A stretch of DNA of 64,000 nt from Streptomyces sp. T12 (lineage in GTDB: Bacteria > Actinomycetota > Actinomycetes > Streptomycetales > Streptomycetaceae). The stretch covers positions 3,596,001 through 3,660,000 of the forward strand of contig NZ_CP117866.1 of NCBI RefSeq assembly GCF_028736035.1, in the 5' to 3' direction. Below are positions 1 to 64,000 of the stretch, piece by piece. Under the pieces are notes generated by a model. It did not search any database, was not told where the DNA came from, and worked only from the letters and a program-made list of their open reading frames with translations. The position numbers were made by a program, and so were the translations under genes. Positions within the stretch are counted from its first letter, which is position 1, and each line of letters starts with the position of its first letter.

Positions 1-39
1 CGCCCCGGCTGCCGGGCTTCGAAAACGCTTGAACCAGCG

Positions 40-54
40 ATGTCCGTCGGACAT
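40..54. repeat. Short palindrome downstream of the P450 gene
   Basis: Seven-base arms flank a single central base (ATGTCCG / CGGACAT), 25 bases past the P450 stop codon. It could be part of a terminator or an operator. No T-run follows, so the role is unknown. Confidence 0.25.
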
Positions 55-79
55 GGAGCTTCTTACCTTCCGGTGTTCG

Positions 80-1348
80 TCAGATGGGGCGTGCCGTGAT
101 CGGCAGGTGCTTGTAACCGGACACGAACGTCGAGCGCATCCGTACCGGAGTGCCAGCGGACTCGAACCGGTGATACGAGGTCAGCAGCTCTTCGAAGAGG
201 ATCTTCAGGGTGGCGCGGGCGAGTGTGTGACCGACGCAGTAGTGCGGGCCCATGCCGAACGAGAGGTGCCGGTTCGGCTTGCGACGCAGTTGGAACTCGT
301 CGGGATCGGGGAACGCATCCCCGTCTCGGTTCGCCGATCCGAACCAGACGACGAGCGGGTCGCCCTCCTTGACGGTGGTGCCCCGCACCTCGACGTCCCT
401 GGTGGCATGGCGCATGAAGTAGTTCACGGGCGCCGCGAGCCGCAAGGCCTCCTCGACCGCCGACGCGGTGACGCTGATGTCGGCGGCCCACTCGTCGAGC
501 AGTCCGGTCCCGATCTGCTCAGCCATCACGTAGTTGGGCGAGTGCGGAGTCGTCACCGACGCGCCGAGCAGCACGCTGTAGCAGTTGGACATGACCTCGC
601 CGGGCGCCATCGGCCGACCGTCCACCTGGGTGGTCATCAGAACACTGATGAGGTCGTCGCCGAGCTTGCGCTTCCGCTCGCGGTAGATCTCCTGGAAGTA
701 CGCGAACAGCTCCCGGTGCGCGCCGTCCACCGTCGCCACGGCATCGCCGGAGGCGGTGTCCAGATAGTCGGGATCGTGGCCCGCGATCGAGGCGTTGAGC
801 AGGTGGCACAGCCGCGGCCAGTCCTCCCGGGGCAGGTCCATCTGGACCCCGGCCACCGCTACGGGGAGCATGAGCATGGCCTGGGCGAAGTCGAAGGTAC
901 CGCCGTCACCCAGCGGCGCGAACAGCTCGCGCACCAGACCCCGGATCGCCGCGTGCTGCGCCTCCAGCGACTTGGGCGTCAGCGCCTTCTGCAACCGCGC
1001 GCGCATCCCGGTGTGCCGCGGAGGGTCGGTCACCGGAATCTGACGGCCGCCCGCGGGGTCCTGGGTGCCCAGGGTGTCGAGCATCGTTCCGCGCTCGGAC
1101 GTGAACGTCTCGTGGTCGCGCAGGACCCGGTCGGCGTCCTCGTACTTGACCACGGACCAGAAGCCGCGCCGGTCGTCCACCTGCTGCCAGGTGAGCCGAT
1201 CCAGCTCGCGCAAGTGGGCCCAGGTGGCGCGGTAGTCGCCGTCGCTGAACAGCATGGGGTCGGCGACGCCGTACGCCGCCGTGTGGCTCACCGGGCACTT
1301 GCCCACCAGGCGGACGGGCGTCTCGTCGACATCGGTCATCTTCATCAC
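80..1348 (-). CDS. Cytochrome P450, probably acting on a carrier-bound amino acid
   Basis: This 422-residue protein has the class I bacterial P450 layout. The heme-binding loop FGMGPHYCVG puts the thiolate ligand at Cys371, and the ExxR motif is EALR at 300-303. The I-helix oxygen-activation motif reads GASVTT (262-267), so the usual acid before the Thr pair is Val. As I recall, P450s that beta-hydroxylate PCP-bound amino acids (NovI, NikQ, OxyD types) often show such variants. The ATG overlaps the stop of the upstream MbtH-A-PCP gene by 4 bp, so the two are translationally coupled. From that pairing I infer hydroxylation of the aminoacyl group on that PCP. A different oxidation remains possible; the P450 assignment itself is firm. 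Confidence 0.9.
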   Translation of the reverse strand: MMKMTDVDETPVRLVGKCPVSHTAAYGVADPMLFSDGDYRATWAHLRELDRLTWQQVDDRRGFWSVVKYEDADRVLRDHETFTSERGTMLDTLGTQDPAGGRQIPVTDPPRHTGMRARLQKALTPKSLEAQHAAIRGLVRELFAPLGDGGTFDFAQAMLMLPVAVAGVQMDLPREDWPRLCHLLNASIAGHDPDYLDTASGDAVATVDGAHRELFAYFQEIYRERKRKLGDDLISVLMTTQVDGRPMAPGEVMSNCYSVLLGASVTTPHSPNYVMAEQIGTGLLDEWAADISVTASAVEEALRLAAPVNYFMRHATRDVEVRGTTVKEGDPLVVWFGSANRDGDAFPDPDEFQLRRKPNRHLSFGMGPHYCVGHTLARATLKILFEELLTSYHRFESAGTPVRMRSTFVSGYKHLPITARPI

Positions 1349-3348
1349 CCTTGTCCGGCCTCGACCGCAGCACTGTCCAGCCGCCGCGAGACCTCTTCGG
1401 CCAAAGCCTCGATCGTGGGATTCAGGAACAAAGTACGGGCGGACATGGCCACCTTGAACCGACTCTCCAGCGCGGCCAACAGCTCGGCCGCGAGCAGCGA
1501 ATGCCCGCCCAGCTCGAAGAAGTCGTCGGTGATGCCGATCGGCTCGATCTCCAGGGCGTCGCTCCAGACCTCCGCCAGCTGCCGCTGGAGATCGGTGGAG
1601 GGCTCGACGTATTCATTCCAGACGTTGCGCGGCATCTTGGCCGCGGGCAGGGCCGAGCGATCGACCTTGCCATTCGGGTTCAGCGGGATGTCCTCGACCG
1701 GGAAGATCCCCCACGGGACGAGGTGCGCGGGCAATGTCTTGTGCAGGTAGTCGCGCAACTCGTTGCCCAGGGTGGTCGCTTCGTCCGCCAGGAGCTCGCC
1801 GACGGCGACGGTGGCGATGAGCCGGGCGTCGCCTGCGCCGTCGGTGTGGGCGAGCACCACGGCCCGCTGCACCTTCGGATGGGACATCAGTTCCATCTCC
1901 ACCGTGCTCGGCTCGACGCGGTAGCCGCGGATCTTGAGCTGCCGGTCGGCACGGCCCAGGAAGTCGAGGTCGCCGGAGTCGGTGGCGACCACGAGATCGC
2001 CGGTACGGTACATCCGGGCGCCGGGCCTGGAGGGATCGATGTCGGCGACGAACTTCTCCGCGGTGGCCACCGGCCTGCGCAGGTAGCCGGTGGCGACTCC
2101 GGGCCCGCCGACCCAGAGCTCGCCGACCTCGCCCGGCTTCACCGGCCGGAGCGTGTCGTCGAGGATCATGGTCGTAGTGCCTTCGATGGCCCGTCCGATC
2201 GGCACCCGGGAACCGCTGGGCGCCGTGCGCGACGTCCAGCAGGTCGTGTACGTCGTGTTCTCGGTCGGGCCGTACCCGTTGGTGAAGATCAGGTGCGGGT
2301 GTGCTTCCAGGAGCTGCCGGACGTGCGTCGGCGACAGGACGTCTCCGCCGGCCAGGAGGTGACGGACCCCACCGAGGCCGTCGAGATGGTGGTCGACGAT
2401 CTTGTGGAAGAGTCCTGTGGTGAGCCACAGGACGGTGATGCCCTCGTTCTGTACCGTGGCGATGAGCTCGCTGAAATCGGCGTGGCCGGTGCTGGCCAGC
2501 GCGAGCCGGTTGCCGCGCACCAGCGGGGTCCAGATCTCGAAGGTGGAGACGTCGAACCCGACACGGGTGAGCTGCAGGAAGACGTCCTCAGGCTGGACAT
2601 CGATCCAATCGGGCTTGTCGATCAGCCGGAAGACCGCGCGGTGCGGCACCACGACGCCCTTGGGCTCGCCGGTGGACCCCGAGGTGTAGCAGACGTACAT
2701 AGGAGTGTCCGCCGTGATCGGCGTCTCGTCGGCCGGCTCCGGCGAGAACCGGTCGGCGGTCTCGTCGTCGACGCACAGGATCTGGCCGATCTCCGGGACC
2801 GCGTCCGCCGTCTCGCGGGTGACGACCGCGAACCGGGCGGCGGAGTCCGCCACGATCCGGCGCCGCAGGTCGGCCGACTCGGTCGGGTCGAGATACAGGT
2901 ACGCCCCACCGGCCTTGAGGACGGCCAGCAGCGTCGTGATGAGCGGTAGCGACCGGCCGAGGACGACGGCGACGACGGATCCGCCACCGACGCCCGCCGA
3001 ACGCAGTCGAGCGGCCAGCAACTCGGCCTGCGCGTCCAGTTCCTCGTAGGTCAGTGCGGTGCCTGCGTGGCTGACCGCCACGTCGTGGGGCGTACGCCTG
3101 GCCTGCTCGGCAACCAGGTTGTGGATAAGCGGCACCGGGTCGTGCTCAGGTGCGGCGCCCCGGGAACTCGCCGGCCGGATGTCGGACCACGTCGATTCGA
3201 TGAACGCATGGCACTCGTCGCGAGAGCCGTCCTCCCGCGCCACCCGCCAGCCGGATGGGCGCTCTAGCTTCGACGGCCACAGTGAGTACTGTTCCTCATC
3301 GTTGACCAGGACCACAAACGTGCCGTTGGGGTTATCAAACTCATTCAA
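1345..3348 (-). CDS. MbtH-adenylation-carrier fusion NRPS protein
   Basis: This protein of about 667 residues starts with an MbtH-like domain (1-61; NPNGTF, SLWP and the DIRP-type ending are visible). An adenylation domain follows (YTSGSTGEPKG core, YGPTE, YRTGD, NGKVDR), then a carrier domain (ELGGHSL). A TTG at 3348 was chosen as start because it gives a normal MbtH N-terminus (MNEFDNPNG) and follows a GAGAAAG stretch; upstream residues look non-coding. Reading the specificity pocket against GrsA gives D-V-F-W-L-G-G-T-Y-K, which resembles valine codes. Together with the adjacent branched-chain aminotransferase and P450, this points to activation, and probably oxidation, of valine or a close analogue. 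MbtH fusions are uncommon; SlgN1 of streptolydigin is a known example. Confidence 0.88.
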   Translation of the reverse strand: MNEFDNPNGTFVVLVNDEEQYSLWPSKLERPSGWRVAREDGSRDECHAFIESTWSDIRPASSRGAAPEHDPVPLIHNLVAEQARRTPHDVAVSHAGTALTYEELDAQAELLAARLRSAGVGGGSVVAVVLGRSLPLITTLLAVLKAGGAYLYLDPTESADLRRRIVADSAARFAVVTRETADAVPEIGQILCVDDETADRFSPEPADETPITADTPMYVCYTSGSTGEPKGVVVPHRAVFRLIDKPDWIDVQPEDVFLQLTRVGFDVSTFEIWTPLVRGNRLALASTGHADFSELIATVQNEGITVLWLTTGLFHKIVDHHLDGLGGVRHLLAGGDVLSPTHVRQLLEAHPHLIFTNGYGPTENTTYTTCWTSRTAPSGSRVPIGRAIEGTTTMILDDTLRPVKPGEVGELWVGGPGVATGYLRRPVATAEKFVADIDPSRPGARMYRTGDLVVATDSGDLDFLGRADRQLKIRGYRVEPSTVEMELMSHPKVQRAVVLAHTDGAGDARLIATVAVGELLADEATTLGNELRDYLHKTLPAHLVPWGIFPVEDIPLNPNGKVDRSALPAAKMPRNVWNEYVEPSTDLQRQLAEVWSDALEIEPIGITDDFFELGGHSLLAAELLAALESRFKVAMSARTLFLNPTIEALAEEVSRRLDSAAVEAGQG

Positions 3349-3391
3349 GTCGGGAGATCTTTCTCTGTCAGTCCGATACGGCCAAACATGG

Positions 3392-4576
3392 TCAGCACAC
3401 GGGGTGCGTCCAACCGAACTCATCTGGGATGCGGCCGTATTGGATACCGAGCAACTCCTCGCGAAGCCGCATGGTGACCGGGCCGGGGCGGCCGTCGCCG
3501 ATCGTCCATCCGCCGTCGGCACCGCGCACCTGTCCGACCGGTGCGATGACCGCCGCGGTCCCGCAGGCGAAGACCTCGGTGATCTGGCCCGTTTCACACT
3601 GCTTGCGCCACTGATCCACCGAGATGCGTCCCTCCTCGCAGTCGAGGCCGAGCCTTCCGGCGAGCTGGAGCAGCGAGCTCCGCGTCACCCCCGGCAGCAG
3701 CGTTCCAGTCAACGCAGGTGTCATCAGCGTCTGAGAGTCACCGGAGCGTTGGACGAAGCAAAGGTTCATCCCGCCCATCTCCTCGACCCACGTGCGCTCG
3801 ACCGCGTCCAGCCAGACGACCTGGTCGCAACCGTTGTCCACGGCGTTCCGCTGGGCCAGGAACGCCGCGGCGTAATTGCCGCCGGCCTTCGCGAATCCGG
3901 TCCCACCGGGCGCGGCGCGGCTGTATTCCTCGGACAGCCAGACGGACAGCGCCGACGGCCCGGTGCGCCCGCGAAAGTACCCGGGCGCCGGGCTGGCGAT
4001 CACACAGAACAGATAGCTGTTCGACGGAAGGGTGAATCCCAGCGTCGGCTGGGTCGCGATCATCATCGGCCGCAGATACAGGCTGTTGCCCTCGCCGTCC
4101 GGCACCCATTGGCGATCCTGCCGGACGAGCAGTTCAACGGCGTGGACGAACGTCTCCACCGGGATCTCCGGCATCGCGAGCCGACGGGCGGAGGCGTTGA
4201 AACGGGCGGCGTTGCGCTCCGGCCGGAAGAGGGCGATGGACCCACCTTCCTGACGGTACGCCTTCATCCCCTCGAAGATCTCCTGCCCATAGTGGAAGAC
4301 CGACGCCGACGGCGGCAGGGAGATGGGCTGAAAGGCCTCGACCCGTCCGTCGTGCCACCCGCGCTCCTCATCCCAGCGCAGAGTGATCATGTGATCGGTG
4401 AACACCTGGCCGAACGCAGCAGTGTCGAGAGCCGCGCGGCGCTCCGCCTCGGGCGCCGGCTTCCGGTTCGGCCTGATCTCGAAGTCGACTATGGCTACTG
4501 CCCTCTTCCCTCTTCCAGTGGTTCGTGTGAAACGCTTCTTCCGACTCGACAGTCGCGCAGGCCCGCGCCCTGGCAC
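3392..4576 (-). CDS. Branched-chain amino acid aminotransferase (IlvE family), start uncertain
   Basis: This is a fold-type IV PLP enzyme that interconverts Val, Leu or Ile with their 2-oxo acids. Visible markers are HYGQEIFEGMKAYR, the PLP-lysine region FAKAGGNYAA, WVEEMGGMN and EVFACGTAAV. The first canonical start in frame is GTG at 4576, but it adds 28 residues that do not look like the family. Homology begins at VDFEIRPN, where the frame offers only ATA at 4492, preceded by a strong purine-rich GGAAGAGGGAAGAGGG stretch. Placed between a free carrier gene and the valine-like MbtH-A-PCP gene, it probably supplies or recycles a branched-chain precursor rather than serving core metabolism. 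Confidence 0.85.
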   Translation of the reverse strand: MPGRGPARLSSRKKRFTRTTGRGKRAVAIVDFEIRPNRKPAPEAERRAALDTAAFGQVFTDHMITLRWDEERGWHDGRVEAFQPISLPPSASVFHYGQEIFEGMKAYRQEGGSIALFRPERNAARFNASARRLAMPEIPVETFVHAVELLVRQDRQWVPDGEGNSLYLRPMMIATQPTLGFTLPSNSYLFCVIASPAPGYFRGRTGPSALSVWLSEEYSRAAPGGTGFAKAGGNYAAAFLAQRNAVDNGCDQVVWLDAVERTWVEEMGGMNLCFVQRSGDSQTLMTPALTGTLLPGVTRSSLLQLAGRLGLDCEEGRISVDQWRKQCETGQITEVFACGTAAVIAPVGQVRGADGGWTIGDGRPGPVTMRLREELLGIQYGRIPDEFGWTHPVC

Positions 4577-4606
4577 AGCCCTGACCGCCGATGCGCCGGA
4601 ATCGCG

Positions 4607-4930
4607 CTACCGGCTGCCCTGCTCTGCGGTCCGCTCGTAGAGCACGGCCGACTCCGCCTCGAGCTCGCGCGGGGACGAGAACTTGAACACGAGACTCGCT
4701 GGCGGCCGCCAACCCGAAAGCGCCTCGTAGCGCCGCAACAGCTTCGGGATCAGCAGCGAATGGCCACCCGCCTGGAAGAAGTTGGTGTCCTCGTCGATGT
4801 CGGCGGACTCAAGAACCTCACGAAATGCTTGCAACCAGGCCGAGTCGGAAGATTCTCCACTGTCAGGCTGTGGCGTGCCAGGTGTGAACAAGAGGTCCCC
4901 CAGGTAATGCGAACGATGCCGATCAGGCAT
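4607..4930 (-). CDS. Free-standing peptidyl carrier protein
   Basis: The 107-residue protein has one carrier domain with phosphopantetheine site AGGHSLL (Ser58), preceded by an about 30-residue N-terminal extension. It is the first gene of a minus-strand unit (carrier, aminotransferase, MbtH-A-PCP, P450). It has no adenylation domain of its own, so it must be loaded in trans or accept an acyl group from a condensation domain. It could be the acceptor for one of the discrete C domains or a site for tailoring; neither can be decided from sequence. Confidence 0.82.
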   Translation of the reverse strand: MPDRHRSHYLGDLLFTPGTPQPDSGESSDSAWLQAFREVLESADIDEDTNFFQAGGHSLLIPKLLRRYEALSGWRPPASLVFKFSSPRELEAESAVLYERTAEQGSR

Positions 4931-5159
4931 TTCGAAAGGTGGTCGGAGGGGATGGTGGAGCAGTCTGGAACGACGCTTTAGCAGTCAGTCACCAGGACTG
5001 AAGGTTGAGGCTATGGCACCGACCGGACGCGTACGTACTGGCACCAGTCAGGGTCTCCTCCGAGTGCTGAACTCCTGGCAACGGGCCGCACCGGATCCCG
5101 GACGGAGTTCCCCGGCCGGTTTACTCCGGGCGAGACGGACCTAAGACTCTTGAGCCGAC

Positions 5160-5517
5160 CAGGGGAACCCTCCACTCCTGGGTCTGGCAGTTGGCCGGCC
5201 GCGATGCGCCCGATGCAGGCGGGACGGTGACCGTCGATCTGGATGGGGTGCTGGTGATCGCACACTCGCACAAGCAGGACGCCGCCCCGACCTGGAAGCG
5301 GACCTACGGCCGTCACCGGCGCGGACGGCGGACGCTGATCCGCACCGATTCGTCCTATTCGGTCGGCATGGTGATCCTGGACGGCCGGCCGCCGGGGATG
5401 CGGCTCATCGTCCGGAAGGAACGACCGCACCCAGGAGCCCAGTTGAGGCTCACCGACGCGGACGGCATGCGGCTCACGGACCAGAACCTACCCGTCGTCA
5501 AACCCTGTCACCAATGA
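5160..5517 (+). mobile_element. IS1380-family transposase remnant with internal deletion
   Basis: The frame contains the IS1380-type catalytic-Asp block (TVDLDGVLVIAHSHKQDA, then WKRTYG). It jumps directly to the C-terminal block (PPGMRLIVRKERPHPGAQL, then LTDADG). Several hundred residues that normally lie between are gone, and there is no intact start. It lies in the 1.2-kb gap between two divergent biosynthetic units. Apart from this remnant and the inverted repeat at 5788-5861, I see no gene between 4931 and 6146. Confidence 0.75.
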
Positions 5518-5787
5518 CCATCGGATCCGATTGGATCGGCGGTGGCGCGAGCCCCGAAAATCCACGGTCGATTGGATCTTTGCCGCATCTTTCTTCATTC
5601 GATCGATTGACGACAGGCATGCCAGGAGCAGCCGCGGTCTCCAGCCCCTCTCGGTTCGCGGCCCGTTCGCTCTATTCGAGATCCGCCGACAGAGCGTGCC
5701 CGTCACCAAGAGCCACGTAGGCGGAGATCGAAACCGAAGGGCGATCTTGACAGTGTATCCGCCAGCTATTCAGGATGGCCGTGCTGA

Positions 5788-5861
5788 AGTCCCCCCCGAT
5801 GCCCAGCACTTGGGGCTATCTGCATGTGGGTAGCCCCAAGTGCTGAGCATCCGGGGGGACT
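5788..5861. repeat. 31-bp near-perfect inverted repeat
   Basis: Arms at 5788-5818 and 5831-5861 match with two mismatches and flank a 12-base loop, forming a very stable potential hairpin. There is no T-run on either side, so it is not a textbook terminator. Arm length and the neighbouring transposase remnant suggest a trace of a mobile element or a MITE-like unit, but a regulatory role upstream of the gene at 6147 cannot be excluded. Confidence 0.7.
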
Positions 5862-6146
5862 CGCATCGTATGGCCGCGCTGTGAACGGTATCTGGTTGCC
5901 GTGCTCCGACCTCGCACAAGCTCTGCCCTCGACTCCGGAGCCGCCACGCATTCGGCCGCTGCCGCATATGAGAACACCCACGGTCGACCCGCCACTCAAC
6001 TGGCGATCGGCTGCGGTGCGGAAACGAATGCCACGGACACCCACGCTTCCCCGCCTCCACAACCACCAGCGATACCGATCGGTGCCGCTCTTGTTCCGTC
6101 CCGCCCATGCCGCTCATCGCAACCAACAGCAACGAGAGGTACCGCC

Positions 6147-8087
6147 TTGCCCACAGCAGCACTTAAGACCGTCGTCCATGACGTCTTCCACCGCCCCATG
6201 CACGTGGATGAGGCCTCAGCCGACGCGCTCGCCGCGTTGCGCCGGTCCCGACGCGACGCTCTGCTCGAACGGGCTCGGTGCGAGCACCTGGGCCAGGTGC
6301 CGTGGAGCACTCGTGCCTTCCCGGTGCTCGCCGCGCTCGCGCCGGTGATGACGTCGCCCGTGGGTGAGATCACGTACCCCGGCGACCCGATGTGCCTGTA
6401 CGCGGCGCTCAGCGTCGTCGTCGACAGCGCCCTGAAGTCGGCCCGGAACGCGGCAGACGGCAACGAGGACTTGCCGTTCACGGACTTGTGTCCTGACTGG
6501 CAATGTCGCCCGAGTAAAGAGCGGCGGCTGTCCGCGCGGCACGGGCTACGCGCCGAGCGGGATATGGAGAGCACCCCCGACAGTGCCGTCTTCGACCCCC
6601 GGGTGTGGGACGAGCAGGCCCGCAACGACCTGCGGGCGGTTACTCGGCGGTTACGCCCGAAGGTCTTCCTTGTCAGCACGGTCTCTCCGGGACACCGCTA
6701 CGCCTTGGAGATGGCCCGTCTGGTCAAGGAGGAGGCGCCCGACTGTCTCGTAGTGTTCGGGGGACGGCACATGGACGAGACCATGCGCTATGCCCCTGCG
6801 GACCGGTCCCTCAGCCTGGAGTACAGCAGCACGCTGCGCGCTATCGACGAGGGCCGTGCCGAGCCGGTCGTGGACTTCTGCGTCGGGGGCGAGGGTTACT
6901 TCGCGCTCGACCTGTTGATGAAGGCGGTCGCCCTGGCGATGGACCTTGACCGTACCCGGGCTCGCGTCCGCGACGTTGTCGAGATGCTGTCCCTGCTCGG
7001 TGCCGCGGGGCTGCGCCTGCCGGGCAGCTCGCTGCTGTGCGCGCGGGACGAGGACGCTCTGCACGCCTTCCCTGTCAGAGGTGAGAAGTACGATCTGGCC
7101 CAACTTCCGTCCCCGTACCAGGGTTTCGCCGTCCGCGCCCGTTTCCCCGTCTTCCCGCTGCCCGACGGCAGCCCCGCCCGCACGGCTCACATGACCGTGA
7201 CCAACGCCTGCCCCTACCACTGCGACTTCTGCTCCGAGTCGGCCCTCGTGGTCGGCGGACTCAAGCGCTTCGGTGCCTCACCGGCCGAGGCCGCCCTTGA
7301 GCGGGTGTGCGAGTACGTCAGCTACGGCGCCGCGGCGGTCTTCTTCGACGACTCCATCTTCTGGGCCGGCACGTTCCGGGCCATCCACGAGTTCTGCGAG
7401 GTGCTGCGCGCGGCCCGTACCGCGCCGTCGCCTGAGCAGCTACCCGAGCGCTGCCGCCGGTGGATCACCGGGGACGACGACTGGCAGCGTCTGCGTGACC
7501 TGCAGTTCGGCTGCCAGGTGACCGCCGATCTGCTCACCACGCTGCACGGCGAGAGCGAGGTGCGCGCGCTGCTGTCCACCCTGCGCGAGGCGGGCTGCAC
7601 TTACCTCTACATGGGCATCGAGAGCATGTCGAGCGAAGTCATGGAGCACGTCCACAAGAACCTCCGCCGCACCATCGACCTGCCGTGGAAGAAGAAGGTC
7701 CGCACTGCCCTGGAGCGGATACGGGAGGCCGGCATACCCGTCGGTACCTCCGTGCTGTTCGGTCTGGAGGGCGAGAACCGCCGGACGATCGAGGAGACCG
7801 TCGAGGAGGTGGGGCAGCTCGTCGACGACGGCCTCGTCATGCTGGCCAGTCCCAATATCCTCACCTACCACCCGGCCACCCGGATCACGCGAGACCACGG
7901 CATGCAGGACCAGCTCGACTACCACTCCCCGGACGTCGACAACCGGCCGCCGTACATCTACTTCGAGGAAGCCTTCCCCGGCGTCGTCTCACGCCGTCTG
8001 TCCGAGGACGACATCTGGTTCATCCATGACGCGACCGACAAACGCTGGGGCACCACCCGCAACTCCGCCGAGCTCGCACTCCCGTAA
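6147..8087 (+). CDS. Cobalamin-type radical SAM enzyme
   Basis: The 646-residue protein has a flavodoxin-like B12-binding-type region (about 165-300; SPGHRYALEMARLVKEEAP, then VVFGGRH) followed by a radical SAM core with CxxxCxxC at Cys355, 359 and 362 (NACPYHCDFC). The classic DxHxxG cobalamin-ligand motif was not seen, so base-off binding is doubtful, as in TsrM-like enzymes. TTG at 6147 was chosen because GAGAGG lies 7 bases upstream. A TTA codon occurs at 6651. The family performs radical methylations, ring rearrangements and related chemistry on unactivated carbons. It is followed closely by a DUF364-like gene, likely its partner. The substrate is unknown. Confidence 0.85.
   Translation: MPTAALKTVVHDVFHRPMHVDEASADALAALRRSRRDALLERARCEHLGQVPWSTRAFPVLAALAPVMTSPVGEITYPGDPMCLYAALSVVVDSALKSARNAADGNEDLPFTDLCPDWQCRPSKERRLSARHGLRAERDMESTPDSAVFDPRVWDEQARNDLRAVTRRLRPKVFLVSTVSPGHRYALEMARLVKEEAPDCLVVFGGRHMDETMRYAPADRSLSLEYSSTLRAIDEGRAEPVVDFCVGGEGYFALDLLMKAVALAMDLDRTRARVRDVVEMLSLLGAAGLRLPGSSLLCARDEDALHAFPVRGEKYDLAQLPSPYQGFAVRARFPVFPLPDGSPARTAHMTVTNACPYHCDFCSESALVVGGLKRFGASPAEAALERVCEYVSYGAAAVFFDDSIFWAGTFRAIHEFCEVLRAARTAPSPEQLPERCRRWITGDDDWQRLRDLQFGCQVTADLLTTLHGESEVRALLSTLREAGCTYLYMGIESMSSEVMEHVHKNLRRTIDLPWKKKVRTALERIREAGIPVGTSVLFGLEGENRRTIEETVEEVGQLVDDGLVMLASPNILTYHPATRITRDHGMQDQLDYHSPDVDNRPPYIYFEEAFPGVVSRRLSEDDIWFIHDATDKRWGTTRNSAELALP
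6651..6653 (+). promoter_or_regulatory. In-frame TTA codon (bldA-dependent translation)
   Basis: Codon 169 of the radical SAM gene is TTA. In Streptomyces this rare codon is read by the developmentally controlled bldA leucyl-tRNA. Scanning the other intact genes of the island by eye I found no second in-frame TTA, so this gene may be the developmental gate of the pathway. Confidence 0.7.
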
Positions 8088-8115
8088 CCCGCCGACCGAA
8101 AGAGTCACCACAGAC

Positions 8116-8958
8116 ATGGACGACATCCTGGGGACCTTGCGCGCCGTCCTCGCCGAGCGCAGCCGCGATCTACCCGACGACGACTTCCGGCTGCGCAGCC
8201 TGTGGAGCGTGGACTACCGGTCTCAACCCTCCGACTACGAACGGTTCATGGTCTACAGCTTCGTACTGGCGCAGACCGTCCGGCAGGGCTGTTGTTACGC
8301 CGACTTCGGCTCTGTGAGGATCGGCGAGGGCAGTGACGGGCTCATAGGAAAGGACGCGCGCCTGGTGCGTGGCAGCACCCGAGAAGAGGACATCGCCATC
8401 CTGGACGCCGCGTTCGGCGCGCTGCCCCGCACCCCGGCCGAGGTCCTCACCGTTGACGGGCCGCCGGAGGAGAAGGCGCTGGCCAGGGCGCGGACCGTGG
8501 TCGGTGAGACGATGCGGCTGCTGAACCGCTCGCCAGGCCGTAAGGTCGCCCAGATCGGGGTCATGGGAAATCTGATCCACCACCTCCAGCGTGAGGACGT
8601 CGACCTCACTGCCAGCGACTTCGACCCCCACCTCATCGAGAACGGCATCCTCGGCGTCCCGGTGTACTCGGGTGACGAGAGCGCACGGCTGGTCGCGGAG
8701 AGCGACGTGGCGCTGGTGTGTGGCGAGACGTTGGCCAGCCACACCCTGGAGGAACTGGTGGAGACCGCCGCGGAGCACAACACCCGCCTGGTGGTCTTCG
8801 CCGTGACCGGATGCCACTTCGCGCAGGAGTACTGCGGGACGTTCGGCATCGACACGGTCATGGCCGAACCTCAGCCCCAGTACCTCTTCCAGGGCCCCTC
8901 GACCCTGGAGATCTATCGGAAGGACGCCCTCGGGCGCACCCCCCACGGCCGGCTCTGA
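8116..8958 (+). CDS. DUF364-like Rossmann-fold protein
   Basis: This 280-residue protein has a C-terminal Rossmann-like half (from about residue 140; GRKVAQIGVMGNLIHHL, ASDFDPHLIENGI, LVCGETLASHTLEEL). It resembles the DUF364 family, annotated in Pfam as a putative heavy-metal-chelation domain. The ATG at 8116 is preceded by GAAAGAG; upstream codons overlap the radical SAM gene and are not needed. It starts 28 bases after the radical SAM stop, so the two are probably co-transcribed. Its function is not established. A cofactor- or metal-handling partner of the radical SAM enzyme is one guess, and an enzyme acting on its product is another. Confidence 0.7.
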   Translation: MDDILGTLRAVLAERSRDLPDDDFRLRSLWSVDYRSQPSDYERFMVYSFVLAQTVRQGCCYADFGSVRIGEGSDGLIGKDARLVRGSTREEDIAILDAAFGALPRTPAEVLTVDGPPEEKALARARTVVGETMRLLNRSPGRKVAQIGVMGNLIHHLQREDVDLTASDFDPHLIENGILGVPVYSGDESARLVAESDVALVCGETLASHTLEELVETAAEHNTRLVVFAVTGCHFAQEYCGTFGIDTVMAEPQPQYLFQGPSTLEIYRKDALGRTPHGRL

Positions 8959-8965
8959 ACCTCGC

Positions 8966-9490
8966 ATGGGCATTGGCGGCGTCGTGCTCCTTGCCGTCGC
9001 GGGCCGGTCGGTGCTCCCGGTGCTGCGTGGCGGGGCCCGTGTGTGGCGCACCGTGCTGTGCGAGGGGATCGGCGAACGGGCGCTGCCCCATGCCCGTCGG
9101 GTGGGGGCCAGCGCAGTGTGCACAGTCGGCGTCGCGCTCGTCGTCGCGGGCTCATCGCCGGTGCGGCGTACGCCATTTACTCCTACAGCGCCGGACGCCT
9201 CATCCGCCGTGGGACCCTGTCGCGTTCCGTGATGGGAGCGGTGTTCGGTCTGGGCGGGTTGATGCTCGTCCCGGTGCTACTCTTTGGCGCCGATGACACC
9301 GGCGTACTGCCTCTTCGGCCGGGGCTTGCTCCTTGTGGCGGCTAGCACGGCGGCCACGCTGATCCTGGTCGAGCCGGTGACGGCCGCGGTAATGAGCGTG
9401 GTGGTGGCGGACGAGGGTCTCACTCCGATCGGCTGGGGCGGGATCGTCTTGGTCGGTATCGGATTACTCATCCTCGACGACCGTAAGTAA
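8966..9490 (+). pseudogene. Broken EamA/DMT-family transporter gene
   Basis: Pieces of an EamA-type permease appear in successive frames: a first part about 9000-9150, GAAYAIYSYSAGRLIRR and GLGGLMLVPVLLF about 9160-9290, then YCLFGRGLLLVAASTAATL through PVTAAVMSVVVADEGLTP to the stop near 9490. At least one or two frameshifts separate them, and the N-terminal half is missing or unrecognisable. An in-frame TTA is also present near 9461. It looks like a recently decayed exporter left inside the cluster. Confidence 0.7.
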
Positions 9491-9560
9491 CGTCGGCCAT
9501 GCCTGATCGATCCCAACAGGCAGTCCCCTGGACCAACATGAGACAAGGACGAGGAGCGCG

Positions 9561-9908
9561 ATGACGGCCACCGAGTCGGAGAAGATCGACGCCGAACAAT
9601 TCTTCGCCTGTGAGCTGCGGGTGGGGCGGGTGGTCGAGGTCGAGGACTTCCCCGAGGCCAGGAAGCCGGCGTACAAGGTGGCCGTCGATTTCGGTCCCGC
9701 GGGCGTCTTGCACACGAGCGCCCAGGTCACCCACTACGACCGGGAGGCCCTCAAGGACCGACTGGTCGTTGGCGTGGTCAACCTCAAGCCCAAACGGATC
9801 GCGGGTTTCCGGAGCGAGTTCCTGCTGCTCGGGTCGTACGATGCCGAGGGTCGGGCTCAGCTCCTCGTTCCGGCAGATGGGGCGATGCTCGGCGACATTG
9901 TGGGTTGA
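9561..9908 (+). CDS. csaA: CsaA-like tRNA-binding-domain protein
   Basis: The 115-residue protein is a single OB-fold tRNA-binding domain (LRVGRVVEVEDFPEARKPAYK, TSAQVTHY, LVVGVVNLKPKRIAG), the full family length. An AGGACGAGGAG stretch precedes the ATG. CsaA proteins are small homodimeric tRNA-binding or chaperone-like proteins outside biosynthetic pathways. Its flanks are a broken transporter and a Tn3 remnant, so it is probably a passenger. A role in tRNA-dependent chemistry with the island's GNAT-like protein is only a possibility. Confidence 0.85.
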   Translation: MTATESEKIDAEQFFACELRVGRVVEVEDFPEARKPAYKVAVDFGPAGVLHTSAQVTHYDREALKDRLVVGVVNLKPKRIAGFRSEFLLLGSYDAEGRAQLLVPADGAMLGDIVG

Positions 9909-10079
9909 GACGGCATCGGCTTGACGATGTCCTGCACGTGGGCGGGTCGGACAGCTCCAGCAGTCGCACCGGACGGGCGGCTTCGGGGCCGCGCAGGCCG
10001 TCAGGCGGGCGCGGCCGTTCCGCTGCGCCCCCTTACCCAAGTTCGTCGTCGATGTATCGACGGACTGTACGGCGGCAGG

Positions 10080-10480
10080 TCAGGCCGCCTGGTCGTAGCC
10101 GTCGCCGCCGGCGCTCTCGCCGCACAGCCGGCTGAAGTCACCAGCGCGGTCTTCTCCTGCACGACGGGGTCGTTGTGCACGTACTGCGCCTGCGCCGTGG
10201 GCCGGTAGAAGGTGAGGTCCCGCCAGTTTCCGGATCCTGGGCATCAGATCGAAGCCCAGCAGATGGGCCAGGGCGAACACGGGGAAGCTCTGGCCCTGGG
10301 TATCACGCTGGTCTCGGACAGCAGGTTGTTGAGGTACGTATCCATGTGAGTGCCGTCCGCGGCGGTCGTGGAACCGTCGCCCCACGCCTGCGAGATGTCC
10401 AGGCGGGCGTGCCCCGGCGCAGCCGCAGCGACACGCGAAGATCCCGCCCGGCACCCACCGGGACAAACAGGGATGAACCA
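10080..10480 (-). mobile_element. Tn3-family transposase remnant
   Basis: The minus strand shows Tn3 transposase fragments split by frameshifts: DTYLNNLLSETS (about 10320-10350), then QGQSFPVFALAHLLGFDLMPRIR (10230-10300), then DLTFYRPTAQAQYVH (about 10160-10215). No start, catalytic triad or terminal repeats remain. The rest of 9909-10486 holds nothing else that I can recognise. Confidence 0.65.
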
Positions 10481-10486
10481 ATCAGG

Positions 10487-11761
10487 TCAGCTGTCCGCCG
10501 AAAGCACGAAGCTCTCAGCTGCCTGAATCAGCGACTCGACGACCTCTTCCGGAAAATAGTTCTCGTTGTAATAAACAACGATCTGCGGGTCCGCTCCATC
10601 CAGTTCCCACCTGAATTGAACGGTTTGCGGCCAAGTCACCTCGCCCGGCACATAAAGCGGCACGATTTCCGCCTTCGTTCCGACAAGAAGTGACTCTGAC
10701 TCCCCGAAGGTCACCGTCCGCTTGTCGAGGACCACGTTCACCCCGGCTTGCCGGTCCACGGACGCCAGTTCCTCATTCCAGAGCCTTCCGGCGGGCCGGA
10801 GCGGGAGCATGTACTCGAACACGTCGAGGGTATGAGAAAAGACTTCGCGAACCGTTTCCAGCGGACTGCGCGACCCCGCGGCCAGCTGCAGGGGAACCAT
10901 CTGGACGAACAGGCCGGCGATATCGGCTGTACCCGGCAGCACGCGCCCGTGAAAAGGGGTCGTGGCCCCCACGGTCGGCGCGCCGCTCACCTCTTGCAAA
11001 CCTGCCAGCACAGCGGAGGCCACCGTTACGAACGATGTCGCCCGGGCACGTTTCGCGATGTCGAGTACTCTCGCCTTCGCGTCCGCCGGCAACGCGTGAT
11101 GCACCGCCGTGAGCCTGGATTTGCCTTTCGCTTCACATGCGATCGGAAAGGCGGGCGGAAACGTTCCGAAGCGCTCGGTCTGGGAGCGCCAGAACGCTCT
11201 ACGCTCCTCACCCCATGCACTGGACAGCTCGCGGCGCTCAAGCAACGTAAAGTCGTGATACGCGTTCTTCTCGACCTTCTCGGGGACGCTCGCCCCTTGA
11301 GTGGCGCGCTCATAGAACTCGCCGAAATCTGCCATGAGACGCTTCCACGTCTTCTCATCGACGATGATGTGGTCCAGCACTATCGCGAGGAGGTGCCTGC
11401 GCTCGTCGCGCTGCACGATCGCGATGCGCGACAACCCCACGCCGGCGAGGTCGAAGGGGGTCGTGATCCGGCGTACCGTCTTGAGCGCCTCCGTGTCCGT
11501 ATCGGCGGTGTAGAACTCCACCTCCCCCAACACGTCTTCGTACGTGCATGCTTCGTCCGGCGAGACGTAGGCCCGGCGCAGCACGTCATGACTCAGACAG
11601 ACGCCCCGCCACGCCTCACGAACGGCGGCGATGTCCAGCTCCCCGGTGAGCCACAGCACGCAATAGACAAGATTGTGCCTGTCCGCGAACTCCCCCGACA
11701 GCCGGGCCATCTCGGCGAGTGATGTCGGACCCCGCGTGACCTCAGTCCGGCCCACAGTCAT
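10487..11761 (-). CDS. Stand-alone condensation-domain protein 1 with variant active site
   Basis: The 424-residue protein has the length of a single NRPS condensation domain. The usual HHxxxDG motif is DHIIVDE (130-136). The catalytic second His and the structural Asp are kept, but the first His is Asp and the Gly is Glu. ATG at 11761 is preceded by GGAGG at 8 bases. It lies 148 bases downstream of a second free C domain. Possible roles are amide or ester bond formation, or transfer to a non-standard acceptor, between the discrete carriers of this island. Confidence 0.82.
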   Translation of the reverse strand: MTVGRTEVTRGPTSLAEMARLSGEFADRHNLVYCVLWLTGELDIAAVREAWRGVCLSHDVLRRAYVSPDEACTYEDVLGEVEFYTADTDTEALKTVRRITTPFDLAGVGLSRIAIVQRDERRHLLAIVLDHIIVDEKTWKRLMADFGEFYERATQGASVPEKVEKNAYHDFTLLERRELSSAWGEERRAFWRSQTERFGTFPPAFPIACEAKGKSRLTAVHHALPADAKARVLDIAKRARATSFVTVASAVLAGLQEVSGAPTVGATTPFHGRVLPGTADIAGLFVQMVPLQLAAGSRSPLETVREVFSHTLDVFEYMLPLRPAGRLWNEELASVDRQAGVNVVLDKRTVTFGESESLLVGTKAEIVPLYVPGEVTWPQTVQFRWELDGADPQIVVYYNENYFPEEVVESLIQAAESFVLSADS

Positions 11762-11909
11762 TTCTTTACCTCCGTATGAGCCGAGAAGGGCGACAACGGT
11801 ACCGAAATACGCAGCGCGGGGGTCGGCTGGGTGATCGGCCCCCACGGCTGCCAGAGCACACCCGGAGAAGCTGATCGGGTCATGTCTCCACCCTCCATGG
11901 ATCAGGTTG

Positions 11910-13109
11910 TCAGGATTGCCGTGCGGGAAAGCACGAGAACGCTTCCGTGAGCCGATGGTGCCAGCGGGTACCGAGGTCCTGGGCCCCGTAGCCGGTCCCC
12001 TCGTCCACCATGAGATCGAGCCCGATCTCGTGCTCACGGACCGCCGCACCAGCGGTGAACGCCGACATCGGCAGGTTGTGGCCACACCGCAGCGAGACCT
12101 CGACAGCCTCGATCCCCGCGATGTTCACGCTGCCCTCGGTCGCGATCGTGTAGACGAACATCCCCGCGACCGAGCCGGAGAAGGCAGATCCGAGCCCTGC
12201 GAGCGAGACGAACGGCACATCCGCATGGTCGATCTCCAGATACCAGTCGTCGAGGAAGTCGTCCATCGCCTCGAGCAGGCTGCGTGGTCCGGTCAGGTCG
12301 AGCGAGATGGCGGTGTTCAGGAAACACCCGGTGACATCGGAGAACGCTTCGTTCCGCCGTCCCCACGGGTAAGCGACGGCGGTTGCCTCGGCCCCCGTGA
12401 CGTCGCGCAGAGCGCGGTGGAGCGAGAAGAGGGCGTACGGGAAGTAGGAGCCACGGATGGTGCTCGGGCTGGCGACGGCCGGGAGGTCGATGATGGGGAC
12501 GACCTCAGAGGGCACCTTCGCCGCCCTCTCGGGAAGCTCTCCGTGGAAGTTCTTCAGGCGGTCCGCCCAGAAGGCGACTCCGCGCCCGCCTGCCGCGGCG
12601 CTCTCGGACTCGGCTCTGTCCCGGACAGCGGCCTCGAAGCGCTCCCATTGCCCGTCATCGGCAGGCCCCGGGGCAGCCAACTGCTGGATCATGATGTCCT
12701 GCGACGTGCCGTCGACCAGTGCGTGGTCGAAGACCAGCAGCAGATAGTCGGCGTCGTGGGAGCGTACGAGATGTGCCGCCATCGCGGCACCGTCCAGAGA
12801 GGCTTCGAATTCATCGACCACCGTCACGGAAAGTCTGATGACGGCCTCTTCGTCCTCCGCCTGCACTTCGGCGAAGTCATACGTAGCCGAATACCGTTCC
12901 TGGTACGCCTCGCCACGGGAAAACCCCATGCGATAGGACAGCGTAGGATTCCGGAGCATGATCGAGTGCAGGACCCGATTCAGATCGACGGCTGACAGGA
13001 CAGAGGGCGGCATACGAAAGAGCCTGTGTATAGAGATTCGCTGACCGGTGCGTTCCGTCGTTAGCGCGAAGCCAAGTTGCGTGCTCAGCAACGGGAGCCT
13101 GTCCGCCAT
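11910..13109 (-). CDS. Stand-alone condensation-domain protein 2
   Basis: The 399-residue protein is condensation-like with active-site motif DHALVDG (128-134): catalytic His and Asp present, first His replaced by Asp. The GHNLPMSAFTAGAA stretch and divergent C-terminal half suggest kinship with free C domains and acyltransferase-like members. ATG at 13109 follows GAAAGGGG. Together with the next C domain it gives two amide-forming steps outside any module. Which carrier serves as donor is unknown. Confidence 0.78.
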   Translation of the reverse strand: MADRLPLLSTQLGFALTTERTGQRISIHRLFRMPPSVLSAVDLNRVLHSIMLRNPTLSYRMGFSRGEAYQERYSATYDFAEVQAEDEEAVIRLSVTVVDEFEASLDGAAMAAHLVRSHDADYLLLVFDHALVDGTSQDIMIQQLAAPGPADDGQWERFEAAVRDRAESESAAAGGRGVAFWADRLKNFHGELPERAAKVPSEVVPIIDLPAVASPSTIRGSYFPYALFSLHRALRDVTGAEATAVAYPWGRRNEAFSDVTGCFLNTAISLDLTGPRSLLEAMDDFLDDWYLEIDHADVPFVSLAGLGSAFSGSVAGMFVYTIATEGSVNIAGIEAVEVSLRCGHNLPMSAFTAGAAVREHEIGLDLMVDEGTGYGAQDLGTRWHHRLTEAFSCFPARQS

Positions 13110-13201
13110 GTGTGCCCCTTTCGGCCACGACAACGGCCCTGCCGACCGCATGAAGAATCTGGTTCAGATTACTGACGCAGGAGCCTCTGAAGTCCTAACA
13201 G

Positions 13202-13534
13202 CTAACAGGAGGAGGGATGCGGCCGGGAGGCGGTGGCTCCGCGGCGAGGTACTTGAGCATCCGCAGGAACGTGCAGCGAATCGCCGATCTGGGGCAGCAT
13301 GCCCGCGATGACGAACACGTCGGTGCCGATGAGGACTTTGTGTTGGCGATCGAGCCGGTCAGGCGAGCGACCGCGGTACATAAGTGGCCCCCAGCGAAAT
13401 CCCGGGTTTGGAACGACGCGGTGGTGTGCTGGGCCCAGGCGCGCGCCGCCGGGTCCGTTCCGCCGAGGCTCAGCAGTGCCTCCAGGAGGGCGGCCTCCTC
13501 GCTTGCCAGGCGGCGCGTTCGCGCGCTCCGTCAT
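13202..13534 (-). pseudogene. Fragment of an MFS transporter gene
   Basis: About 30 residues near 13258-13339 (GTDVFVIAGMLPQIGDSLHVPA) resemble the first transmembrane segment of a drug:H+ MFS antiporter. The rest of the frame is not transporter-like. The 440-base gap between the C-domain gene and the A-PCP gene holds only this trace. Confidence 0.45.
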
Positions 13535-13549
13535 GTGCGGTGGGAAGGG

Positions 13550-15313
13550 TCATGCGGCAGTTCGTCCCCTGATCAGCGCGATGACCGATTCCACCGTAGG
13601 CTCGGACAGGAACTCCTGCACGGACACCTGGACTTGGAAGCGCTGATGGATGCGGGTGACAGCCAGCGCGGCGGAGAGCGAGGTGCCGCCCAGGTCCATG
13701 AAGTGCCGGTCGGGTGGTATGTCGGCAACGCCAAGCACCGTCGACAAGATACCGGCGACGGCCGACTGCATATCGGCGGCTTCCGGGAGCGGCCCGGCGC
13801 CGTCACGAGCATCGCCGGGGGCCGGCAGGCGGCGGCGATCGATCTTCCCGTGTGGGGAGAGCGGCAGTTCGGACGCGTGAACCACGTGGTGAGGAACCAT
13901 GTAGTCGGGCAGCAACTGTGCTGCATGTGCGCGTAGTTCGCTGGTCTCCAGTGGGCTGCTGCCCGGCTCAGGCACTACATGAGCGACCAGCCTGCGTTCC
14001 TCGCTGTCGGGCGGCGTCCAGGCCACCACGGCACACTCCCGGACGGCGGGGTGGCGGAGCAGCGCTGCCTCGACGTCACCGGGCTCGACCCGGAATCCGC
14101 GGATCTTGAGCTGGCCGTCGGCCCGGCCCAGATACTCCAGGGCTCCGTCGGGCCGCTCGCGCACGAGGTCACCGGTGCGGTACGCGCGTACGGTCCGTCC
14201 CTCGATCTGTACGGTACGGAACCGCGCCTCCGTCTGCTGTGGATCACCCACATACCCGCGGGCGAGACCGACCCCTGTCACCCACAGCTCGCCGCCCTCC
14301 TCCTGCGGGATGACATGGGCCGTCATGCCAGGCAGCGGCCGCCCGATGGGGGGAAGGTCGGGCCAGGAGTGCGAAGGACCGGTGAGGGTATGGGCGAGGG
14401 CGACATGGGTCTCCACCGGCCCGTAGTGGTTGTGCAGACGCGCCGCGGGCAGCCGTCGGAACAGTTCCCGGACGGCAGGCGTGATCTGCAGCGCCTCTCC
14501 CGCCACTGCCACTTCGCGCAACGCGCCGGGCACTATGCCGAACTCGACGGTCAGTTCCGCCAGTCGACGCAGCGCCACGGGCGGCAGGAAGATCCGCTGG
14601 ATCTCCCATGCACGGCACAGCTCCCACACACGCTGCAAGTCGACGCGTTCGGCGTCTGACGGTATGTACAGGCAGCCCCCACTGCACCAGGCTGTGAACA
14701 CCTCCTGGACGAATATGTCGAAGCCGAGCGGGGCGAACATCAGCGTGCGCAGTGGTTCGGGGGACGTACTTGCCAGCGTCCACTCGATCAGATTGTTCAG
14801 GCACCGGTGCGGCAAGGAAACCGCCTTGGGCCCTCCGGTGGACCCGGACGTGAACACCACGTAAGCGGGATCCTCGCCGCCCGGCTCCGTCCGGCCAGGT
14901 GCCGGGGCATCGTGCGCGGAGCCGGCAGCGGGGTCCTCCTGGAGAGGGAGCACGACAGGCCCGTCCGGCACGTCCGGGAGCCGCAGACCCGGCTCGACCA
15001 ACGCGAACCGGGCACCGCAACGCTCCCACATGTGCTGGATGCGCTCCGCCGGATAATGCGGATCCACCACGCAGAAGGCCCCGCCCGCCCGGAGCACGGC
15101 AAGGACAGCTACGCCGAGTGCAATTCCGCGGGAAGCCTGGACAAGCACGACGTCGCCGGGGCGCACCCCGTGTCGCGTCAGGCGACCGGCCAAGTCGGCG
15201 GACCTGCGGTCGAGTTCGGCATAGTTGAGCCTGCCGTCGGGTGCGACCAGCGCGGCTGCCAGAGGGTGGCGCTGTGCCTGGGAGGCGATCAACTCAACTA
15301 CTCGGCTGGGCAA
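13550..15313 (-). CDS. Adenylation-carrier didomain NRPS protein
   Basis: The 587-residue A-PCP protein has FTSGSTGGPKA, YGPVET, YRTGD, KIRGFRVEPGDVE and HGKIDR, with carrier site LGGTSL (Ser about 545). The pocket residues read D-I-Q-F-A-A-H-V-A-K, from an FDIFVQE core motif. I do not recognise this code; a His at position 322 and Gln at 239 are unusual and suggest a non-standard, perhaps polar or aromatic, substrate. The TTG start at 15313 follows GGAGAGG and overlaps the end of the thioesterase-like gene by 16 bp, so both are translated together. Confidence 0.88.
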   Translation of the reverse strand: MPSRVVELIASQAQRHPLAAALVAPDGRLNYAELDRRSADLAGRLTRHGVRPGDVVLVQASRGIALGVAVLAVLRAGGAFCVVDPHYPAERIQHMWERCGARFALVEPGLRLPDVPDGPVVLPLQEDPAAGSAHDAPAPGRTEPGGEDPAYVVFTSGSTGGPKAVSLPHRCLNNLIEWTLASTSPEPLRTLMFAPLGFDIFVQEVFTAWCSGGCLYIPSDAERVDLQRVWELCRAWEIQRIFLPPVALRRLAELTVEFGIVPGALREVAVAGEALQITPAVRELFRRLPAARLHNHYGPVETHVALAHTLTGPSHSWPDLPPIGRPLPGMTAHVIPQEEGGELWVTGVGLARGYVGDPQQTEARFRTVQIEGRTVRAYRTGDLVRERPDGALEYLGRADGQLKIRGFRVEPGDVEAALLRHPAVRECAVVAWTPPDSEERRLVAHVVPEPGSSPLETSELRAHAAQLLPDYMVPHHVVHASELPLSPHGKIDRRRLPAPGDARDGAGPLPEAADMQSAVAGILSTVLGVADIPPDRHFMDLGGTSLSAALAVTRIHQRFQVQVSVQEFLSEPTVESVIALIRGRTAA

Positions 15314-16098
15314 CGCTCTGTCCTCTCCTTCGTGTCCGACGCAAGCGGAAGGCCCAGCGCCTCGAGGACCGCGGCACGCGTCTCCTCGGCCCTGAGCAGT
15401 TCAAACCGGTCGCAGCTCAAGCGCAGTGCGCGCTGGTGCCCGGCAGTGCAGGCGTAACCGGCCGGGTCGGCGTCCGCGGAGTCGACGCGCAGCACATGCC
15501 CCTCCCAGGTCGGAGTACGGGAGTGGTGGGCCGCCACCAGATGGCTCAGCCAGTCCGTGTACGCACTGACCATCTGCGTGGCGCTTGCCGCGATCTCCGT
15601 CTCGTTGGCGCCTGCCGCACGTAGCGCCGCATGGGCCTGGCGGGCCAGTTCGCCGGTGAGGTCGGCGACGAAGCGCTCCGGGGCCTCGGCCAGTGTGTCG
15701 GCGTCGACGAGCTCGCTCAACTCCTGTTCGTCCAGCTGGACGCCGAGTCCGGCGAGCCGCGCGCGGTATTCCGCCGTGATCGATTCCAGCGACGTGCCCT
15801 CGGGGTCGAACAGCATGATCACCGGTGGCTCCCCACCCAGGGCGGCGGCCACCTCGAAGGCAAGCGGCGCCGAGGCGCAGTATGCGGCGACCGCCGCGAC
15901 CGGGCCCGTCCCGGCCGGCACGTTCGCCAACAGGCGGGCCGCGTAGGCCGCGCCGCTCACCGCCCTCGGCAGGTGGGCGCTCAGCAGGTCCTGGACTCGC
16001 ACCCCGTGCCGCTCCAGGGACAGTTCGTCGATCCGGGCCTCCTTCCGGTATCCGGGATAGTCGAGTGCGAGAACCACAGGGCGTTCGCTCTGGTCCAT
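15298..16098 (-). CDS. Thioesterase-like alpha/beta-hydrolase with Cys in the nucleophile position
   Basis: The 266-residue protein has the TE-like core AVAAYCASAPLAFEVAAAL, where the GxSxG nucleophile position is Cys74 and the flanking glycines are Ala. A catalytic-type Asp follows (MLFDPEG, Asp98). In the C-terminal block that normally carries the catalytic His, the sequence is CDRFELL, with Arg231 where His is expected; a nearby His221 might substitute. Cys-nucleophile TEs are known for strained-ring release (ObiF1 in obafluorin, SulM in sulfazecin). The altered triad makes this either a specialised transferase or cyclase, or a non-hydrolytic scaffold. ATG 16098 follows AAAGGAA. Confidence 0.72.
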   Translation of the reverse strand: MDQSERPVVLALDYPGYRKEARIDELSLERHGVRVQDLLSAHLPRAVSGAAYAARLLANVPAGTGPVAAVAAYCASAPLAFEVAAALGGEPPVIMLFDPEGTSLESITAEYRARLAGLGVQLDEQELSELVDADTLAEAPERFVADLTGELARQAHAALRAAGANETEIAASATQMVSAYTDWLSHLVAAHHSRTPTWEGHVLRVDSADADPAGYACTAGHQRALRLSCDRFELLRAEETRAAVLEALGLPLASDTKERTERCPAE

Positions 16099-16233
16099 GG
16101 GCGAGTTCCTTTCTCTGCTGGTGAATTCGCCAGCGCATCGTCATGCGGCCGTGACCAGCACACTCACTTGATCATCAAGACTTTGAAACCGCCCTGCCGG
16201 CGGACCCAGTGACTGGGAGACTCATACACCTTG

Positions 16234-16482
16234 CTAAGCCTGGGAGCTGTCGATGAATGCCGACAGACTCTGCGGCGAGGCGTGCGCGAAGAGGTCGCGC
16301 AGCCGGACGTCCACACCGAGGACGTCGTAGACCTTGCCGACGATCTGAAGGAGGTGCAGGGACGTGCCGCCGCTGTCGAGGAGGTCCGAGGTCTCGTCGA
16401 GTTCCTCCTTCCCAAGGACTTCGCGCCAGATCTCCGTGAGTGCGGCTGTGCGGTCCGAGACGTTCTGGTATTCGGTCTTCAT
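16234..16482 (-). CDS. Free-standing carrier protein
   Basis: The 82-residue single carrier domain has the phosphopantetheine motif DSGGTSL (Ser41). ATG 16482 follows AAAGGAGCT. It lies between the A-T-C synthetase and the thioesterase-like gene. Because the synthetase ends in a condensation domain with no downstream PCP, this protein is the most natural acceptor carrier for that domain. It still needs to be aminoacylated in trans, possibly by the A-PCP protein encoded nearby. Confidence 0.85.
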   Translation of the reverse strand: MKTEYQNVSDRTAALTEIWREVLGKEELDETSDLLDSGGTSLHLLQIVGKVYDVLGVDVRLRDLFAHASPQSLSAFIDSSQA

Positions 16483-16688
16483 ACTTGGCAGCTCCTTTGA
16501 TCGTCATTACCGAAGAGGTCTGGGCACATGCTTGCGCGGAGAGTTCGGCGTAGGCCGGCGTCGCGGATCCTGATGTGAGTGCGACGGCGTCCGGGCGGGT
16601 GCAGACCTTGGGCATTCGCGTTGCCCAACTCCTCGTTTACTGCGAGGCTCGCACCGTCTCGGCGAAGCGCTCCGTCAGCTGCCCCTGC

Positions 16689-19600
16689 TCATGCGCCACC
16701 CGGCCCTCCGCTTCCGCTTCGGCTGCCGCTCTCTTCCGTGAGCCGGGCGACCAGACGCGCGCTGATGTTCCGGGCCGTACTCTCGGTCACCAGCGCGGTT
16801 TCGTAGGTGACCCGCACCGTCGACGCGATGCCGTCGTCCGCGAGCAGTTCGACGAGCAGTGGAGCCTGGAGGCGGATGTACGGCAGCTCGATCCCGTGCA
16901 CCGCGCAGCCGTCGAGCTGGAGCTCAGCGCTGGGCGAGTCCTGCACCGCGCCGATGACGTGATACAGCTGCTGCCCTGCCTGCCCGGCGATCCGGGCCGC
17001 CTCGGCGATGGACAGATCGTTGTTGCGCAGGGCGGTGAGAACTGCGCTCTCGGCCCGGGCGGCGGCATCGTGAGCCGTGGTCGTCCGCAGTCTGACGCCC
17101 ATCATGTTGATCAGGCATGCGATGGTGTCCTGCAGAACCGGAGTGGAACGCTGGGATATCGGAATGCCGATCGTGACATCCTCGGCGCCGGTGACCTCGG
17201 ACAGCGTTCCGCCAAGCGCGGCGATGAACAGCGGGAGGAGGCCGCCGCCGATGGAGCGCCGACCCAGGGAGTCCGCCTGCTCCGGCATCAGGGGCACGTC
17301 GATCTTCGTCACGCCGGCTTCCGTGCACAGCGCGGGCGTGACCCACGGTGCAGGGTCGACCGGAAGCTCAGCCAGTTCCTTCGCCCAGTAGTCCCGTTGC
17401 GCCTCGAGATCCGCCAAGCCACGGATCCGCTCCGTCTCCGCGTAGATCTCCGACGGTGCGGCGACCGGATGCGCGAACCGTGGTTCGCGCCCATCGCACC
17501 GCGCGCGGTACGCCTCGGCCAGATCCTCCACGAAGATCCGCTTGGACCATCCGTCGAACGCGATGTGGTGAACGGACATGCCGAAGATCCATCGCTCGGG
17601 CTCCCCGAGCTTGCAGAGCACCGCGCGCCAGACTTCTCCCTCGAACAGGGAAAAGCTCCTGTCGAGTACGGCCCTCAACTGCGGGAGGGCCGTCTCCTCG
17701 TCCGGGGCGTCGATGTGCTCGACCGTGACCGGGCGGTCGGAGCGATTCCACGTAGCCAGGTCCTCGAAGGCGTAACGGCCCTGGAGGAACAGGTGGCGGC
17801 GGTGGACGTCTTGCAGCGCCTCGACGAAACGGTCGATGTCGAGCGCGCCCGCGATGCGCCAGGCCAAGTAGAGGTGATTGTCTGTGTCGTTGCCGTCGAG
17901 GTGCTGCAAGAGGAATCCGGACTGCATCCCGGTCAGCGGTGCCGGCGCGGCTGCGTCCGCCCGGTCCGCGCTGTCCGCTGCGTCTGTCCCGTTTGCACCG
18001 TCCGGCGTCGCTGCGGACTGCTTGGCGATCCAGACCCGCATCTCGTTGACCGACGGGTGGCTGCGCACAACCGATACCGGAATGCTGAGACCGGTCACCT
18101 GGCTCAGGGCCGTGCACAGACGAACCGCGCCCAGCGACGTGCCGCCCAGGTCGAACAGCGAGGCGTCGGGATCCACCGATGTGCCACCGAGAGCCCGGCT
18201 GAACGCAGCCTCGATCGGATCGCTGGGGTTGGCCGCTGCGCGAGCTGCGGTCAGCTCCACGATGGCGGAGTGCAGCGCGACCGTGTCGAGCTTCGCGTTG
18301 CTGGTCAGCGGCAGCGCCGCCAACCGGACGACCGCATCCGGAGCCCACCCCGGAGGCAGGTCGGCCGCCAGCGCAGTCCTCAGGCTCTCCTCGTCGAAGT
18401 GGTCACTGGCCGAGACCACGGCGAGGGCGAGTGACTCCGGCCGGCCGGAGAGGCCGAGCAGCGGGACCACGGCGCACCGCGCGACTCCGTCGAAAGCGGC
18501 TGCCGTCCGCTCGATCTGGCCCGCGTCGATCCGGTGTCCACGGATCTTCAGCTCGCGGTCGCGACGCCCCGCGTACGTGAACACGCCACTGGCGGTTCTG
18601 CTGCCGTAGTCCCCGGTGCGGTACACCCGCAGACGTCGGCCTCCGACGAGCACCTCGGTGAACTTGGCCGCGGTCAACGCCTCGTCACCGAGATATCCGG
18701 GAGACACTCCGTCGCCTGAGATGCACAGCTCCCCGATCTCGTCCGGGCCGCACTCCCGCTCGCCGTCCAACACATGCACGCCGGTGCGGGGTATTGGTCG
18801 GCCCAGCGGGATGGCGCCGCGGGTGTCGTCGAGTGTCACTCGGTGCATCAAAGCGATGCACGTCGACTCGGCGGGGCCGTAGCCGTTGATGAAGGGGATG
18901 TCCGGATGCGCGGCCAGGAAGCGCGCAACATGCGCGGGGGAGAGCGCTTCGCCGCCGGCCATGGCGACGCGCAGGCCTTCGAACGCGGACACGTCCTCGT
19001 CGACCAGAACGTTGAACAGCGAAGAGGTGACGAAGAGGGTGTTGAGGCCGTGGTCCACGATCTCGTGACGTAGCTCGTCGGGCGTGAGTGCCCGATGCTT
19101 CCGGAGGAGGGAGGCGCCGCCGCGCAGGAGCGGGCCCCACACCTCGAACGGAAACGCGTCCCAGTTCGAGGAGCCCAGGTGCGCCAGCACGGTCTCCTCG
19201 TCGATGGAGGCGATGCCTTCCCCGGTGAACATGCGCAGGGTCGCTTCGTGCGTCGAGAGCACTGCCTTCGGCTCGCCGGTGCTGCCCGAGGTGAAGAAGA
19301 CCGTCGCGATATCGGTGCCTGCAACGGGGATCGATTTCCAGGCGCGGTCCGCAGAGTCCTCGGAGGGCGTGTCGAAGCCGGGCAACTCGATCTCACGCCG
19401 GAAGCAGCCGCTGGACCCGCCCGGCGCGGCGACCGCGAGGGCGCCGCCGAGAATCTCGTCGATCCGCCGCAGGCGCCGTTCGTTCCACGCCAGATCCATG
19501 ACCGTGTAAGCGGCGCCGAGCTTCAGCACACCGAGGGCTGCGGCGATCAGTTCAGATGATGTCTCCAGCTGAAGGGGGACGATGCTGCCGGCTCGGACCC

Positions 19601-19748
19601 CCTCCGCTGCCAGCCACTCGGCGACGGCGTCGGACCAGGCATCGAGCTGACCCCGACTGACGACCTCATCGCCGTGGATCAGTGCGGGACGCGCAGGATC
19701 CGCCTGAGCAAGGTCATGCAGAACCATATGGATGGACACGGCGCTCAT
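16689..19748 (-). CDS. NRPS with order A-PCP-C
   Basis: The 1019-residue protein has an adenylation domain (about 10-490; FFTSGSTGEPKA, YGPAEST, YRTGDYG, NAKLD), a carrier (about 505-575; LGGTSL) and a C-terminal condensation domain (about 600-1000; intact HHIAFDG). The pocket reads D-A-F-F-M-G-G-C-I-K, related to branched-chain codes but not one I know. The A-first order means its own residue is the donor and the acceptor sits on another protein, so it is likely a chain-initiating module. ATG 19748 has a GAAGGAA stretch upstream. It opens the second minus-strand biosynthetic set. Confidence 0.88.
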   Translation of the reverse strand: MSAVSIHMVLHDLAQADPARPALIHGDEVVSRGQLDAWSDAVAEWLAAEGVRAGSIVPLQLETSSELIAAALGVLKLGAAYTVMDLAWNERRLRRIDEILGGALAVAAPGGSSGCFRREIELPGFDTPSEDSADRAWKSIPVAGTDIATVFFTSGSTGEPKAVLSTHEATLRMFTGEGIASIDEETVLAHLGSSNWDAFPFEVWGPLLRGGASLLRKHRALTPDELRHEIVDHGLNTLFVTSSLFNVLVDEDVSAFEGLRVAMAGGEALSPAHVARFLAAHPDIPFINGYGPAESTCIALMHRVTLDDTRGAIPLGRPIPRTGVHVLDGERECGPDEIGELCISGDGVSPGYLGDEALTAAKFTEVLVGGRRLRVYRTGDYGSRTASGVFTYAGRRDRELKIRGHRIDAGQIERTAAAFDGVARCAVVPLLGLSGRPESLALAVVSASDHFDEESLRTALAADLPPGWAPDAVVRLAALPLTSNAKLDTVALHSAIVELTAARAAANPSDPIEAAFSRALGGTSVDPDASLFDLGGTSLGAVRLCTALSQVTGLSIPVSVVRSHPSVNEMRVWIAKQSAATPDGANGTDAADSADRADAAAPAPLTGMQSGFLLQHLDGNDTDNHLYLAWRIAGALDIDRFVEALQDVHRRHLFLQGRYAFEDLATWNRSDRPVTVEHIDAPDEETALPQLRAVLDRSFSLFEGEVWRAVLCKLGEPERWIFGMSVHHIAFDGWSKRIFVEDLAEAYRARCDGREPRFAHPVAAPSEIYAETERIRGLADLEAQRDYWAKELAELPVDPAPWVTPALCTEAGVTKIDVPLMPEQADSLGRRSIGGGLLPLFIAALGGTLSEVTGAEDVTIGIPISQRSTPVLQDTIACLINMMGVRLRTTTAHDAAARAESAVLTALRNNDLSIAEAARIAGQAGQQLYHVIGAVQDSPSAELQLDGCAVHGIELPYIRLQAPLLVELLADDGIASTVRVTYETALVTESTARNISARLVARLTEESGSRSGSGGPGGA

Positions 19749-20394
19749 GACTCAGCCAGCTTCCTTCGTCAAAGTGAAGACAGTTCGTGCACTGAAGCAG
19801 CAAATGTGAACGGTTGGCCACATGGCTGGAGCAAGGATGCTTCCCTTACGCCACTGAGTGACGAATCCAGACGCAGCCTAAGTAAGCCACCAGGGCCGCG
19901 GCGTCCTTTCGTTTGCCCGCTTTTTCGTCATCCTGCGGTAGCCAAGCTCGTCCGGTCGTTGCTGCGAGCACGACGGAGTGGGCTGCAGGCGCCCGATGCA
20001 AAGCAGACAATTCGTTAGGAGGCCGGGATCCTGGGCTCGTCGAGAAACTAATGGCGTGCTGCTCCGGCATGCAGCGATATGGTGCGACATGCACCACTAA
20101 TTCATCGACGGGCCCCCTGAGTCTAATGCTGGGCCGTCCTGCGTCGCCCCTGACATATGGCAGTGACCGACCACAGCCTCCGACTCCCGCTGCGCCGGCC
20201 GGACACGATCCGCTCGCCCTCGGGGCGAGCCTGGTCAGCCTCCGCGCGACACGGCAACTACAAGGTGGAGGGTGCCGGTCTGGAGCTTCCCTGATGGGGG
20301 GTCTGTGTGACTTCGGGGAGCGTGCCGAAGTCGCCTACTGCCCTGAGTCGTTGATTCGTATGCAGTATGCAGTGAGGGTTTCAGATGCCCACCA
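19749..20394. other. Gene-free promoter region of the A-PCP-C gene
   Basis: No convincing CDS or named element was found here. Short frames look random. It must contain the promoter for the minus-strand NRPS set and may include unrecognised mobile-element debris. Confidence 0.4.
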
Positions 20395-20600
20395 CATCGC
20401 GGACCTTGGTCACGAATCGCCCGACGGCGGCTTCTGCCCCAGCTTTTTGGCGATCAGGCCCTCGGCCTGCTCATCGGTGATCTTCCGCGGGGCGCCCGAG
20501 CGCGACTTGTCCACCAGCCCCTCAAGCCGGTCGGCGGCGAACCGGGCGCGCCAGCACGGTCTTCGACCGCATCACCAGCGCCTGGCCGGCGATTGACGGC
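20395..20600 (-). mobile_element. IS630-family transposase N-terminal remnant
   Basis: The minus strand reads WRARF-like sequence followed by FAADRLEGLVDKSRSGAPRK and ITDEQAEGLIAKKLGQKP, the helix-turn-helix region of IS630 transposases. A frameshift separates it from upstream IAGQALVMRSKTV. The DDE catalytic part is absent. The following 20600-20905 contains only the MFS gene's upstream region. Confidence 0.7.
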
Positions 20601-20905
20601 TAAGGGAGGCTGTGATTAGCATCCCAGACGACTTCAAGATCGTGACCGGGTCACGGAAAATCGGGGCACACCCTTCGGAGGGCTTTCAGTGGTGAACTCA
20701 TTTCGTCGCGCCAAACTACCCTCCAGTTCATGACCCTTTTACCAAACGGGGCATTTGGCGCAGGTAAAACCTCGGGGCCGGCAGAAAAATGGCGCCGCAT
20801 GAGTGTGCACTCTGAGCGAGCCTTATATGCATCGGAGTGCCATTCGATGATCGGCATAGGAGCGGTGTTGTTGGTCATTGATGGGCACCGAGACGGAGAA
20901 GGCGC

Positions 20906-22114
20906 TTGACGTTCCGTACCTTGACCGGGCTCCCCCCCGCCTTCCGGTGGCTCCTCGCGGGCCGTACGCTGTCGATCTTGGGCAACACCGTTGCACCCAT
21001 CGGACTCGCACTCGCCATCATCGATGCCGGCGGGAGCGCCGCCACGATAGGCATCGTTGTCGGCGCGAGGTCCGCCGGCAACCTGCTGTTTGTTCTGGCT
21101 GGAGGAATCTTCGCCGACCGGTTCCCACGGTCCGTGGTCCTCGAGGGGTCGAGTGCAGCCAGCGCGGTCACACAAGGCGTCGTGGCGTGGTACGTCTTGT
21201 CCGGTGGCAGCTCCTTGGCCCCGCTGACTCTACTGGCCCTGATAAACGGGATCTGTGCGGCGTTCGCGTCCCCGGCCTCGTCGGCGCTACTGCCGCAGAC
21301 CGTCCCGTCCAACATGCGACCCCAGGCCAACGCGGCCATGCGGCTGACCCTGAATCTATGCTCCGTGGCCTCCGGAGCACTCGCGGCGCTATTCCTGCTC
21401 GTAGCCGCCCCTGGCTGGCTAATCGCCTTCGACGCGCTCTGCTTTGCCGTCGCCGGAGTCCTGTTTTCACGGGTCCGGGTCGCAGGCGGCACTGCGTCAA
21501 AGAAGGAATCGCTGATGAGTCAGGTCCGGGGGGGCTGGGCGGCCTTCTCGGAGCAAAAGTGGTTGTGGCAGGCCATCGTCGGCTCAACGTTGATGAACTT
21601 GTGCTTCTCCGGCACCATTCCAGTGCTGGGGCCGATCTTGGCCGAGGAAACCTTCGGCAGTAACCTCTGGGGCCTCGTACTCGGCGCCCAAGTCGGCGGC
21701 TTGACAGTAGCGGCCGTTCTGATCATGAGAAGCGGCCGGCGAATCTCGCTGCGCGCCGGACTCCTGGCGCTTCCCCTCGGCGCCGCGCTGCCGCTCGCCC
21801 TGGGCGTTTATCCGACATTCGCGCTGTTGCTACTGGCCGCGTTCGTCGGAGGCCTGTCGATGGAGGTCTTCGGCACCGTCTGGGAGACGACCCTCCAGGA
21901 CCGGATCGAGCCGGACAAGCTGGGGCGAGTGTATTCGTATGACGCCCTCGGGTCCTTCATCGGCGTACCGCTGGGGCAGGTGTTGGTGGGTCCTGTCAGT
22001 GCTGAACTGACTCCTCGCGCAACCCTGGTCATCGCGGGTGTACTGATGGTCGGCGCGGCTCTGACGATCGCGCGTGCACTCGGCGGCGAACGGGCGACGG
22101 TAAAGGCGGCCTGA
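20906..22114 (+). CDS. MFS exporter
   Basis: The 402-residue protein has about 12 hydrophobic segments and the MFS intracellular loop GGIFADRFPRS after the second helix. TTG at 20906 is used as start because GGAGAAGG stands immediately upstream; no ATG fits the family N-terminus. It resembles enterobactin-exporter-like and macrolide-efflux-type MFS proteins. Its position beside the NRPS genes suggests export of, or self-resistance to, the product. A GNAT-like gene follows 30 bases downstream. Confidence 0.82.
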   Translation: MTFRTLTGLPPAFRWLLAGRTLSILGNTVAPIGLALAIIDAGGSAATIGIVVGARSAGNLLFVLAGGIFADRFPRSVVLEGSSAASAVTQGVVAWYVLSGGSSLAPLTLLALINGICAAFASPASSALLPQTVPSNMRPQANAAMRLTLNLCSVASGALAALFLLVAAPGWLIAFDALCFAVAGVLFSRVRVAGGTASKKESLMSQVRGGWAAFSEQKWLWQAIVGSTLMNLCFSGTIPVLGPILAEETFGSNLWGLVLGAQVGGLTVAAVLIMRSGRRISLRAGLLALPLGAALPLALGVYPTFALLLLAAFVGGLSMEVFGTVWETTLQDRIEPDKLGRVYSYDALGSFIGVPLGQVLVGPVSAELTPRATLVIAGVLMVGAALTIARALGGERATVKAA

Positions 22115-22144
22115 TGTATGCGATGAGATACTGGAGGGCTACGG

Positions 22145-23092
22145 ATGCTGCAGCATGATGAGGGACTGGTCACGGCCACCCTTGCAGCGAACGACCACTT
22201 GGCGTGGAAGGCACTCGAGTGCCGCAAAGACCTGCACGTCGTCAACGTGGCGCCGCCGCCGGCATCCGGCGGCGAGTGGCTGACCGAGGGATTCCGCTTC
22301 CGACCTACCAACGTCCTCTGGCTCGCGGATCCGAAGGGATCCGAAGAGGAATACATCGAGGGGCTGGGGCATAACCCGCGGTACGCCGTGCGAAAGGCAC
22401 TCAGGGATTTCCAGGCCTCCACGATGACGCTTGAGCATGTCGAGAAAATCACGCATGCGCTGGCCGTGGAATGGCTGCCACTCTACCGAGAGTCCCTGGA
22501 CGGCATGGCCTTCGCAACCCCCGTTGTGAACTCGCCGGAAGAGGTGGTGGGCATCGGGCCGGACGTGGAAATGCTGGTGATCCGAGACGCCCACGGAAAC
22601 ATGTGTGCCGGCATGGTTGCGCTCAACGATCACCGCCGCGGTGTCTACACGGCCGGGCTGTACGGCGAACGGAGCGGCCTGCGAAGCCACAACCTCTCCC
22701 GGGTGCTCTATCTCGCCTTGATAAATGTCACCCGGGCCCACGGGATGCCAGTGGTCAGCGCGGGGTGGGAGCCCAACCTGTATGGGCACATCGCCAAGGC
22801 CGGCCTGGCGGCATACAAGCGGTCGTTGGGGTTCCGTCCAGTACCTCGAGCTGCGCTGCGAGCCGACGGTTCCGAAGACGTGCTCACACGTGTGGTGCAT
22901 GACGAGGGGCTGGCTCCACCGGTGGTGTTCTTCGCGTATCCGACCTGGCCGCCGGAGCAAGCCGACCTGTTGGACGTCCGGCTTCGGGCCGTTGTACACC
23001 CCAACACGAACACGCCATTCCAGTTGAGTGCGTTTGGCTCCGATGTTGAGTCATTGTCACTGGCGGCAGCCGACAAGGCGGCGGTGCGCTGA
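22145..23092 (+). CDS. GNAT/BioF2-like acyl- or aminoacyl-transferase
   Basis: The 315-residue protein has a GNAT-type fold in its second half (EMLVIRDAHGNMCAGMVALN, LYGERSGLRSHNLSRVLY, AGWEPNLYGHIAKAGL), of the group that includes FemAB-like peptidyltransferases and the BioF2 domain. ATG 22145 follows GGAGGG. It is co-directional with the upstream MFS gene. Likely roles are N-acylation for resistance, or tRNA- or CoA-dependent addition of a group to the peptide. No catalytic residue can be assigned by eye. Confidence 0.6.
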   Translation: MLQHDEGLVTATLAANDHLAWKALECRKDLHVVNVAPPPASGGEWLTEGFRFRPTNVLWLADPKGSEEEYIEGLGHNPRYAVRKALRDFQASTMTLEHVEKITHALAVEWLPLYRESLDGMAFATPVVNSPEEVVGIGPDVEMLVIRDAHGNMCAGMVALNDHRRGVYTAGLYGERSGLRSHNLSRVLYLALINVTRAHGMPVVSAGWEPNLYGHIAKAGLAAYKRSLGFRPVPRAALRADGSEDVLTRVVHDEGLAPPVVFFAYPTWPPEQADLLDVRLRAVVHPNTNTPFQLSAFGSDVESLSLAAADKAAVR

Positions 23093-23099
23093 GAGGGCG

Positions 23100-23332
23100 T
23101 CAAGTCCGTTTCTGGTAGAGGCCGCGTCCTGGCCGGGTGAGGTGACCTTGGCGTAGAAGACGTCCGAGGCGGGCGCGGGTGACGTTGACAGGATGTGCTG
23201 GTAGGCGGTGGGCGAGTCGGCCTCGGTCAGCTCCTCGGCCAAGCGGGCCATCTGTTTGCGCAGGTCGGTAACGGTCTCGGTGGCGGCGTCGTGTTGGACC
23301 TGTAGCGCGGCCAGGAGCTCGGTGACGTTCAT
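23100..23332 (-). mobile_element. Truncated IS-associated ORF
   Basis: The N-terminus MNVTELLAALQVQHDAATE, followed by a predicted coiled coil of Leu, Ala and Glu residues, is of a type found beside Streptomyces insertion sequences. The expected C-terminal winged-helix part is lost after SPTAYQHIL, where the sequence becomes unrelated. It ends inside the tail of the GNAT-like gene on the opposite strand. Confidence 0.5.
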
Positions 23333-23515
23333 GCCATCGCCCGGACGTCATCGCGCCAGCGCGGGGTGGGTGCGGTGAGCCGGCGGACCAGGATCGCGGT
23401 GGATGCCCAGTAGGGGACAGCACCCCCCACGGAAGTATGGGCAATCACACACGCCCGATACCGAACCCTAGGAAACGGGACTTAACGCCCACTCGCAGCG
23501 CCGGAGACCTGTCCC

Positions 23516-24886
23516 ATGTCAGGAGACGCGCGCCAACCCCTCCGTTACCGTCCGCGCATGCCTAGATCCACCCTAGATGTACCGCCGCCTACCCCTCGCA
23601 GCCCGTTCCCTGGCCTGCTCCGGCGAATGGCCCCGCCGTCGCGGACTGCGGGGCGAGTCAGTGCTCAGGCGCTGCTCTACGGGCTGGGCACCGGCAGCTA
23701 CTTCACCACCAACGCAGTCTTTTTCACCAAAGTTGTAGGCCTCTCCGCTGCCGAGGTCGGCCTGGGCCTGACGATTGCCGGAATCGGCGCGTTCTTCGCC
23801 GCTGTGCCGTTGGGCCGGGCCGCTGACCGGGTCGGCCCGAAGGCTGCGTGGGCTGCAGCGTCTCTCGCGGAGGCGGCCTGCTACCTGGCCTACCCGGCGG
23901 TTCGCGGGTTCTCCGCCTACCTGGTGATCGTCATAGCCCTCGGGGTGACCAACGCCGCTGGGACTGCAGGTTATGGCGCGTATGTGCTCAACCTCTACCC
24001 CGACAAGGAGCGGATCGCGGCTGTCGCCTACAACCGAAGTGCAGTGAACGCCGGGTTCACCATCGGCGCGGGACTTGGCGGCCTGGCCCTGGCAACTGGA
24101 AGCGAGACGGCCATCCGGATGCTCCCCTTGTTCGTCGGAGTGGTGATGCTGATCAACTCAGCGGTGATCTACCGACTGCCCAAGGCGGTCAGCCCCGTCC
24201 AGGATCCCACCCAGTCGGAACGGCGCGAGCGTCGGAAGTGGGGTGGCGCGCTGAGCAATCGTCCGTTTCTCGCCATCTCCGTCCTGAGCGGTGTGGTGTC
24301 TACGAACCAGGTAATCCTCTTCGTGGTCATTCCACTCTGGCTGGTGGAGGACACCAACGCGCCTCGGGCGCTCCTAGCAGGACTGCTCGCGACCAACACC
24401 CTAATGACGGTAGCTCTGCAGACCATGACTGCCCGCGGCACCGACACACTGTCAGGCGCGATTCGGGCGACATACCGGAGCGCCGCCTGCTTTGTCGCCT
24501 CCTGCGTGATCACCGCGTTCACTGACGGCAGCGTCGAGTGGCTGACCATCGCTCTGGTTTGGTTGGCGCACATCGTATTGACCGGTGCCGAACTCTTCCA
24601 GGCAGCGGCGGGCTGGGGATTCACGGCGCTCTTGTCCGATCCCGCTCGGCGCGGCGAATACCAGGGCGTACAGCAGGTCGGCCACACGATCGGTAACGTG
24701 TGGGCGCCGGCCGCTTACACCTATCTGGCCATGAACTGGCACATGACGGGCTGGCTGACCATCGCTGCCATCGTCGCCCTTGCAGCCGTCCTCACCCCGT
24801 CCGTGGCCCACGCCGCCGAACGCTCGCTTGGCACGGCGGTTGCCGGAACCGCATCCAGCAATGATCGACTCTGTCGGGAATCTTGA
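23516..24886 (+). CDS. Second MFS transporter
   Basis: The 456-residue protein has about 12 transmembrane segments and the MFS signature PLGRAADRVGPKAAW between helices 2 and 3. Start 23516 has a GGAG stretch 10 bases upstream; ATG 23558 or 23627 would remove a basic, non-conserved leader and are alternatives. It is separated from the first exporter by a GNAT-like gene and an IS-associated fragment. It is the last intact gene before the island's apparent right edge. The substrate is unknown. Confidence 0.8.
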   Translation: MSGDARQPLRYRPRMPRSTLDVPPPTPRSPFPGLLRRMAPPSRTAGRVSAQALLYGLGTGSYFTTNAVFFTKVVGLSAAEVGLGLTIAGIGAFFAAVPLGRAADRVGPKAAWAAASLAEAACYLAYPAVRGFSAYLVIVIALGVTNAAGTAGYGAYVLNLYPDKERIAAVAYNRSAVNAGFTIGAGLGGLALATGSETAIRMLPLFVGVVMLINSAVIYRLPKAVSPVQDPTQSERRERRKWGGALSNRPFLAISVLSGVVSTNQVILFVVIPLWLVEDTNAPRALLAGLLATNTLMTVALQTMTARGTDTLSGAIRATYRSAACFVASCVITAFTDGSVEWLTIALVWLAHIVLTGAELFQAAAGWGFTALLSDPARRGEYQGVQQVGHTIGNVWAPAAYTYLAMNWHMTGWLTIAAIVALAAVLTPSVAHAAERSLGTAVAGTASSNDRLCRES

Positions 24887-24954
24887 GATCCAGAGTCATT
24901 TTCCCTGTCGCCACCACAGAGGTCGAGGCAGGCCGCGTGCGCAGGACACCGGCG

Positions 24955-25146
24955 GCGCAATGGCCAGCCCGTAGAGCCTGCGCCAGTCCGGATCCTGCTG
25001 GTCGGCGCGGTTCTTGGCCTGGAGTTCGTGCAGGCGGCGGGGCGGTCACGGATCCACATCGCGGTGGTTCCGTCGGGGTTGCTGGCCCGGGCGACCCGCA
25101 TGGTCAGCGGCGGGATCCCGGCTCCGGGGCGAGGCTGGAGGGACAT
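24955..25146 (-). mobile_element. IS1182-like transposase remnant at the island edge
   Basis: The minus strand starts with MSLQPRPGAGIPP, then TMRVARASNPDGTTAMWIRD, like the N-terminus of IS1182-family transposases. It then jumps to a piece resembling the C-terminal region (QAKNRADQQDPDWRRLYGLA). Most of the gene is deleted. It separates the accessory genes from ordinary chromosomal genes and so marks a plausible right boundary. The remainder of 24887-25186 is featureless. Confidence 0.55.
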
Positions 25147-25186
25147 GTCGTCCTTCTAAGCGCTTGGCCGCAGGTCCGGGTCACCG

Positions 25187-25963
25187 TCACAGGTCGGTGC
25201 CCCCGCTGACGTCGAGGTACTGACCGGTGATCCAGCGGGAGTCGTCCGAGGCGAGGAACGCCACCACGTCCGCCACGTCGGAGGGCCTGCCGATGCGGTC
25301 GAAGACGGACCGCGCGGCCAGGGCGGCCCGTGCCTCGGGCGTCGCTCTGCGCCGGGCGTTCATGTCCGTCTCGATGAACCCCGGACCGACCGTGTTGACG
25401 GTGATGCCGCGACCGCCGAGCTCCTTCGCCAGGCACAGGGTCATGGTGTCCAGCGCACCCTTGGACATGGCGTACGCGACGGACTCGGGGAAGGCCCGCC
25501 GGGTGGCGAGCGAGGAGATGTTGATGATGCGCCCACCGTCACGCATCCGCGGCAACGCGCCCTGCACGAGGAAGAACGGCGCCTTGGCGTTGACGGCGAT
25601 CATGCGGTCGAAGACCTCGGGTACCGCCTGCCCCACCGGCCCCGAACCGCTCACCCCCGCGTTGTTCACCAGGATGTCGAGCGCGCCCCCGACGCCGCTC
25701 TCCGCGCGCAGCCCGGCGTCGAAGGCCGCGAAGACGGCGTCGGCATCGCCCGGCACCCCGAGCTCCGCCTCGACCGGGAAGGCTCGCCCGCCGTTCTTGC
25801 GTATCTCCGCCACGACCTCCTGGGCGGCGGCCGCGCTGTGCCCGTAATGGACGCCGACGAGCGCCCCGTCGTGGGCGAGCCGCCCGGCGATGGCTCTGCC
25901 GATGCCCCGGCCGGCCCCGGTGACCAGTGCGATCTTGCCCGTCAGTGCGCGTTGGGTATCCAC
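25187..25963 (-). CDS. Short-chain dehydrogenase/reductase
   Basis: The 258-residue classical SDR has the nucleotide-binding motif TGAGRGIG, NNAG, the catalytic Ser in NISSLATR, YAMSKG (Tyr and Lys) and a C-terminal VSGGTDL. GTG 25963 is the start because it is preceded by GAGG and gives a normal SDR N-terminus; the longer frame upstream is noise. It is related to 3-oxoacyl-ACP reductase-like enzymes. An epimerase gene lies upstream on the same strand. The substrate is not inferable. Confidence 0.88.
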   Translation of the reverse strand: MDTQRALTGKIALVTGAGRGIGRAIAGRLAHDGALVGVHYGHSAAAAQEVVAEIRKNGGRAFPVEAELGVPGDADAVFAAFDAGLRAESGVGGALDILVNNAGVSGSGPVGQAVPEVFDRMIAVNAKAPFFLVQGALPRMRDGGRIINISSLATRRAFPESVAYAMSKGALDTMTLCLAKELGGRGITVNTVGPGFIETDMNARRRATPEARAALAARSVFDRIGRPSDVADVVAFLASDDSRWITGQYLDVSGGTDL

Positions 25964-26025
25964 GAAGACCTCACGAAGACCATGTGTAGAGAAGGAAGAA
26001 CCAGCGGAAAGGAGAACGTGCCCCG

Positions 26026-26982
26026 TCAGCCGGCCACGAACTCCCGGTACCAAGAGGCGTGTTCGGCAAGGCTCCGTGCGAACCCCGCTCCGGGATCGGC
26101 CCCGGCACCGCTCCAGAACCCGTCGTCCGCGAACCAGTGGTCCACGGCGAGTATGCCGAGGTGGTGCAGCGCGCGCGGCTTCCCGGCGAGCCGGGTCCGG
26201 GCCTCGTCGATGTCCAGGCGCGCGCCCGGCAGGCGCAGGCCGAGCCGGTCGGCCAGCGTGTCCAGCAGTTCCGAACAGTCCACCGGTTCCGGGTGGTTGA
26301 CGTGATGCGCGCCCGCCAGATCCCGGTCCGACAGCCCGGCTGCGACCACCGCACGCCCCAACGCCCGTACGTCGACGACGGAGTGCCGTGCGGTGCAGCC
26401 CTTCAGGCCGGCCGACAGCAGCCCCAGCAGGCCGGCCAGCCCGGGCACCACCCATCGGTCGCCGGCCCCGAGCACGAGGTGCGGGCGCAGCACGACCCCG
26501 CCGGCGTCCAGCACATGCCGCTCGGCGGCGGCGCGGGAACGGCTGGTCGGCGAGACCGGCGCGAGCGGCAACTCGCCGGGGAGCGCTCCGGTGAAGGGCC
26601 CCCGGCCGTATACGGCGGCCGTACTCACGTAGACGACACGGGTCGCGCCGGCGCGCATCGCCTCCTCGACGAGGGCGTGGGTGCCGTGGTCGTTGACGGT
26701 CCGGGTCAGACGTTCGTCGTCGCCGATGTGGGAGGCGCAGTGCAGTACGACGTCGATGCCGTCGCAGACACCGCGCAAAGACGCCGGGTCGGCGAGGTCC
26801 GCGCGTACGACATCCGCCGCCGGGGCGCCTGCGACGGGGCCGCCGGCCGGTGGCAGGCTCCTGGGGTCGCGCAGCAGGAGGCGGATCCGGGACGGCGTCA
26901 CGGCCTGCGACTCCCGGAGGGCCGCGACGACATGACCTCCGATGAAGCCGCCGGCACCGGTGACGAGTAAGCGTGGTGACAA
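26026..26982 (-). CDS. NAD-dependent epimerase/dehydratase
   Basis: The 318-residue extended-SDR protein has VTGAGGFIGG at the N-terminus and VVYVSTAAVYG in the Ser block. The usual YxxxK is hard to see; SPTSRSRAAAERH stands where it should be, so the catalytic Tyr and Lys may be replaced. TTG 26982 is the start, with GGGAGGAA just upstream. It probably forms a unit with the SDR gene downstream. It may use a nucleotide sugar or a hydroxy-acyl substrate. Confidence 0.82.
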   Translation of the reverse strand: MSPRLLVTGAGGFIGGHVVAALRESQAVTPSRIRLLLRDPRSLPPAGGPVAGAPAADVVRADLADPASLRGVCDGIDVVLHCASHIGDDERLTRTVNDHGTHALVEEAMRAGATRVVYVSTAAVYGRGPFTGALPGELPLAPVSPTSRSRAAAERHVLDAGGVVLRPHLVLGAGDRWVVPGLAGLLGLLSAGLKGCTARHSVVDVRALGRAVVAAGLSDRDLAGAHHVNHPEPVDCSELLDTLADRLGLRLPGARLDIDEARTRLAGKPRALHHLGILAVDHWFADDGFWSGAGADPGAGFARSLAEHASWYREFVAG

Positions 26983-27087
26983 GGTGAGTTCCTCCCTGCC
27001 GGCCGACGGACCGTCTCGGCGGCCAGGTCCTTCACGGTACTGCGCGTTCCGTACAGTCATTCCACCTGGCCATGGAAAGGAACCACC

Positions 27088-28047
27088 GTGCGGCTGCGCT
27101 GTGCTGTGCTCGACGACTTCCAGAACGTGGCGACCGAGGTCGCCGACTTCTCGCCCCTCGCGGACGACGTGGAGGTCGTCCCCTTCACGACCCACTTCCC
27201 CGACGAGGACGCCCTCGCCGCGGCCCTCGCCGACTTCGACATCGTCGTCACGCTGCGGGAACGCGTCCCCTTCCCCGCCTCCCTGATCGGCCGTCTGCCC
27301 CGGCTGAAGCTGCTGATCGCCTCCGGCATGCGCAACTCGGTCATCGATTACGCCGCCGCCGAGGCGCACGGCGTCACCGTCTGCGGTACGGCAAGCTCCT
27401 CGACCCCGCCCGTCGAACTCACCTGGGCCCTGCTGCTCGGCCTCGCCCGCGGCATCGTCGAGGAGAGCAATGCCCTGCGCTCCGGCGGCCCCTGGCAGCA
27501 GACGGTCGGCGCCGACCTGCACGGTCGCCGCCTCGGGCTGCTCGGCCTGGGCAAGATCGGCAGCCGGGTGGCCCAGGTCGGCCTCGCCTTCGGCATGCAC
27601 GTCAGCGCCTGGAGCCAGAACCTCACCAAGGAGTACGCCGACGAGGTGGGCGTCCATCTGGCCGCGTCCAAGGAGGAGTTGCTCGCCGACAGCGACTTCG
27701 TCTCCGTCCACCTGGCCCTGAGCGACCGCACCCGAGGCCTGCTCGGGGCGCCGGAACTCGCCCTGCTCAAGCCGACGGCGTACCTGATCAACACCTCACG
27801 CGCGGCGATCGTCGACCAGGACGCCCTGCTCACCGCCCTGCACGAGGGCCGCATCGCCGGCGCCGGCGTCGACGTCTTCGACATCGAGCCCCTCCCCGCC
27901 GACCACCCGATGCGCACGGCCCCCCGCCTGCTCGCCACACCCCACCTGGGCTATGTCTCGCAGGCCAACTACGCGACGTACTACGGCCAGGCGGTCGAGG
28001 ACATCCAGGCGTACCTGGCGGGTTCACCGGTACGACAGCTGCCCTGA
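27088..28047 (+). CDS. D-2-hydroxyacid dehydrogenase
   Basis: The 319-residue NAD-dependent enzyme reduces 2-oxo acids or oxidises D-2-hydroxy acids. Visible are the Rossmann motif GLLGLGKIGSRVAQ, the catalytic Arg region NTSRAAIVDQ, the Glu region GAGVDVFDIEPLP and the His in TPHLGYVS. GTG 27088 follows GGAAAGGAAC. It is divergent from the epimerase gene with a 105-base gap holding both promoters. Confidence 0.9.
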   Translation: MRLRCAVLDDFQNVATEVADFSPLADDVEVVPFTTHFPDEDALAAALADFDIVVTLRERVPFPASLIGRLPRLKLLIASGMRNSVIDYAAAEAHGVTVCGTASSSTPPVELTWALLLGLARGIVEESNALRSGGPWQQTVGADLHGRRLGLLGLGKIGSRVAQVGLAFGMHVSAWSQNLTKEYADEVGVHLAASKEELLADSDFVSVHLALSDRTRGLLGAPELALLKPTAYLINTSRAAIVDQDALLTALHEGRIAGAGVDVFDIEPLPADHPMRTAPRLLATPHLGYVSQANYATYYGQAVEDIQAYLAGSPVRQLP

Positions 28048-28089
28048 AACCGGCGATCCGGCGGCCGCCAGGCGGCGGTCAGGCAGCGG

Positions 28090-28686
28090 TCAGGCGATCT
28101 CGGCGTCCCCGGTGTGCGCGGCCTCGGCCGGCCGCCGGTAGATCCCCTCGCTCCGGTGCAGATGGTGCAGGTCCACCAGATAGCGCCGGAGCGCCACATG
28201 GTCGATGTCGTCGCTGTCCTCGCACCAGGCGCGCAGCTTCTCGTTGACGGTCCGCTCCGGGTACTCGACGCCCGGCTCGAAGGTCTGCTCGGCGATGTGG
28301 CGCAGCACCAGCTTCTTGCGGGTCCACCGCGCGGGCAGCCGGACCAGCCGCCCGTCCTGGACGAAGGTCCGCAGGACCAGGTCGGTCGGCTCGTCCCCGG
28401 AGGCGGGGTTCCCGGCGGCCGCGGAGTCGTTCTCCCGCTGGGCCGCCTCCCGCGCGTACTCCTTGAACAGGCCGTACGCGACGCCCAGCTCCCCGTCGCC
28501 GCCCGCCACCACCACGCCCTGCTCCCGCAGCCGGAGCAACGCCACGGCCGTCTCCTTCGGGGACAGCCCCGCCGCCCGGGCGACCTGCTCGCTGCTCCCC
28601 GCGCCCAGCGCCACGGCGGCGAAGGCACGCACCCGGCTCTCCTCGGCGAACAGCCGGACCAGTTGTTCCGTCGGATCGGTAGCCAT
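28090..28686 (-). CDS. DUF2087-domain protein with HTH-like N-terminus
   Basis: The 198-residue protein has an ArsR/MarR-like winged-helix-type N-terminal half (EQVARAAGLSPKETAVALLRLREQ) and a C-terminal DUF2087 block (WTRKKLVLRHIAEQ, VNEKLRAWCED, LRRYLVDLHHLHRSEGIYRR). Such proteins are widespread in actinomycetes and may be transcription regulators, but no target is known. It is convergent with the hydroxyacid dehydrogenase gene. Confidence 0.8.
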   Translation of the reverse strand: MATDPTEQLVRLFAEESRVRAFAAVALGAGSSEQVARAAGLSPKETAVALLRLREQGVVVAGGDGELGVAYGLFKEYAREAAQRENDSAAAGNPASGDEPTDLVLRTFVQDGRLVRLPARWTRKKLVLRHIAEQTFEPGVEYPERTVNEKLRAWCEDSDDIDHVALRRYLVDLHHLHRSEGIYRRPAEAAHTGDAEIA

Positions 28687-28752
28687 GCCCGGAGGCTAGT
28701 GGACGTCGGCCGCGGAGATAAGCGATTTTCCGTCGGGCGGGGCAGGCAGGCC

Positions 28753-29613
28753 TCAGGCGTACCGGTAGATCGTGGACATGTCCTCCAGCTCGTCCGGAGT
28801 CATGTCCCACGGCGGCAGCCGCTCGTGCCGGGCGACGATCCGGCCGTACTGCGCGCTGCCGCGTCCGGGCGGCTTCGCCGGCAGGTAGCGGTGTTTGCGG
28901 TGGCGCCGCTGCCAGCGTTGCCACTGCATGTCCACGAAGGCGTGGACCAGCCAGAAGACGGGGTCGTTGACGGACGCGCCGCCGAGCATGACACCCCCGA
29001 CCCAGCGATGCACCCGGTTGTGGTTGCGCCAGACGACCCTGCCGTTGCCCCACCCCTCCATCTTGTTGCGGAAGCCCTTGGTGACCGTCGAGTCCCACGG
29101 GGCGACGTCGTAGACAGGGTCCTTCAGCGCCCAGCTCAGGTCGTCCCTGGTGGGCAGGTCGATCGGATCGCGGGGGCGGCCCAGGTTCCGGGTGAGGAAC
29201 TCGACGTTGGTGATGCTCTCCCTGATGGTCCAGTTGCCCGTCCGGTAGGCGAACGGCCCGGTCATCACCTGCCGGTCCACGGGCCGCCCGGTGCCGCCGA
29301 GCAGATCGTCGGTCCACGGCACCGAGGTGGTCGAACGGTCCCGGGTCCAGTCCCAGTACGGCACCGTCACCGAGGAGTCGACACGCTGCAGGGCACCCTC
29401 CAGGTCCAGCACGAACTGGCGGTGCCAGGGCAGGAAGGAGGGCGTCATGTGCGCGGCGCGCAGGCCTCGGTCGCCGTCGCCGACGAAGTGCTCGATGTGC
29501 AGCCGTACGAACTCGTCGTACTCACCACTGCGTTTGATTTCGAGCAGCGCCTCGACGAACCGCCGCCTCTCGGTGCGCGTCAGCTTGCTGACGTTCTTAC
29601 GCACGTACACCAT
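28753..29613 (-). CDS. melC2: Tyrosinase (MelC2 type)
   Basis: The 286-residue type-3 copper monooxygenase makes melanin precursors from tyrosine. CuA ligands are in LHIEHF and AAHMTPSFLPWHRQ; CuB ligands are in NHNRVHRW and FWLVHAFVD. The residue before the last CuB His is Val rather than the usual His. GGAGGCGGAG precedes the ATG, which overlaps the end of the chaperone gene by 17 bp. There is no signal peptide; export depends on the chaperone's leader. It may be the secondary (MelD) tyrosinase. Confidence 0.9.
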   Translation of the reverse strand: MVYVRKNVSKLTRTERRRFVEALLEIKRSGEYDEFVRLHIEHFVGDGDRGLRAAHMTPSFLPWHRQFVLDLEGALQRVDSSVTVPYWDWTRDRSTTSVPWTDDLLGGTGRPVDRQVMTGPFAYRTGNWTIRESITNVEFLTRNLGRPRDPIDLPTRDDLSWALKDPVYDVAPWDSTVTKGFRNKMEGWGNGRVVWRNHNRVHRWVGGVMLGGASVNDPVFWLVHAFVDMQWQRWQRRHRKHRYLPAKPPGRGSAQYGRIVARHERLPPWDMTPDELEDMSTIYRYA

Positions 29614-30094
29614 GCTCCGCCTCCATGTGCAGGTGCCCGCCGTGGAACGGCCCGGGAGCCAGGTCGAGCAGCCGCCTGCGGGGCCCGAGTTCGTCGACGG
29701 CCGCGCGGGTCGCCTCCAGCGGGGTCCGGTACCAGCTGTAGTGGTCGAGCATGCTCAGCCAGGTGCCGTCGGCGCGGCGCATCAGGTGCAGCGGGCGGCC
29801 GTCCACGGTGACGCGCCATTCGGCGCCGAGGACGCTGAGGCCCTCGAAGGGAAGCGGGGTGCCCTGGATACGGCGGCCGCGGTAGGTCTCGTCGAAGGGG
29901 ATGTCGGTCTCCTGCTGCCCATCCGCGGACTGCGAGGGCCGGGATGCGGCGAGCACCGGTGTGAGCGCCACGGCGGCGGAGGCGAGCAGCATCCGCGTCG
30001 CCTCCCGCCGTGTCCGCCGCTCCGGCTCGCTGCTGAGCGGGGTGTCCGCCCCCTGTACCGCACCCACCGACACTCCGTCTGCACTGACGGCCAT
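29597..30094 (-). CDS. melC1: Tyrosinase copper chaperone (MelC1 type)
   Basis: The 165-residue protein has an N-terminal twin-arginine-type leader (RRTRREATRMLLASAAVALTP) and the MelC1 core (YRGRRIQGTP, VDGRPLHLMRRADGTWLS, DHYSWYRTPLEATRAAVDEL). It delivers copper to apotyrosinase and carries it through the Tat pathway. It is the first gene of a two-gene operon overlapping melC2. Confidence 0.88.
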   Translation of the reverse strand: MAVSADGVSVGAVQGADTPLSSEPERRTRREATRMLLASAAVALTPVLAASRPSQSADGQQETDIPFDETYRGRRIQGTPLPFEGLSVLGAEWRVTVDGRPLHLMRRADGTWLSMLDHYSWYRTPLEATRAAVDELGPRRRLLDLAPGPFHGGHLHMEAEHGVRA

Positions 30095-30103
30095 CGCTCA
30101 CTC

Positions 30104-30130
30104 CTCGTACGGTTCGGCTGTTCGTACGAG
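30104..30130. promoter_or_regulatory. Palindrome at the melC ribosome-binding site
   Basis: Eight-base arms (CTCGTACG at 30104-30111 and CGTACGAG at 30123-30130) flank an 11-base loop just upstream of the melC1 start. The arm nearest the start runs into the GAGGAG Shine-Dalgarno sequence. It could be an operator for a regulator or an RNA hairpin masking the RBS. Confidence 0.45.
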
Positions 30131-30195
30131 TAACCGTCCAGGACGCCCCACGGTCACCGCCGGAACGCCCATACGGCGGTGTCACCCGGTCGGCG

Positions 30196-30798
30196 TCAAC
30201 TCGTCCAGAAGTCCCACCAACGGGTCAGGATCAGCATCCCGACGATCCCGGTGTGCAGCAGTGGAAGCACCCAGGTGAACTCCGCGAAGAAGGCCTTCAC
30301 GAAACCCGGCGCGGGCAGGAAGGCGTTGCGCACGAGGAGGGAAGTGACGTACCAGAACAGCAGGATCGTGGCGAGCCAGGCCAGGCAGCACCACAGGCAC
30401 AGCGCGTTGATCCGGTACAGGGACTCGAACTGCAGCCAGGAGACGAACCCGATCCCGAAGAGGCATCCGGCCTCGAAGGTCAGCCAGTACCAGCGCGGGA
30501 AGGCGGCCCCGGCCAGCAGGCTCATGCCGACGCAGATCACGATGCCGTAGGCCACCAGGCCCAGCATCGGGTTGGGGAACCCGAAGGCCTCGGCCTGGTC
30601 GCTCTCCAGCACGCTGCCGCAGGACACCACCGGGTTCAGGCTGCAGCCCGGGGTGAAGTCCGGGTCCTCCAGCAGCTTGAACTTGTCGAGGGTGATGACC
30701 CAGGAGGCCAGCAGTCCGGCCGCCCCGGTCAGCACCAGCAGCAGGGCGAACGCCCGGCCGCCGCCCACGGTCCGCCGCGCGCCCGGGTCCGGGGTCAC
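30196..30798 (-). CDS. Vitamin K epoxide reductase (VKOR) family protein
   Basis: The 200-residue membrane protein has about five hydrophobic segments, a loop Cys pair (CSLNPVVSC) and the redox motif CLWC in the fourth helix region. Bacterial VKORs reoxidise DsbA-like proteins using quinone, supporting disulfide formation in secreted proteins. GTG 30798 overlaps the stop of the upstream GH16-like gene by 4 bp; a second GTG at 30801 is equally possible. Secreted neighbours with paired cysteines are likely clients. Confidence 0.88.
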   Translation of the reverse strand: MTPDPGARRTVGGGRAFALLLVLTGAAGLLASWVITLDKFKLLEDPDFTPGCSLNPVVSCGSVLESDQAEAFGFPNPMLGLVAYGIVICVGMSLLAGAAFPRWYWLTFEAGCLFGIGFVSWLQFESLYRINALCLWCCLAWLATILLFWYVTSLLVRNAFLPAPGFVKAFFAEFTWVLPLLHTGIVGMLILTRWWDFWTS

Positions 30799-31532
30799 CA
30801 CCGCGCTGCCTCGCGGTGGACGCGGAGGTAGTCGACGCCGAAGGTGATCGGAGCGGGGCCGCAGGGCGCTGGATGGTACTCGCCGGCGCACACCGACAGG
30901 TTCAGGATCAGATACGCCGACCAGTCGGCGCCGACGCCGGTGCCGTCGGAGTGGACGCACGCGCCGTTGACGTACCACTCGACCGAACACGCGCCGTAGC
31001 AGGTGCCGAGGGTCACCCACCTGTCCGGGGCGATCGCGTCCGCGTCGGTGTAGTACGCCGAACCGCAGTTGACGTGGTTGGACAGCTCCAGCAGGTGCGG
31101 GTTGTCCGGGTGGTACTCGAAGGAGTCGACCTCGTTCGCGCCGTCCTTCCAGGTCCACAGCGCCGGCCAGGCCCCGGTCCGGGAGGGCAGTTCGACGCGG
31201 GTCTCGACGTAGTCGCCGGTCCTCACCCGGAAGCCCTCGTCGGAGTACTCGGTGGTGAGCAGGCCGGTGTGCCAGGCCTGTCGGCCGTTCTCCAGGGTGC
31301 GGTCGGACGGTGTGGCGGTGAAGGTGGCCATGCCGCCCGAGACGGTCACGCAGCCGGGGGTGAGCCAGTCGAGCTTGTTGTCGTCGGGGTTGTGATCGCA
31401 GTAGCGGTAGGCGCTCGTTCTGTCGCCGACCCATTTGGCGCCCCAGTCGATCGGCGTGCTGAACTCCTCCGACCAGATGAGCGACCTGTCGGCGGTCGCG
31501 GTCGATGTGGGCGTGACGCTGTCGGTGGTCAT
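30795..31532 (-). CDS. GH16-like glycoside hydrolase without a signal peptide
   Basis: The 245-residue protein resembles family 16 beta-glucanases. The ExDxxE catalytic motif appears as NEVDSFEYH, preceded by WPALWTWKDG. Six or more Cys residues suggest an extracytoplasmic fold, yet the N-terminus (MTTDSVTPTSTATADRS) has no hydrophobic leader. It may be an intracellular form, use non-classical export, or start elsewhere. It is coupled to the VKOR gene. Confidence 0.78.
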   Translation of the reverse strand: MTTDSVTPTSTATADRSLIWSEEFSTPIDWGAKWVGDRTSAYRYCDHNPDDNKLDWLTPGCVTVSGGMATFTATPSDRTLENGRQAWHTGLLTTEYSDEGFRVRTGDYVETRVELPSRTGAWPALWTWKDGANEVDSFEYHPDNPHLLELSNHVNCGSAYYTDADAIAPDRWVTLGTCYGACSVEWYVNGACVHSDGTGVGADWSAYLILNLSVCAGEYHPAPCGPAPITFGVDYLRVHREAARW

Positions 31533-31765
31533 GGCGGCGAGGGTAATTCCTCATCCGTATCGCGCAGGCAGTCGGCCGAGCTGGACGCACCATACGATCA
31601 ATCGATTCGCCGACCAGCTGCCCATCCCTCCGAATGCCTCTGTGCATTCCATTCTTCACCCCTGCGAATTTCACGCGTATGGAGCAACGCGTCGCTTTTG
31701 CAGGGGCCTTGGACTGCTATGTTCTCCAACCGTCGGATCAGAGGTACTTTCAAGCGAGGTGAATC

Positions 31766-32158
31766 ATGAAGAAGGCAGTTTTCACCACTGCTGCGTTGGC
31801 CATCGGTGCGGGTCTTGTGGGTGGCTCCGCCGCTGCGGCGTCGGCCGCCGGGGGATCGGGAATCTCCACCAGCCCGCTCGCGGGGCTCATGTCCCCGACC
31901 AAGGTGAGCCCGGCGGTCCTGCCTGCGGCCGATGCCGTGACGCGGCTGGCCCGCGAAGGCGGTGTTGCGAAGGGCAGCGCGTTCGACAAGAACAAGTCGG
32001 GGGGAATGTCCGGCATTTACCTGGACGGAATGGACCCGCAGGCCGCCAAGAAGCCCACGATTCCGGTGAAGAACCCGGCCGGAAGCGGCGAGGTTCAGGT
32101 GCACCCGCTGCACGCGCCGACCGCCGCGGGGCTCGGCACCTTGCTCCGCAACAAGTGA
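31766..32158 (+). CDS. Small secreted protein, unknown family
   Basis: The 130-residue protein has a clear signal peptide (MKKAVFTTAALAIGAGLVGG, AASAA cleavage region). The mature part is rich in Gly, Ser and Pro with KNPAGSGEVQVHPLHAPTA near the end, and has no cysteine. GCGAGGTG precedes the ATG. It is the first of a run of small secreted-protein genes. Function unknown; a surface or spore-coat role would fit the context. Confidence 0.75.
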   Translation: MKKAVFTTAALAIGAGLVGGSAAAASAAGGSGISTSPLAGLMSPTKVSPAVLPAADAVTRLAREGGVAKGSAFDKNKSGGMSGIYLDGMDPQAAKKPTIPVKNPAGSGEVQVHPLHAPTAAGLGTLLRNK

Positions 32159-32327
32159 AGACCTTGGTTCCGTCTTTTCGCGGGACAGAGCTGGGCCCGG
32201 AATTCTGAGACTCTGATCCGGTTCCCGGGAGCCGGAGACCGACAGCAGGCCCAGGCGCTGGATCCGGACCCGCAGCTCCCCCTCCGCACACGGCGGGCCC
32301 GAAGCCCACGGCACCCGCGAACCAACT

Positions 32328-32366
32328 GTCCGGCCCACCGGCCCTCCCCCTGCCGGTGGGCCGGAC
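32328..32366 (+). terminator. Strong hairpin after the first secreted-protein gene
   Basis: Fourteen-base perfect arms (32328-32341 and 32353-32366) flank an 11-base loop. There is no T-run, typical of Streptomyces terminators. The remaining 32367-32627 has no gene and must carry the promoter of the tandem paralogues. Confidence 0.65.
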
Positions 32367-32627
32367 GCATGCGGCCGCCGTTCCGGCCGACTCCATTCGG
32401 CGCAACGCACCCTGATTTCCCAGGAACACCACGCGGATTCCCCCTCGGTTCCCGTCCGGGACGTTCCCCGGGAATGAACGCAATGCGGGTTGTCACGGCG
32501 GGCACGCCGCGTTGCGCCATCCGAAGGAATCTGGCCACGTTTGAATGTTCCCGCCGTGACTTAGGCGTGCATATACGGGTTTCCTTTTCGTAAGCGTGCG
32601 CAACCGTGAATTCAGGAAGGAACCGAG

Positions 32628-32963
32628 TTGTCCAAGAAGTTCGCGGTCATCACGGCCCTCGCCCTCAGCACCGTCGTCGGAACTGCCGGCCTTGCCTCTG
32701 CTGGCGAATACGACGGCAACGGCAAGACCACCACGGTCAAGGGCGGTGACGGCTTCTCGTCGGCCCCCGTCGTCGTGAACGCCCCCCAGCAGGGCATTCT
32801 CGTCGTCAACGGCACCGTCGTCGACGGTCGCTGCCTCGCCCCGTGGTCCAACGGAGCCGTTCTCGGCGGCGTCGTCCCACCGAACTCGCACTACGCCGCC
32901 TGCAACACGGCCGCGGTCAACCAGTCGCAGAACGCCCCGTACGCGGGCGGCCTGCTGTTCTGA
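32628..32963 (+). CDS. Tandem secreted paralogue 1
   Basis: The 111-residue protein has a signal peptide (MSKKFAVITALALSTVVGTA). The mature sequence contains the family blocks TTTVKGGDGFSSAPVVVN, GTVVDGRCLAPWSNGAVLGG and PNSHYAACNTA and ends in GGLLF. Two cysteines per chain suggest one disulfide. TTG start is preceded by GAAGGAACC. It is the most divergent of three copies. The spacing of the Cys pair and hydrophobic strands is faintly rodlin- or chaplin-like, but I cannot assign a family. Confidence 0.78.
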   Translation: MSKKFAVITALALSTVVGTAGLASAGEYDGNGKTTTVKGGDGFSSAPVVVNAPQQGILVVNGTVVDGRCLAPWSNGAVLGGVVPPNSHYAACNTAAVNQSQNAPYAGGLLF

Positions 32964-33025
32964 CCTCTGCTCCGAACCATTCGCAGGACGTGAATCACCC
33001 CAACGCAGCCCGAAAGGCGCAACTC

Positions 33026-33346
33026 ATGCGTAAGAAGGTTACGGCCATCTCCGCGCTCGCGGCAGGCATCGCCCTCGCGACCGGCGGCACCGCCGCGGCC
33101 GACGCTGACACCACCACCGTCAAGGGCGGTAGCGGCTTCTCGACGTCCCCGGTCGTCGTGAACGAGCCCCAGCAGGGCGCCATCATCGTGAACGGCACGG
33201 CCGTCGACCTCCGCTGTGCCGTGCCGTGGTCCAACGGAGCCGTCCTCGGCGGCGTCGTCGCCCCGAACTCGCACTACGCCTCGTGCAACACGGCCAAGAT
33301 CGACCAGTCGCAGAACGCCCTGTACAAGGGCGGCCTGCTGTTCTGA
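33026..33346 (+). CDS. Tandem secreted paralogue 2
   Basis: This 106-residue secreted protein is very close to copy 3: same leader MRKKVTAISA, same TTTVKGGSGFSTSPVVVNEP block, two cysteines and the GGLLF end. AAAGG lies upstream of the ATG within a leader sequence nearly identical to that of copy 3, which indicates recent duplication including the 5' region. Confidence 0.78.
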   Translation: MRKKVTAISALAAGIALATGGTAAADADTTTVKGGSGFSTSPVVVNEPQQGAIIVNGTAVDLRCAVPWSNGAVLGGVVAPNSHYASCNTAKIDQSQNALYKGGLLF

Positions 33347-33406
33347 CTCCTGCTCCGAGCATTCGGAGCAGGTAAATCCCGAACGCAGCCCGGAAAGGCT
33401 CAACTT

Positions 33407-33727
33407 ATGCGTAAGAAGGTTACGGCCATCTCGGCCATCGCCGCGGGCATCGTCCTCGCGACTGGCGGCACCGCCGCGGCCGACGGTGACACCACCACGG
33501 TCAAGGGCGGTAGCGGCTTCTCGACGTCCCCGGTCGTCGTGAACGAACCCCAGCAGGGGATCGCCGTCGTCAACGGCGCCCTCCTCGACGCTCGCTGCCT
33601 CGCCCCGTGGTCCAACGGAGCCGTTCTCGGCGGCGTCGCTGCTCCGAACTCGCACTACGCTGCCTGCAACACGGCCAAGGTCGACCAGGCGCAGAACGCC
33701 CCGTACGTGGGTGGCCTTCTGTTCTGA
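33407..33727 (+). CDS. Tandem secreted paralogue 3
   Basis: The 106-residue protein is a close duplicate of copy 2, differing mainly in the middle (GIAVVNGALLDARCLAPW). It has a signal peptide, one Cys pair and the C-terminus GGLLF. A strong terminator follows 12 bases after the stop, closing the three-gene array. Confidence 0.78.
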   Translation: MRKKVTAISAIAAGIVLATGGTAAADGDTTTVKGGSGFSTSPVVVNEPQQGIAVVNGALLDARCLAPWSNGAVLGGVAAPNSHYAACNTAKVDQAQNAPYVGGLLF

Positions 33728-33739
33728 GCAGTGCTTCAC

Positions 33740-33783
33740 CCGATGGCGGCCTGCCGGTTTCCGGCAGGCCGCCATCGGCTTTT
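33740..33783 (+). terminator. Rho-independent-like terminator of the secreted-paralogue array
   Basis: Perfect 18-base arms (33740-33757 and 33761-33778) with a TTT loop are followed by CTTTT. This is the clearest plus-strand terminator in the window. Confidence 0.85.
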
Positions 33784-33812
33784 GCGCACGGAGATTTCGG
33801 TACCAAACTCGT

Positions 33813-33846
33813 GGGCCCTGTCTGCATCGGTGCGCAGACAGGGCCC
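33813..33846. terminator. Second hairpin in the convergent intergenic region
   Basis: Thirteen-base perfect arms (33813-33825 and 33834-33846) flank an 8-base loop and are followed by AAAT. It may stop readthrough from either side. Confidence 0.6.
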
Positions 33847-34011
33847 AAATGAGGGAGCGCCAACAAGGAGGAATGAGCGCCCATTCGATGGGAACAACGG
33901 AGCTGGGCCGTCCGTGGTCACCCTGATTCCTTCGTTTGGCCCAACGCGGCAAAGAGCAAAGGCAATTGCACTCCCCGCCATGCCGGTCGCACTCCCCTCG
34001 AACATGACGAA

Positions 34012-34042
34012 GGGCCGACTCCGCGAGATACGGAGCCGGCCC
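34012..34042 (-). terminator. Terminator of the minus-strand secreted-protein gene
   Basis: Twelve-base arms with one mismatch (34012-34023 and 34031-34042) flank a 7-base loop, about 55 bases past the stop codon on the minus strand, followed there by CTTCGT. Confidence 0.6.
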
Positions 34043-34097
34043 GGAACGTCGAGCCGATGGGCGACGAAGTCGAGGAACGAATCGCCTACCTGATCGC

Positions 34098-34400
34098 CTA
34101 CCTGATCGGGAGCCCGCCGAGCAGCTGGCCGTCGACGGGGTTCGGCAGCGTGCCGCCGAAGACGGGGGTCTTCACCACGGACGACTTCTTCACGCCCTGC
34201 TTCACGCCGTCCGCAGTGCGCTTCACGTTGTTGCCCACGTAGCCCGTCGGCAGCTTGGCGGCGTTGGGGAGGCTGCGGGCAACCGTCTTGCCGTTGTCGA
34301 CGAGGCCCTGCGCCGGCATGTCCACCGCGGCGGCGGGGCCGGCGACTCCGGCGACAGCGAGGGAGCCGGCGACGACGGCAGCAGCCTTCAGGTTCTTCAT
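34098..34400 (-). CDS. Small secreted protein, unknown family
   Basis: The 100-residue protein has a leader MKNLKAAAVVAGSLAVAGVA ending AAA. The mature part has no Cys but has QGLVDNGKTVARSLPNAAKL, basic patches (VKRTADGVKQGVKK) and ends LLGGLPIR. The second of two adjacent ATGs is chosen because AAAGGAAC lies at proper distance. Its last codons and stop are duplicated in tandem just downstream (12-base repeat, 34082-34105). The gap 34401-34702 to the polysaccharide operon has no gene and holds divergent promoters. Confidence 0.7.
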   Translation of the reverse strand: MKNLKAAAVVAGSLAVAGVAGPAAAVDMPAQGLVDNGKTVARSLPNAAKLPTGYVGNNVKRTADGVKQGVKKSSVVKTPVFGGTLPNPVDGQLLGGLPIR

Positions 34401-34702
34401 CATGTTCCTTTCGTGGGGACTCGACTTCGGTTCTCCCGGGCTAACGAGAGGGGATCCCTGTGGAAACTCTGCTGCCGACAAGTTCCAGGAACTCATACGA
34501 AAAGACCCGCTGTACCCCGACTGGGTGATCCCGCGCGAGAAACCACTCAGAAAACGTGACCATTACAACACCGTTGACCGGTTGGGAGATAAATATGGAT
34601 AAGTGGCTGGTGCTGCTCGTCCCATGACTCCAGGAAGCCGAACGCGAGCCACACATCGTGTTGCTGGTTCGGACTCTTTTCTTCGGAAGGGCGGCCTCGG
34701 TC

Positions 34703-35842
34703 ATGCGCAGTTCCGTGCCGCACATTCTGCATGTCGCACAGCCCGTCGAGGGCGGAGTCGCGCGGGTCGTCGCGGACCTGGTGGCGGCACAGCTCGCCGC
34801 CGGGCTGCGGGTGACGGTGGCCTGTCCGGAGGGCGGCGCGTCGGCGGACGCCCTGCGCGGGCCCGCCTGCACGGTGCTGCGCTGGGACGCGACCCGATCG
34901 CCGGGGCGTCGACTCCCGGGTGAGGTACGGCGGTTGGCGCGGCTGGTGCGCGAGGTGCGGCCGGACCTGGTGCACGCGCACAGCGCGAAGGCTGGGCTCG
35001 CGGCCCGGCTCGCGGTGCGCGGCCGCCTTCCTACCGTCTTCCAGCCGCACGCCTGGTCGTTCGAGGCCGCGGACGGCGTCGTGGCGCACCTGGCGCGGGG
35101 CTGGGAACGGTTCGGGGCGCGGTGGGCGACGCGCGTTCTGTGCGTGAGCGAGGCCGAGCGGCATACCGGGGAGCGGTGCGGGATCGCCGCCGCGTGGCGG
35201 GTGGTCCCCAACGGTGTGGACACCCGCAGGTTCCGGCCGCAGGGTGACAGCGCGCGGTCCGGGGCGGGGCCGCTGGTCGTGTGCGTGGGCCGGCTGTGCC
35301 GCCAGAAGGGGCAGGACGTGCTCCTGACGGCCTGGCCCGAAGTGGTGCGGCGGGTGCCCGGCGCGCGGCTGGTGCTGGTCGGCGACGGCCCGGACGCGGA
35401 CCGGCTGCGCTCGGGTGCGCCCGCGTCGGTGGAGTTCGCCGGCGCGACGTCCGACCCCGCCCCCTGGTACCGGGCCGCCGACGTCGTGGTCCTGCCGTCC
35501 CGCTGGGAGGGCATGGCGCTCGCCCCGCTGGAGGCCATGGCGTGCGGTCGGCCGGTCGTCGTCACGGACGTGGACGGGGCGCGCGAGAGTCTTCCGGCCG
35601 GCCGCCCGCCGTCCTGCCTGGTACCGCCGGAGGACCCCGGCGCGCTGGCCCGGGCGCTCACGGAGCTGCTGCAGGACGAGCCGCTGCGCACGGCGCTGGG
35701 CGCACAGGGCCGGGCACATGTGCTCGTCGCCCACGACCTGCGGCACGCCACGGACGCGGTGACCGACGTGTACCGCGAGTTGCTCGGCGTCGCCACCGCG
35801 CCGGTCGTACCCAACGAGGGCAGGAAGTGCATCACCACATGA
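34703..35842 (+). CDS. Family 4 glycosyltransferase
   Basis: This 379-residue GT-B retaining transferase has N-terminal HVAQPVEGGVARVVADL and VHAHSAKAG. The nucleotide-sugar half carries VGRLCRQKGQDVLL and the EX7E motif region PSRWEGMALAPLEAMA. ATG 34703 is preferred over upstream frame starts because homology begins there (SSVPHILH). It is the first gene of the exopolysaccharide operon and overlaps the next gene by 4 bp. It presumably adds an early sugar to the lipid-linked precursor. Confidence 0.87.
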   Translation: MRSSVPHILHVAQPVEGGVARVVADLVAAQLAAGLRVTVACPEGGASADALRGPACTVLRWDATRSPGRRLPGEVRRLARLVREVRPDLVHAHSAKAGLAARLAVRGRLPTVFQPHAWSFEAADGVVAHLARGWERFGARWATRVLCVSEAERHTGERCGIAAAWRVVPNGVDTRRFRPQGDSARSGAGPLVVCVGRLCRQKGQDVLLTAWPEVVRRVPGARLVLVGDGPDADRLRSGAPASVEFAGATSDPAPWYRAADVVVLPSRWEGMALAPLEAMACGRPVVVTDVDGARESLPAGRPPSCLVPPEDPGALARALTELLQDEPLRTALGAQGRAHVLVAHDLRHATDAVTDVYRELLGVATAPVVPNEGRKCITT

Positions 35843-37308
35843 CCGCGGACAGCACCGTCGCCTCGCCCGCGGGGCAGCAGTCGGCGCCCGAGGGCGCCGG
35901 CTCCGTTCTCAGCCCGCGCGGCCTCGCTGCCGGTCGCCGGGCGCCCGCCGGCCGGGGTGCCCGGCGCCGTCCGCGGCGGATCTCCGGGGCGTTCCTGGGG
36001 CTCGCCGACGTCGGCGCCGCCCTGCTGGGCGCCCTGGCCGTACCCGCGCCGCACAGGTATCCGCTGGTCCTCGCGCTGCTGGCCCTCGGTGTGATCGGTC
36101 TGAACCGGCGGGCCTCGTTGTACGACACCTCCCTCGTCCCCGGCGTGTTCGACGAACTCCCGGCCGTCTGTGGCCGGATCGCCGTCGGCTGGGCGGCCGT
36201 CGTGGCGCTTTCCCCGCTGCGGTCGCTGTCGCTGACCGTGCTGATCGTCGCCGTCGCCGTGCACTGCGGGGCGGCCTGTGCGGGCCGTGCGGCGGTGCAC
36301 GGCGGTCGGCGCCGGGCGCTGCGGCGCCGGCCCTGTCCCGCCCTGGTGGTCGGGCCGGTCGCGGCGGCCCGGCGGGTCGCGGCCGCGTTGCTGCGCCAAC
36401 CGGGCTGCGGAGTACGGCCGGTGGGTGTCGTCGCCGACGAACGGGAAGTCCGCGGTGGCATCGACGACGAGTCCGGTCTGCCGGTACTCACCACGGCGCA
36501 GGACGCGCTTCGGGCGCTCGTTCAGAACGGTGTGGAGACGGTGCTCGTCGTAGGTGCCGCGACCCGGGTGGAGAAGGCGGTGGTGCTGCGGGGGCTGGCC
36601 GCGTACGGATGCGTGCTGTGGGAGCTGGACGCCGACTCCCCCTGGTACGGGCCCGGCGGGTACCGCGAGGGGGCGGGACAGCTGGCCGGTTTCTCGCGCA
36701 GGTTGCTTTGGCCGAGGGGCGGGCGGCGGCGCGGCAGCGCGGGCAAGCGGGCGCTCGACGTGGTGCTCTCGGGCTCGCTGCTGGTGCTGGCCGGCCCGGT
36801 GCTGCTGGTGTGCGCGGTCGTACTGCGGGTCATGGACGGGCCGGGCGTGGTGTTCCGGCAGGAGCGGATCGGCAAGGACGGGCGGCCGTTCACGATGCTG
36901 AAGCTGCGCACTCACCGGCCCGCCAGCGCACACGAGGCGGCGACGCGCTGGAGCGTAGCGAACGAGCAGGACATGAGCCGCTTCTGCCACTTCCTGCGCC
37001 GCACCTCGCTGGACGAGCTGCTGCAGCTGTGGAACGTCTTCCGCGGTGACATGAGCCTGGTCGGCCCGAGGCCCGAACGGCCGTACTTCGTCGCCAAGTT
37101 CAGCCAGGCCCATCCGGGCTATCCGGCCCGCCACCGGATGCGGACCGGGATGACCGGGCTCGCCCAGATCCACGGGCTGCGCGGTGACACCTCGATCGAG
37201 GACCGGTGCCGCTACGACAACGCCTACATCGACAACTGGTCGCTGTGGCAGGACGTCTGCATCCTGCTGCGCACGGCGGCACAGTTCGTACGGCCGACGG
37301 GGAGCTGA
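35839..37308 (+). CDS. Polyprenyl glycosylphosphotransferase (initiating sugar transferase)
   Basis: The 489-residue protein has N-terminal membrane segments, a CoA-binding-like middle domain and a C-terminal bacterial sugar-transferase domain (KRALDVVLSGSLLVLAG, FRQERIGKDGRPFTMLKLRT, LRRTSLDELLQLWNVFRGDM, LVGPRPERP). It transfers sugar-1-phosphate to undecaprenyl phosphate, starting the repeat unit. ATG 35839 overlaps the previous stop; GTG 35827 is an alternative. Confidence 0.9.
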   Translation: MTADSTVASPAGQQSAPEGAGSVLSPRGLAAGRRAPAGRGARRRPRRISGAFLGLADVGAALLGALAVPAPHRYPLVLALLALGVIGLNRRASLYDTSLVPGVFDELPAVCGRIAVGWAAVVALSPLRSLSLTVLIVAVAVHCGAACAGRAAVHGGRRRALRRRPCPALVVGPVAAARRVAAALLRQPGCGVRPVGVVADEREVRGGIDDESGLPVLTTAQDALRALVQNGVETVLVVGAATRVEKAVVLRGLAAYGCVLWELDADSPWYGPGGYREGAGQLAGFSRRLLWPRGGRRRGSAGKRALDVVLSGSLLVLAGPVLLVCAVVLRVMDGPGVVFRQERIGKDGRPFTMLKLRTHRPASAHEAATRWSVANEQDMSRFCHFLRRTSLDELLQLWNVFRGDMSLVGPRPERPYFVAKFSQAHPGYPARHRMRTGMTGLAQIHGLRGDTSIEDRCRYDNAYIDNWSLWQDVCILLRTAAQFVRPTGS

Positions 37309-37314
37309 GCGCCG

Positions 37315-38694
37315 GTGAGCACTTCCTCGGCGGCCTCTCCCCCGCTGGCACCGCCGCTGCCGGCGCCGCCGCCGTCGCCGCTGCGCCGGGCCCGCTCCGT
37401 CCTGCCCGTCCTGCCGGTCGTGGCGGTCGTCGTCCTGCTGGGGCTGCCGGTCGCACCCGACAGCACCGCCACTCCCGCCGACGCGGCCTCGGGGCTGGTC
37501 GTGCTGTGGGCCGCCGTGGACACCGTACGGCGGGCGCGGCGCCCGCTGACGCGGACGGCGGCCCTCGTGCTGGGGCTGCCCGTGGTGGGCATCGCGGTCG
37601 CCGCGGCGGGGGCGGTGTCGGCCGGCGACGCGGTCACGGGACTGGCCCGCTACCTGCAGGTGTTCGTGCTCGTCCCGGTCGCGGTGGTGCTGTTGGTGCG
37701 TGACCGGCGGGGCGCGCGGCTGGTGCTGTGGTCCCTGGTCGGCCTCGCGCTGTGGCAGGGCTCGGTCGGAGTGCACCAGTACCTCACCGGGACCGGGGCC
37801 CTGTACCAAGGTGCCGGCATCCGGGCGGTGGGCACCTTCGGGCCATCCGACGTGATGGGGATGGCGAGCGTCGTCGCGTACGGCGTGGTGGCCGCGACCG
37901 GTCTCGCCCTCGGGACGCGGGCGCGGCGGCTGGGGGTACCCCCGCCCGAAGGGTGGGGGAAGGTCCTGGCGGTCGGATGTGCGCTGGTGCTGCTCGTGCC
38001 GCTCGCGCTGTCCTTCAGCCGGGGTGCCTGGATCGCCACGGCGGTCGCCTGCGGGGTGCAGCTGTTGCTGGCCGGGATGCGGCGGGCGGTGAAGGTGTTC
38101 GCGGCGGCGGCTGCGGCCTCGGTGGTGCTGGTGGGCGGGCTGGGCGTGGGCGCCGCGGCGTTGCAGGAGCGGCTGACCAGCATCACCCAGGTCGCCGAGG
38201 CGCCGGACCAGTCGGTCGTCGACCGGTACACCATGTGGGCGGCGGCGACCGACATGTGGCACGGGCACCCGGTGACGGGCGTGGGGCTGAAGGCCTTTCC
38301 CGCACACCGGGACGGCCATGCCTCGCTGGCGCTGTCGTCGGGCAGCGACACCCAGGGAGCGGGCCAGGCCTTCCGGCGCCAGCCCCTGCTGTCCCCGCAC
38401 AACATGTACCTGCTGCTGCTCAGCGAGCAGGGCCTGCTGGGGCTGCTCACGGTGGCGGGCAGCTGGCTGGCCCTGCTGGTGTGCGCACTGCGGCGGCTGC
38501 GGCGGAGCGGGCACGCCCGGGACTGCGCGCTCCCGGCCTGCGGGCTGCTGCTGTGGCAGCTCGTCAACTTCCTGTACGCCGACATCGGCGGCCCCTCCAC
38601 CGTCCTGACGGCGGTCTGCTTCGGCCTCGCCGCCTGGTGGGCGCTGGCACGCGACGGAGCGACGGCCCCGGCCGCGGAAGCAGGCCCGCGATGA
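37315..38694 (+). CDS. O-antigen ligase/polymerase-like membrane protein (Wzy type)
   Basis: The 459-residue protein has about ten or more hydrophobic segments and a large loop containing WAAATDMWHGHPVTGVGLKAFP, typical of the Wzy/WaaL superfamily. It polymerises lipid-linked repeat units outside the membrane. GTG 37315 follows GGGAGC. The stop overlaps the flippase start. Confidence 0.85.
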   Translation: MSTSSAASPPLAPPLPAPPPSPLRRARSVLPVLPVVAVVVLLGLPVAPDSTATPADAASGLVVLWAAVDTVRRARRPLTRTAALVLGLPVVGIAVAAAGAVSAGDAVTGLARYLQVFVLVPVAVVLLVRDRRGARLVLWSLVGLALWQGSVGVHQYLTGTGALYQGAGIRAVGTFGPSDVMGMASVVAYGVVAATGLALGTRARRLGVPPPEGWGKVLAVGCALVLLVPLALSFSRGAWIATAVACGVQLLLAGMRRAVKVFAAAAAASVVLVGGLGVGAAALQERLTSITQVAEAPDQSVVDRYTMWAAATDMWHGHPVTGVGLKAFPAHRDGHASLALSSGSDTQGAGQAFRRQPLLSPHNMYLLLLSEQGLLGLLTVAGSWLALLVCALRRLRRSGHARDCALPACGLLLWQLVNFLYADIGGPSTVLTAVCFGLAAWWALARDGATAPAAEAGPR

Positions 38695-40469
38695 GGCTCC
38701 GCCCGGCGCCCCCCGGGGACGCTTTCGAACACGGCCCCGGCACGGCCGGCCCGCCCCTCGCCGAGGGTATCCGCCCCGACCACCCGACCGCCGTGACGAC
38801 CCCGCTCCCCACCGACCACCGCCCCGGCCCGCCGCCCGCCGCCCGGCGGACCGTCGGTCCCTCGGGCCGGTTTCTCGCCAGGGCCACGTTGCTCTCCGCC
38901 GCGCTGTCCATGGCGGGGGCGCTGCTAGGGCTGGGGCGGGACCAGGCGCTGGCGCATCTCTTCGGTGCCGGTGTGGAGACCGACGCGTTCCTGGTGGCCT
39001 GGACGTTGCCCGAGATGGCGTCGACGCTGTTGATCGAGGACGGTATGGCGTTCGTGCTCGTGCCCGCGTTCAGCGTGGCGCTGGCGCGGCGGGCGAGCGG
39101 GACCGGCATCCCCGACCCCGTGCACGCCCTGGTCGCCGCCACGCTGCCGCGGCTGTGCCTCGCGCTCGCCGGCGCGGCCGCCCTGCTCGCGGCCGGGGCT
39201 CCGCTGCTGGTCTCCGTGCTCGCGCCCGGGCTGCCCGACCCGTCCCTGGCCGTGTCCTGCACCCGGCTGACCGCGACCTGCGTGCTGAGTTTCGGGCTGG
39301 CCGGGTACTGCAGCGCCGCACTGCGCGCCCACCGCAGCTATTTCGCCCCGGGCTCGATCTACATCGCGTACAACGCGGCGATCATCGCCGCGATGTTCGT
39401 TCTCGCCGCACGCTGGGGCGTGCGGTCCGCCGCTCTCGGCGTCGCGCTCGGCGGGTGCCTCATGGCCGCCGTACAGGCACCGTCCCTGTGGCGGCGGATC
39501 GCCGGGCGGCCCGGCCGGTCGGCGTCCGAGTCCGCGTCCGAGTCCGGGGCGCCGTACGTCGAGGGCGGTGGCCGGCCGCTCGCGGTCGGCCTCGTCTGCG
39601 CGGTCCTGCTCTTCGCCCTGTGCCGGCAGTCGCAGGTCCTCATCGAGCGCTACTTCGCGTCCGGGCTGCCCTCCGGTGCCATCTCGCACCTCAACTACGC
39701 CCAGAAGGTCGCCCAGTTGCCGATGTCGCTGTCGCTGATGGTGTGCGTCGTCACCTTCCCGGTGGTGGCGCGGGCCATCGCCGAGGGCGACACGCGGCGG
39801 GCCAGGGACCGGGTCGAGCGGGACCTGGTGCTGACGGCCTGCCTGGTCCTGCTCGGCGCCGCCGTGGTCGTGGCCTGCGCGCCGCAGATCGTCCAGCTCC
39901 TGTTCCAGCGCGGCGCGTTCACGGCCGAGGACACCGCCGCGACCGCCGCCGTCATGCGGGTGTACGCGGTCGGACTGCTCGGGCACACGCTGGTGGGGGC
40001 GCTCGTGCAGTCGTACTTCTCGGCCGGCCGTACCACCTGGTACCCGCTGGGCGCGATGGGCGTGGGCACGTTCGCCACCGTCGTCATCAGCGTCTGGGCC
40101 GTGGGTCCCTGGGGGGCGCGCGGCATCGCCGGGGCCAACGCGGCCGGCATCACCCTCACCGCGCTGCTCCTGTTGCACGGCCTGGGTCCGCGCACCGTGC
40201 CCGTGCGCGTCCGCCGGGTCGTCGCCGGACTGGCCGGACCGGTGTACGCGGCCGTGTGCGCCACCGCGGCCGGGCTGGTCTGCGCGGGGCTGTTCGCCTC
40301 GCCCGTGGCGGCCGTCGCCGCCTGCTGCACCTGTGTGACCGCCGTCTTCCTGCTGCTGACCTGGGTCCTCGACGCGGCGGACGCCCGGTCCCTGCTCCTG
40401 TCCGTCGCACGTTCCGTCGCGCATACATTCCGTCGCTCCGTCACACGAAAGCCTCGCCATGGTCGCTGA
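38691..40469 (+). CDS. MurJ/MviN-like lipid II-type flippase
   Basis: The 592-residue protein has about 14 transmembrane segments. The MviN block GLGRDQALAHLFGAG, VETDAFLVAWTLPE and a later LFQRGAFTAEDT are visible. An N-terminal extension of about 55 residues is Pro-rich. It presumably flips the lipid-linked oligosaccharide for polymerisation. The ATG overlaps the Wzy-like stop (ATGA), and its 3' end overlaps the deacetylase start by 11 bp. Confidence 0.88.
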   Translation: MRLRPAPPGDAFEHGPGTAGPPLAEGIRPDHPTAVTTPLPTDHRPGPPPAARRTVGPSGRFLARATLLSAALSMAGALLGLGRDQALAHLFGAGVETDAFLVAWTLPEMASTLLIEDGMAFVLVPAFSVALARRASGTGIPDPVHALVAATLPRLCLALAGAAALLAAGAPLLVSVLAPGLPDPSLAVSCTRLTATCVLSFGLAGYCSAALRAHRSYFAPGSIYIAYNAAIIAAMFVLAARWGVRSAALGVALGGCLMAAVQAPSLWRRIAGRPGRSASESASESGAPYVEGGGRPLAVGLVCAVLLFALCRQSQVLIERYFASGLPSGAISHLNYAQKVAQLPMSLSLMVCVVTFPVVARAIAEGDTRRARDRVERDLVLTACLVLLGAAVVVACAPQIVQLLFQRGAFTAEDTAATAAVMRVYAVGLLGHTLVGALVQSYFSAGRTTWYPLGAMGVGTFATVVISVWAVGPWGARGIAGANAAGITLTALLLLHGLGPRTVPVRVRRVVAGLAGPVYAAVCATAAGLVCAGLFASPVAAVAACCTCVTAVFLLLTWVLDAADARSLLLSVARSVAHTFRRSVTRKPRHGR

Positions 40470-41250
40470 CATCTCCGCCGCGCCCCGCGCGGACGCGCCC
40501 GATCCCCCACCGATCGCGGGGAGGCGCCCGAAGCGGCGCCCCCTCGCCTGGGTGGCCATGTACCACTCCGTCTCGGACTGCCGGGACGACCCGTACAACG
40601 TCACCGTCACGCCCGCGCGCCTCGATCGGCAGCTCGCCTGGATGGCCGGCCGCGGCCTGCGCGGGGTGAGCGTGCGTGAGCTGCTCGCGGCGCGCGCCCG
40701 TGGCGCCGAGGGCGGGCTGGTGGGGCTCACCTTCGACGACGGGTACACCGACTTCGTCACCACCGCGCTGCCCGTGCTGCGCCGCCGGGGTTTCACGGCG
40801 ACCGTGTTCGTGCTGCCCGGGCGGCTCGGCGGCGACAACGCGTGGGAGCCGACCGGCCCGCGCAAGCCGCTGCTCGACGTGGACGGCATCCGCCGTGCCG
40901 TGGCCGCGGGCATGGAGGTCGCCTCGCACGGTCTGACCCACCTCGATCTGACCACGGCCACGGACCAGGTGCTGCACGCCGAGGTCCACGACAGCCGTCA
41001 CCGGCTCGCCGGGATCACCGGCGGCGACATCGAGGGCTTCTGCTACCCGTACGGCCGTCTCGACGAGCGTGCCGCCGACGCCGTACGCCGGGCCGGTTAC
41101 CGCTACGCCTGCGCGATCGACCCCGGCCCGGCCGGCTCCGGCGAGTTCGCGCTGCCCCGCATCCACGTGGGGCAGGCGGACACCTCGGTGCGGCTGGAGC
41201 TGAAGCGGCGCCTGGCCCGGTTCTACGGCCGTGCCCTGGAGGCCGTGTGA
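40459..41250 (+). CDS. Polysaccharide deacetylase (CE4/NodB)
   Basis: The 263-residue protein has NodB motifs LTFDDGYTD (metal-binding Asp), SHGLTHLDL (metal His pair) and CYPYG. It removes N- or O-acetyl groups from the polymer or its precursor. There is no signal peptide, so it probably acts on cytoplasmic intermediates or is anchored otherwise. The stop overlaps the next GTG start. Confidence 0.87.
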   Translation: MVADISAAPRADAPDPPPIAGRRPKRRPLAWVAMYHSVSDCRDDPYNVTVTPARLDRQLAWMAGRGLRGVSVRELLAARARGAEGGLVGLTFDDGYTDFVTTALPVLRRRGFTATVFVLPGRLGGDNAWEPTGPRKPLLDVDGIRRAVAAGMEVASHGLTHLDLTTATDQVLHAEVHDSRHRLAGITGGDIEGFCYPYGRLDERAADAVRRAGYRYACAIDPGPAGSGEFALPRIHVGQADTSVRLELKRRLARFYGRALEAV

Positions 41251-42386
41251 AGGCCCTGCACATCATCACGGGCCTCGGCGTGGGCGGGGCGGAACAGCAG
41301 CTGCGGCTGCTGCTGCGTCATCTCCCGGCGCAGTGCGACGTGGTGGCGCTGACCAATCCCGGCCCGGTCGCCGCGGGCCTGACCGCCGACGGCGTCCAGG
41401 TCACCCACCTCGGGATGGACGGCAACCGCGACCTGCGCGCGCTGCCACGTCTGTCCCGGCTGATCCGCGACGGCGGCTACGACCTCGTCCACACCCACCT
41501 GTACCGGGCCTGCTTCTACGGCCGTATCGCGGCGCGGCTCGCGGGAGTGCGGACCGTCGTGGCCACCGAGCACTCGATCGGCGACACCCGGCTGGAGGGC
41601 CGGCCGATGACCCGGGGCGTCCGTGCGCTCTACCTGGCCGGCGAGCGCCTCGGCCACACCACGGTCGCCGTCTCGCCGACGGTGGCCGAACGGCTGCGGC
41701 ACTGGGGCGTGCCCGGGCCGCGCATCCGGGTCATCCCGAACGGCATCGAGGCGCCCCGGTTCCGCTACGACGAGGTGCGCCGCAAGGAGGCACGGGCGTT
41801 CCACGGGCTGCCCGACAACGCGTTCGTCGTCGGGGGCGTGGGGCGTCTCGCCCCGGGCAAGCGCTTCGTCCTGCTCCTGCAGGCACTGGCCCTGCTGCCC
41901 GGCAACGTATGGCTGCTGTTGGTCGGCGGCGGCCCCGAGGCGGAGGTGCTGCGGCGCACCGCCCGGGATCTGGGCGTCGCGAACCGGGTGGTGATGACGG
42001 GCGAGCGGCCGTATCTGCCCGACCCCGGCGACCACGCACCCGACCTGGTCGCCCTGCTGTCCGCGATGGACGTGCTCGCCTCGCCGTCGCCGGAGGAGTC
42101 CTTCGGCCTGGCCGTGGTGGAGGCGCTGGCGGCCGGGCTGCCCGTGCTGTACGCGAGCTGCCCCGCCGTGGAGGACCTGCCGCCCGAGGCGGTACCCGGC
42201 GCCCGGCACGTCCGGGGCGGCGCGGGGGCGTTCGCACGGGAAGTGCTGCGGCTGCGGGCGGCAGGACCGGGCGAGCGGGCCGCCCCGGACGTCGTACGCC
42301 GCTACGACATCGCCTGCACCGCCCGGCAGCTGATGGATCTGTACACGGCCGCTCTGTCCGGCTCGACCCTGGAAGTGAGCTCCTGA
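41247..42386 (+). CDS. Family 4 glycosyltransferase
   Basis: The 379-residue GT-B enzyme has TGLGVGGAEQQLRLLLRHL at the N-terminus, VIPNGIE, VGRLAPGKRF and the donor-site region PSPEESFGLAVVEALA. GTG 41247 overlaps the deacetylase stop (GTGA). It is the second glycosyltransferase of the operon and would extend the repeat unit. Confidence 0.88.
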   Translation: MKALHIITGLGVGGAEQQLRLLLRHLPAQCDVVALTNPGPVAAGLTADGVQVTHLGMDGNRDLRALPRLSRLIRDGGYDLVHTHLYRACFYGRIAARLAGVRTVVATEHSIGDTRLEGRPMTRGVRALYLAGERLGHTTVAVSPTVAERLRHWGVPGPRIRVIPNGIEAPRFRYDEVRRKEARAFHGLPDNAFVVGGVGRLAPGKRFVLLLQALALLPGNVWLLLVGGGPEAEVLRRTARDLGVANRVVMTGERPYLPDPGDHAPDLVALLSAMDVLASPSPEESFGLAVVEALAAGLPVLYASCPAVEDLPPEAVPGARHVRGGAGAFAREVLRLRAAGPGERAAPDVVRRYDIACTARQLMDLYTAALSGSTLEVSS

Positions 42387-43057
42387 TGACCGACAACCCC
42401 GATCGGCGTGGCCCGCTGTCCGACCGTGCGGGGGCACGTGCGAAGCGACTGCCCTCGTGGTGGCTGCTGCCCGCCGGCGCGCTGCTCGGTGCCGTGGCCG
42501 GCGGCGCGTACGGCCAGCTGAGGCCTCCGCAGTACACGGCGACGAGCTCCGTCGTCGCCGTGTCGACCGGCGAGACCGACGCCGACTGCACCGATGCGCT
42601 CGGCTTCGCGCAGGCGTACGGCCGGGTGGCCCCCCAGCTCGCGGTGCTCGGGGACGCCCAGATGTGGGCGGGCGTGCCGGTGACGACGCTGCGCGAGAGC
42701 GTGCAGGTCGCGACGTCGCCGGACGCGCCGATGGTCGCGGTCTCGGCGACCTCGTCGAGCCCCCGTCAGGCCGTCGACATGGCCGACGCCGTGTCCCGCG
42801 CGCTGGTGACGCAGGCGGACCACACCAAGGGCGACACCGGCATCAAGCTGGAGCGCCTCGCCCGTGCCCTGAAACCCACCGAGCCGTCGTCCGCGTCACC
42901 GGCGCTGACCGCGCTCGTCGGCGCGAGCGCCGGAGGTCTGCTGGGCGGTCTCGCGCTGCTGGCCCGGCCGCGGCGGTCCGCCGAGGACGACGACCGGAGC
43001 GTGGCGTCGGTACCCGGCCCGGCAGGCGCCGCCGACGCCCGCGGGACGCTTGGATGA
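42386..43057 (+). CDS. Wzz-like chain-length/secretion protein
   Basis: The 223-residue protein has two membrane segments (about 24-43 and 172-190) flanking an extracytoplasmic part with TATSSVVAVS and QAVDMADAVSRALVTQADHT, the layout of Wzz/polysaccharide co-polymerases. It has no kinase domain. The TGATG junction couples it to the glycosyltransferase. Confidence 0.78.
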   Translation: MTDNPDRRGPLSDRAGARAKRLPSWWLLPAGALLGAVAGGAYGQLRPPQYTATSSVVAVSTGETDADCTDALGFAQAYGRVAPQLAVLGDAQMWAGVPVTTLRESVQVATSPDAPMVAVSATSSSPRQAVDMADAVSRALVTQADHTKGDTGIKLERLARALKPTEPSSASPALTALVGASAGGLLGGLALLARPRRSAEDDDRSVASVPGPAGAADARGTLG

Positions 43058-44169
43058 CCGCGTCCGGCCGCGCGCTGTCGGTGGAGGTGTGCACCGAGGA
43101 GCGCGCCTTCGCGGAGCTGGCCGGTCAGTGGGAACGCCTGTACCGGGCGTGCCCGTCGGCGACGCCGTTCCAGAGCCATGCCTGGCTGCACTCGTGGTGG
43201 CTGTCGTACGGCAGCCCCGGCCGGCTGCGGCTCGTCCTGGTGCGCAGGGGCGGTGAACTGGTGGCGGCGGCACCGCTGATGAGGGTGCATCACCCGCTGC
43301 CCGCGCTGGTGCCGGTCGGCGGTGCCATCACCGACTTCTGCGATGTGCTCCTCGACCGGGCGGCGGGCCCGCAGGGCGCCGGTGCGCTGGCGGACGCCCT
43401 GGCCGACCTGGCCCGCACCGCCCTGATCGACTTCCGTGAGGTGCGGCCGGGCGGCGCGATGGAGCGGGTCTACCTCTGCTGGCGCGGCCCGCGTCACCGG
43501 GTTCGCGACTCGGTGTGCCTGGAGTTGCCGGCCGTACCCATGGGCGAGTTGGTCGAGCGGCTGTCGTCGAGGCACGCCCAGCGGGTCCGCAACAAGGTGA
43601 ACCGGCTCACCCGGCTCGGCGTCGAGTGGCACGACGTGCGCCCCGACGAGGCCGGGGACGCGCTGCGCCGGCTCCTCGAACTGCACCGGCTGCAGTGGCA
43701 GGGCAGGGGGATGTCGCCGGAGCACGCGCGACCGCGGTTCCTGGAGCACCTGGTCCGCTCGGTGGTCCCCATGGCCCGGTCCGGCGAGGCGGCGGTGACG
43801 CGGTTCGTGCTCGACGGGGAGGTGGTGGCGGTCAATCTGAACGTAATGTCAGGAGGGCTGGCGGGCACGTACCTGTACGGCTTTCACCCGCGGTTGCGCG
43901 AAGAGCGGAAGGTGGACGTGACGGCGATGCTGCTGCACGCGTCCACCGAGCACCTCGCGTCCTACGGCGGGCCCCGGGTGCTGAGCCTGCTGCGCGGCGC
44001 CGAACCGTACAAGTACCGCTGGCACCCCGAGACCGTCCCCAACCAGCGTTTCCTGCTGGCCCGGCGCCGTACCGTCCCGCTGCTGGCGGCCGCGGCCGGG
44101 GAGGCGGCCGCGCGACACCGGGCCAAGCAGGTCCTGCGCCCGCACGCCGGTCCGCCGGATCCCCGTTAG
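43054..44169 (+). CDS. BioF2-type GNAT acyltransferase
   Basis: The 371-residue protein has the double-GNAT layout of BioF2-domain proteins (PFQSHAWLHSWWLSYG near the N-terminus; RVRNKVNRLTRLG and YLYGFHPRLREERKVDVTAMLL in the second half). In polysaccharide operons such proteins may acylate the polymer or precursor. The ATG overlaps the Wzz-like stop. Its stop overlaps that of the convergent hydrolase gene by 3 bp. Confidence 0.82.
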   Translation: MTASGRALSVEVCTEERAFAELAGQWERLYRACPSATPFQSHAWLHSWWLSYGSPGRLRLVLVRRGGELVAAAPLMRVHHPLPALVPVGGAITDFCDVLLDRAAGPQGAGALADALADLARTALIDFREVRPGGAMERVYLCWRGPRHRVRDSVCLELPAVPMGELVERLSSRHAQRVRNKVNRLTRLGVEWHDVRPDEAGDALRRLLELHRLQWQGRGMSPEHARPRFLEHLVRSVVPMARSGEAAVTRFVLDGEVVAVNLNVMSGGLAGTYLYGFHPRLREERKVDVTAMLLHASTEHLASYGGPRVLSLLRGAEPYKYRWHPETVPNQRFLLARRRTVPLLAAAAGEAAARHRAKQVLRPHAGPPDPR

Positions 44170-45446
44170 TGCTCCGCCCACTGCAGGCAGACGGTGAGCT
44201 TTCCGCCGACCTGCTGCTCGAACCACTTCGCGAGGTCCAGCGGCGCGCAGTACGGCAGCTTGGAGGGCATGGGCGTGGGCGTCGCCGGCCCGTCCGGCGC
44301 CGGTTTCGGGTCCGGCTCGGCGGGAGTCGTGGGCGCGGTCGGGACGGTGGCGGACGGCCCCGGTTCCGGCTGCGGGTGCGGCTGCGGGACTGAGGGGCTG
44401 GACAGCAGCAGGCGGTACAGGGCGGAGGCGCGGGGATTGTCGGAACACAGCCACACGCCGTGCGGGCAGTAGTCGGTGATGGTGTTGTACAGCGGCTTGT
44501 GCTCGTCCATCCACGCGAGCATGCGCAGCATCCACGTGATGTTGTCGCCGTTGCGGAACAGGCCCCATTCGGGATACGAGATCGGCTTGTCGTGGGCCCG
44601 CGCGAACTCCACGTGGTGCTGGAGCCCGTAGGGCTCGGACACCTGCTGGTCGAAGGTGAGTCCGCGCGGCTGGTCGTACGCGTCCATGCCGACGATGTCG
44701 ACGTAGTCGTCGCCGGGGTAGCACTGCGTCCAGGGAATCGCGTCCCTGCCGCGGCTCGGGGCGAAGTCGAACCTGAAGTCCTGCCCGGGAACCGAGCGCA
44801 TGACGGTGACGATGCGCCTCCAGTACCGCTTCCAGCGCTCCGGGTCGGGGGCGCAGCGGTGGGTGTAGGTGACGCCGTTCATCTCCCAGCCGAGCACGAT
44901 GACCGTGTCCTCCGCCCCCAGCTCGACCAGCCGCTCCGCCAGCGCCTCGAAGTGGTCGTCGAACTCGCCGTCCGCGGCGCGCCGCAGCAACTGCCTGACC
45001 TCGGCGTCGGGGACGTTCTCCTCGTTGCGTTCCATCATCGGAACGTTGAGCACGAGCATCCGGTCGGCCTTGTCCTGCCGCCACTCGGCCCAGCTGTCGA
45101 GGAAGCCGCGCCCGCCCTCGATGTTGCGCCACAGGTCCCCCGGCAGATACGTGTGCCCCACGCGCGGTTCGTGGCCGCCCAGCCAGCGGCCGAGCTCCTT
45201 CATGCGCTCCAGCCCGGCGGGCCCGTAGTGGAGGTAGGCGCCGAACGCGGGCAGGCGCGCGATCCTTCCTTCAGGGGGCTCGGCCGGCGGCGCGGAGTGC
45301 GTCACGGGCGCGGGGCGCGGCGGGTCGGGGTGGGATGCGGCCTGGGCCGGGGAGCTGGGGCCCGGCGCGAGAGCCGCTGACACGACCACTCCGGCGGTGA
45401 TGAACGCCAGCCGCCTGACGGCGGACCGGCGGTGTTCAGGGGCCAT
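44166..45446 (-). CDS. Secreted GH26-like glycoside hydrolase
   Basis: The 426-residue protein has a signal peptide with VRRLAFITAGVVVSAALA, a Pro-rich linker and a TIM-barrel core with LGWEMNG (acid/base Glu) and SYPEWGLF (nucleophile Glu), the GH26 pattern. A Pro-rich spacer then leads to a short C-terminal tail with two Cys. ATG 45446 follows GGGAGGA. Convergent with the exopolysaccharide operon, it may trim or release the polymer. Confidence 0.8.
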   Translation of the reverse strand: MAPEHRRSAVRRLAFITAGVVVSAALAPGPSSPAQAASHPDPPRPAPVTHSAPPAEPPEGRIARLPAFGAYLHYGPAGLERMKELGRWLGGHEPRVGHTYLPGDLWRNIEGGRGFLDSWAEWRQDKADRMLVLNVPMMERNEENVPDAEVRQLLRRAADGEFDDHFEALAERLVELGAEDTVIVLGWEMNGVTYTHRCAPDPERWKRYWRRIVTVMRSVPGQDFRFDFAPSRGRDAIPWTQCYPGDDYVDIVGMDAYDQPRGLTFDQQVSEPYGLQHHVEFARAHDKPISYPEWGLFRNGDNITWMLRMLAWMDEHKPLYNTITDYCPHGVWLCSDNPRASALYRLLLSSPSVPQPHPQPEPGPSATVPTAPTTPAEPDPKPAPDGPATPTPMPSKLPYCAPLDLAKWFEQQVGGKLTVCLQWAEH

Positions 45447-45588
45447 GCGTCCTCCCTCGGTGGCTCCTCCCTCACAGTCAGGCATGGGCATATATACGCT
45501 TATTGCACCGATTGAGTGCGGCGTCACGGCAGGGATCGCCCGCAAGAGTGAGTGACCCGGCGACCGCGAGCGTGCCGCTGAAAAGTCC

Positions 45589-47508
45589 TCAGTTGCCGTA
45601 CAGCGTCTCGATCTCATCGGCATACGCCGCCGTCACCGCGTGCCGCTTGACCTTCAGGGACGGGGTGAGCATGCCGTTCTCCTCGTTGAACTCGCCCTCG
45701 ACCAGGGTGAACGCACGGATGGACTCGGCCCGGGAGACGGCCGCGTTGGCGTGGTCGACGGCCTTCTGGACGTCGGCGCGCATCCGGGGGTCCTGGATCA
45801 CGTCCGCCATCGGGGTGTCGGCGGGCAGTTTGCGTACGGCGAGCCAGTGGGCCACCGCGTCCGGGTCGAGGGTGATCAGGGCTGCGACGAAGGGACGGTT
45901 GTCGCCGACGACGACGCACTGGCCGACGGGCGGGCGGCTGCGCAGGCGGTCCTCCAGGACGGCCGGGGAGACGTTCTTGCCGCCGGAGGTGACGAGGATG
46001 TCCTTCTTGCGGCCGGTGATGGTGAGGTAGCCGTCCTCGTCGAGGGAGCCGAGGTCGCCGGTGGCGAACCAGTCGTCGTTCAGGACGGCGTCGGTGGCGG
46101 CCGGGTTGTTCCAGTACGAGCCGAAGACGATGCCGCCCTTGATGAGCACCTCGCCGTCGTCGGCGATGCGGACGGCGGTACCGGGGACGGGTTGGCCGAC
46201 CGTGCCCGGGCGGGGTTTCAGGGGCGGGACGATGGTGGCGGCGGCCGTCGTCTCCGTCAGTCCGTAGCCCTCGTAGACGATGATTCCGGCGGCGTAGAAG
46301 AACAGGTTGAGGTTGCGGTCGAGCGGCGAGCCGCCGCTGATGGCGTAGCGCATGCGGCCGCCCAGCTCCTTGCGGACGCGGCGGTAGACCAGCAGGTCGT
46401 ACAGGGCCCACGCGGCGTAGAGGCCGGCGCCGGGGCCCTTGCCCGTGCCGAGGAACTTGTTCAGGTACGCCTCTCCGAAGCGGACGGCGATGCGGCCGGC
46501 GCGGTCGAAGGAGGAGCCGCGGCCCATCTTCTCGGCCGTCGCGCGGCCGGTGTCATGGATCTTCTCGAACAGGTAGGGGACGCCGACGAGGAACGTGGGG
46601 CGGAACTCCTTGAGGGCCGGGCGGAGTTCGTCGGGCTTGATGCTCGGGCAGTGGCCGATCTCTATGCGGGCCATCAGGCAGGCGATCTGGAGGGTGCGGC
46701 CGAGGATGTGGGCGAGGGGGAGGAAGAGGAGGGTGGAGGCGTCCTGGTTCGTGACCTCTTTGAAGATGGGGTGCAGCAGCTCGACCGTGTTGGCCGCCTC
46801 GGCGTGCAGGTTGGCGTGGGTGAGGACGCAGCCCTTCGGCCGGCCGGTGGTGCCGGAGGTGTAGCAGACGGTGGCGATGGTGTCGGGGGTGAGGGCGGCG
46901 CGGCGCTTGGTGACCTCGTCGTCGGAGAGGTTCTGGCCGAGGGTGGTGAGGGCGGCGAGGGCGCCTGAGTCCAACTCCCGTATGTCTGGGGGCTGTTCGT
47001 GGGAGGCCGTGCCTGTCGTCACCGTCGCGGTGTTCTCCGCCGTCTCCGTGATGACGTGGCGGGCCCCCGAGTCCCGGACGATCCACTCCACCTGCTCGGC
47101 CGACGAGGTGGCATAGATGGGGACACTCTGGCCGCCGGCGGCCCAGATGGCGAAGTCGAGGACCGTCCACTCGTAGCGGGTGCGGGACATCACGGCGACG
47201 CGGCCGCCCGGTTCGAGGCCGGCCGCGATCAACCCCTTGGCCACGGCGGTGACTTCGTGCGCGAACGCGGTGGCGGTGACGGGGTGCCAGGCGGTGCCCT
47301 GTCTGCGGCGGAGGACGACGGCGTGAGGGGCCTCGGACGCGTTGGCGTAGGGGAGGTCGGCGGTGGTGCCGGTGGTGACCTGCGGTGCGAGGGAGGGGGT
47401 GCGGGCCTCGCGGACCACGCCCTCGGCGTCCTTGACGACCTCGACCCTGGTGCGGTCCATCAGGTCGGTGCGCTGCTTCGCCCGCTTCAGGTCCTTGCGT
47501 ACGCCCAT
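45589..47508 (-). CDS. fadD: Long-chain acyl-CoA synthetase (FadD type)
   Basis: The 639-residue AMP-forming ligase has VCYTSGTTGRPKG, the YGLTET adenylate motif, WFATGDLGSLDEDGYL and the GRKKDILVTSGGKNV C-terminal hinge. It activates fatty acids to CoA thioesters for degradation or lipid synthesis. Stand-alone gene with ATG 47508; a chorismate mutase gene is divergent. Confidence 0.92.
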   Translation of the reverse strand: MGVRKDLKRAKQRTDLMDRTRVEVVKDAEGVVREARTPSLAPQVTTGTTADLPYANASEAPHAVVLRRRQGTAWHPVTATAFAHEVTAVAKGLIAAGLEPGGRVAVMSRTRYEWTVLDFAIWAAGGQSVPIYATSSAEQVEWIVRDSGARHVITETAENTATVTTGTASHEQPPDIRELDSGALAALTTLGQNLSDDEVTKRRAALTPDTIATVCYTSGTTGRPKGCVLTHANLHAEAANTVELLHPIFKEVTNQDASTLLFLPLAHILGRTLQIACLMARIEIGHCPSIKPDELRPALKEFRPTFLVGVPYLFEKIHDTGRATAEKMGRGSSFDRAGRIAVRFGEAYLNKFLGTGKGPGAGLYAAWALYDLLVYRRVRKELGGRMRYAISGGSPLDRNLNLFFYAAGIIVYEGYGLTETTAAATIVPPLKPRPGTVGQPVPGTAVRIADDGEVLIKGGIVFGSYWNNPAATDAVLNDDWFATGDLGSLDEDGYLTITGRKKDILVTSGGKNVSPAVLEDRLRSRPPVGQCVVVGDNRPFVAALITLDPDAVAHWLAVRKLPADTPMADVIQDPRMRADVQKAVDHANAAVSRAESIRAFTLVEGEFNEENGMLTPSLKVKRHAVTAAYADEIETLYGN

Positions 47509-47649
47509 GTCGGCTCCCGGTGCCAGTGGACTTACCCGAGAGTCAACTTACTCATGCGTAACAGAAGGTCAATGGTTCACGCGCAGTGAAGGCGTGCGCG
47601 CCTGGTCTGTAGGTTGCTGTCTGACCACCCCCCACGGAAGGAACCCCCT

Positions 47650-48279
47650 GTGCACTCCCCGATGCACTACCCCATGCACTCCCGCCGCCTCCGGTCCGCC
47701 CTGGTCGCCGTCTGCGCCCTGGCGGCCGTGTCCCTCGCCGGCGCCGCACCGGCCGCCGCGCACACCTCGCCTCCGGTTCACGCGGCCGCCGTCGCCCCCG
47801 GGCTCACCCCGCTGACCGACCTGTTCGCCGAGCGGCTGCTGGTCGCCGACAAGGTGGCCGCCGCCAAGTACGGCACCGACAAGCCGATCGACGACCCGGT
47901 GCGCGAGCAGCAGATCCTGGACGACGTCGCCGCGCGGGCGACCGGGCTCGGACTGGACCCGGCGGCCGTGCAGGCCGTCTTCCGGGACCAGATCGAGGCG
48001 AACAAGCTGGTGCAGCGCGGGCTGTACGCGCGCTGGGACGCGCATCCCGAGGAGCGGCCCACCGAGCGTCCGGACCTGGTCAAGGAGGTGCGGCCGGTGC
48101 TCGACCGCATCACCACCCAGCTGCTGGACGCCCTGAAGGACACCCAGCGGCTGCGGACGTCGCCGTCGTGCGAGCCACGGCTGGGCGTCGCCGCCGTCCG
48201 GTCCGCGTACGGCCATGAGCTGGACGCGCTGCACGCGCAGGGGCTCGTGCGGGCGCTGCCCTCGGTCTGCGCGGACTGA
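47650..48279 (+). CDS. Secreted chorismate mutase (AroQ-gamma type)
   Basis: The 209-residue protein has an N-terminal signal peptide (RRLRSALVAVCALAAVSLAG, AAPAAAH). The all-helical body has LLVADKVAAAKYGTDKPIDDPVREQQIL, VFRDQIEANKLVQ and a late Cys pair, as in the exported Mycobacterium-type enzyme. GTG 47650 follows GGAAGGAACC. Such exported mutases convert chorismate to prephenate; why outside the membrane is unclear. Confidence 0.86.
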   Translation: MHSPMHYPMHSRRLRSALVAVCALAAVSLAGAAPAAAHTSPPVHAAAVAPGLTPLTDLFAERLLVADKVAAAKYGTDKPIDDPVREQQILDDVAARATGLGLDPAAVQAVFRDQIEANKLVQRGLYARWDAHPEERPTERPDLVKEVRPVLDRITTQLLDALKDTQRLRTSPSCEPRLGVAAVRSAYGHELDALHAQGLVRALPSVCAD

Positions 48280-48295
48280 GCCACCGGCCCGTACC

Positions 48296-49867
48296 TCAGT
48301 CCATCGCCGAGCCCGCCTGGCCGATGGCCTCGGCGAGCTGCCGCACCGCCCGGTCCTCCGTCTCCTTCGCCAGGTCCTCGGCGGTCTCCTCCAGCTCGCG
48401 CAGGGACGGGGTACCGGGCAGGGAGCTTCGGGTGTCGTCGCCGTCGCGCAGGACGTCGGCGAAGTAGGCGGCGGTGGCGGTCACCTGGAACCTCGGGGAG
48501 GCGTCGCCCAGGGAGTCGTGCAGGGAGCCGGTCTCCAGGCGGCCCGACTCCTCGTGCGGGGCGCGGGTCTTCGGGTCGAGCCAGCGCACGCTCGCCGTGG
48601 CGAGGTGGCCCGAAGTGCCGGGCCTGGTGTGGACGGCGTAGAGGGCGGTGACCGTGTGGCCGGGGCCGATCTCGCCGCCGTCGACGCTGTCGTCGCGGAA
48701 GTCCTCGTCGGCGACCTGGCGGTTGTCGTAGCCGATGAGACGGAAGTCGGAGACGGTTGCCTGGTCGAAGGCGATCTGGGCCTTGGCGTCGCGGGCGGTC
48801 AGGTCGATGTTGCGGGGGAGGTCGTCGCAGAAGACCTTGCGGGCGTCGGCTTCGTCGGAGACGTAGACGGTGTGGCCGTCGCCCTTGTCGGCCAGGCGTT
48901 CCATCAGGGCGTCGCCGTAGTCGCTGCCGACGCCCACGCCGAAGAGGGTGATGCCGTGTTCGCGGCGCTCGGAGGCGATGCGTTCGAGGATGGTGTCCGC
49001 GTCGGTGTCGCCGGTGTTGGCCAGGGCGTCGGAGATGAGGACCACGCGGTTCGTGGCGCCTTCCCTCAGGCCCTCCTCGGCCGTCTCGTAGCCGGTTTCC
49101 ATGCCCGCGCCGAGGTTGGTGGAGTCGGTGGGCTCCAGGCTGTCGATGGCGTCGTGGATCTCGTCGCGGTTTCCGTCCAGGCGGGTCATCGGCAGGACCG
49201 TCTCGGCCTCGTCGCTGAAGGTGACGAGGGCGACCGAGTCGTCGTCGCGCAGCCGGTTCGTCATCACGCCGAGGGAGTCCTTGGCGAGGTCGAGGCGGCC
49301 CGGTTCGCCCATGGAGCCGGAGATGTCGATGACGAAGGTGAGGGCGGCGGGCGGGCGTTCGCCGGGGTCCTCGGCAGGGCGGGTGGCCAGGCCCACGCGG
49401 ACCAGGGACCAGTCCTCGCGGTCGGTGCGGGCGCCGTCGACGCTGACCGTGAAGCCGTTGCCGTCGGGGCGGTCGTAGTCCTGGCGGAAACTGTTGACGA
49501 ACTCCTCGGGGCGGACCGTCGACGGGTCGGGCAGGCGGCCCTCGGCGAGGGTGCGACGGGCGTAGCCGTAGGAGGCGGTGTCGACGTCCAGGGCGAAGGT
49601 GGAGAGGTAGTCGGGGGCGGGCGCGAACTCGCGGGAATCCGGGTCGTCGGAGCCGTCGGAGTCGTCGGTGCCCTTCTGCTCGCCCGTTCCGCCGCTGCTG
49701 TTGTGGTAGTCGGGGGCGGGCAAGGCGTTGCCGTTGCTTGCGTCGTCCGCCTTGTAGCCCCCGCTGTTGCTGCCGTCTCCGGCGCCGCAGCCGGTGAGCA
49801 GCAGGCCGCCTGCCGCGGTGAGTGCGAGCAGGGCGGCGCGCAGCCTTCGTACGCGGTACCGCTCCAT
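48296..49867 (-). CDS. Lipoprotein with von Willebrand factor A domain
   Basis: The 523-residue protein has a lipobox (LLLTGC, Cys27), an Asp/Gly/Ser-rich linker, a vWF-N-like segment (FALDVDTASYGYARR), a vWA domain with complete MIDAS (DISGSM; then TNLGAGM and DALANTG) and a C-terminal DUF3520-like region. It is surface-anchored and probably binds protein or surface ligands in a metal-dependent way. It is convergent with the chorismate mutase gene. Confidence 0.88.
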   Translation of the reverse strand: MERYRVRRLRAALLALTAAGGLLLTGCGAGDGSNSGGYKADDASNGNALPAPDYHNSSGGTGEQKGTDDSDGSDDPDSREFAPAPDYLSTFALDVDTASYGYARRTLAEGRLPDPSTVRPEEFVNSFRQDYDRPDGNGFTVSVDGARTDREDWSLVRVGLATRPAEDPGERPPAALTFVIDISGSMGEPGRLDLAKDSLGVMTNRLRDDDSVALVTFSDEAETVLPMTRLDGNRDEIHDAIDSLEPTDSTNLGAGMETGYETAEEGLREGATNRVVLISDALANTGDTDADTILERIASERREHGITLFGVGVGSDYGDALMERLADKGDGHTVYVSDEADARKVFCDDLPRNIDLTARDAKAQIAFDQATVSDFRLIGYDNRQVADEDFRDDSVDGGEIGPGHTVTALYAVHTRPGTSGHLATASVRWLDPKTRAPHEESGRLETGSLHDSLGDASPRFQVTATAAYFADVLRDGDDTRSSLPGTPSLRELEETAEDLAKETEDRAVRQLAEAIGQAGSAMD

Positions 49868-50014
49868 CTTCCGTGCCCCCTTGGTCCGTTGACGTCGACT
49901 TCTGTGACTGTGACGGGCCAGGGGGCCGGAACGTGCGCTACGGAGCGTTGCGGATGAGTATCGAAGAGGGCACGGGAGCGGCCCGTCGAGACCGGTAGGT
50001 GATCTTCCGTTGAC

Positions 50015-50890
50015 CTACGACACGATGTCCTTGCGGGCGAAACCGCGGAAGGCCAGGGCGAACAGCACGAGGGCGTACGTTACGGAAATCGCTGTGCCCT
50101 GGATCATGCCGGACCACTCGAGGCGTGCCTGCACGGCGTCCGCCCAGGCGAACTGCCAGTGCGCGGGCAGGAAGTGGCGCCAGTCACCGAGGGCGGTCAC
50201 GGCGTCGAGGACGTTGCCGACGATGGTCAGGCCGACCGCGCCGCCGACCGCGCCGAGCGGGGCGTCCGTCTTGGTCGAGAGCCAGAACGCCAGGCCCGCG
50301 GTGACCAGCTGGGACACGAAGATGTACGCCACGACCACCACCAGGCGCTGCGCCGCCGTGCCCGTGTCGAGCGCACCGCCGGTGGGGATCTGCAACGGAC
50401 CCCAGCCGTACGCGGCCGTACCGACCGCCAACGCCACCACCGGCAGCAGCACCATCGCGGCCAGGCTGAGACCCAGCCCGACCACGAGCTTGGACCACAG
50501 GAGGCGGGCCCGGGGCACGGGCGCCGCGAGGAGGTAGCGCAGGGAGGACCAGCCGGCCTCCGACGCCACCGTGTCCCCGCAGAACAGCGCGACGGGAATG
50601 ACCAGCAGGAAGCCCGCGGAGACGAAGAGGTTGACGGCGGCGAAGTTCGCGCCGGACGCCGTGGCCGTGTCCATCAGGTTGATGCGGTTGCCGGAGCCGC
50701 CGTCCGCGTCGCCACCGATCGCGAAGGCGACGACCAGCACGAACGGCAGCAGAGCCAGGATCCCGCCCATGACCAGCGTCCGGCGGCGCTTGAGCTGACG
50801 GACCAGTTCGACCCGGAGGGGCAGCGTGCGGCCGGCCCGGTAACCGGAGGCGACCTCGGTGCGCGCAGTGCTCTCGGCGAGTGTGCTCAT
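50015..50890 (-). CDS. ABC-2 type permease
   Basis: The 291-residue protein has about six transmembrane helices, an ABC-2 pattern with LFCGDTVASEAGWSSLRYLLAAPVPR between helices 2 and 3. Its ATG overlaps the stop of the upstream hydrolase-ATPase fusion gene, so the two form a transporter pair. The cargo is unknown. Confidence 0.87.
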   Translation of the reverse strand: MSTLAESTARTEVASGYRAGRTLPLRVELVRQLKRRRTLVMGGILALLPFVLVVAFAIGGDADGGSGNRINLMDTATASGANFAAVNLFVSAGFLLVIPVALFCGDTVASEAGWSSLRYLLAAPVPRARLLWSKLVVGLGLSLAAMVLLPVVALAVGTAAYGWGPLQIPTGGALDTGTAAQRLVVVVAYIFVSQLVTAGLAFWLSTKTDAPLGAVGGAVGLTIVGNVLDAVTALGDWRHFLPAHWQFAWADAVQARLEWSGMIQGTAISVTYALVLFALAFRGFARKDIVS

Positions 50891-53538
50891 GCGGAACCTC
50901 CGATCAGGGTGAGGAAGGCGTCTTCCAGGCGGCGGTGCGGGCCGACCGACTGGACGGGCACCTCCAGCCGTACGAGTTCGGCGACCAGGCGCGTCGCGTC
51001 GCCGTCGGCGTCGAGCCGGACCAGGAGTCCGTCGTCGGTGCGCACGGCCGAAGCCACGCCGGGCAGGGCGGCGACCTTGTCGACGACCGGCTCCTCCACG
51101 GCGGTGGGGGTGCCGACGAGCAGCGTGTCGCCGGAGCCGACGATCTCGCCGACCGGGCCCGCCTGCACGAGGCGGCCGCGGTCCATCACCACGAGGTGGG
51201 TGCAGGTCTGCTCGACCTCCGCCAGCAGGTGGCTGGAGACGATCACCGTGCGGCCGGCGGCCGCGTAGCGGATCATCACCTGGCGCATCTCGCGGATCTG
51301 GGGCGGGTCGAGGCCGTTGGTCGGTTCGTCGAGGATGAGCAGGTCCGGCAGGCCAAGCATGGCCTGGGCGATGGCCAGGCGCTGGCGCATGCCCTGGGAG
51401 TAGGTGCGCACCGCGCGGGCGAGCGCGTCGCCGAGGCCCGCGATCTCCAGGGCCTCGTCGAGGTGCGCGTCCTGCGGCGGGCGGCCGGTGGCCTGCCAGT
51501 ACAGCTCCAGGTTCTCCCGGCCGGACAGGTGCGGCAGGAAGCCCGCACCCTCCACGAAGGCGCCGACCCTGGACAGGACGGGCGCGCCCGGGCGGATCGC
51601 GTGGCCGAAGACGCGGGTCTCACCGGCGTCCGGCTTGATCAGGCCCATCAGCATGCGCAGGGTCGTCGTCTTGCCGGCGCCGTTCGGGCCGAGCAGGCCG
51701 AGGACCTGGCCCTTCTCGACGCGGAAGGACAGATCCCGTACCGCGTAACGGTCCTGCGAACCCGCGTACCGCTTGCTCAGATCGGTGATCTGGAGCGGTA
51801 CTTCGGCCAGCTCGGGGTCGGGCGCGGGGGTGGCGGTGCGACGGCGGGCCGTCAGCAGCAGGGCCAGCGCGATCACCGCGCCCGTGAGCGGCAGCCACCA
51901 CACCCAGGACGGCAGCGGGGCGGCGGCGGTGCTCACGCCGGGGGCCGTCGGGACCGACAGGTCGCCCTTGAGGGAGACCGTGTACGTCGCCGGGGCGAGG
52001 GGGGAGGCGTAGCCGAGGTCCGTGGAGGACAGGACCAGGCGCAGGCGGTGGCCGCTGTCGATGTCGTGGTCGATGGCGGGGAGCGTGATCGTCACGTCCT
52101 TGCCCGCCTTGGCGTCCGCGACGCGCAGGGGCGTGACGAGCTGGGACGGCAGCACCTGCTGGGTGCCGCCGGGGCCGACGTCGTAGACCTTGGCGAAGAG
52201 CACGGCGTCCTCGCTGGTGGACTTCACGTGGACGGTCGCCGTCGGGGAGCCGGTGATGCGCAGGTCGTCGCGGACCGGCGCCGACTCGAACCGGGCGAAC
52301 TGGCCCGGGAAGTCCAGTGACACCCCGACCCCGAGCGAGGACAGCTGGGCGAGGCCGCCGGAGCCGCCGAGGCCGGGCAGGGCCGAGACGGCGGGCGGGT
52401 TGGCGCCGGCCGGGTTGGCGAAGCTCTGCTCGCCGCCGGTGAGGGAGACGGACCGGCGGCCGCTCTCCAGGCCGGGGTAGGAGTCGGCGCTCGCGCCCCT
52501 CAGCGTGGCCTGGCCGTCGGTGGAGTCGACGCCTCCGGTGCGGGTGACGCGGAAGGCCGGGCCGGTGTCGACGCTCTTGTCGTCCTTGAGGTAGCGGTCG
52601 AACCAGGACCGCACGCGCTCCTGGATCCGGCCCGTCTCCATGTCGCCGCCGTCGTGGCCGCCGGCGATCCAGTCGACGTCGACGGGGGCGCCGTTGGCAC
52701 GGATCGCCTTCGCGGCGGCGTCGGCCTGGCCCAGGGGGAAGAGGGAGTCGGACTGGCCCTGCATGAGCAGGGTGGGTACGTCGATGCGGTCGCCCACGGC
52801 GGACGGCGACCGCTCCTCCAACATCGTGCGGGCGTCGGCGTCCGGGGTGCCGGACTCGGCGACCCGGTCGTACATCTCGCAGATCTGCGTCTCGAACTTG
52901 TCGCAGCCGCCGCCGGAGTTGACGAATATGCCGGCCCAGAGCTTCTTGAAGACGCCGTTCGGGAACAGGGCGTCCGCGAGGTTCCAGTACGTGATCGCCG
53001 GGGCGATGGCGTCCACCCGGTCGTCGTGCCCGGCGGCCAGCAGCGCGATCGCGCCGCCGTAGGAACCGCCCGCCATGCCGACCCGCGGGTCGCCGGCCTT
53101 GTCGAGCTCGACCTGGGGCTGCTTCGCCAGCCAGTCGAGCAGCTTGGAGACGTCGGCGACCTCGCCCTTCGGGTCGTTCAGCCCGATCTTGCCGGTCGAC
53201 TTGCCGAAACCGCGGGCCGACCAGGTCAGGACGGCGTACCCGTCCCGGGCGAGGTCCTCGGCCTGCTGCCGTACGTCGTCCTTGCTGCCGCCGAAGCCGT
53301 GTCCCAGCAGGACGGCCGGGCGGCGTCCCGAGCTGCCCGAGGTGAAGTACGAGGTGTCGATGCGCACCCCGTCCCCCATGTCCATGACCCGGTCGGTGCT
53401 GCGCACCGGCGGCGCGTCGTCGTCGGCGACGGCCGTCCATGTACCGGCACCGGCGAGGACGACGACGGAGGCCGCGGCGGCGAGCCACCGTCGCGGCCTC
53501 CGTACGCGCCCTCGCAGGCCGGGCAGTCGAAGATCCAT
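50887..53538 (-). CDS. Fusion of S15/CocE-type hydrolase with ABC transporter ATPase
   Basis: The 883-residue protein has an N-terminal membrane helix (about 17-37), an alpha/beta-hydrolase (nucleophile GGSYGG; GHDDR; the His in GGHDGGDM) and a jelly-roll-like X-Pro peptidase C-terminal domain. A second helix (about 545-567) precedes an ABC ATPase (GPNGAGKTT, YSQGMRQRL, LLILDEPTNGLD). The two helices would place the hydrolase outside and the ATPase inside. The fusion implies that hydrolysis and transport are coupled. No frameshift is seen at the joint. Confidence 0.88.
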   Translation of the reverse strand: MDLRLPGLRGRVRRPRRWLAAAASVVVLAGAGTWTAVADDDAPPVRSTDRVMDMGDGVRIDTSYFTSGSSGRRPAVLLGHGFGGSKDDVRQQAEDLARDGYAVLTWSARGFGKSTGKIGLNDPKGEVADVSKLLDWLAKQPQVELDKAGDPRVGMAGGSYGGAIALLAAGHDDRVDAIAPAITYWNLADALFPNGVFKKLWAGIFVNSGGGCDKFETQICEMYDRVAESGTPDADARTMLEERSPSAVGDRIDVPTLLMQGQSDSLFPLGQADAAAKAIRANGAPVDVDWIAGGHDGGDMETGRIQERVRSWFDRYLKDDKSVDTGPAFRVTRTGGVDSTDGQATLRGASADSYPGLESGRRSVSLTGGEQSFANPAGANPPAVSALPGLGGSGGLAQLSSLGVGVSLDFPGQFARFESAPVRDDLRITGSPTATVHVKSTSEDAVLFAKVYDVGPGGTQQVLPSQLVTPLRVADAKAGKDVTITLPAIDHDIDSGHRLRLVLSSTDLGYASPLAPATYTVSLKGDLSVPTAPGVSTAAAPLPSWVWWLPLTGAVIALALLLTARRRTATPAPDPELAEVPLQITDLSKRYAGSQDRYAVRDLSFRVEKGQVLGLLGPNGAGKTTTLRMLMGLIKPDAGETRVFGHAIRPGAPVLSRVGAFVEGAGFLPHLSGRENLELYWQATGRPPQDAHLDEALEIAGLGDALARAVRTYSQGMRQRLAIAQAMLGLPDLLILDEPTNGLDPPQIREMRQVMIRYAAAGRTVIVSSHLLAEVEQTCTHLVVMDRGRLVQAGPVGEIVGSGDTLLVGTPTAVEEPVVDKVAALPGVASAVRTDDGLLVRLDADGDATRLVAELVRLEVPVQSVGPHRRLEDAFLTLIGGSA

Positions 53539-53742
53539 GTTTCAACGGTACGGGGTGAACCTGTCGGTCAGTTATCGACCGAGGGCTGAATCCCGGCCCC
53601 TTCCGTGGGGGTACGGAGGGGGATTTGTCTACCGCGTTCGTGGTAGGGCGGGTGGGAGCTCGATCCGTCCTGTGGTCTGCCTGGTGCGGGTTCGTGGGGG
53701 TTGATCGCGCCCACGCGGCGGAGCCGCATATCGATTCAGCCC

Positions 53743-53761
53743 CGCGCCCCTTTGGGGCGCG
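53743..53761. terminator. Hairpin adjoining the APC permease stop
   Basis: Eight-base perfect arms (CGCGCCCC / GGGGCGCG) with a TTT loop lie directly after the permease stop codon on the minus strand. The surrounding 53640-53740 resembles a repeat common in Streptomyces intergenic regions. Confidence 0.6.
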
Positions 53762-53762
53762 T

Positions 53763-55151
53763 TCACGCCTCCGGGATCGATACCAGCCAGCGGGTTTCTC
53801 TCCGGGGGCGGAGGTACAGGGCCCAGTACAAGGTTGCGACCGCCGTTATGCCGCCCGTCCACAGCAGGTAGCTCGTCTCCTGTTGGCTCAGGATGTACAG
53901 GAGGACCGCGATCAGCAGGACCGGCATCGCGGGCCACAGCGGCATGCGCCATGCCGGGCCGTGCTTGTGGGTGCCTCGGCGGGACAGTAGCGCGGCTACC
54001 GCGACGAGCAGGTACATGCCGGTCACCGAGACGCCCGTGATGCCGTACAGGGTGTCGAGGTTGACGAAGCACAGGGCGGCGCCGGGGATGCCGACCGCGA
54101 GGGTGGCGACCCAGGGGGAGCCGAAGCGGCCGAGTTTGGTGAGGACGTTGTTGACCGGCTGGGGCCAGGCCTTGTCGCGGGCCGAGGCGAACAGGACGCG
54201 GGAGTTCTGGATGACCATGACGATGCCCGCGTTGATGATCGCGAGGGCCACGCAGAGGCTGACGAAGGTGCCGACCGCGGAGTTGGACCAGGCGGTGACC
54301 ATGGTGCTGATGTCGCCGCCGGTGAGTTCGTCGATGTTCGAGGCGCCCAGGGTGATGGCGGCGACCGGGACCAGGATGATCACGGCGGAGATGGCGAGGG
54401 TGGCGAGCACCGTGCGGGCGACGTTGCGGCGCGGGTTCTCCAGTTCCTCGGAGAGGTAGACGGCGGTCGAGAAGCCCTGGGTGACGAAGAGGGCGATCGC
54501 GAGTCCGGAGACGATCAGCAGAGCCGTCACGGTGTCAGTGCCGCCGTCCGCGCCGGCCACCTCCATCGAGACCAGGCTGCCGGGGCCGCGCTCGGCGTGC
54601 GCGAACCCGAGCACCGCCACCACGGCCGCGGCGATGACCTCCAGGACCAGGAAGACGCCGGTGATCCAGGCGTTGGCGCGCAGGTCGAGCAGGCCGGCGA
54701 GGGTGGCGAGCAGCATGACGCCGGCGCCGGCCATGGACGGGTCGAGATGGACGATCGGGGCGAGGTAGTCGGCCGTGCCCATCGCGATCACCGGCGGGAC
54801 GATCATGACGACCAGCAGGGAGAGCACGAAGACCAGCCAGCCCGCCAGCCGTCCGGCCAGCGTGGACACCATCGCGTACTCGCCGCCCGCGCTGGGGACG
54901 AGGGTGCCCAGCTCCGAGTAGCAGAACGCCACGGCGATGCACAGGAGGGAGCCGATGGCGATCGTGAGGGCGGTGGCGGTGCCGAGCGAGCCGAACAGGT
55001 CGGGGACGACCACGAAGAGGGTGGAGGCGGGGGTCACGCAGGAGAGCGTGAGCAGGGTGCCGCCGATGACGCCGATCGAGCGCTTGAGCTTCCGAGGGCT
55101 GTCCGACGCCTCGACGACGGCGCCCTCGGCTGGGGTGAGGGTGTCGGTCAC
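53763..55151 (-). CDS. APC-family amino acid permease
   Basis: The 462-residue protein has about 12 transmembrane segments and the APC N-terminal pattern (RSIGVIGGTLLTLSCVTPASTLFV, SAGGEYAMVSTLAGRLAGW). It is a secondary transporter of amino acids or amines. It has its own terminator and is not visibly linked to an enzyme gene. Confidence 0.86.
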   Translation of the reverse strand: MTDTLTPAEGAVVEASDSPRKLKRSIGVIGGTLLTLSCVTPASTLFVVVPDLFGSLGTATALTIAIGSLLCIAVAFCYSELGTLVPSAGGEYAMVSTLAGRLAGWLVFVLSLLVVMIVPPVIAMGTADYLAPIVHLDPSMAGAGVMLLATLAGLLDLRANAWITGVFLVLEVIAAAVVAVLGFAHAERGPGSLVSMEVAGADGGTDTVTALLIVSGLAIALFVTQGFSTAVYLSEELENPRRNVARTVLATLAISAVIILVPVAAITLGASNIDELTGGDISTMVTAWSNSAVGTFVSLCVALAIINAGIVMVIQNSRVLFASARDKAWPQPVNNVLTKLGRFGSPWVATLAVGIPGAALCFVNLDTLYGITGVSVTGMYLLVAVAALLSRRGTHKHGPAWRMPLWPAMPVLLIAVLLYILSQQETSYLLWTGGITAVATLYWALYLRPRRETRWLVSIPEA

Positions 55152-55303
55152 GAGGGGGATGCAACATTGACGGAAACCGTCACGTCAATGGCTCATTACC
55201 TACGGAATTCGTTGCCGAAAGGCATCTTGACGCGTGTGAGCGTTGCGTCAAAGCCGTGTACAGCACGACTTTCGAGCATGCGGGAACCGCAGCCCGGGCC
55301 CGC

Positions 55304-55340
55304 AAAAAAGTGGGGCCGTCCGCGATCCGGACGGCCCCAC
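55304..55340 (-). terminator. Rho-independent terminator of the mmsA-distal iol operon
   Basis: Thirteen-base perfect arms (55310-55322 and 55328-55340) with a 5-base loop are followed on the minus strand by six T residues. It closes the iolC-aldolase-iolD-mmsA direction of transcription. Confidence 0.9.
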
Positions 55341-55357
55341 ACGCTCAAGTCGGTGCG

Positions 55358-56860
55358 TCAGTGGTTGCGCGGGAACCCGAGGTCGACGCCGGACGGGGCG
55401 TCCGCCGGGTCCGGCCAGCGGGTGGTGACGACCTTGCCGCGGGTGTAGAAGTGCGTGCCGTCGTTGCCGTAGATGTGGTGGTCGCCGAAGAGCGAGTCCT
55501 TCCAGCCACCGAAGGAGTGGTAGCCGACGGGGACCGGGATCGGGACGTTCACGCCGACCATGCCGGCCTCGATCTCCAGCTGGAAGCGGCGGGCGGCGCC
55601 GCCGTCCCGGGTGAAGATCGCGGTGCCGTTGCCGAACGGCGAGGCGTTGATCAGCGCCACGCCGTCCTCGTAGGTCTCGGCGCGCAGCACGCACAGCACC
55701 GGGCCGAAGATCTCGTCCTGGTACGCCTTCGCGCTGGTCGGCACCTTGTCGAGGAGCGAGATGCCGATCCAGTGGCCGTCCTCGAAGCCGTCGACCGTGT
55801 AGCCGGTGCCGTCGAGGACGACCTCGGCGCCCTCGGCCGCCGCGCCCGCGACGTAGGAGGCCACCTTGTCGCGGTGCGCGGCGGTGATCAGCGGGCCCAT
55901 CTCGGAGGTCGGGTCGTTGCCGGGGCCGATCTTGATCTTCTCGGCGCGCTCGCGGATCTTCTCCACCAGCTCGTCGCCGATCGCGCCGACCGCGACGACG
56001 GCGGAGATGGCCATGCAGCGCTCGCCCGCGGAGCCGTAGGCGGCCGATACGGCGGCGTCGGCGGCCGCGTCCAGGTCGGCGTCCGGCAGGACCAGCATGT
56101 GGTTCTTGGCGCCGCCGAGCGCCTGGACGCGCTTGTGGTTGGCGGAGGCGGTGGTGTGGATGTAGCGGGCGATCGGGGTCGAGCCGACGAACGACACCGC
56201 CTTGACGTCCGGGTGCTCCAGGAGGCGGTCGACGGCCACCTTGTCGCCGTGGACGACGTTGAAGACGCCGTCCGGCAGACCGGCCTCCGCCAGCAGCTCG
56301 GCGATCTTGATCGAGGCCGACGGGTCCTTCTCGCTCGGCTTCAGCACGAAGGTGTTGCCGCACGCGATGGCCATCGGGAACATCCACATCGGGACCATCG
56401 CCGGGAAGTTGAACGGCGTGATGCCCGCGACGACACCCAGCGGCTGCCGGATCGACGAGACGTCCACGCGGCTCGCGACCTGCGTCGACAGCTCGCCTTT
56501 CAGCTGCACGCTGATGCCGCAGGCGAGGTCGACGATCTCCAGGCCGCGCGCCACCTCGCCGAGGGCGTCGGAGTGCACCTTGCCGTGCTCGGCGGTGATC
56601 AGCTCGGCGATCGCGTCCCGGTTGGCGTCCAGCAGCGCACGGAACTTGAACAGGATCGAGGTGCGCTGGGCCAGCGACGACTGGCCCCAGGTCAGGTAGG
56701 CCTCCTTGGCGGCGGCGACCGCGGCGTCCACCTCGTCGACCGAGGCGAACGCGACCTTCGTGGTGACCGCGCCGGTAGCCGGGTCGGTGACCGGCCCGAA
56801 CGTGCCCGACGCGCCTTCGGCGGTCTTGCCGCCGATCCAGTGGTTGACGATCTTCGTCAT
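55358..56860 (-). CDS. mmsA: Methylmalonate-semialdehyde dehydrogenase (acylating)
   Basis: The 500-residue aldehyde dehydrogenase converts malonate or methylmalonate semialdehyde to acetyl- or propionyl-CoA, the last step of inositol and valine breakdown. The NAD-site FNFPAMVPMWMFP and catalytic Cys in GSAGERCMAIS are present; LGGAKNH stands where most ALDHs have the general-base Glu, as is normal for MmsA. ATG 56860 follows AAGGAG. It starts 14 bases after iolD. Confidence 0.92.
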   Translation of the reverse strand: MTKIVNHWIGGKTAEGASGTFGPVTDPATGAVTTKVAFASVDEVDAAVAAAKEAYLTWGQSSLAQRTSILFKFRALLDANRDAIAELITAEHGKVHSDALGEVARGLEIVDLACGISVQLKGELSTQVASRVDVSSIRQPLGVVAGITPFNFPAMVPMWMFPMAIACGNTFVLKPSEKDPSASIKIAELLAEAGLPDGVFNVVHGDKVAVDRLLEHPDVKAVSFVGSTPIARYIHTTASANHKRVQALGGAKNHMLVLPDADLDAAADAAVSAAYGSAGERCMAISAVVAVGAIGDELVEKIRERAEKIKIGPGNDPTSEMGPLITAAHRDKVASYVAGAAAEGAEVVLDGTGYTVDGFEDGHWIGISLLDKVPTSAKAYQDEIFGPVLCVLRAETYEDGVALINASPFGNGTAIFTRDGGAARRFQLEIEAGMVGVNVPIPVPVGYHSFGGWKDSLFGDHHIYGNDGTHFYTRGKVVTTRWPDPADAPSGVDLGFPRNH

Positions 56861-56874
56861 GCCCAGATACTCCT

Positions 56875-58758
56875 TCACAGATGGCGGCGTCGGGTCGAGA
56901 CGTGCCGTTCGTACAGCTCGCGTGCCTTGACCGCCGACGGTCGGGTCGCGGTCTCGGCCACAGGAACATCCCACCAGGCGTGCGCGGGCGGCGGGCCCGA
57001 CACAGTGTCTGCCGTTTCGGTCTCGACGTAGACACATGTGGGTGTGTCGGCCGCGCGGGCCTCGGCGAGTGCCTCGCGCAGGTCCCCTACGGTCTTCGCG
57101 CGCAGCACCCGCATGCCCAGGCTCGCGGCGTTGGCGGCCAGGTCGACGGGGAGCGGGGCGCCGGTGAAGGTGCCGTCGGCCGCGCGGAAGCGGTACGCGG
57201 TGCCGAAGCGCTCGGCACCCGTCTCCTGCGACAGGCCGCCGATGGACGCGTACCCGTGGTTCTGCACGAGCAACACCTTGATCGCCACGCCCTCCTGCAC
57301 GGCCGTCACGATCTCCGTCGGCATCATCAGATAGGTGCCGTCGCCGACCAGCGCCCACACGGGCCGGTCCGGGGCGGCCAGCTTCACGCCGATCGCGGCC
57401 GGGATCTCGTAGCCCATGCAGGAGTAGCCGTACTCCAGGTGGTACTGGTCGCGCGAGCGCGCCCGCCACAGCTTGTGCAGGTCGCCGGGGAGGGAGCCGG
57501 CCGCGTTGATGATCACGTCCGACTCGTCGACGATCGCGTCCAGCGCGCCCAGCACCTGCGGCTGCGTCGGCCGTACGTCCGGCTCGTCGGCCTCGTAGCA
57601 GGCGTCGACGCGGTGCTCCCAGCGGTCCTTGTCCTCGGTGTACTCGGTGACGTAGGAGTCGGCGACCCGGTGGTCGTGCATCTCCAGCCGCTCGGTCAGC
57701 TCCTCCAGGCCGGTGCGGGCGTCCGCGATCAGCGGCATTCCGGCGAGCTTGTGGCCGTCGAAGGGCGCGATGTTGAGGTTGAGGAAGCGGACGCCCTCGC
57801 CGGTGAAGAGGGTGCCGGAGGCGGTGGTGAAGTCGGTGTAGCGGGTGCCGACGCCGATCACCAGGTCGGCGGTGCGGGCGAGTTCGTCCGCGGTGGCGGT
57901 GCCGGTGTGGCCGACTCCGCCGACGTCCTGGGGGTGGTCGAAGCGCAGGGAGCCCTTGCCGGCCTGGGTGGAGGCGACCGGGATGCGGGTGACCTCCGCG
58001 AACTCGGCGAGCGCCACCTCGGCGCGGCTGTGGTGGACTCCCCCGCCCGCGATGACCAGGGGCCGCCGCGCCGCGCGGATCACCCGTACGGCCTCGGCGA
58101 GTTCGGTCGGGTCGGCCCCCGGCCGGCGGACCACCCAGGTGCGCTCGGCGAAGAAGTCGTCGGGCCAGTCGTACGCCTCGGCCTGTACGTCCTGCGGGAG
58201 CGCCAGCGTCACGGCGCCGGTCTCGACGGGGTCCGTCAGCACCCGCATGGCGTTCAGCGCGGAGGGGATCAGGGCTTCCGGCCGGGTGATCCGGTCGAAG
58301 TACTTCGACACCGGGCGCAGACAGTCGTTGACCGACACATCGCCCGCGTACGGGACTTCGAGTTGCTGGAGGACCGGGTCGGCGGGGCGGGTGGCGAAGA
58401 TGTCGCCGGGCAGGAGCAGGACCGGGAGATGGTTGATGGTCGCGAGGGCGGCGCCGGTGACGAGGTTGGTCGCGCCGGGGCCGATCGAGGTGGTCACCGC
58501 GTGGGTGGAGAGGCGGTTGGACTGCCGGGCGTAGCCGACCGCCGCGTGCACCATCGCCTGTTCGTTACGGCCCTGGTGGTACGGCATGACATCGCCGTAC
58601 TCGACGAGCGCCTGGCCGATCCCGGCCACGTTTCCATGGCCGAAGATGCCCCAGGTGGCGCCGATCAGACGGTGCCGTACACCGTCCCGCTCCGTGTACT
58701 GGGCGGACAGGAAGCGGACGAGCGCCTGTGCGACCGTGAGCCTCGTCGTTGAGGTCAT
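56875..58758 (-). CDS. iolD: Trihydroxycyclohexane-dione acylhydrolase
   Basis: The 627-residue ThDP enzyme opens the ring of the diketo-inositol intermediate. Markers are the N-terminal WGIFGHGNVAGIGQAL, GPGATNLVTGAA and the ThDP/Mg motif VGDGTYLMMPTE with VLLVQNHGYASIGGL. ATG 58758 follows GGAGGG; the longer frame upstream is non-coding and contains a 20-base tandem duplication near 58817-58860. The 237-base gap to the aldolase gene may carry a second promoter. Confidence 0.92.
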   Translation of the reverse strand: MTSTTRLTVAQALVRFLSAQYTERDGVRHRLIGATWGIFGHGNVAGIGQALVEYGDVMPYHQGRNEQAMVHAAVGYARQSNRLSTHAVTTSIGPGATNLVTGAALATINHLPVLLLPGDIFATRPADPVLQQLEVPYAGDVSVNDCLRPVSKYFDRITRPEALIPSALNAMRVLTDPVETGAVTLALPQDVQAEAYDWPDDFFAERTWVVRRPGADPTELAEAVRVIRAARRPLVIAGGGVHHSRAEVALAEFAEVTRIPVASTQAGKGSLRFDHPQDVGGVGHTGTATADELARTADLVIGVGTRYTDFTTASGTLFTGEGVRFLNLNIAPFDGHKLAGMPLIADARTGLEELTERLEMHDHRVADSYVTEYTEDKDRWEHRVDACYEADEPDVRPTQPQVLGALDAIVDESDVIINAAGSLPGDLHKLWRARSRDQYHLEYGYSCMGYEIPAAIGVKLAAPDRPVWALVGDGTYLMMPTEIVTAVQEGVAIKVLLVQNHGYASIGGLSQETGAERFGTAYRFRAADGTFTGAPLPVDLAANAASLGMRVLRAKTVGDLREALAEARAADTPTCVYVETETADTVSGPPPAHAWWDVPVAETATRPSAVKARELYERHVSTRRRHL

Positions 58759-58995
58759 CGGGAACCCTCCGTGTGGTTCGGGCGGAAGCAGATCCGCCAC
58801 TCCCGTACGGCTCCGCCGCCCGGTACGACTCGACGGCCGCCCGGTACGACTCGACGGACCATGTCGGGGACCTCCGGCGCGGGGCCGTAGCGGGCGGGGA
58901 GTCTTCGCTCGCACTTCGCTCCTGCCAAAGCAAAGCGGCTACCCGCGCCGGAGGCGATCTGTGGGCGGAAGGTACGGCTCGTGGTCATGGGGACC

Positions 58996-59877
58996 TCACA
59001 GCAGTCCTACGGCAGTGTCCACCGCGGCGGCAACGTCCCCGTCCGCCGGGTAGAGCAGCGAACGGCCGACCACCAGGCCCCGCACGGTGGGCAGTTGGAG
59101 GGCGCCGCGCCACTTCTCGTACGCGCCGTCCTGATCGTCGCCGACCTCGCCGCCCAGGAGTACGGCGGGCAGTGTCGAGGTCGCCATGACCTCGGCCATG
59201 TCGTCGGGGTTGTCGGTGACCGGCAGCTTGAGCCAGGTGTAGGCCGACGTGCCGCCCAGGCCCGAGGAGATGGCGATGGACTTGGTGACGGCCTCGGCGG
59301 AGAGGTCGTTCTTCAGCCTGCCCTCTTCGCTGCGGCGGCTGATGAACGGCTCGACGAAGACCGGGAGCCGGCGTTCGGCCATCTCGTCGATGGCGCGGGC
59401 GGTGGACTCCATGGTGGTGAGGGAGCCCGGGTCGTCGTAGTCGATGCGCAGGAGCAGCTTGCCGGCGTCGAAGCCGAGGCGCTGGATGTCCTCGGGGCGG
59501 TGGCCGGTGAAGCGGTCGTCGAGTTCGAAGCTCGCGCCCTGGAGGCCGCCGCGGTTCATGGAGCCCATGACGACCTTGCCGTCGAGGGCGCCGAGCAGCA
59601 GCAGGTCGTCGAGGATGTCGGCGGTCGCGAGGACGCCGTCGACGCCGGGGCGGGAGAGGGCCAGGCAGAGGCGCTGAAGCAGGTCGGCGCGGTTGGCCAT
59701 GGCGAACTTGCGGTCGCCGACGCCGAGGGCGCCGCGGGCCGGGTGGTCGGCGGCGACGATCATCAGCCGGCCGGAGTCGCCGAGGAGGGGCCGCCGGGTG
59801 CGGCGGGCGGCGGCCTCCGCGATCGCCTCGGGATGCCGGGTGCGGATGCGGACGAGTTCCGCGACGTCGACGGTCAC
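58996..59877 (-). CDS. Cgl0159-type (beta/alpha)8 aldolase
   Basis: The 293-residue TIM-barrel protein has LMIVAADHPARGALGV, a Schiff-base-type region LLLRIDYDD, SAYTWLKLP and LLGGEVGDDQDGAYEKW. It matches the class I-like aldolase placed in actinobacterial inositol clusters, where it should cleave 5-dehydro-2-deoxygluconate 6-phosphate in place of IolJ. GTG 59877 overlaps the iolC stop (GTGA). Confidence 0.8.
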   Translation of the reverse strand: MTVDVAELVRIRTRHPEAIAEAAARRTRRPLLGDSGRLMIVAADHPARGALGVGDRKFAMANRADLLQRLCLALSRPGVDGVLATADILDDLLLLGALDGKVVMGSMNRGGLQGASFELDDRFTGHRPEDIQRLGFDAGKLLLRIDYDDPGSLTTMESTARAIDEMAERRLPVFVEPFISRRSEEGRLKNDLSAEAVTKSIAISSGLGGTSAYTWLKLPVTDNPDDMAEVMATSTLPAVLLGGEVGDDQDGAYEKWRGALQLPTVRGLVVGRSLLYPADGDVAAAVDTAVGLL

Positions 59878-60824
59878 TTGACGGCCCCCGCGGCGATCGC
59901 GGCCTCGATCTCGTCCGGCGTCGGCATCGCGGAGGAGCACTCCAGGCGGGAGGCGACGATGGCGCCGGCGGCGTTGGCGTGCCGCATGATCTTCTCCAGG
60001 TCCCAGCCTTCGAGCAGACCGTGGCAGAGGGAGCCGCCGAAGGCGTCACCGGCGCCGAGCCCGTTGAGGACGTTCACCGGGAGGGGCGGGACTTCGGCCT
60101 GGTCGCCCTTGCTGTTGACGGCGAGGACGCCCTTGGGGCCCTGCTTGACGACGGCGATCTCGACGCCGGCGTCGAGGAGCGCGCGGGCGGCGGCATGGGG
60201 CTCGCGCACGCCGGTGGCGACCTCCACCTCGTCGAGGTTTCCGACGGCGACGGTGGTGTGCTTGAGCGCTTCCGCGTAGAAGGGGCGGGCGGCGTCCGGG
60301 TCGTGCCAGAACATGGGACGCCAGTCGAGGTCGAAGACCGTCGTGCCGGCCTTGGCGCGGTGGGCGAGGGCCGCCAGCGTCGCCGTACGGCTGGGCTCCT
60401 CGCTCAGGCCGGTGCCGGTGATCCAGAAGATCCGGGCGTCGCGGATGGCGTCGAGGTCGAGCTCGTGGGCGTCGATCTCCAGGTCCGGGGCCTTGGGCCG
60501 GCGGTAGAAGTACAGCGGGAAGTCGTCCGGCGGGAAGACCTCGCAGAAGGTGACCGGGGTGGGCAGGCCCGGGACCGGGGTCACCCAGCGGTCGTCGACG
60601 CCGAAGCCCTGGAGGGCCTCGTGGAGGTAGGTGCCGAAGGGGTCGTCGCCGGTGCGGGTGATCACCGCGGTACGGCGTCCCAGGCGGGCCGCGGCGACCG
60701 CGACGTTGGTCGCCGAGCCGCCGAGGAACTTGCCGAAGGACGTGACCTGCGGCAGCGGGACGCCGGTCTGCAGCGGGTAGAGGTCCACTCCGATGCGCCC
60801 CATGGTGATCAGGTCGTACGCCAT
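59874..60824 (-). CDS. iolC: 5-Dehydro-2-deoxygluconokinase
   Basis: The 316-residue ribokinase-family (PfkB) enzyme has the substrate motif GGSATNVAVAAARLG and the catalytic-base motif GLGAGDAFGG near the C-terminus. It phosphorylates 5-dehydro-2-deoxygluconate. ATG 60824 follows GAAGGGAA. First gene of the inositol operon, with promoter elements just upstream. Confidence 0.9.
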   Translation of the reverse strand: MAYDLITMGRIGVDLYPLQTGVPLPQVTSFGKFLGGSATNVAVAAARLGRRTAVITRTGDDPFGTYLHEALQGFGVDDRWVTPVPGLPTPVTFCEVFPPDDFPLYFYRRPKAPDLEIDAHELDLDAIRDARIFWITGTGLSEEPSRTATLAALAHRAKAGTTVFDLDWRPMFWHDPDAARPFYAEALKHTTVAVGNLDEVEVATGVREPHAAARALLDAGVEIAVVKQGPKGVLAVNSKGDQAEVPPLPVNVLNGLGAGDAFGGSLCHGLLEGWDLEKIMRHANAAGAIVASRLECSSAMPTPDEIEAAIAAGAVK

Positions 60825-60853
60825 CGCGTTCCCTTCGTATCGGCTCTCCCGGC

Positions 60854-60883
60854 TTTGTAGTCCGAGGCACACAGCCCTGTCAA
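60854..60883 (-). promoter_or_regulatory. Sigma-70-type promoter of the iolC operon
   Basis: On the minus strand TTGACA (60883-60878) and TACAAA (60859-60854) are separated by 18 bases, about 30 bases upstream of the iolC ATG. Confidence 0.65.
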
Positions 60884-60886
60884 TGT

Positions 60887-60910
60887 TTTGTCCAGACATT
60901 CGGACCAGAC
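60887..60910. promoter_or_regulatory. Putative operator between iolC and the divergent isomerase gene
   Basis: The sequence TTGTCCAGACATT is close to a TGTCyrGACA palindrome, like operators of GntR/HutC-family repressors. A related half (GGACCAGAC) follows. It sits beside the -35 elements of both divergent genes, a good place for an inositol-responsive repressor. A TTGACA for the plus strand lies at 60912-60917. Confidence 0.5.
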
Positions 60911-60948
60911 CTTGACAGCGCTTGCCATGCGTGCCGAAGCTGAGCGCC

Positions 60949-61878
60949 ATGACGTCGTTGTCACCCCAGTCCTCACCTCAGTCCTCACTGTCCCGCATCC
61001 GCATCGGGTCGGCTCCCGACTCGTGGGGCGTCTGGTTCCCCGACGACCCGGCCCAGGTCCCCTGGCAGCGCTTCCTCGACGAGGTCGCGCAGTCCGGCTA
61101 CGAGTGGATCGAGCTGGGCCCTTACGGGTACCTGCCGACCGATCCCGCCGTCCTCACCGAGGAGACGGCGAAGCGTGGCCTGAAGGTGTCGGCCGGGACG
61201 GTGTTCACGGGGCTGCACCACGGTGAGGCCGTGTGGGAGAAGACGTGGGCGCACGTCGCGGACAACGCGGTGCTCGCGCAGGCGATGGGGGCGAAGCACC
61301 TGGTCGTCATCCCGTCCTTCTGGCGGGACGACAAGACCGGTGAGGTGCTGGAGCCGAGCTCTTTGACGGCCGAGCAGTGGCGGAACCTGACCTCGCTGAC
61401 CGAGCGGCTGGGGCGGGAGGTGCGTGAGCGGTACGGGTTGCGGATCGTCGTCCATCCGCATGCCGACACGCACATCGACAGCGAGGAGAACGTCGTCCGC
61501 TTCCTGGACGGAACGGACTCCGACCTGGTGTCGCTGTGCCTGGACACGGGGCACTACGCGTACTGCGGCGGGGACAGCGTCAAGCTGATCGAGACGTACG
61601 GTTCGCGGATCGGGTACCTGCATCTGAAGCAGGTGGATCCGGAGATCCTTGCCGACGTGCGCGCCAAGGGGACACCGTTCGGGCCGGCCGTGGCTCAGGG
61701 TGTGATGTGTGAGCCGCCGGGTGGGGTGCCTGCGTTGGGGCCGGTGCTGGAGGCCGCGCAGAAGCTGGATGTGGAGCTGTTCGCGATCGTCGAGCAGGAC
61801 ATGTATCCGTGTGAGCCGGACGCTCCGCTGCCGATTGCACGGCGGACTCGGGCCTTTTTGCGGTCGTGCGGGGCGTGA
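60949..61878 (+). CDS. Sugar phosphate isomerase/epimerase (IolE/IolH-like TIM barrel)
   Basis: The 309-residue xylose-isomerase-like barrel has GSAPDSWGVWFPDD, WIELGPYGYLPTD, VVHPHADTHID, CLDTGHYAYCGGD and IGYLHLKQVDP with metal-binding His, Asp and Glu residues. In the inositol context it is probably the inosose dehydratase or a related isomerase. The ATG at 60949 lacks a clear Shine-Dalgarno sequence; transcription from the TTGACA at 60912 could make a nearly leaderless mRNA. Confidence 0.82.
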   Translation: MTSLSPQSSPQSSLSRIRIGSAPDSWGVWFPDDPAQVPWQRFLDEVAQSGYEWIELGPYGYLPTDPAVLTEETAKRGLKVSAGTVFTGLHHGEAVWEKTWAHVADNAVLAQAMGAKHLVVIPSFWRDDKTGEVLEPSSLTAEQWRNLTSLTERLGREVRERYGLRIVVHPHADTHIDSEENVVRFLDGTDSDLVSLCLDTGHYAYCGGDSVKLIETYGSRIGYLHLKQVDPEILADVRAKGTPFGPAVAQGVMCEPPGGVPALGPVLEAAQKLDVELFAIVEQDMYPCEPDAPLPIARRTRAFLRSCGA

Positions 61879-62276
61879 GGAGCTGAGGGGCGTTCGGGGC
61901 GTGAGGGGCGCCTGCTGATCTGCCGAGTCCGGTCATTGGGCGAGTGCGGGTTGTGGAGGGCTTGTCGCGCAGTTCCCCGCGCCCCTCAGGGCGTTGCAGC
62001 ATGGGTGGATGACTGGTGCCGTGCGTGTGCGGGCTGTCAACGCGCCGCGCCCGTGCAGCCGCGTACGCCTTTGCGGCATCTGTGTCACAAACGCACCTCT
62101 CCTGTCACGCATGTCGCATGTACGCGGGCCTTGCGTCACACCCGGTGCACAGGCCCTTCCCCACCTCGAACCACGTCGTTCACGGGGCACAGGCTTTGTG
62201 ATCGCCAGCGCAGCGCACGGTCCCCCCGACGACCGCACCTGGTCGCCGCCGCGGCGCGCGCAGGGAGGTGCAACTG
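61879..62276. other. Intergenic region with common Streptomyces repeat
   Basis: No gene is seen. Around 61962-61993 it holds the GCGCAGTTCCCCGCGCCCCT element common in Streptomyces intergenic DNA, which may act as a terminator. A GGGAGGTG ribosome-binding site for the HTH gene ends the stretch. Confidence 0.5.
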
Positions 62277-62477
62277 ATGACCGACCGAAGGCTCTGGTCC
62301 TACAAGGAGATCGCTGCGCACATCAATGTGCAGCCGGACACCGTGCGCTCGTACCGCAAGCACGGGTTGCTGCCGCCGCCGGACCATGTGGAGAGCGGCA
62401 AGCCCTTCTGGTACGCGGATACTGTGCGCGCCTGGGTGGAGTCCCGGCCGGGGAACCGGGGGCGCAGGTCGGACTGA
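62277..62477 (+). CDS. Small helix-turn-helix DNA-binding protein
   Basis: The 66-residue protein is a MerR/AlpA-like winged HTH (LWSYKEIAAHINVQPDTVRS, YRKHGLLPPPDHVESGKPFW, then a WVESRPG end). GGGAGGTG precedes ATG 62277; the GTG 9 bases upstream lies within that site and is rejected. It is a one-domain regulator with no effector domain. Target unknown. Confidence 0.8.
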   Translation: MTDRRLWSYKEIAAHINVQPDTVRSYRKHGLLPPPDHVESGKPFWYADTVRAWVESRPGNRGRRSD

Positions 62478-62518
62478 CTTCCCGGACCCAACTGCCCCCT
62501 GACCCCCGGAAAAATGAG

Positions 62519-62547
62519 CTGTGCCCCACGAGCCGCGTGGGGCACAG
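62519..62547 (+). promoter_or_regulatory. Hairpin just upstream of the GNAT start
   Basis: Perfect 12-base arms (62519-62530, 62536-62547) flank a 5-base loop; the 3' arm contains the only G-run (GTGGGG) that could serve as Shine-Dalgarno for ATG 62555. In RNA this would hide the RBS; in DNA it could be an operator. Confidence 0.5.
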
Positions 62548-62554
62548 TCGCCCG

Positions 62555-63112
62555 ATGGACTTCTCCACCAAACCCACGCTCACCGGCGCCAAGACCGTCC
62601 TCCGGCCGTTCACGCAGGCCGACGCCGGCGTCATGTGGGAGATCACCGAGGACCCCGAGGTCATCCGCTTCACCGGCGAGCCCTCCCGTGAGCTCACCCT
62701 GGATGAGCTGCGGTCCTGGTACGGCTCCCGGTCCGACCAGCCCGACCGCCTCGACCTCGCCGTCACCGACCGCGCCACCGGCGAACTCGTCGGCGAGGTC
62801 GTCCTGTACGAGTGGGATCCTCAGGCGCGCAGTTGTACGTTCCGCACGCTCATCGGACCCAAGGGACGCGACCGGGGACTCGGCACTGAGGCCACCCGTC
62901 TCATCGTCGGCCACGGCTTCGAGCAACTCGGGCTGCATCGGATCCAGTTGGAGGCGTACAGCCACAACCACCGTGCCCTGCGGGTGTACGAGAAGGTCGG
63001 TTTCGTGTTGGAAGGGGTTCGGCGGGAGGCCGACCTGAGGGACGGCGAGTGGGTCGACTGGGTGTTCATGGCCATTCTCGACCGCGAGTGGGCGGCCCTG
63101 TCCCGGCCGTGA
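62555..63112 (+). CDS. GNAT-family N-acetyltransferase (RimJ/RimL-like)
   Basis: The 185-residue protein has VLRPFTQADA at the N-terminus, the acetyl-CoA loop region GPKGRDRGLGTEATRL, LHRIQLEAYSHNHRALRVYEKVGF and a C-terminal WVDWVFMAILD. It is of the type that acetylates protein or small-molecule amines. ATG 62555 lacks an open RBS because of the preceding hairpin. Convergent with the alcohol dehydrogenase gene, 7 bases apart. Confidence 0.88.
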   Translation: MDFSTKPTLTGAKTVLRPFTQADAGVMWEITEDPEVIRFTGEPSRELTLDELRSWYGSRSDQPDRLDLAVTDRATGELVGEVVLYEWDPQARSCTFRTLIGPKGRDRGLGTEATRLIVGHGFEQLGLHRIQLEAYSHNHRALRVYEKVGFVLEGVRREADLRDGEWVDWVFMAILDREWAALSRP

Positions 63113-63119
63113 GGGCGCG

Positions 63120-64000
63120 TCAGCTCCACGGCTCGATCACCGTCACCCCCGCCCCCGGCGCCGTCCCGATCGCCCCCAGCGCCTGCGGCACCGCCTCCAG
63201 CGGGATCGTCGCCGTCACCAGCAGATCCGGCCGCAGCACCCCCGCCCGGACCAGCTCCAGCATCGGCGGGTAGGTGTGGGCCGCCATGCCGTGGCTGCCC
63301 AGGAGTTCGAGTTCGAGGGCGATCGCGCGGGCCATGGGGACGGGGGTCGTGCCGGACGTCGAGGGCACCAGGCCCACCTGGACGTGCCGGCCCCGGCGGC
63401 GCAGGCCGTTGACGGAGGCGGCGCAGGTGGTGGGTGAGCCGAGGGCGTCCAGGGAGAGCTGGGCGCCGCCGCCGGTCAGGGCGTGGATCGCCGCCGCCGT
63501 GTCCGGTGTGCCGGACGCGTCCACGCACTCCGCCGCCCCGAACTTCCGCGCCAGGTCCAGGGCCTGCGGTGAGACGTCCACCGCGACGACCCGCGCACCC
63601 GACGCCGCCGCGATCATCACCGCCGACAGGCCCACCCCGCCGCAGCCGTGCACCGCGACCCACTCCCCCGCCGCCACCCGGCCCTGCTGCACGACCGCCC
63701 GGAACGCGGTGGCGAACCGGCAGCCGAGGGAGGCGGCGGTCGCGAAGGACATCTCCTCAGGGACCGCGACGAGGTTGACATCGGCGTGGTCCAGCGCCAC
63801 GTACTGGGCGAAGGAGCCCCAGTGGGTGAAGCCGGGCTGGGTCTGGCGTTCGCACACCTGCTGGTCGCCCGCCGCACACGCCCCGCAGCTGCCGCAGGCG
63901 CACACGAAGGGCACGGTGACCCGGTCGCCGGGGCTCCATCGCGTCACCCGGTCGCCCACCGCCTCGACGACACCGGCGAGTTCATGGCCCGGCACATGCG
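63120..64000 (-). CDS. Zinc-dependent alcohol dehydrogenase, 5' end beyond the window
   Basis: At least 293 residues of an MDR-family enzyme are visible: [15 protein letters not shown] (catalytic-zinc His), structural-zinc cysteines in [17 protein letters not shown], the NAD-binding [12 protein letters not shown] and LDALGS. The frame stays open to the edge, so the first 50-60 residues with the catalytic Cys are missing from view. Substrate unknown. Confidence 0.88.

Follow-up and report, generated by a model that had tools for sequence, protein, structure and literature searches.

A discrete-domain NRPS island in Streptomyces sp. T12 with an NcmC-type cysteine cyclase homologue and a separately acquired radical SAM-DUF364 cassette

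The window analysed here, a stretch of 64,000 nucleotides of the genome of Streptomyces sp. T12, contains a discrete-domain NRPS island (Table 1), in which Pfam and NCBIfam scans located A domains in three proteins, Condensation domains in three, and PP-binding domains in five. These counts agree with a preliminary description of the locus, which spread them over eight proteins, whereas there are seven, or eight only if the TE-like protein is included. The same scans confirmed that a single protein combines A, PCP, and C, and that the P450, the class IV aminotransferase, the radical SAM enzyme, the DUF364 protein, and the two MFS genes are all present, with open frames. That description had missed the MbtH domain of the first A protein, the CsaA gene, the broken EamA gene, the transposase relics, and the two thioesterase genes to the left of the window. 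The carrier serines are intact in all five carrier domains, including that of the stand-alone A-PCP. Judged by homology, several gene starts had been over-extended (radical SAM, about 6147; DUF364, about 8116; C1, about 11761; MbtH-A-PCP, about 3387), and no Rfam match reached the gathering thresholds within positions 1-30000.

Table 1. Features of the island, with positions in the window.
Feature	Position	Strand	Evidence
Type II thioesterase (TEII), 5' end	1..54	-	remainder left of window, followed by second thioesterase
Cytochrome P450	80..1348	-	PF00067; haem and ExxR motifs
MbtH-A-PCP	1345..3387	-	PF03621, PF00501, PF00550; code DVFWLGGTYK
IlvE-type branched-chain aminotransferase	3392..4576	-	NF009897, 474.8 bits; TIGR01123, 382.2 bits
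PCP1, free-standing carrier	4607..4930	-	PF00550; GGHSL in translation
IS1380 transposase relic	5182..5478	.	left of cassette
B12-type radical SAM enzyme (cassette)	6147..8087	+	PF04055, CxxxCxxC; start from homologue P0013
DUF364 protein (cassette)	8116..8958	+	PF04016
Broken EamA transporter relic (cassette)	8906..9487	+	tblastn with S. ipomoeae EamA; only short frames
CsaA-like tRNA-binding protein (cassette)	9561..9908	+	PF01588
Tn3-family transposase relic	10166..10412	.	right of cassette; conceptual frames
C1, free-standing condensation protein	10487..11761	-	PF00668; DHIIVDE replaces HHxxxDG; start by homology
C2, free-standing divergent condensation protein	11910..13151	-	PF00668, 34 bits; motif DHALVDG
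A-PCP didomain, stand-alone	13550..15313	-	PF00501, PF00550; code DIQFAAHVAK
NcmC/TrdC-type cysteine cyclase homologue (TE-like)	15298..16098	-	profile and fold kinship to NcmC
PCP3, free-standing carrier	16234..16482	-	PF00550; GGTSL in translation
A-PCP-C protein	16689..19748	-	code DAFFMGGCIK; canonical HHIAFDG
MFS exporter 1	20906..22114	+	PF07690; 93% in S. ferrugineus
GNAT-like protein	22145..23092	+	PF13480 in two distant kin; 85% in S. ferrugineus; no PDB match
MFS exporter 2	23516..24886	+	PF07690; 88% in S. ferrugineus

The conserved block extends past the left edge of the window, where the two thioesterase genes are found (L058:5317-6054 and 4571-5431; both PF00975), which are 98% and 96% identical in Streptomyces ferrugineus. 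The TEII fold family is confirmed by PF00975 and the serine motif GASMG. The same block is present in S. ferrugineus at 85-98% protein identity, with the NRPS genes and the cyclase conserved at 87-97% and their motifs retained. Synteny runs from about -11.8 kb to 24.9 kb of the window, breaking at the cassette sites, and the island is therefore not a chance grouping; it was probably acquired horizontally. The reading frames of the NRPS genes and of the cyclase are uninterrupted, and the disrupted genes found are the EamA of the window and, in the S. ferrugineus assembly, the radical SAM frame. An IS630 relic is also present.

The radical SAM-DUF364 pair is a separately acquired cassette, outside the conserved block at that position; the preliminary description had combined it with the NRPS genes. 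The S. ferrugineus cassette occupies a different position and is only 62-73% identical, versus 85-98% for the block. Part of the IS1380 relic is also found in the intergenic region of S. ferrugineus, and the inverted repeat at 5788-5861, searched with one exact pattern, was recovered only in three loci, which are other copies of the same place. The EamA gene is intact in S. ipomoeae. The CsaA protein falls just below the cut-off of TIGR02222 (114 bits versus 119.65) and above that of NF007494 (111.6 versus 109). The radical SAM core is recognised at 53.8 bits, whereas the B12-binding domain scores 24.2 bits in the window, against a Pfam cut-off of 32.1, and is likewise below the cut-off in L021; PF02310 appears in the precomputed Pfam annotation of many orthologues, but not in that of the 97% orthologue P0013. 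The radical SAM enzyme gave one weak PDB match (9ccb, E 0.0069), with no characterised relatives beyond weak NCBIfam matches. The DUF364 gene adjoins the radical SAM gene in all three close orthologues found with DUF364 as the query; its predicted model is poor (pLDDT 61), and the fold matches are mostly chains of PLP enzymes with low TM-scores, the DUF364 entry 3l5o being one of the matches. Plasmid records returned two distant matches to DUF364 and ten to the radical SAM enzyme (query, orthologue P0014), the best at 47.5%.

The presence of a cassette at the same NRPS island in two species, although acquired separately, and of the pair near other NRPS/PKS genes in L018, L019, L021, and L022 would be expected if the two enzymes provided an integral tailoring step, such as the C-methylation of a branched-chain residue, tied to the aminotransferase. 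This is rather unlikely, given the difference in position and identity, the broken frame in the S. ferrugineus assembly, the lack of any match to the pair in nine other contexts of the TE-like gene, and the copy in S. ipomoeae, which lies beside SAM and methionine-salvage genes in a 21-kb stretch with no match to the NRPS genes of the window. These salvage genes had suggested the proline-type A domain taking SAM-derived azetidine-2-carboxylate, an idea that was dropped when they were found in only one (L013) of the 17 closest radical SAM loci (L013-L029). The pair forms a defined unit of two genes that occurs near several unrelated NRPS/PKS clusters. A single biochemical assay of it would therefore account for one step in a number of pathways, and two species with the same island and different cassettes represent a natural experiment on the contribution of the cassette.

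The A-domain codes were extracted by hand. Based on the consensus, the MbtH-A-PCP code is taken to be valine-type, with that of the stand-alone A-PCP presumably being proline-type and that of A-PCP-C, we assume, branched-chain type. The aminotransferase exceeds the cut-off of 307 of the branched-chain equivalog NF009897. The P450, with the haem motif FGMGPHYCVG, has 4l0e as its best PDB match (1.3e-65), ancestral CYP125 reconstructions second (5.5e-63), and 3mgx fourth (8e-52). From their PDB codes, 4l0e and 3mgx are presumably the beta-hydroxylases P450sky (skyllamycin) and OxyD (balhimycin). The sequence kin of the P450 are likely to be PCP-acting, and the enzyme itself may well take a PCP-bound amino acid as its substrate. 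Against this reading, the ancestral CYP125 proteins are P450s of the steroid type, and their scores come close to that of 4l0e.

The protein previously described as atypical and TE-like can now be placed more precisely by its profile and fold, as an NcmC-type homologue. It is an alpha/beta-hydrolase of 266 aa with a helical-bundle lid, and NcmC is a far better match, in both profile and fold, than any other solved structure. Cys74 and Asp98, aligned with Cys89 and Asp116 of NcmC, are present in 25 and 24, respectively, of the 25 family members (drawn at E <= 1e-60 only). None of the 25 aligned sequences carries a histidine in either of the columns that hold the C-terminal histidines of NcmC, and His186 aligns with Tyr204 of NcmC. 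As the C-terminal histidine is absent, the protein is classed as a homologue and variant, rather than a proven member of the cyclases. It is probably a Dieckmann-type ring-closing enzyme, a kind usually found alongside polyketide synthases. Mimics of the N-acetoacetyl-aminoacyl thioester kind have been used to assay NcmC.

A CmaE-type aminoacyl shuttle had been the first choice for this protein, and was demoted after the NcmC profile and fold matches were obtained. A CmaE- or SyrC-like protein would take the proline-type residue off the A-PCP and pass it to a free carrier, leaving the release to a left-hand thioesterase, and this arrangement accords with the overlap of the TE-like gene with the A-PCP gene, its position next to PCP3, the two other thioesterases, the position of the histidine, which differs from that in NcmC, the lack of a KS near the island, and the shuttles documented in fragmented systems of this kind. 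The better match to NcmC makes such a shuttle an unlikely explanation, as do the three relatives that lie beside T-KS-AT, in which a TEII relative adjoins the A-PCP and offers an alternative shuttle. Other clusters also pair the TE-like gene with the stand-alone A-PCP, but such pairing is no proof of a common reaction, and an A-PCP with exactly the code found here was not seen in five of the nine other contexts. The nine contexts do not include the TE-like matches in G211, G261, G273, and G090, nor a second match in G359, and relatives were drawn at E <= 1e-50 only.

The nearest ketosynthase (KS) match, PF00109, lies about 400 kb from the island, and the nearest full match in S. ferrugineus about 376 kb away, so neither island has a KS nearby. 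A regular-expression scan had overlooked KS domains detected by Pfam, and the absence rests on PF00109 matches. In all three relatives scanned with Pfam, by contrast, T-KS-AT lies beside the TE-like homologue. With no KS in the vicinity, the substrate of a Dieckmann cyclase is unaccounted for, and either an acyl starter derived from CoA or a KS located elsewhere must supply the activated carbon. The contrast with these relatives, the transposase relics, the broken EamA, and the IS630 relic would also suit an island that is related to a KS-containing tetramate cluster, has decayed or been rearranged, and no longer has its KS, the cyclase being a relic or the ring closed in another way, e.g., as a lactam; this is the least probable of the alternatives, given that all the NRPS genes and the cyclase have uninterrupted frames, with their motifs kept and 87-97% conservation in a second species.

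Discrete-domain assembly had been expected to produce a short modified peptide, which fits the domain count and the A-domain codes. From these data, we infer the substrates, the order of the steps, and the ring type of a tentative scheme, which falls somewhat short of an even chance as a whole, namely a discrete-domain NRPS with Dieckmann-like release by the cysteine protein. The MbtH-A-PCP would load a valine-type residue, which the P450 may beta-hydroxylate on its carrier, and A-PCP-C would load another branched-chain residue and join it on. A proline-type residue would be activated by the stand-alone A-PCP and might be moved to a free carrier by the TEII, and C1 and C2 would complete the chain. 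The cysteine protein would then take the chain onto Cys74 and release it by intramolecular Dieckmann-like cyclisation as a small ring-closed peptide of the tetramate type, with the activated carbon supplied by one of the two sources named above. The aminotransferase would adjust the branched-chain precursors and the MFS pair would export the product, while the portable radical SAM-DUF364-CsaA cassette may add an optional SAM-derived modification. The knockout of the TEII gene bpd1 is reported to have left bripiodionen unaffected, which counts against the TEII step, and such a shuttle is therefore not general.

A more specific version, in which a PKS-free island closes a small peptide with an NcmC-type cyclase, from a subfamily in which the lid helix now provides the catalytic histidine (Tyr204 to His), the radical SAM-DUF364 unit having been inserted twice independently into the same island, is doubtful. 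If the cyclase does work without a KS, assembly lines that are purely peptidic could also close rings by forming C-C bonds, and Dieckmann cyclases would be seen to have a separate catalytic arrangement.

The gene set, which the preliminary description could not match to a pathway, is partly recognisable, given the NcmC-type protein, the recurrent pairing of its gene with the A-PCP, and the P450 with likely PCP-acting kin. Other than that of the window, 26 TE-like proteins were listed, several from named Streptomyces, which speaks for the island being an already known pathway; this is unlikely, as the literature search, which covered few subscription papers, returned no matching cluster.

A number of known systems share parts of this organisation. 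P450sky and OxyD, the first and fourth best PDB matches to the P450, are comparable in that a PCP partner gene adjoins it here, and differ in that the CYP125 reconstructions score between them and the partner A domain reads as valine-type. In nikkomycin biosynthesis, NikP1, an MbtH-A-PCP protein that loads histidine, is encoded beside the P450 NikQ, an arrangement shared with the island, the rest of the cluster being unlike. CmaE and SyrC transfer aminoacyl groups in fragmented NRPS systems, a function that the cysteine protein would share under the shuttle reading. The cobalamin-dependent radical SAM enzymes share the core, the CxxxCxxC motif, and the B12-domain matches of the orthologues, although they include no characterised relative beyond the weak NCBIfam matches, and the family found here is often paired with DUF364.

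Other parallels come from published accounts (PMC10956176, PMC8748450, PMC7539972). The didomains BpdD (bripiodionen) and WS23/Cal23 (WS9326A) are stand-alone, trans-acting A-T proteins, as here. BpdD, whose cluster includes a Dieckmann cyclase, has the same length as the A-PCP (587 aa); BpdD loads Asn by prediction and Cal23 by assay, whereas the A-PCP here has the proline-type code. The cyclases TrdC, NcmC, and BpdE (tirandamycin, nocamycin, and bripiodionen) differ from the TE-like protein, which has His186 at the position of Tyr204 of NcmC, no histidine at the C-terminal columns, and no PKS nearby, and resemble it in their fold, their size (267 aa in BpdE), their cysteine nucleophile, and, in NcmC, the Asp116 that aligns with Asp98.

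The fragmented NRPS pathway of the preliminary description was borne out, and scans with Pfam and NCBIfam recovered the parts that it had listed in the island, the stretch of scattered NRPS genes. Two thioesterase genes lie beyond the left edge of the window, on the same strand as the P450. All five carriers of the island have the carrier serine motif (read from the translations), all three A domains the A10 lysine and the P450 the haem motif, while the canonical HHxxxDG is found in one condensation domain, the site reading DHIIVDE in C1 and DHALVDG in C2, the free-standing condensation proteins. The G+C content is 66.7% in window 1-24886 vs 71.6% in the remaining window, which would fit the horizontal acquisition of the island. 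A relic of an IS630-family transposase (20413-20553) lies between A-PCP-C and MFS1.

Features of the NRPS island, in window positions
Feature	Position	Strand	Scan
P450	80-1348	-	Pfam/NCBIfam
MbtH-A-PCP	1345 to about 3387	-	Pfam/NCBIfam
IlvE-type aminotransferase	3392-4576	-	Pfam/NCBIfam
PCP1 (free-standing carrier)	4607-4930	-	Pfam/NCBIfam
Cassette (radical SAM enzyme [rSAM], DUF364, broken EamA, CsaA)	6147-9908	+	
C1	10487-11761	-	Pfam/NCBIfam
C2	11910-13151	-	Pfam/NCBIfam
A-PCP	13550-15313	-	Pfam/NCBIfam
TE-like (cyclase homologue)	15298-16098	-	Pfam/NCBIfam
PCP3 (free-standing carrier)	16234-16482	-	Pfam/NCBIfam
A-PCP-C	16689-19748	-	Pfam/NCBIfam
MFS1, GNAT-like gene, MFS2		+	

The TE-like protein, queried against 392 genomes of the genus (cut-off 1e-8), was matched in 14, its own 11.46-Mb genome included, and the single other match at 94% was IM697_42390 of S. 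ferrugineus, a member of the same genus. Between the two islands, 17 core genes are 84.6-98.4% identical, and collinearity of the DNA extends between about -11.8 kb and 19.7 kb, the cassette sites excepted, with breaks at a gap (about -2.4 to -1.4 kb) and an inverted 0.9-kb segment. The exporters and the GNAT-like gene follow the collinear stretch in S. ferrugineus too. Relatives of the GNAT-like protein (74-89%) occur in three further records, two from Streptomyces and one from Micromonospora. S. ferrugineus carries, between its second thioesterase gene and DUF364, a class II aminoacyl-tRNA-synthetase-like gene (L090:15538-16920; PF00587, 24.2 bits, below the cut-off), perhaps encoding an amino acid:carrier ligase. 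This gene is absent from the window's island, and its sole relative in the genome (43%) lies approximately 5.7 Mb away, in a second scattered NRPS/PKS cluster (L133/L134; G000:C1:9326001-9356000) with separate A and C matches and a KS match.

Eleven contexts of the TE-like gene were compared, including the window and S. ferrugineus (G007, 56 kb); most span 40 kb, the others being G086 (27.6 kb), G045 (20 kb), and G666 (60 kb). Six of them have an A domain, stand-alone or separate, with the code DVQFAAHVAK (G007, G666, G086, G045, G059, and the window, as DIQFAAHVAK). The neighbor of the TE-like gene was scanned with Pfam in three contexts (G666, G086, G045) and was a T-KS-AT protein each time; in the same three, a type II thioesterase (TEII) relative adjoins A-PCP. 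The island is a KS-free setting for this enzyme, because the nearest ketoacyl-synthase matches are far from it in both genomes, at 3,180,369 and 4,841,851 in the window's genome (island approximately 3,584,000-3,621,000), and at 9,148,460 (full) and 9,323,941 (short, partial) in S. ferrugineus (approximately 9,525,000-9,559,000). A Dieckmann-type enzyme, so named by homology, without a KS is the central puzzle of the pathway. Within L111:6992-12277, part of a related cyclase cluster, a luciferase-like monooxygenase domain is built into an NRPS protein that also shows C, A, and two carrier matches; a TylF-type methyltransferase lies next to this protein.

The cassette splits the island operon between C1 and PCP1 in the window; in S. 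ferrugineus, this gap measures 493 bp, without the cassette, and the CsaA-rSAM-DUF364 set sits past the second thioesterase. Its identity to the window is 73.1% for DUF364, 61.7% for CsaA, and 73.0% and 64.7% for two segments of the rSAM, which is split across two frames in that assembly. The closest cassette among the fetched loci is that of S. ipomoeae 91-03 (rSAM 83%, DUF364 83%, CsaA 81%), which pairs with the window on the rSAM tree (support 100/99). An IS1380 relic, shared in part with S. ferrugineus, flanks the cassette on the left, and a Tn3-family relic on the right. The position in S. ferrugineus, the lower identity, the kinship with S. ipomoeae, and the flanking relics show a cassette history separate from that of the island. 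Upstream of the rSAM (5788-5861) lies a 31-nt inverted repeat with arms 94% complementary and a 12-nt loop, and an exact-copy search of the fetched loci returned only copies of the same place.

Among the 17 rSAM loci closest to the window (L013-L029 of 45; at least 47% in the best segment), a DUF364 match adjoins the rSAM in five (L013, L018, L019, L021, L022). On a tree of 16 of these loci plus the window (17 rows), the presence of DUF364 requires two changes, with five close relatives that lack it nested among the loci that have it. Close DUF364 orthologues occur in three of the 392 genomes (own included), always adjacent to an rSAM, and the cassette in two of the 11 TE-like contexts; 27 distant DUF364 loci have no rSAM match within approximately 1.5 kb on each side. 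These occurrences mark the pair as a portable unit accompanying various assembly lines. Its neighbors in L018 (6124-9739), and in the like region of L019/L092, include a sodium/proton exchanger, a free PCP, and a protein of 699 aa whose HAD-type matches are weak and below the cut-off. In S. ipomoeae, rSAM-DUF364-EamA-CsaA is followed directly (L013:14524-20410) by a SAM synthetase, an IF-2B/MtnA-type protein (an IF-2B-phosphoribosyltransferase fusion), an ARD, and a phosphorylase, which, at this one locus, hints at heavy SAM use.

The A-domain codes, read off an alignment to GrsA, are DVFWLGGTYK (MbtH-A), DAFFMGGCIK (A-PCP-C), and DIQFAAHVAK (A-PCP), the consensus codes being DAFWIGGTFK for valine and DVQYIAHVVK for proline. 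MbtH-A presumably corresponds to valine, A-PCP-C to a branched-chain residue, and A-PCP to proline. Among solved structures, the P450 best matches 4l0e (with 4l0f, 4pwv, and 4pxh), followed by ancestral CYP125 reconstructions and 3mgx; we take the first group to be P450sky and 3mgx to be OxyD. If this likeness holds, the P450 would hydroxylate the residue carried on MbtH-A-PCP; given the CYP125 matches, it may have a different role. The predicted product is most likely a small, ring-closed peptide of branched-chain and proline-type residues. The gene set had been called unrecognised, a label that falls for the TE-like gene and weakens for the P450, but stays for the set as a whole. No match to this cluster was found in the accessible portions of the literature on DUF364 with radical SAM enzymes, S. 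ferrugineus clusters, Dieckmann cyclases, the A-domain code string, or hydroxyvaline P450 clusters. For BpdD, the A-T didomain of a Dieckmann-cyclase cluster and equal to A-PCP in length, its authors predicted Asn loading, so that the proline-type reading of the A-PCP code is a tentative one. Trans-acting A-T didomains and TEII shuttles are on record in other systems, although the TEII of bripiodionen is described as dispensable.
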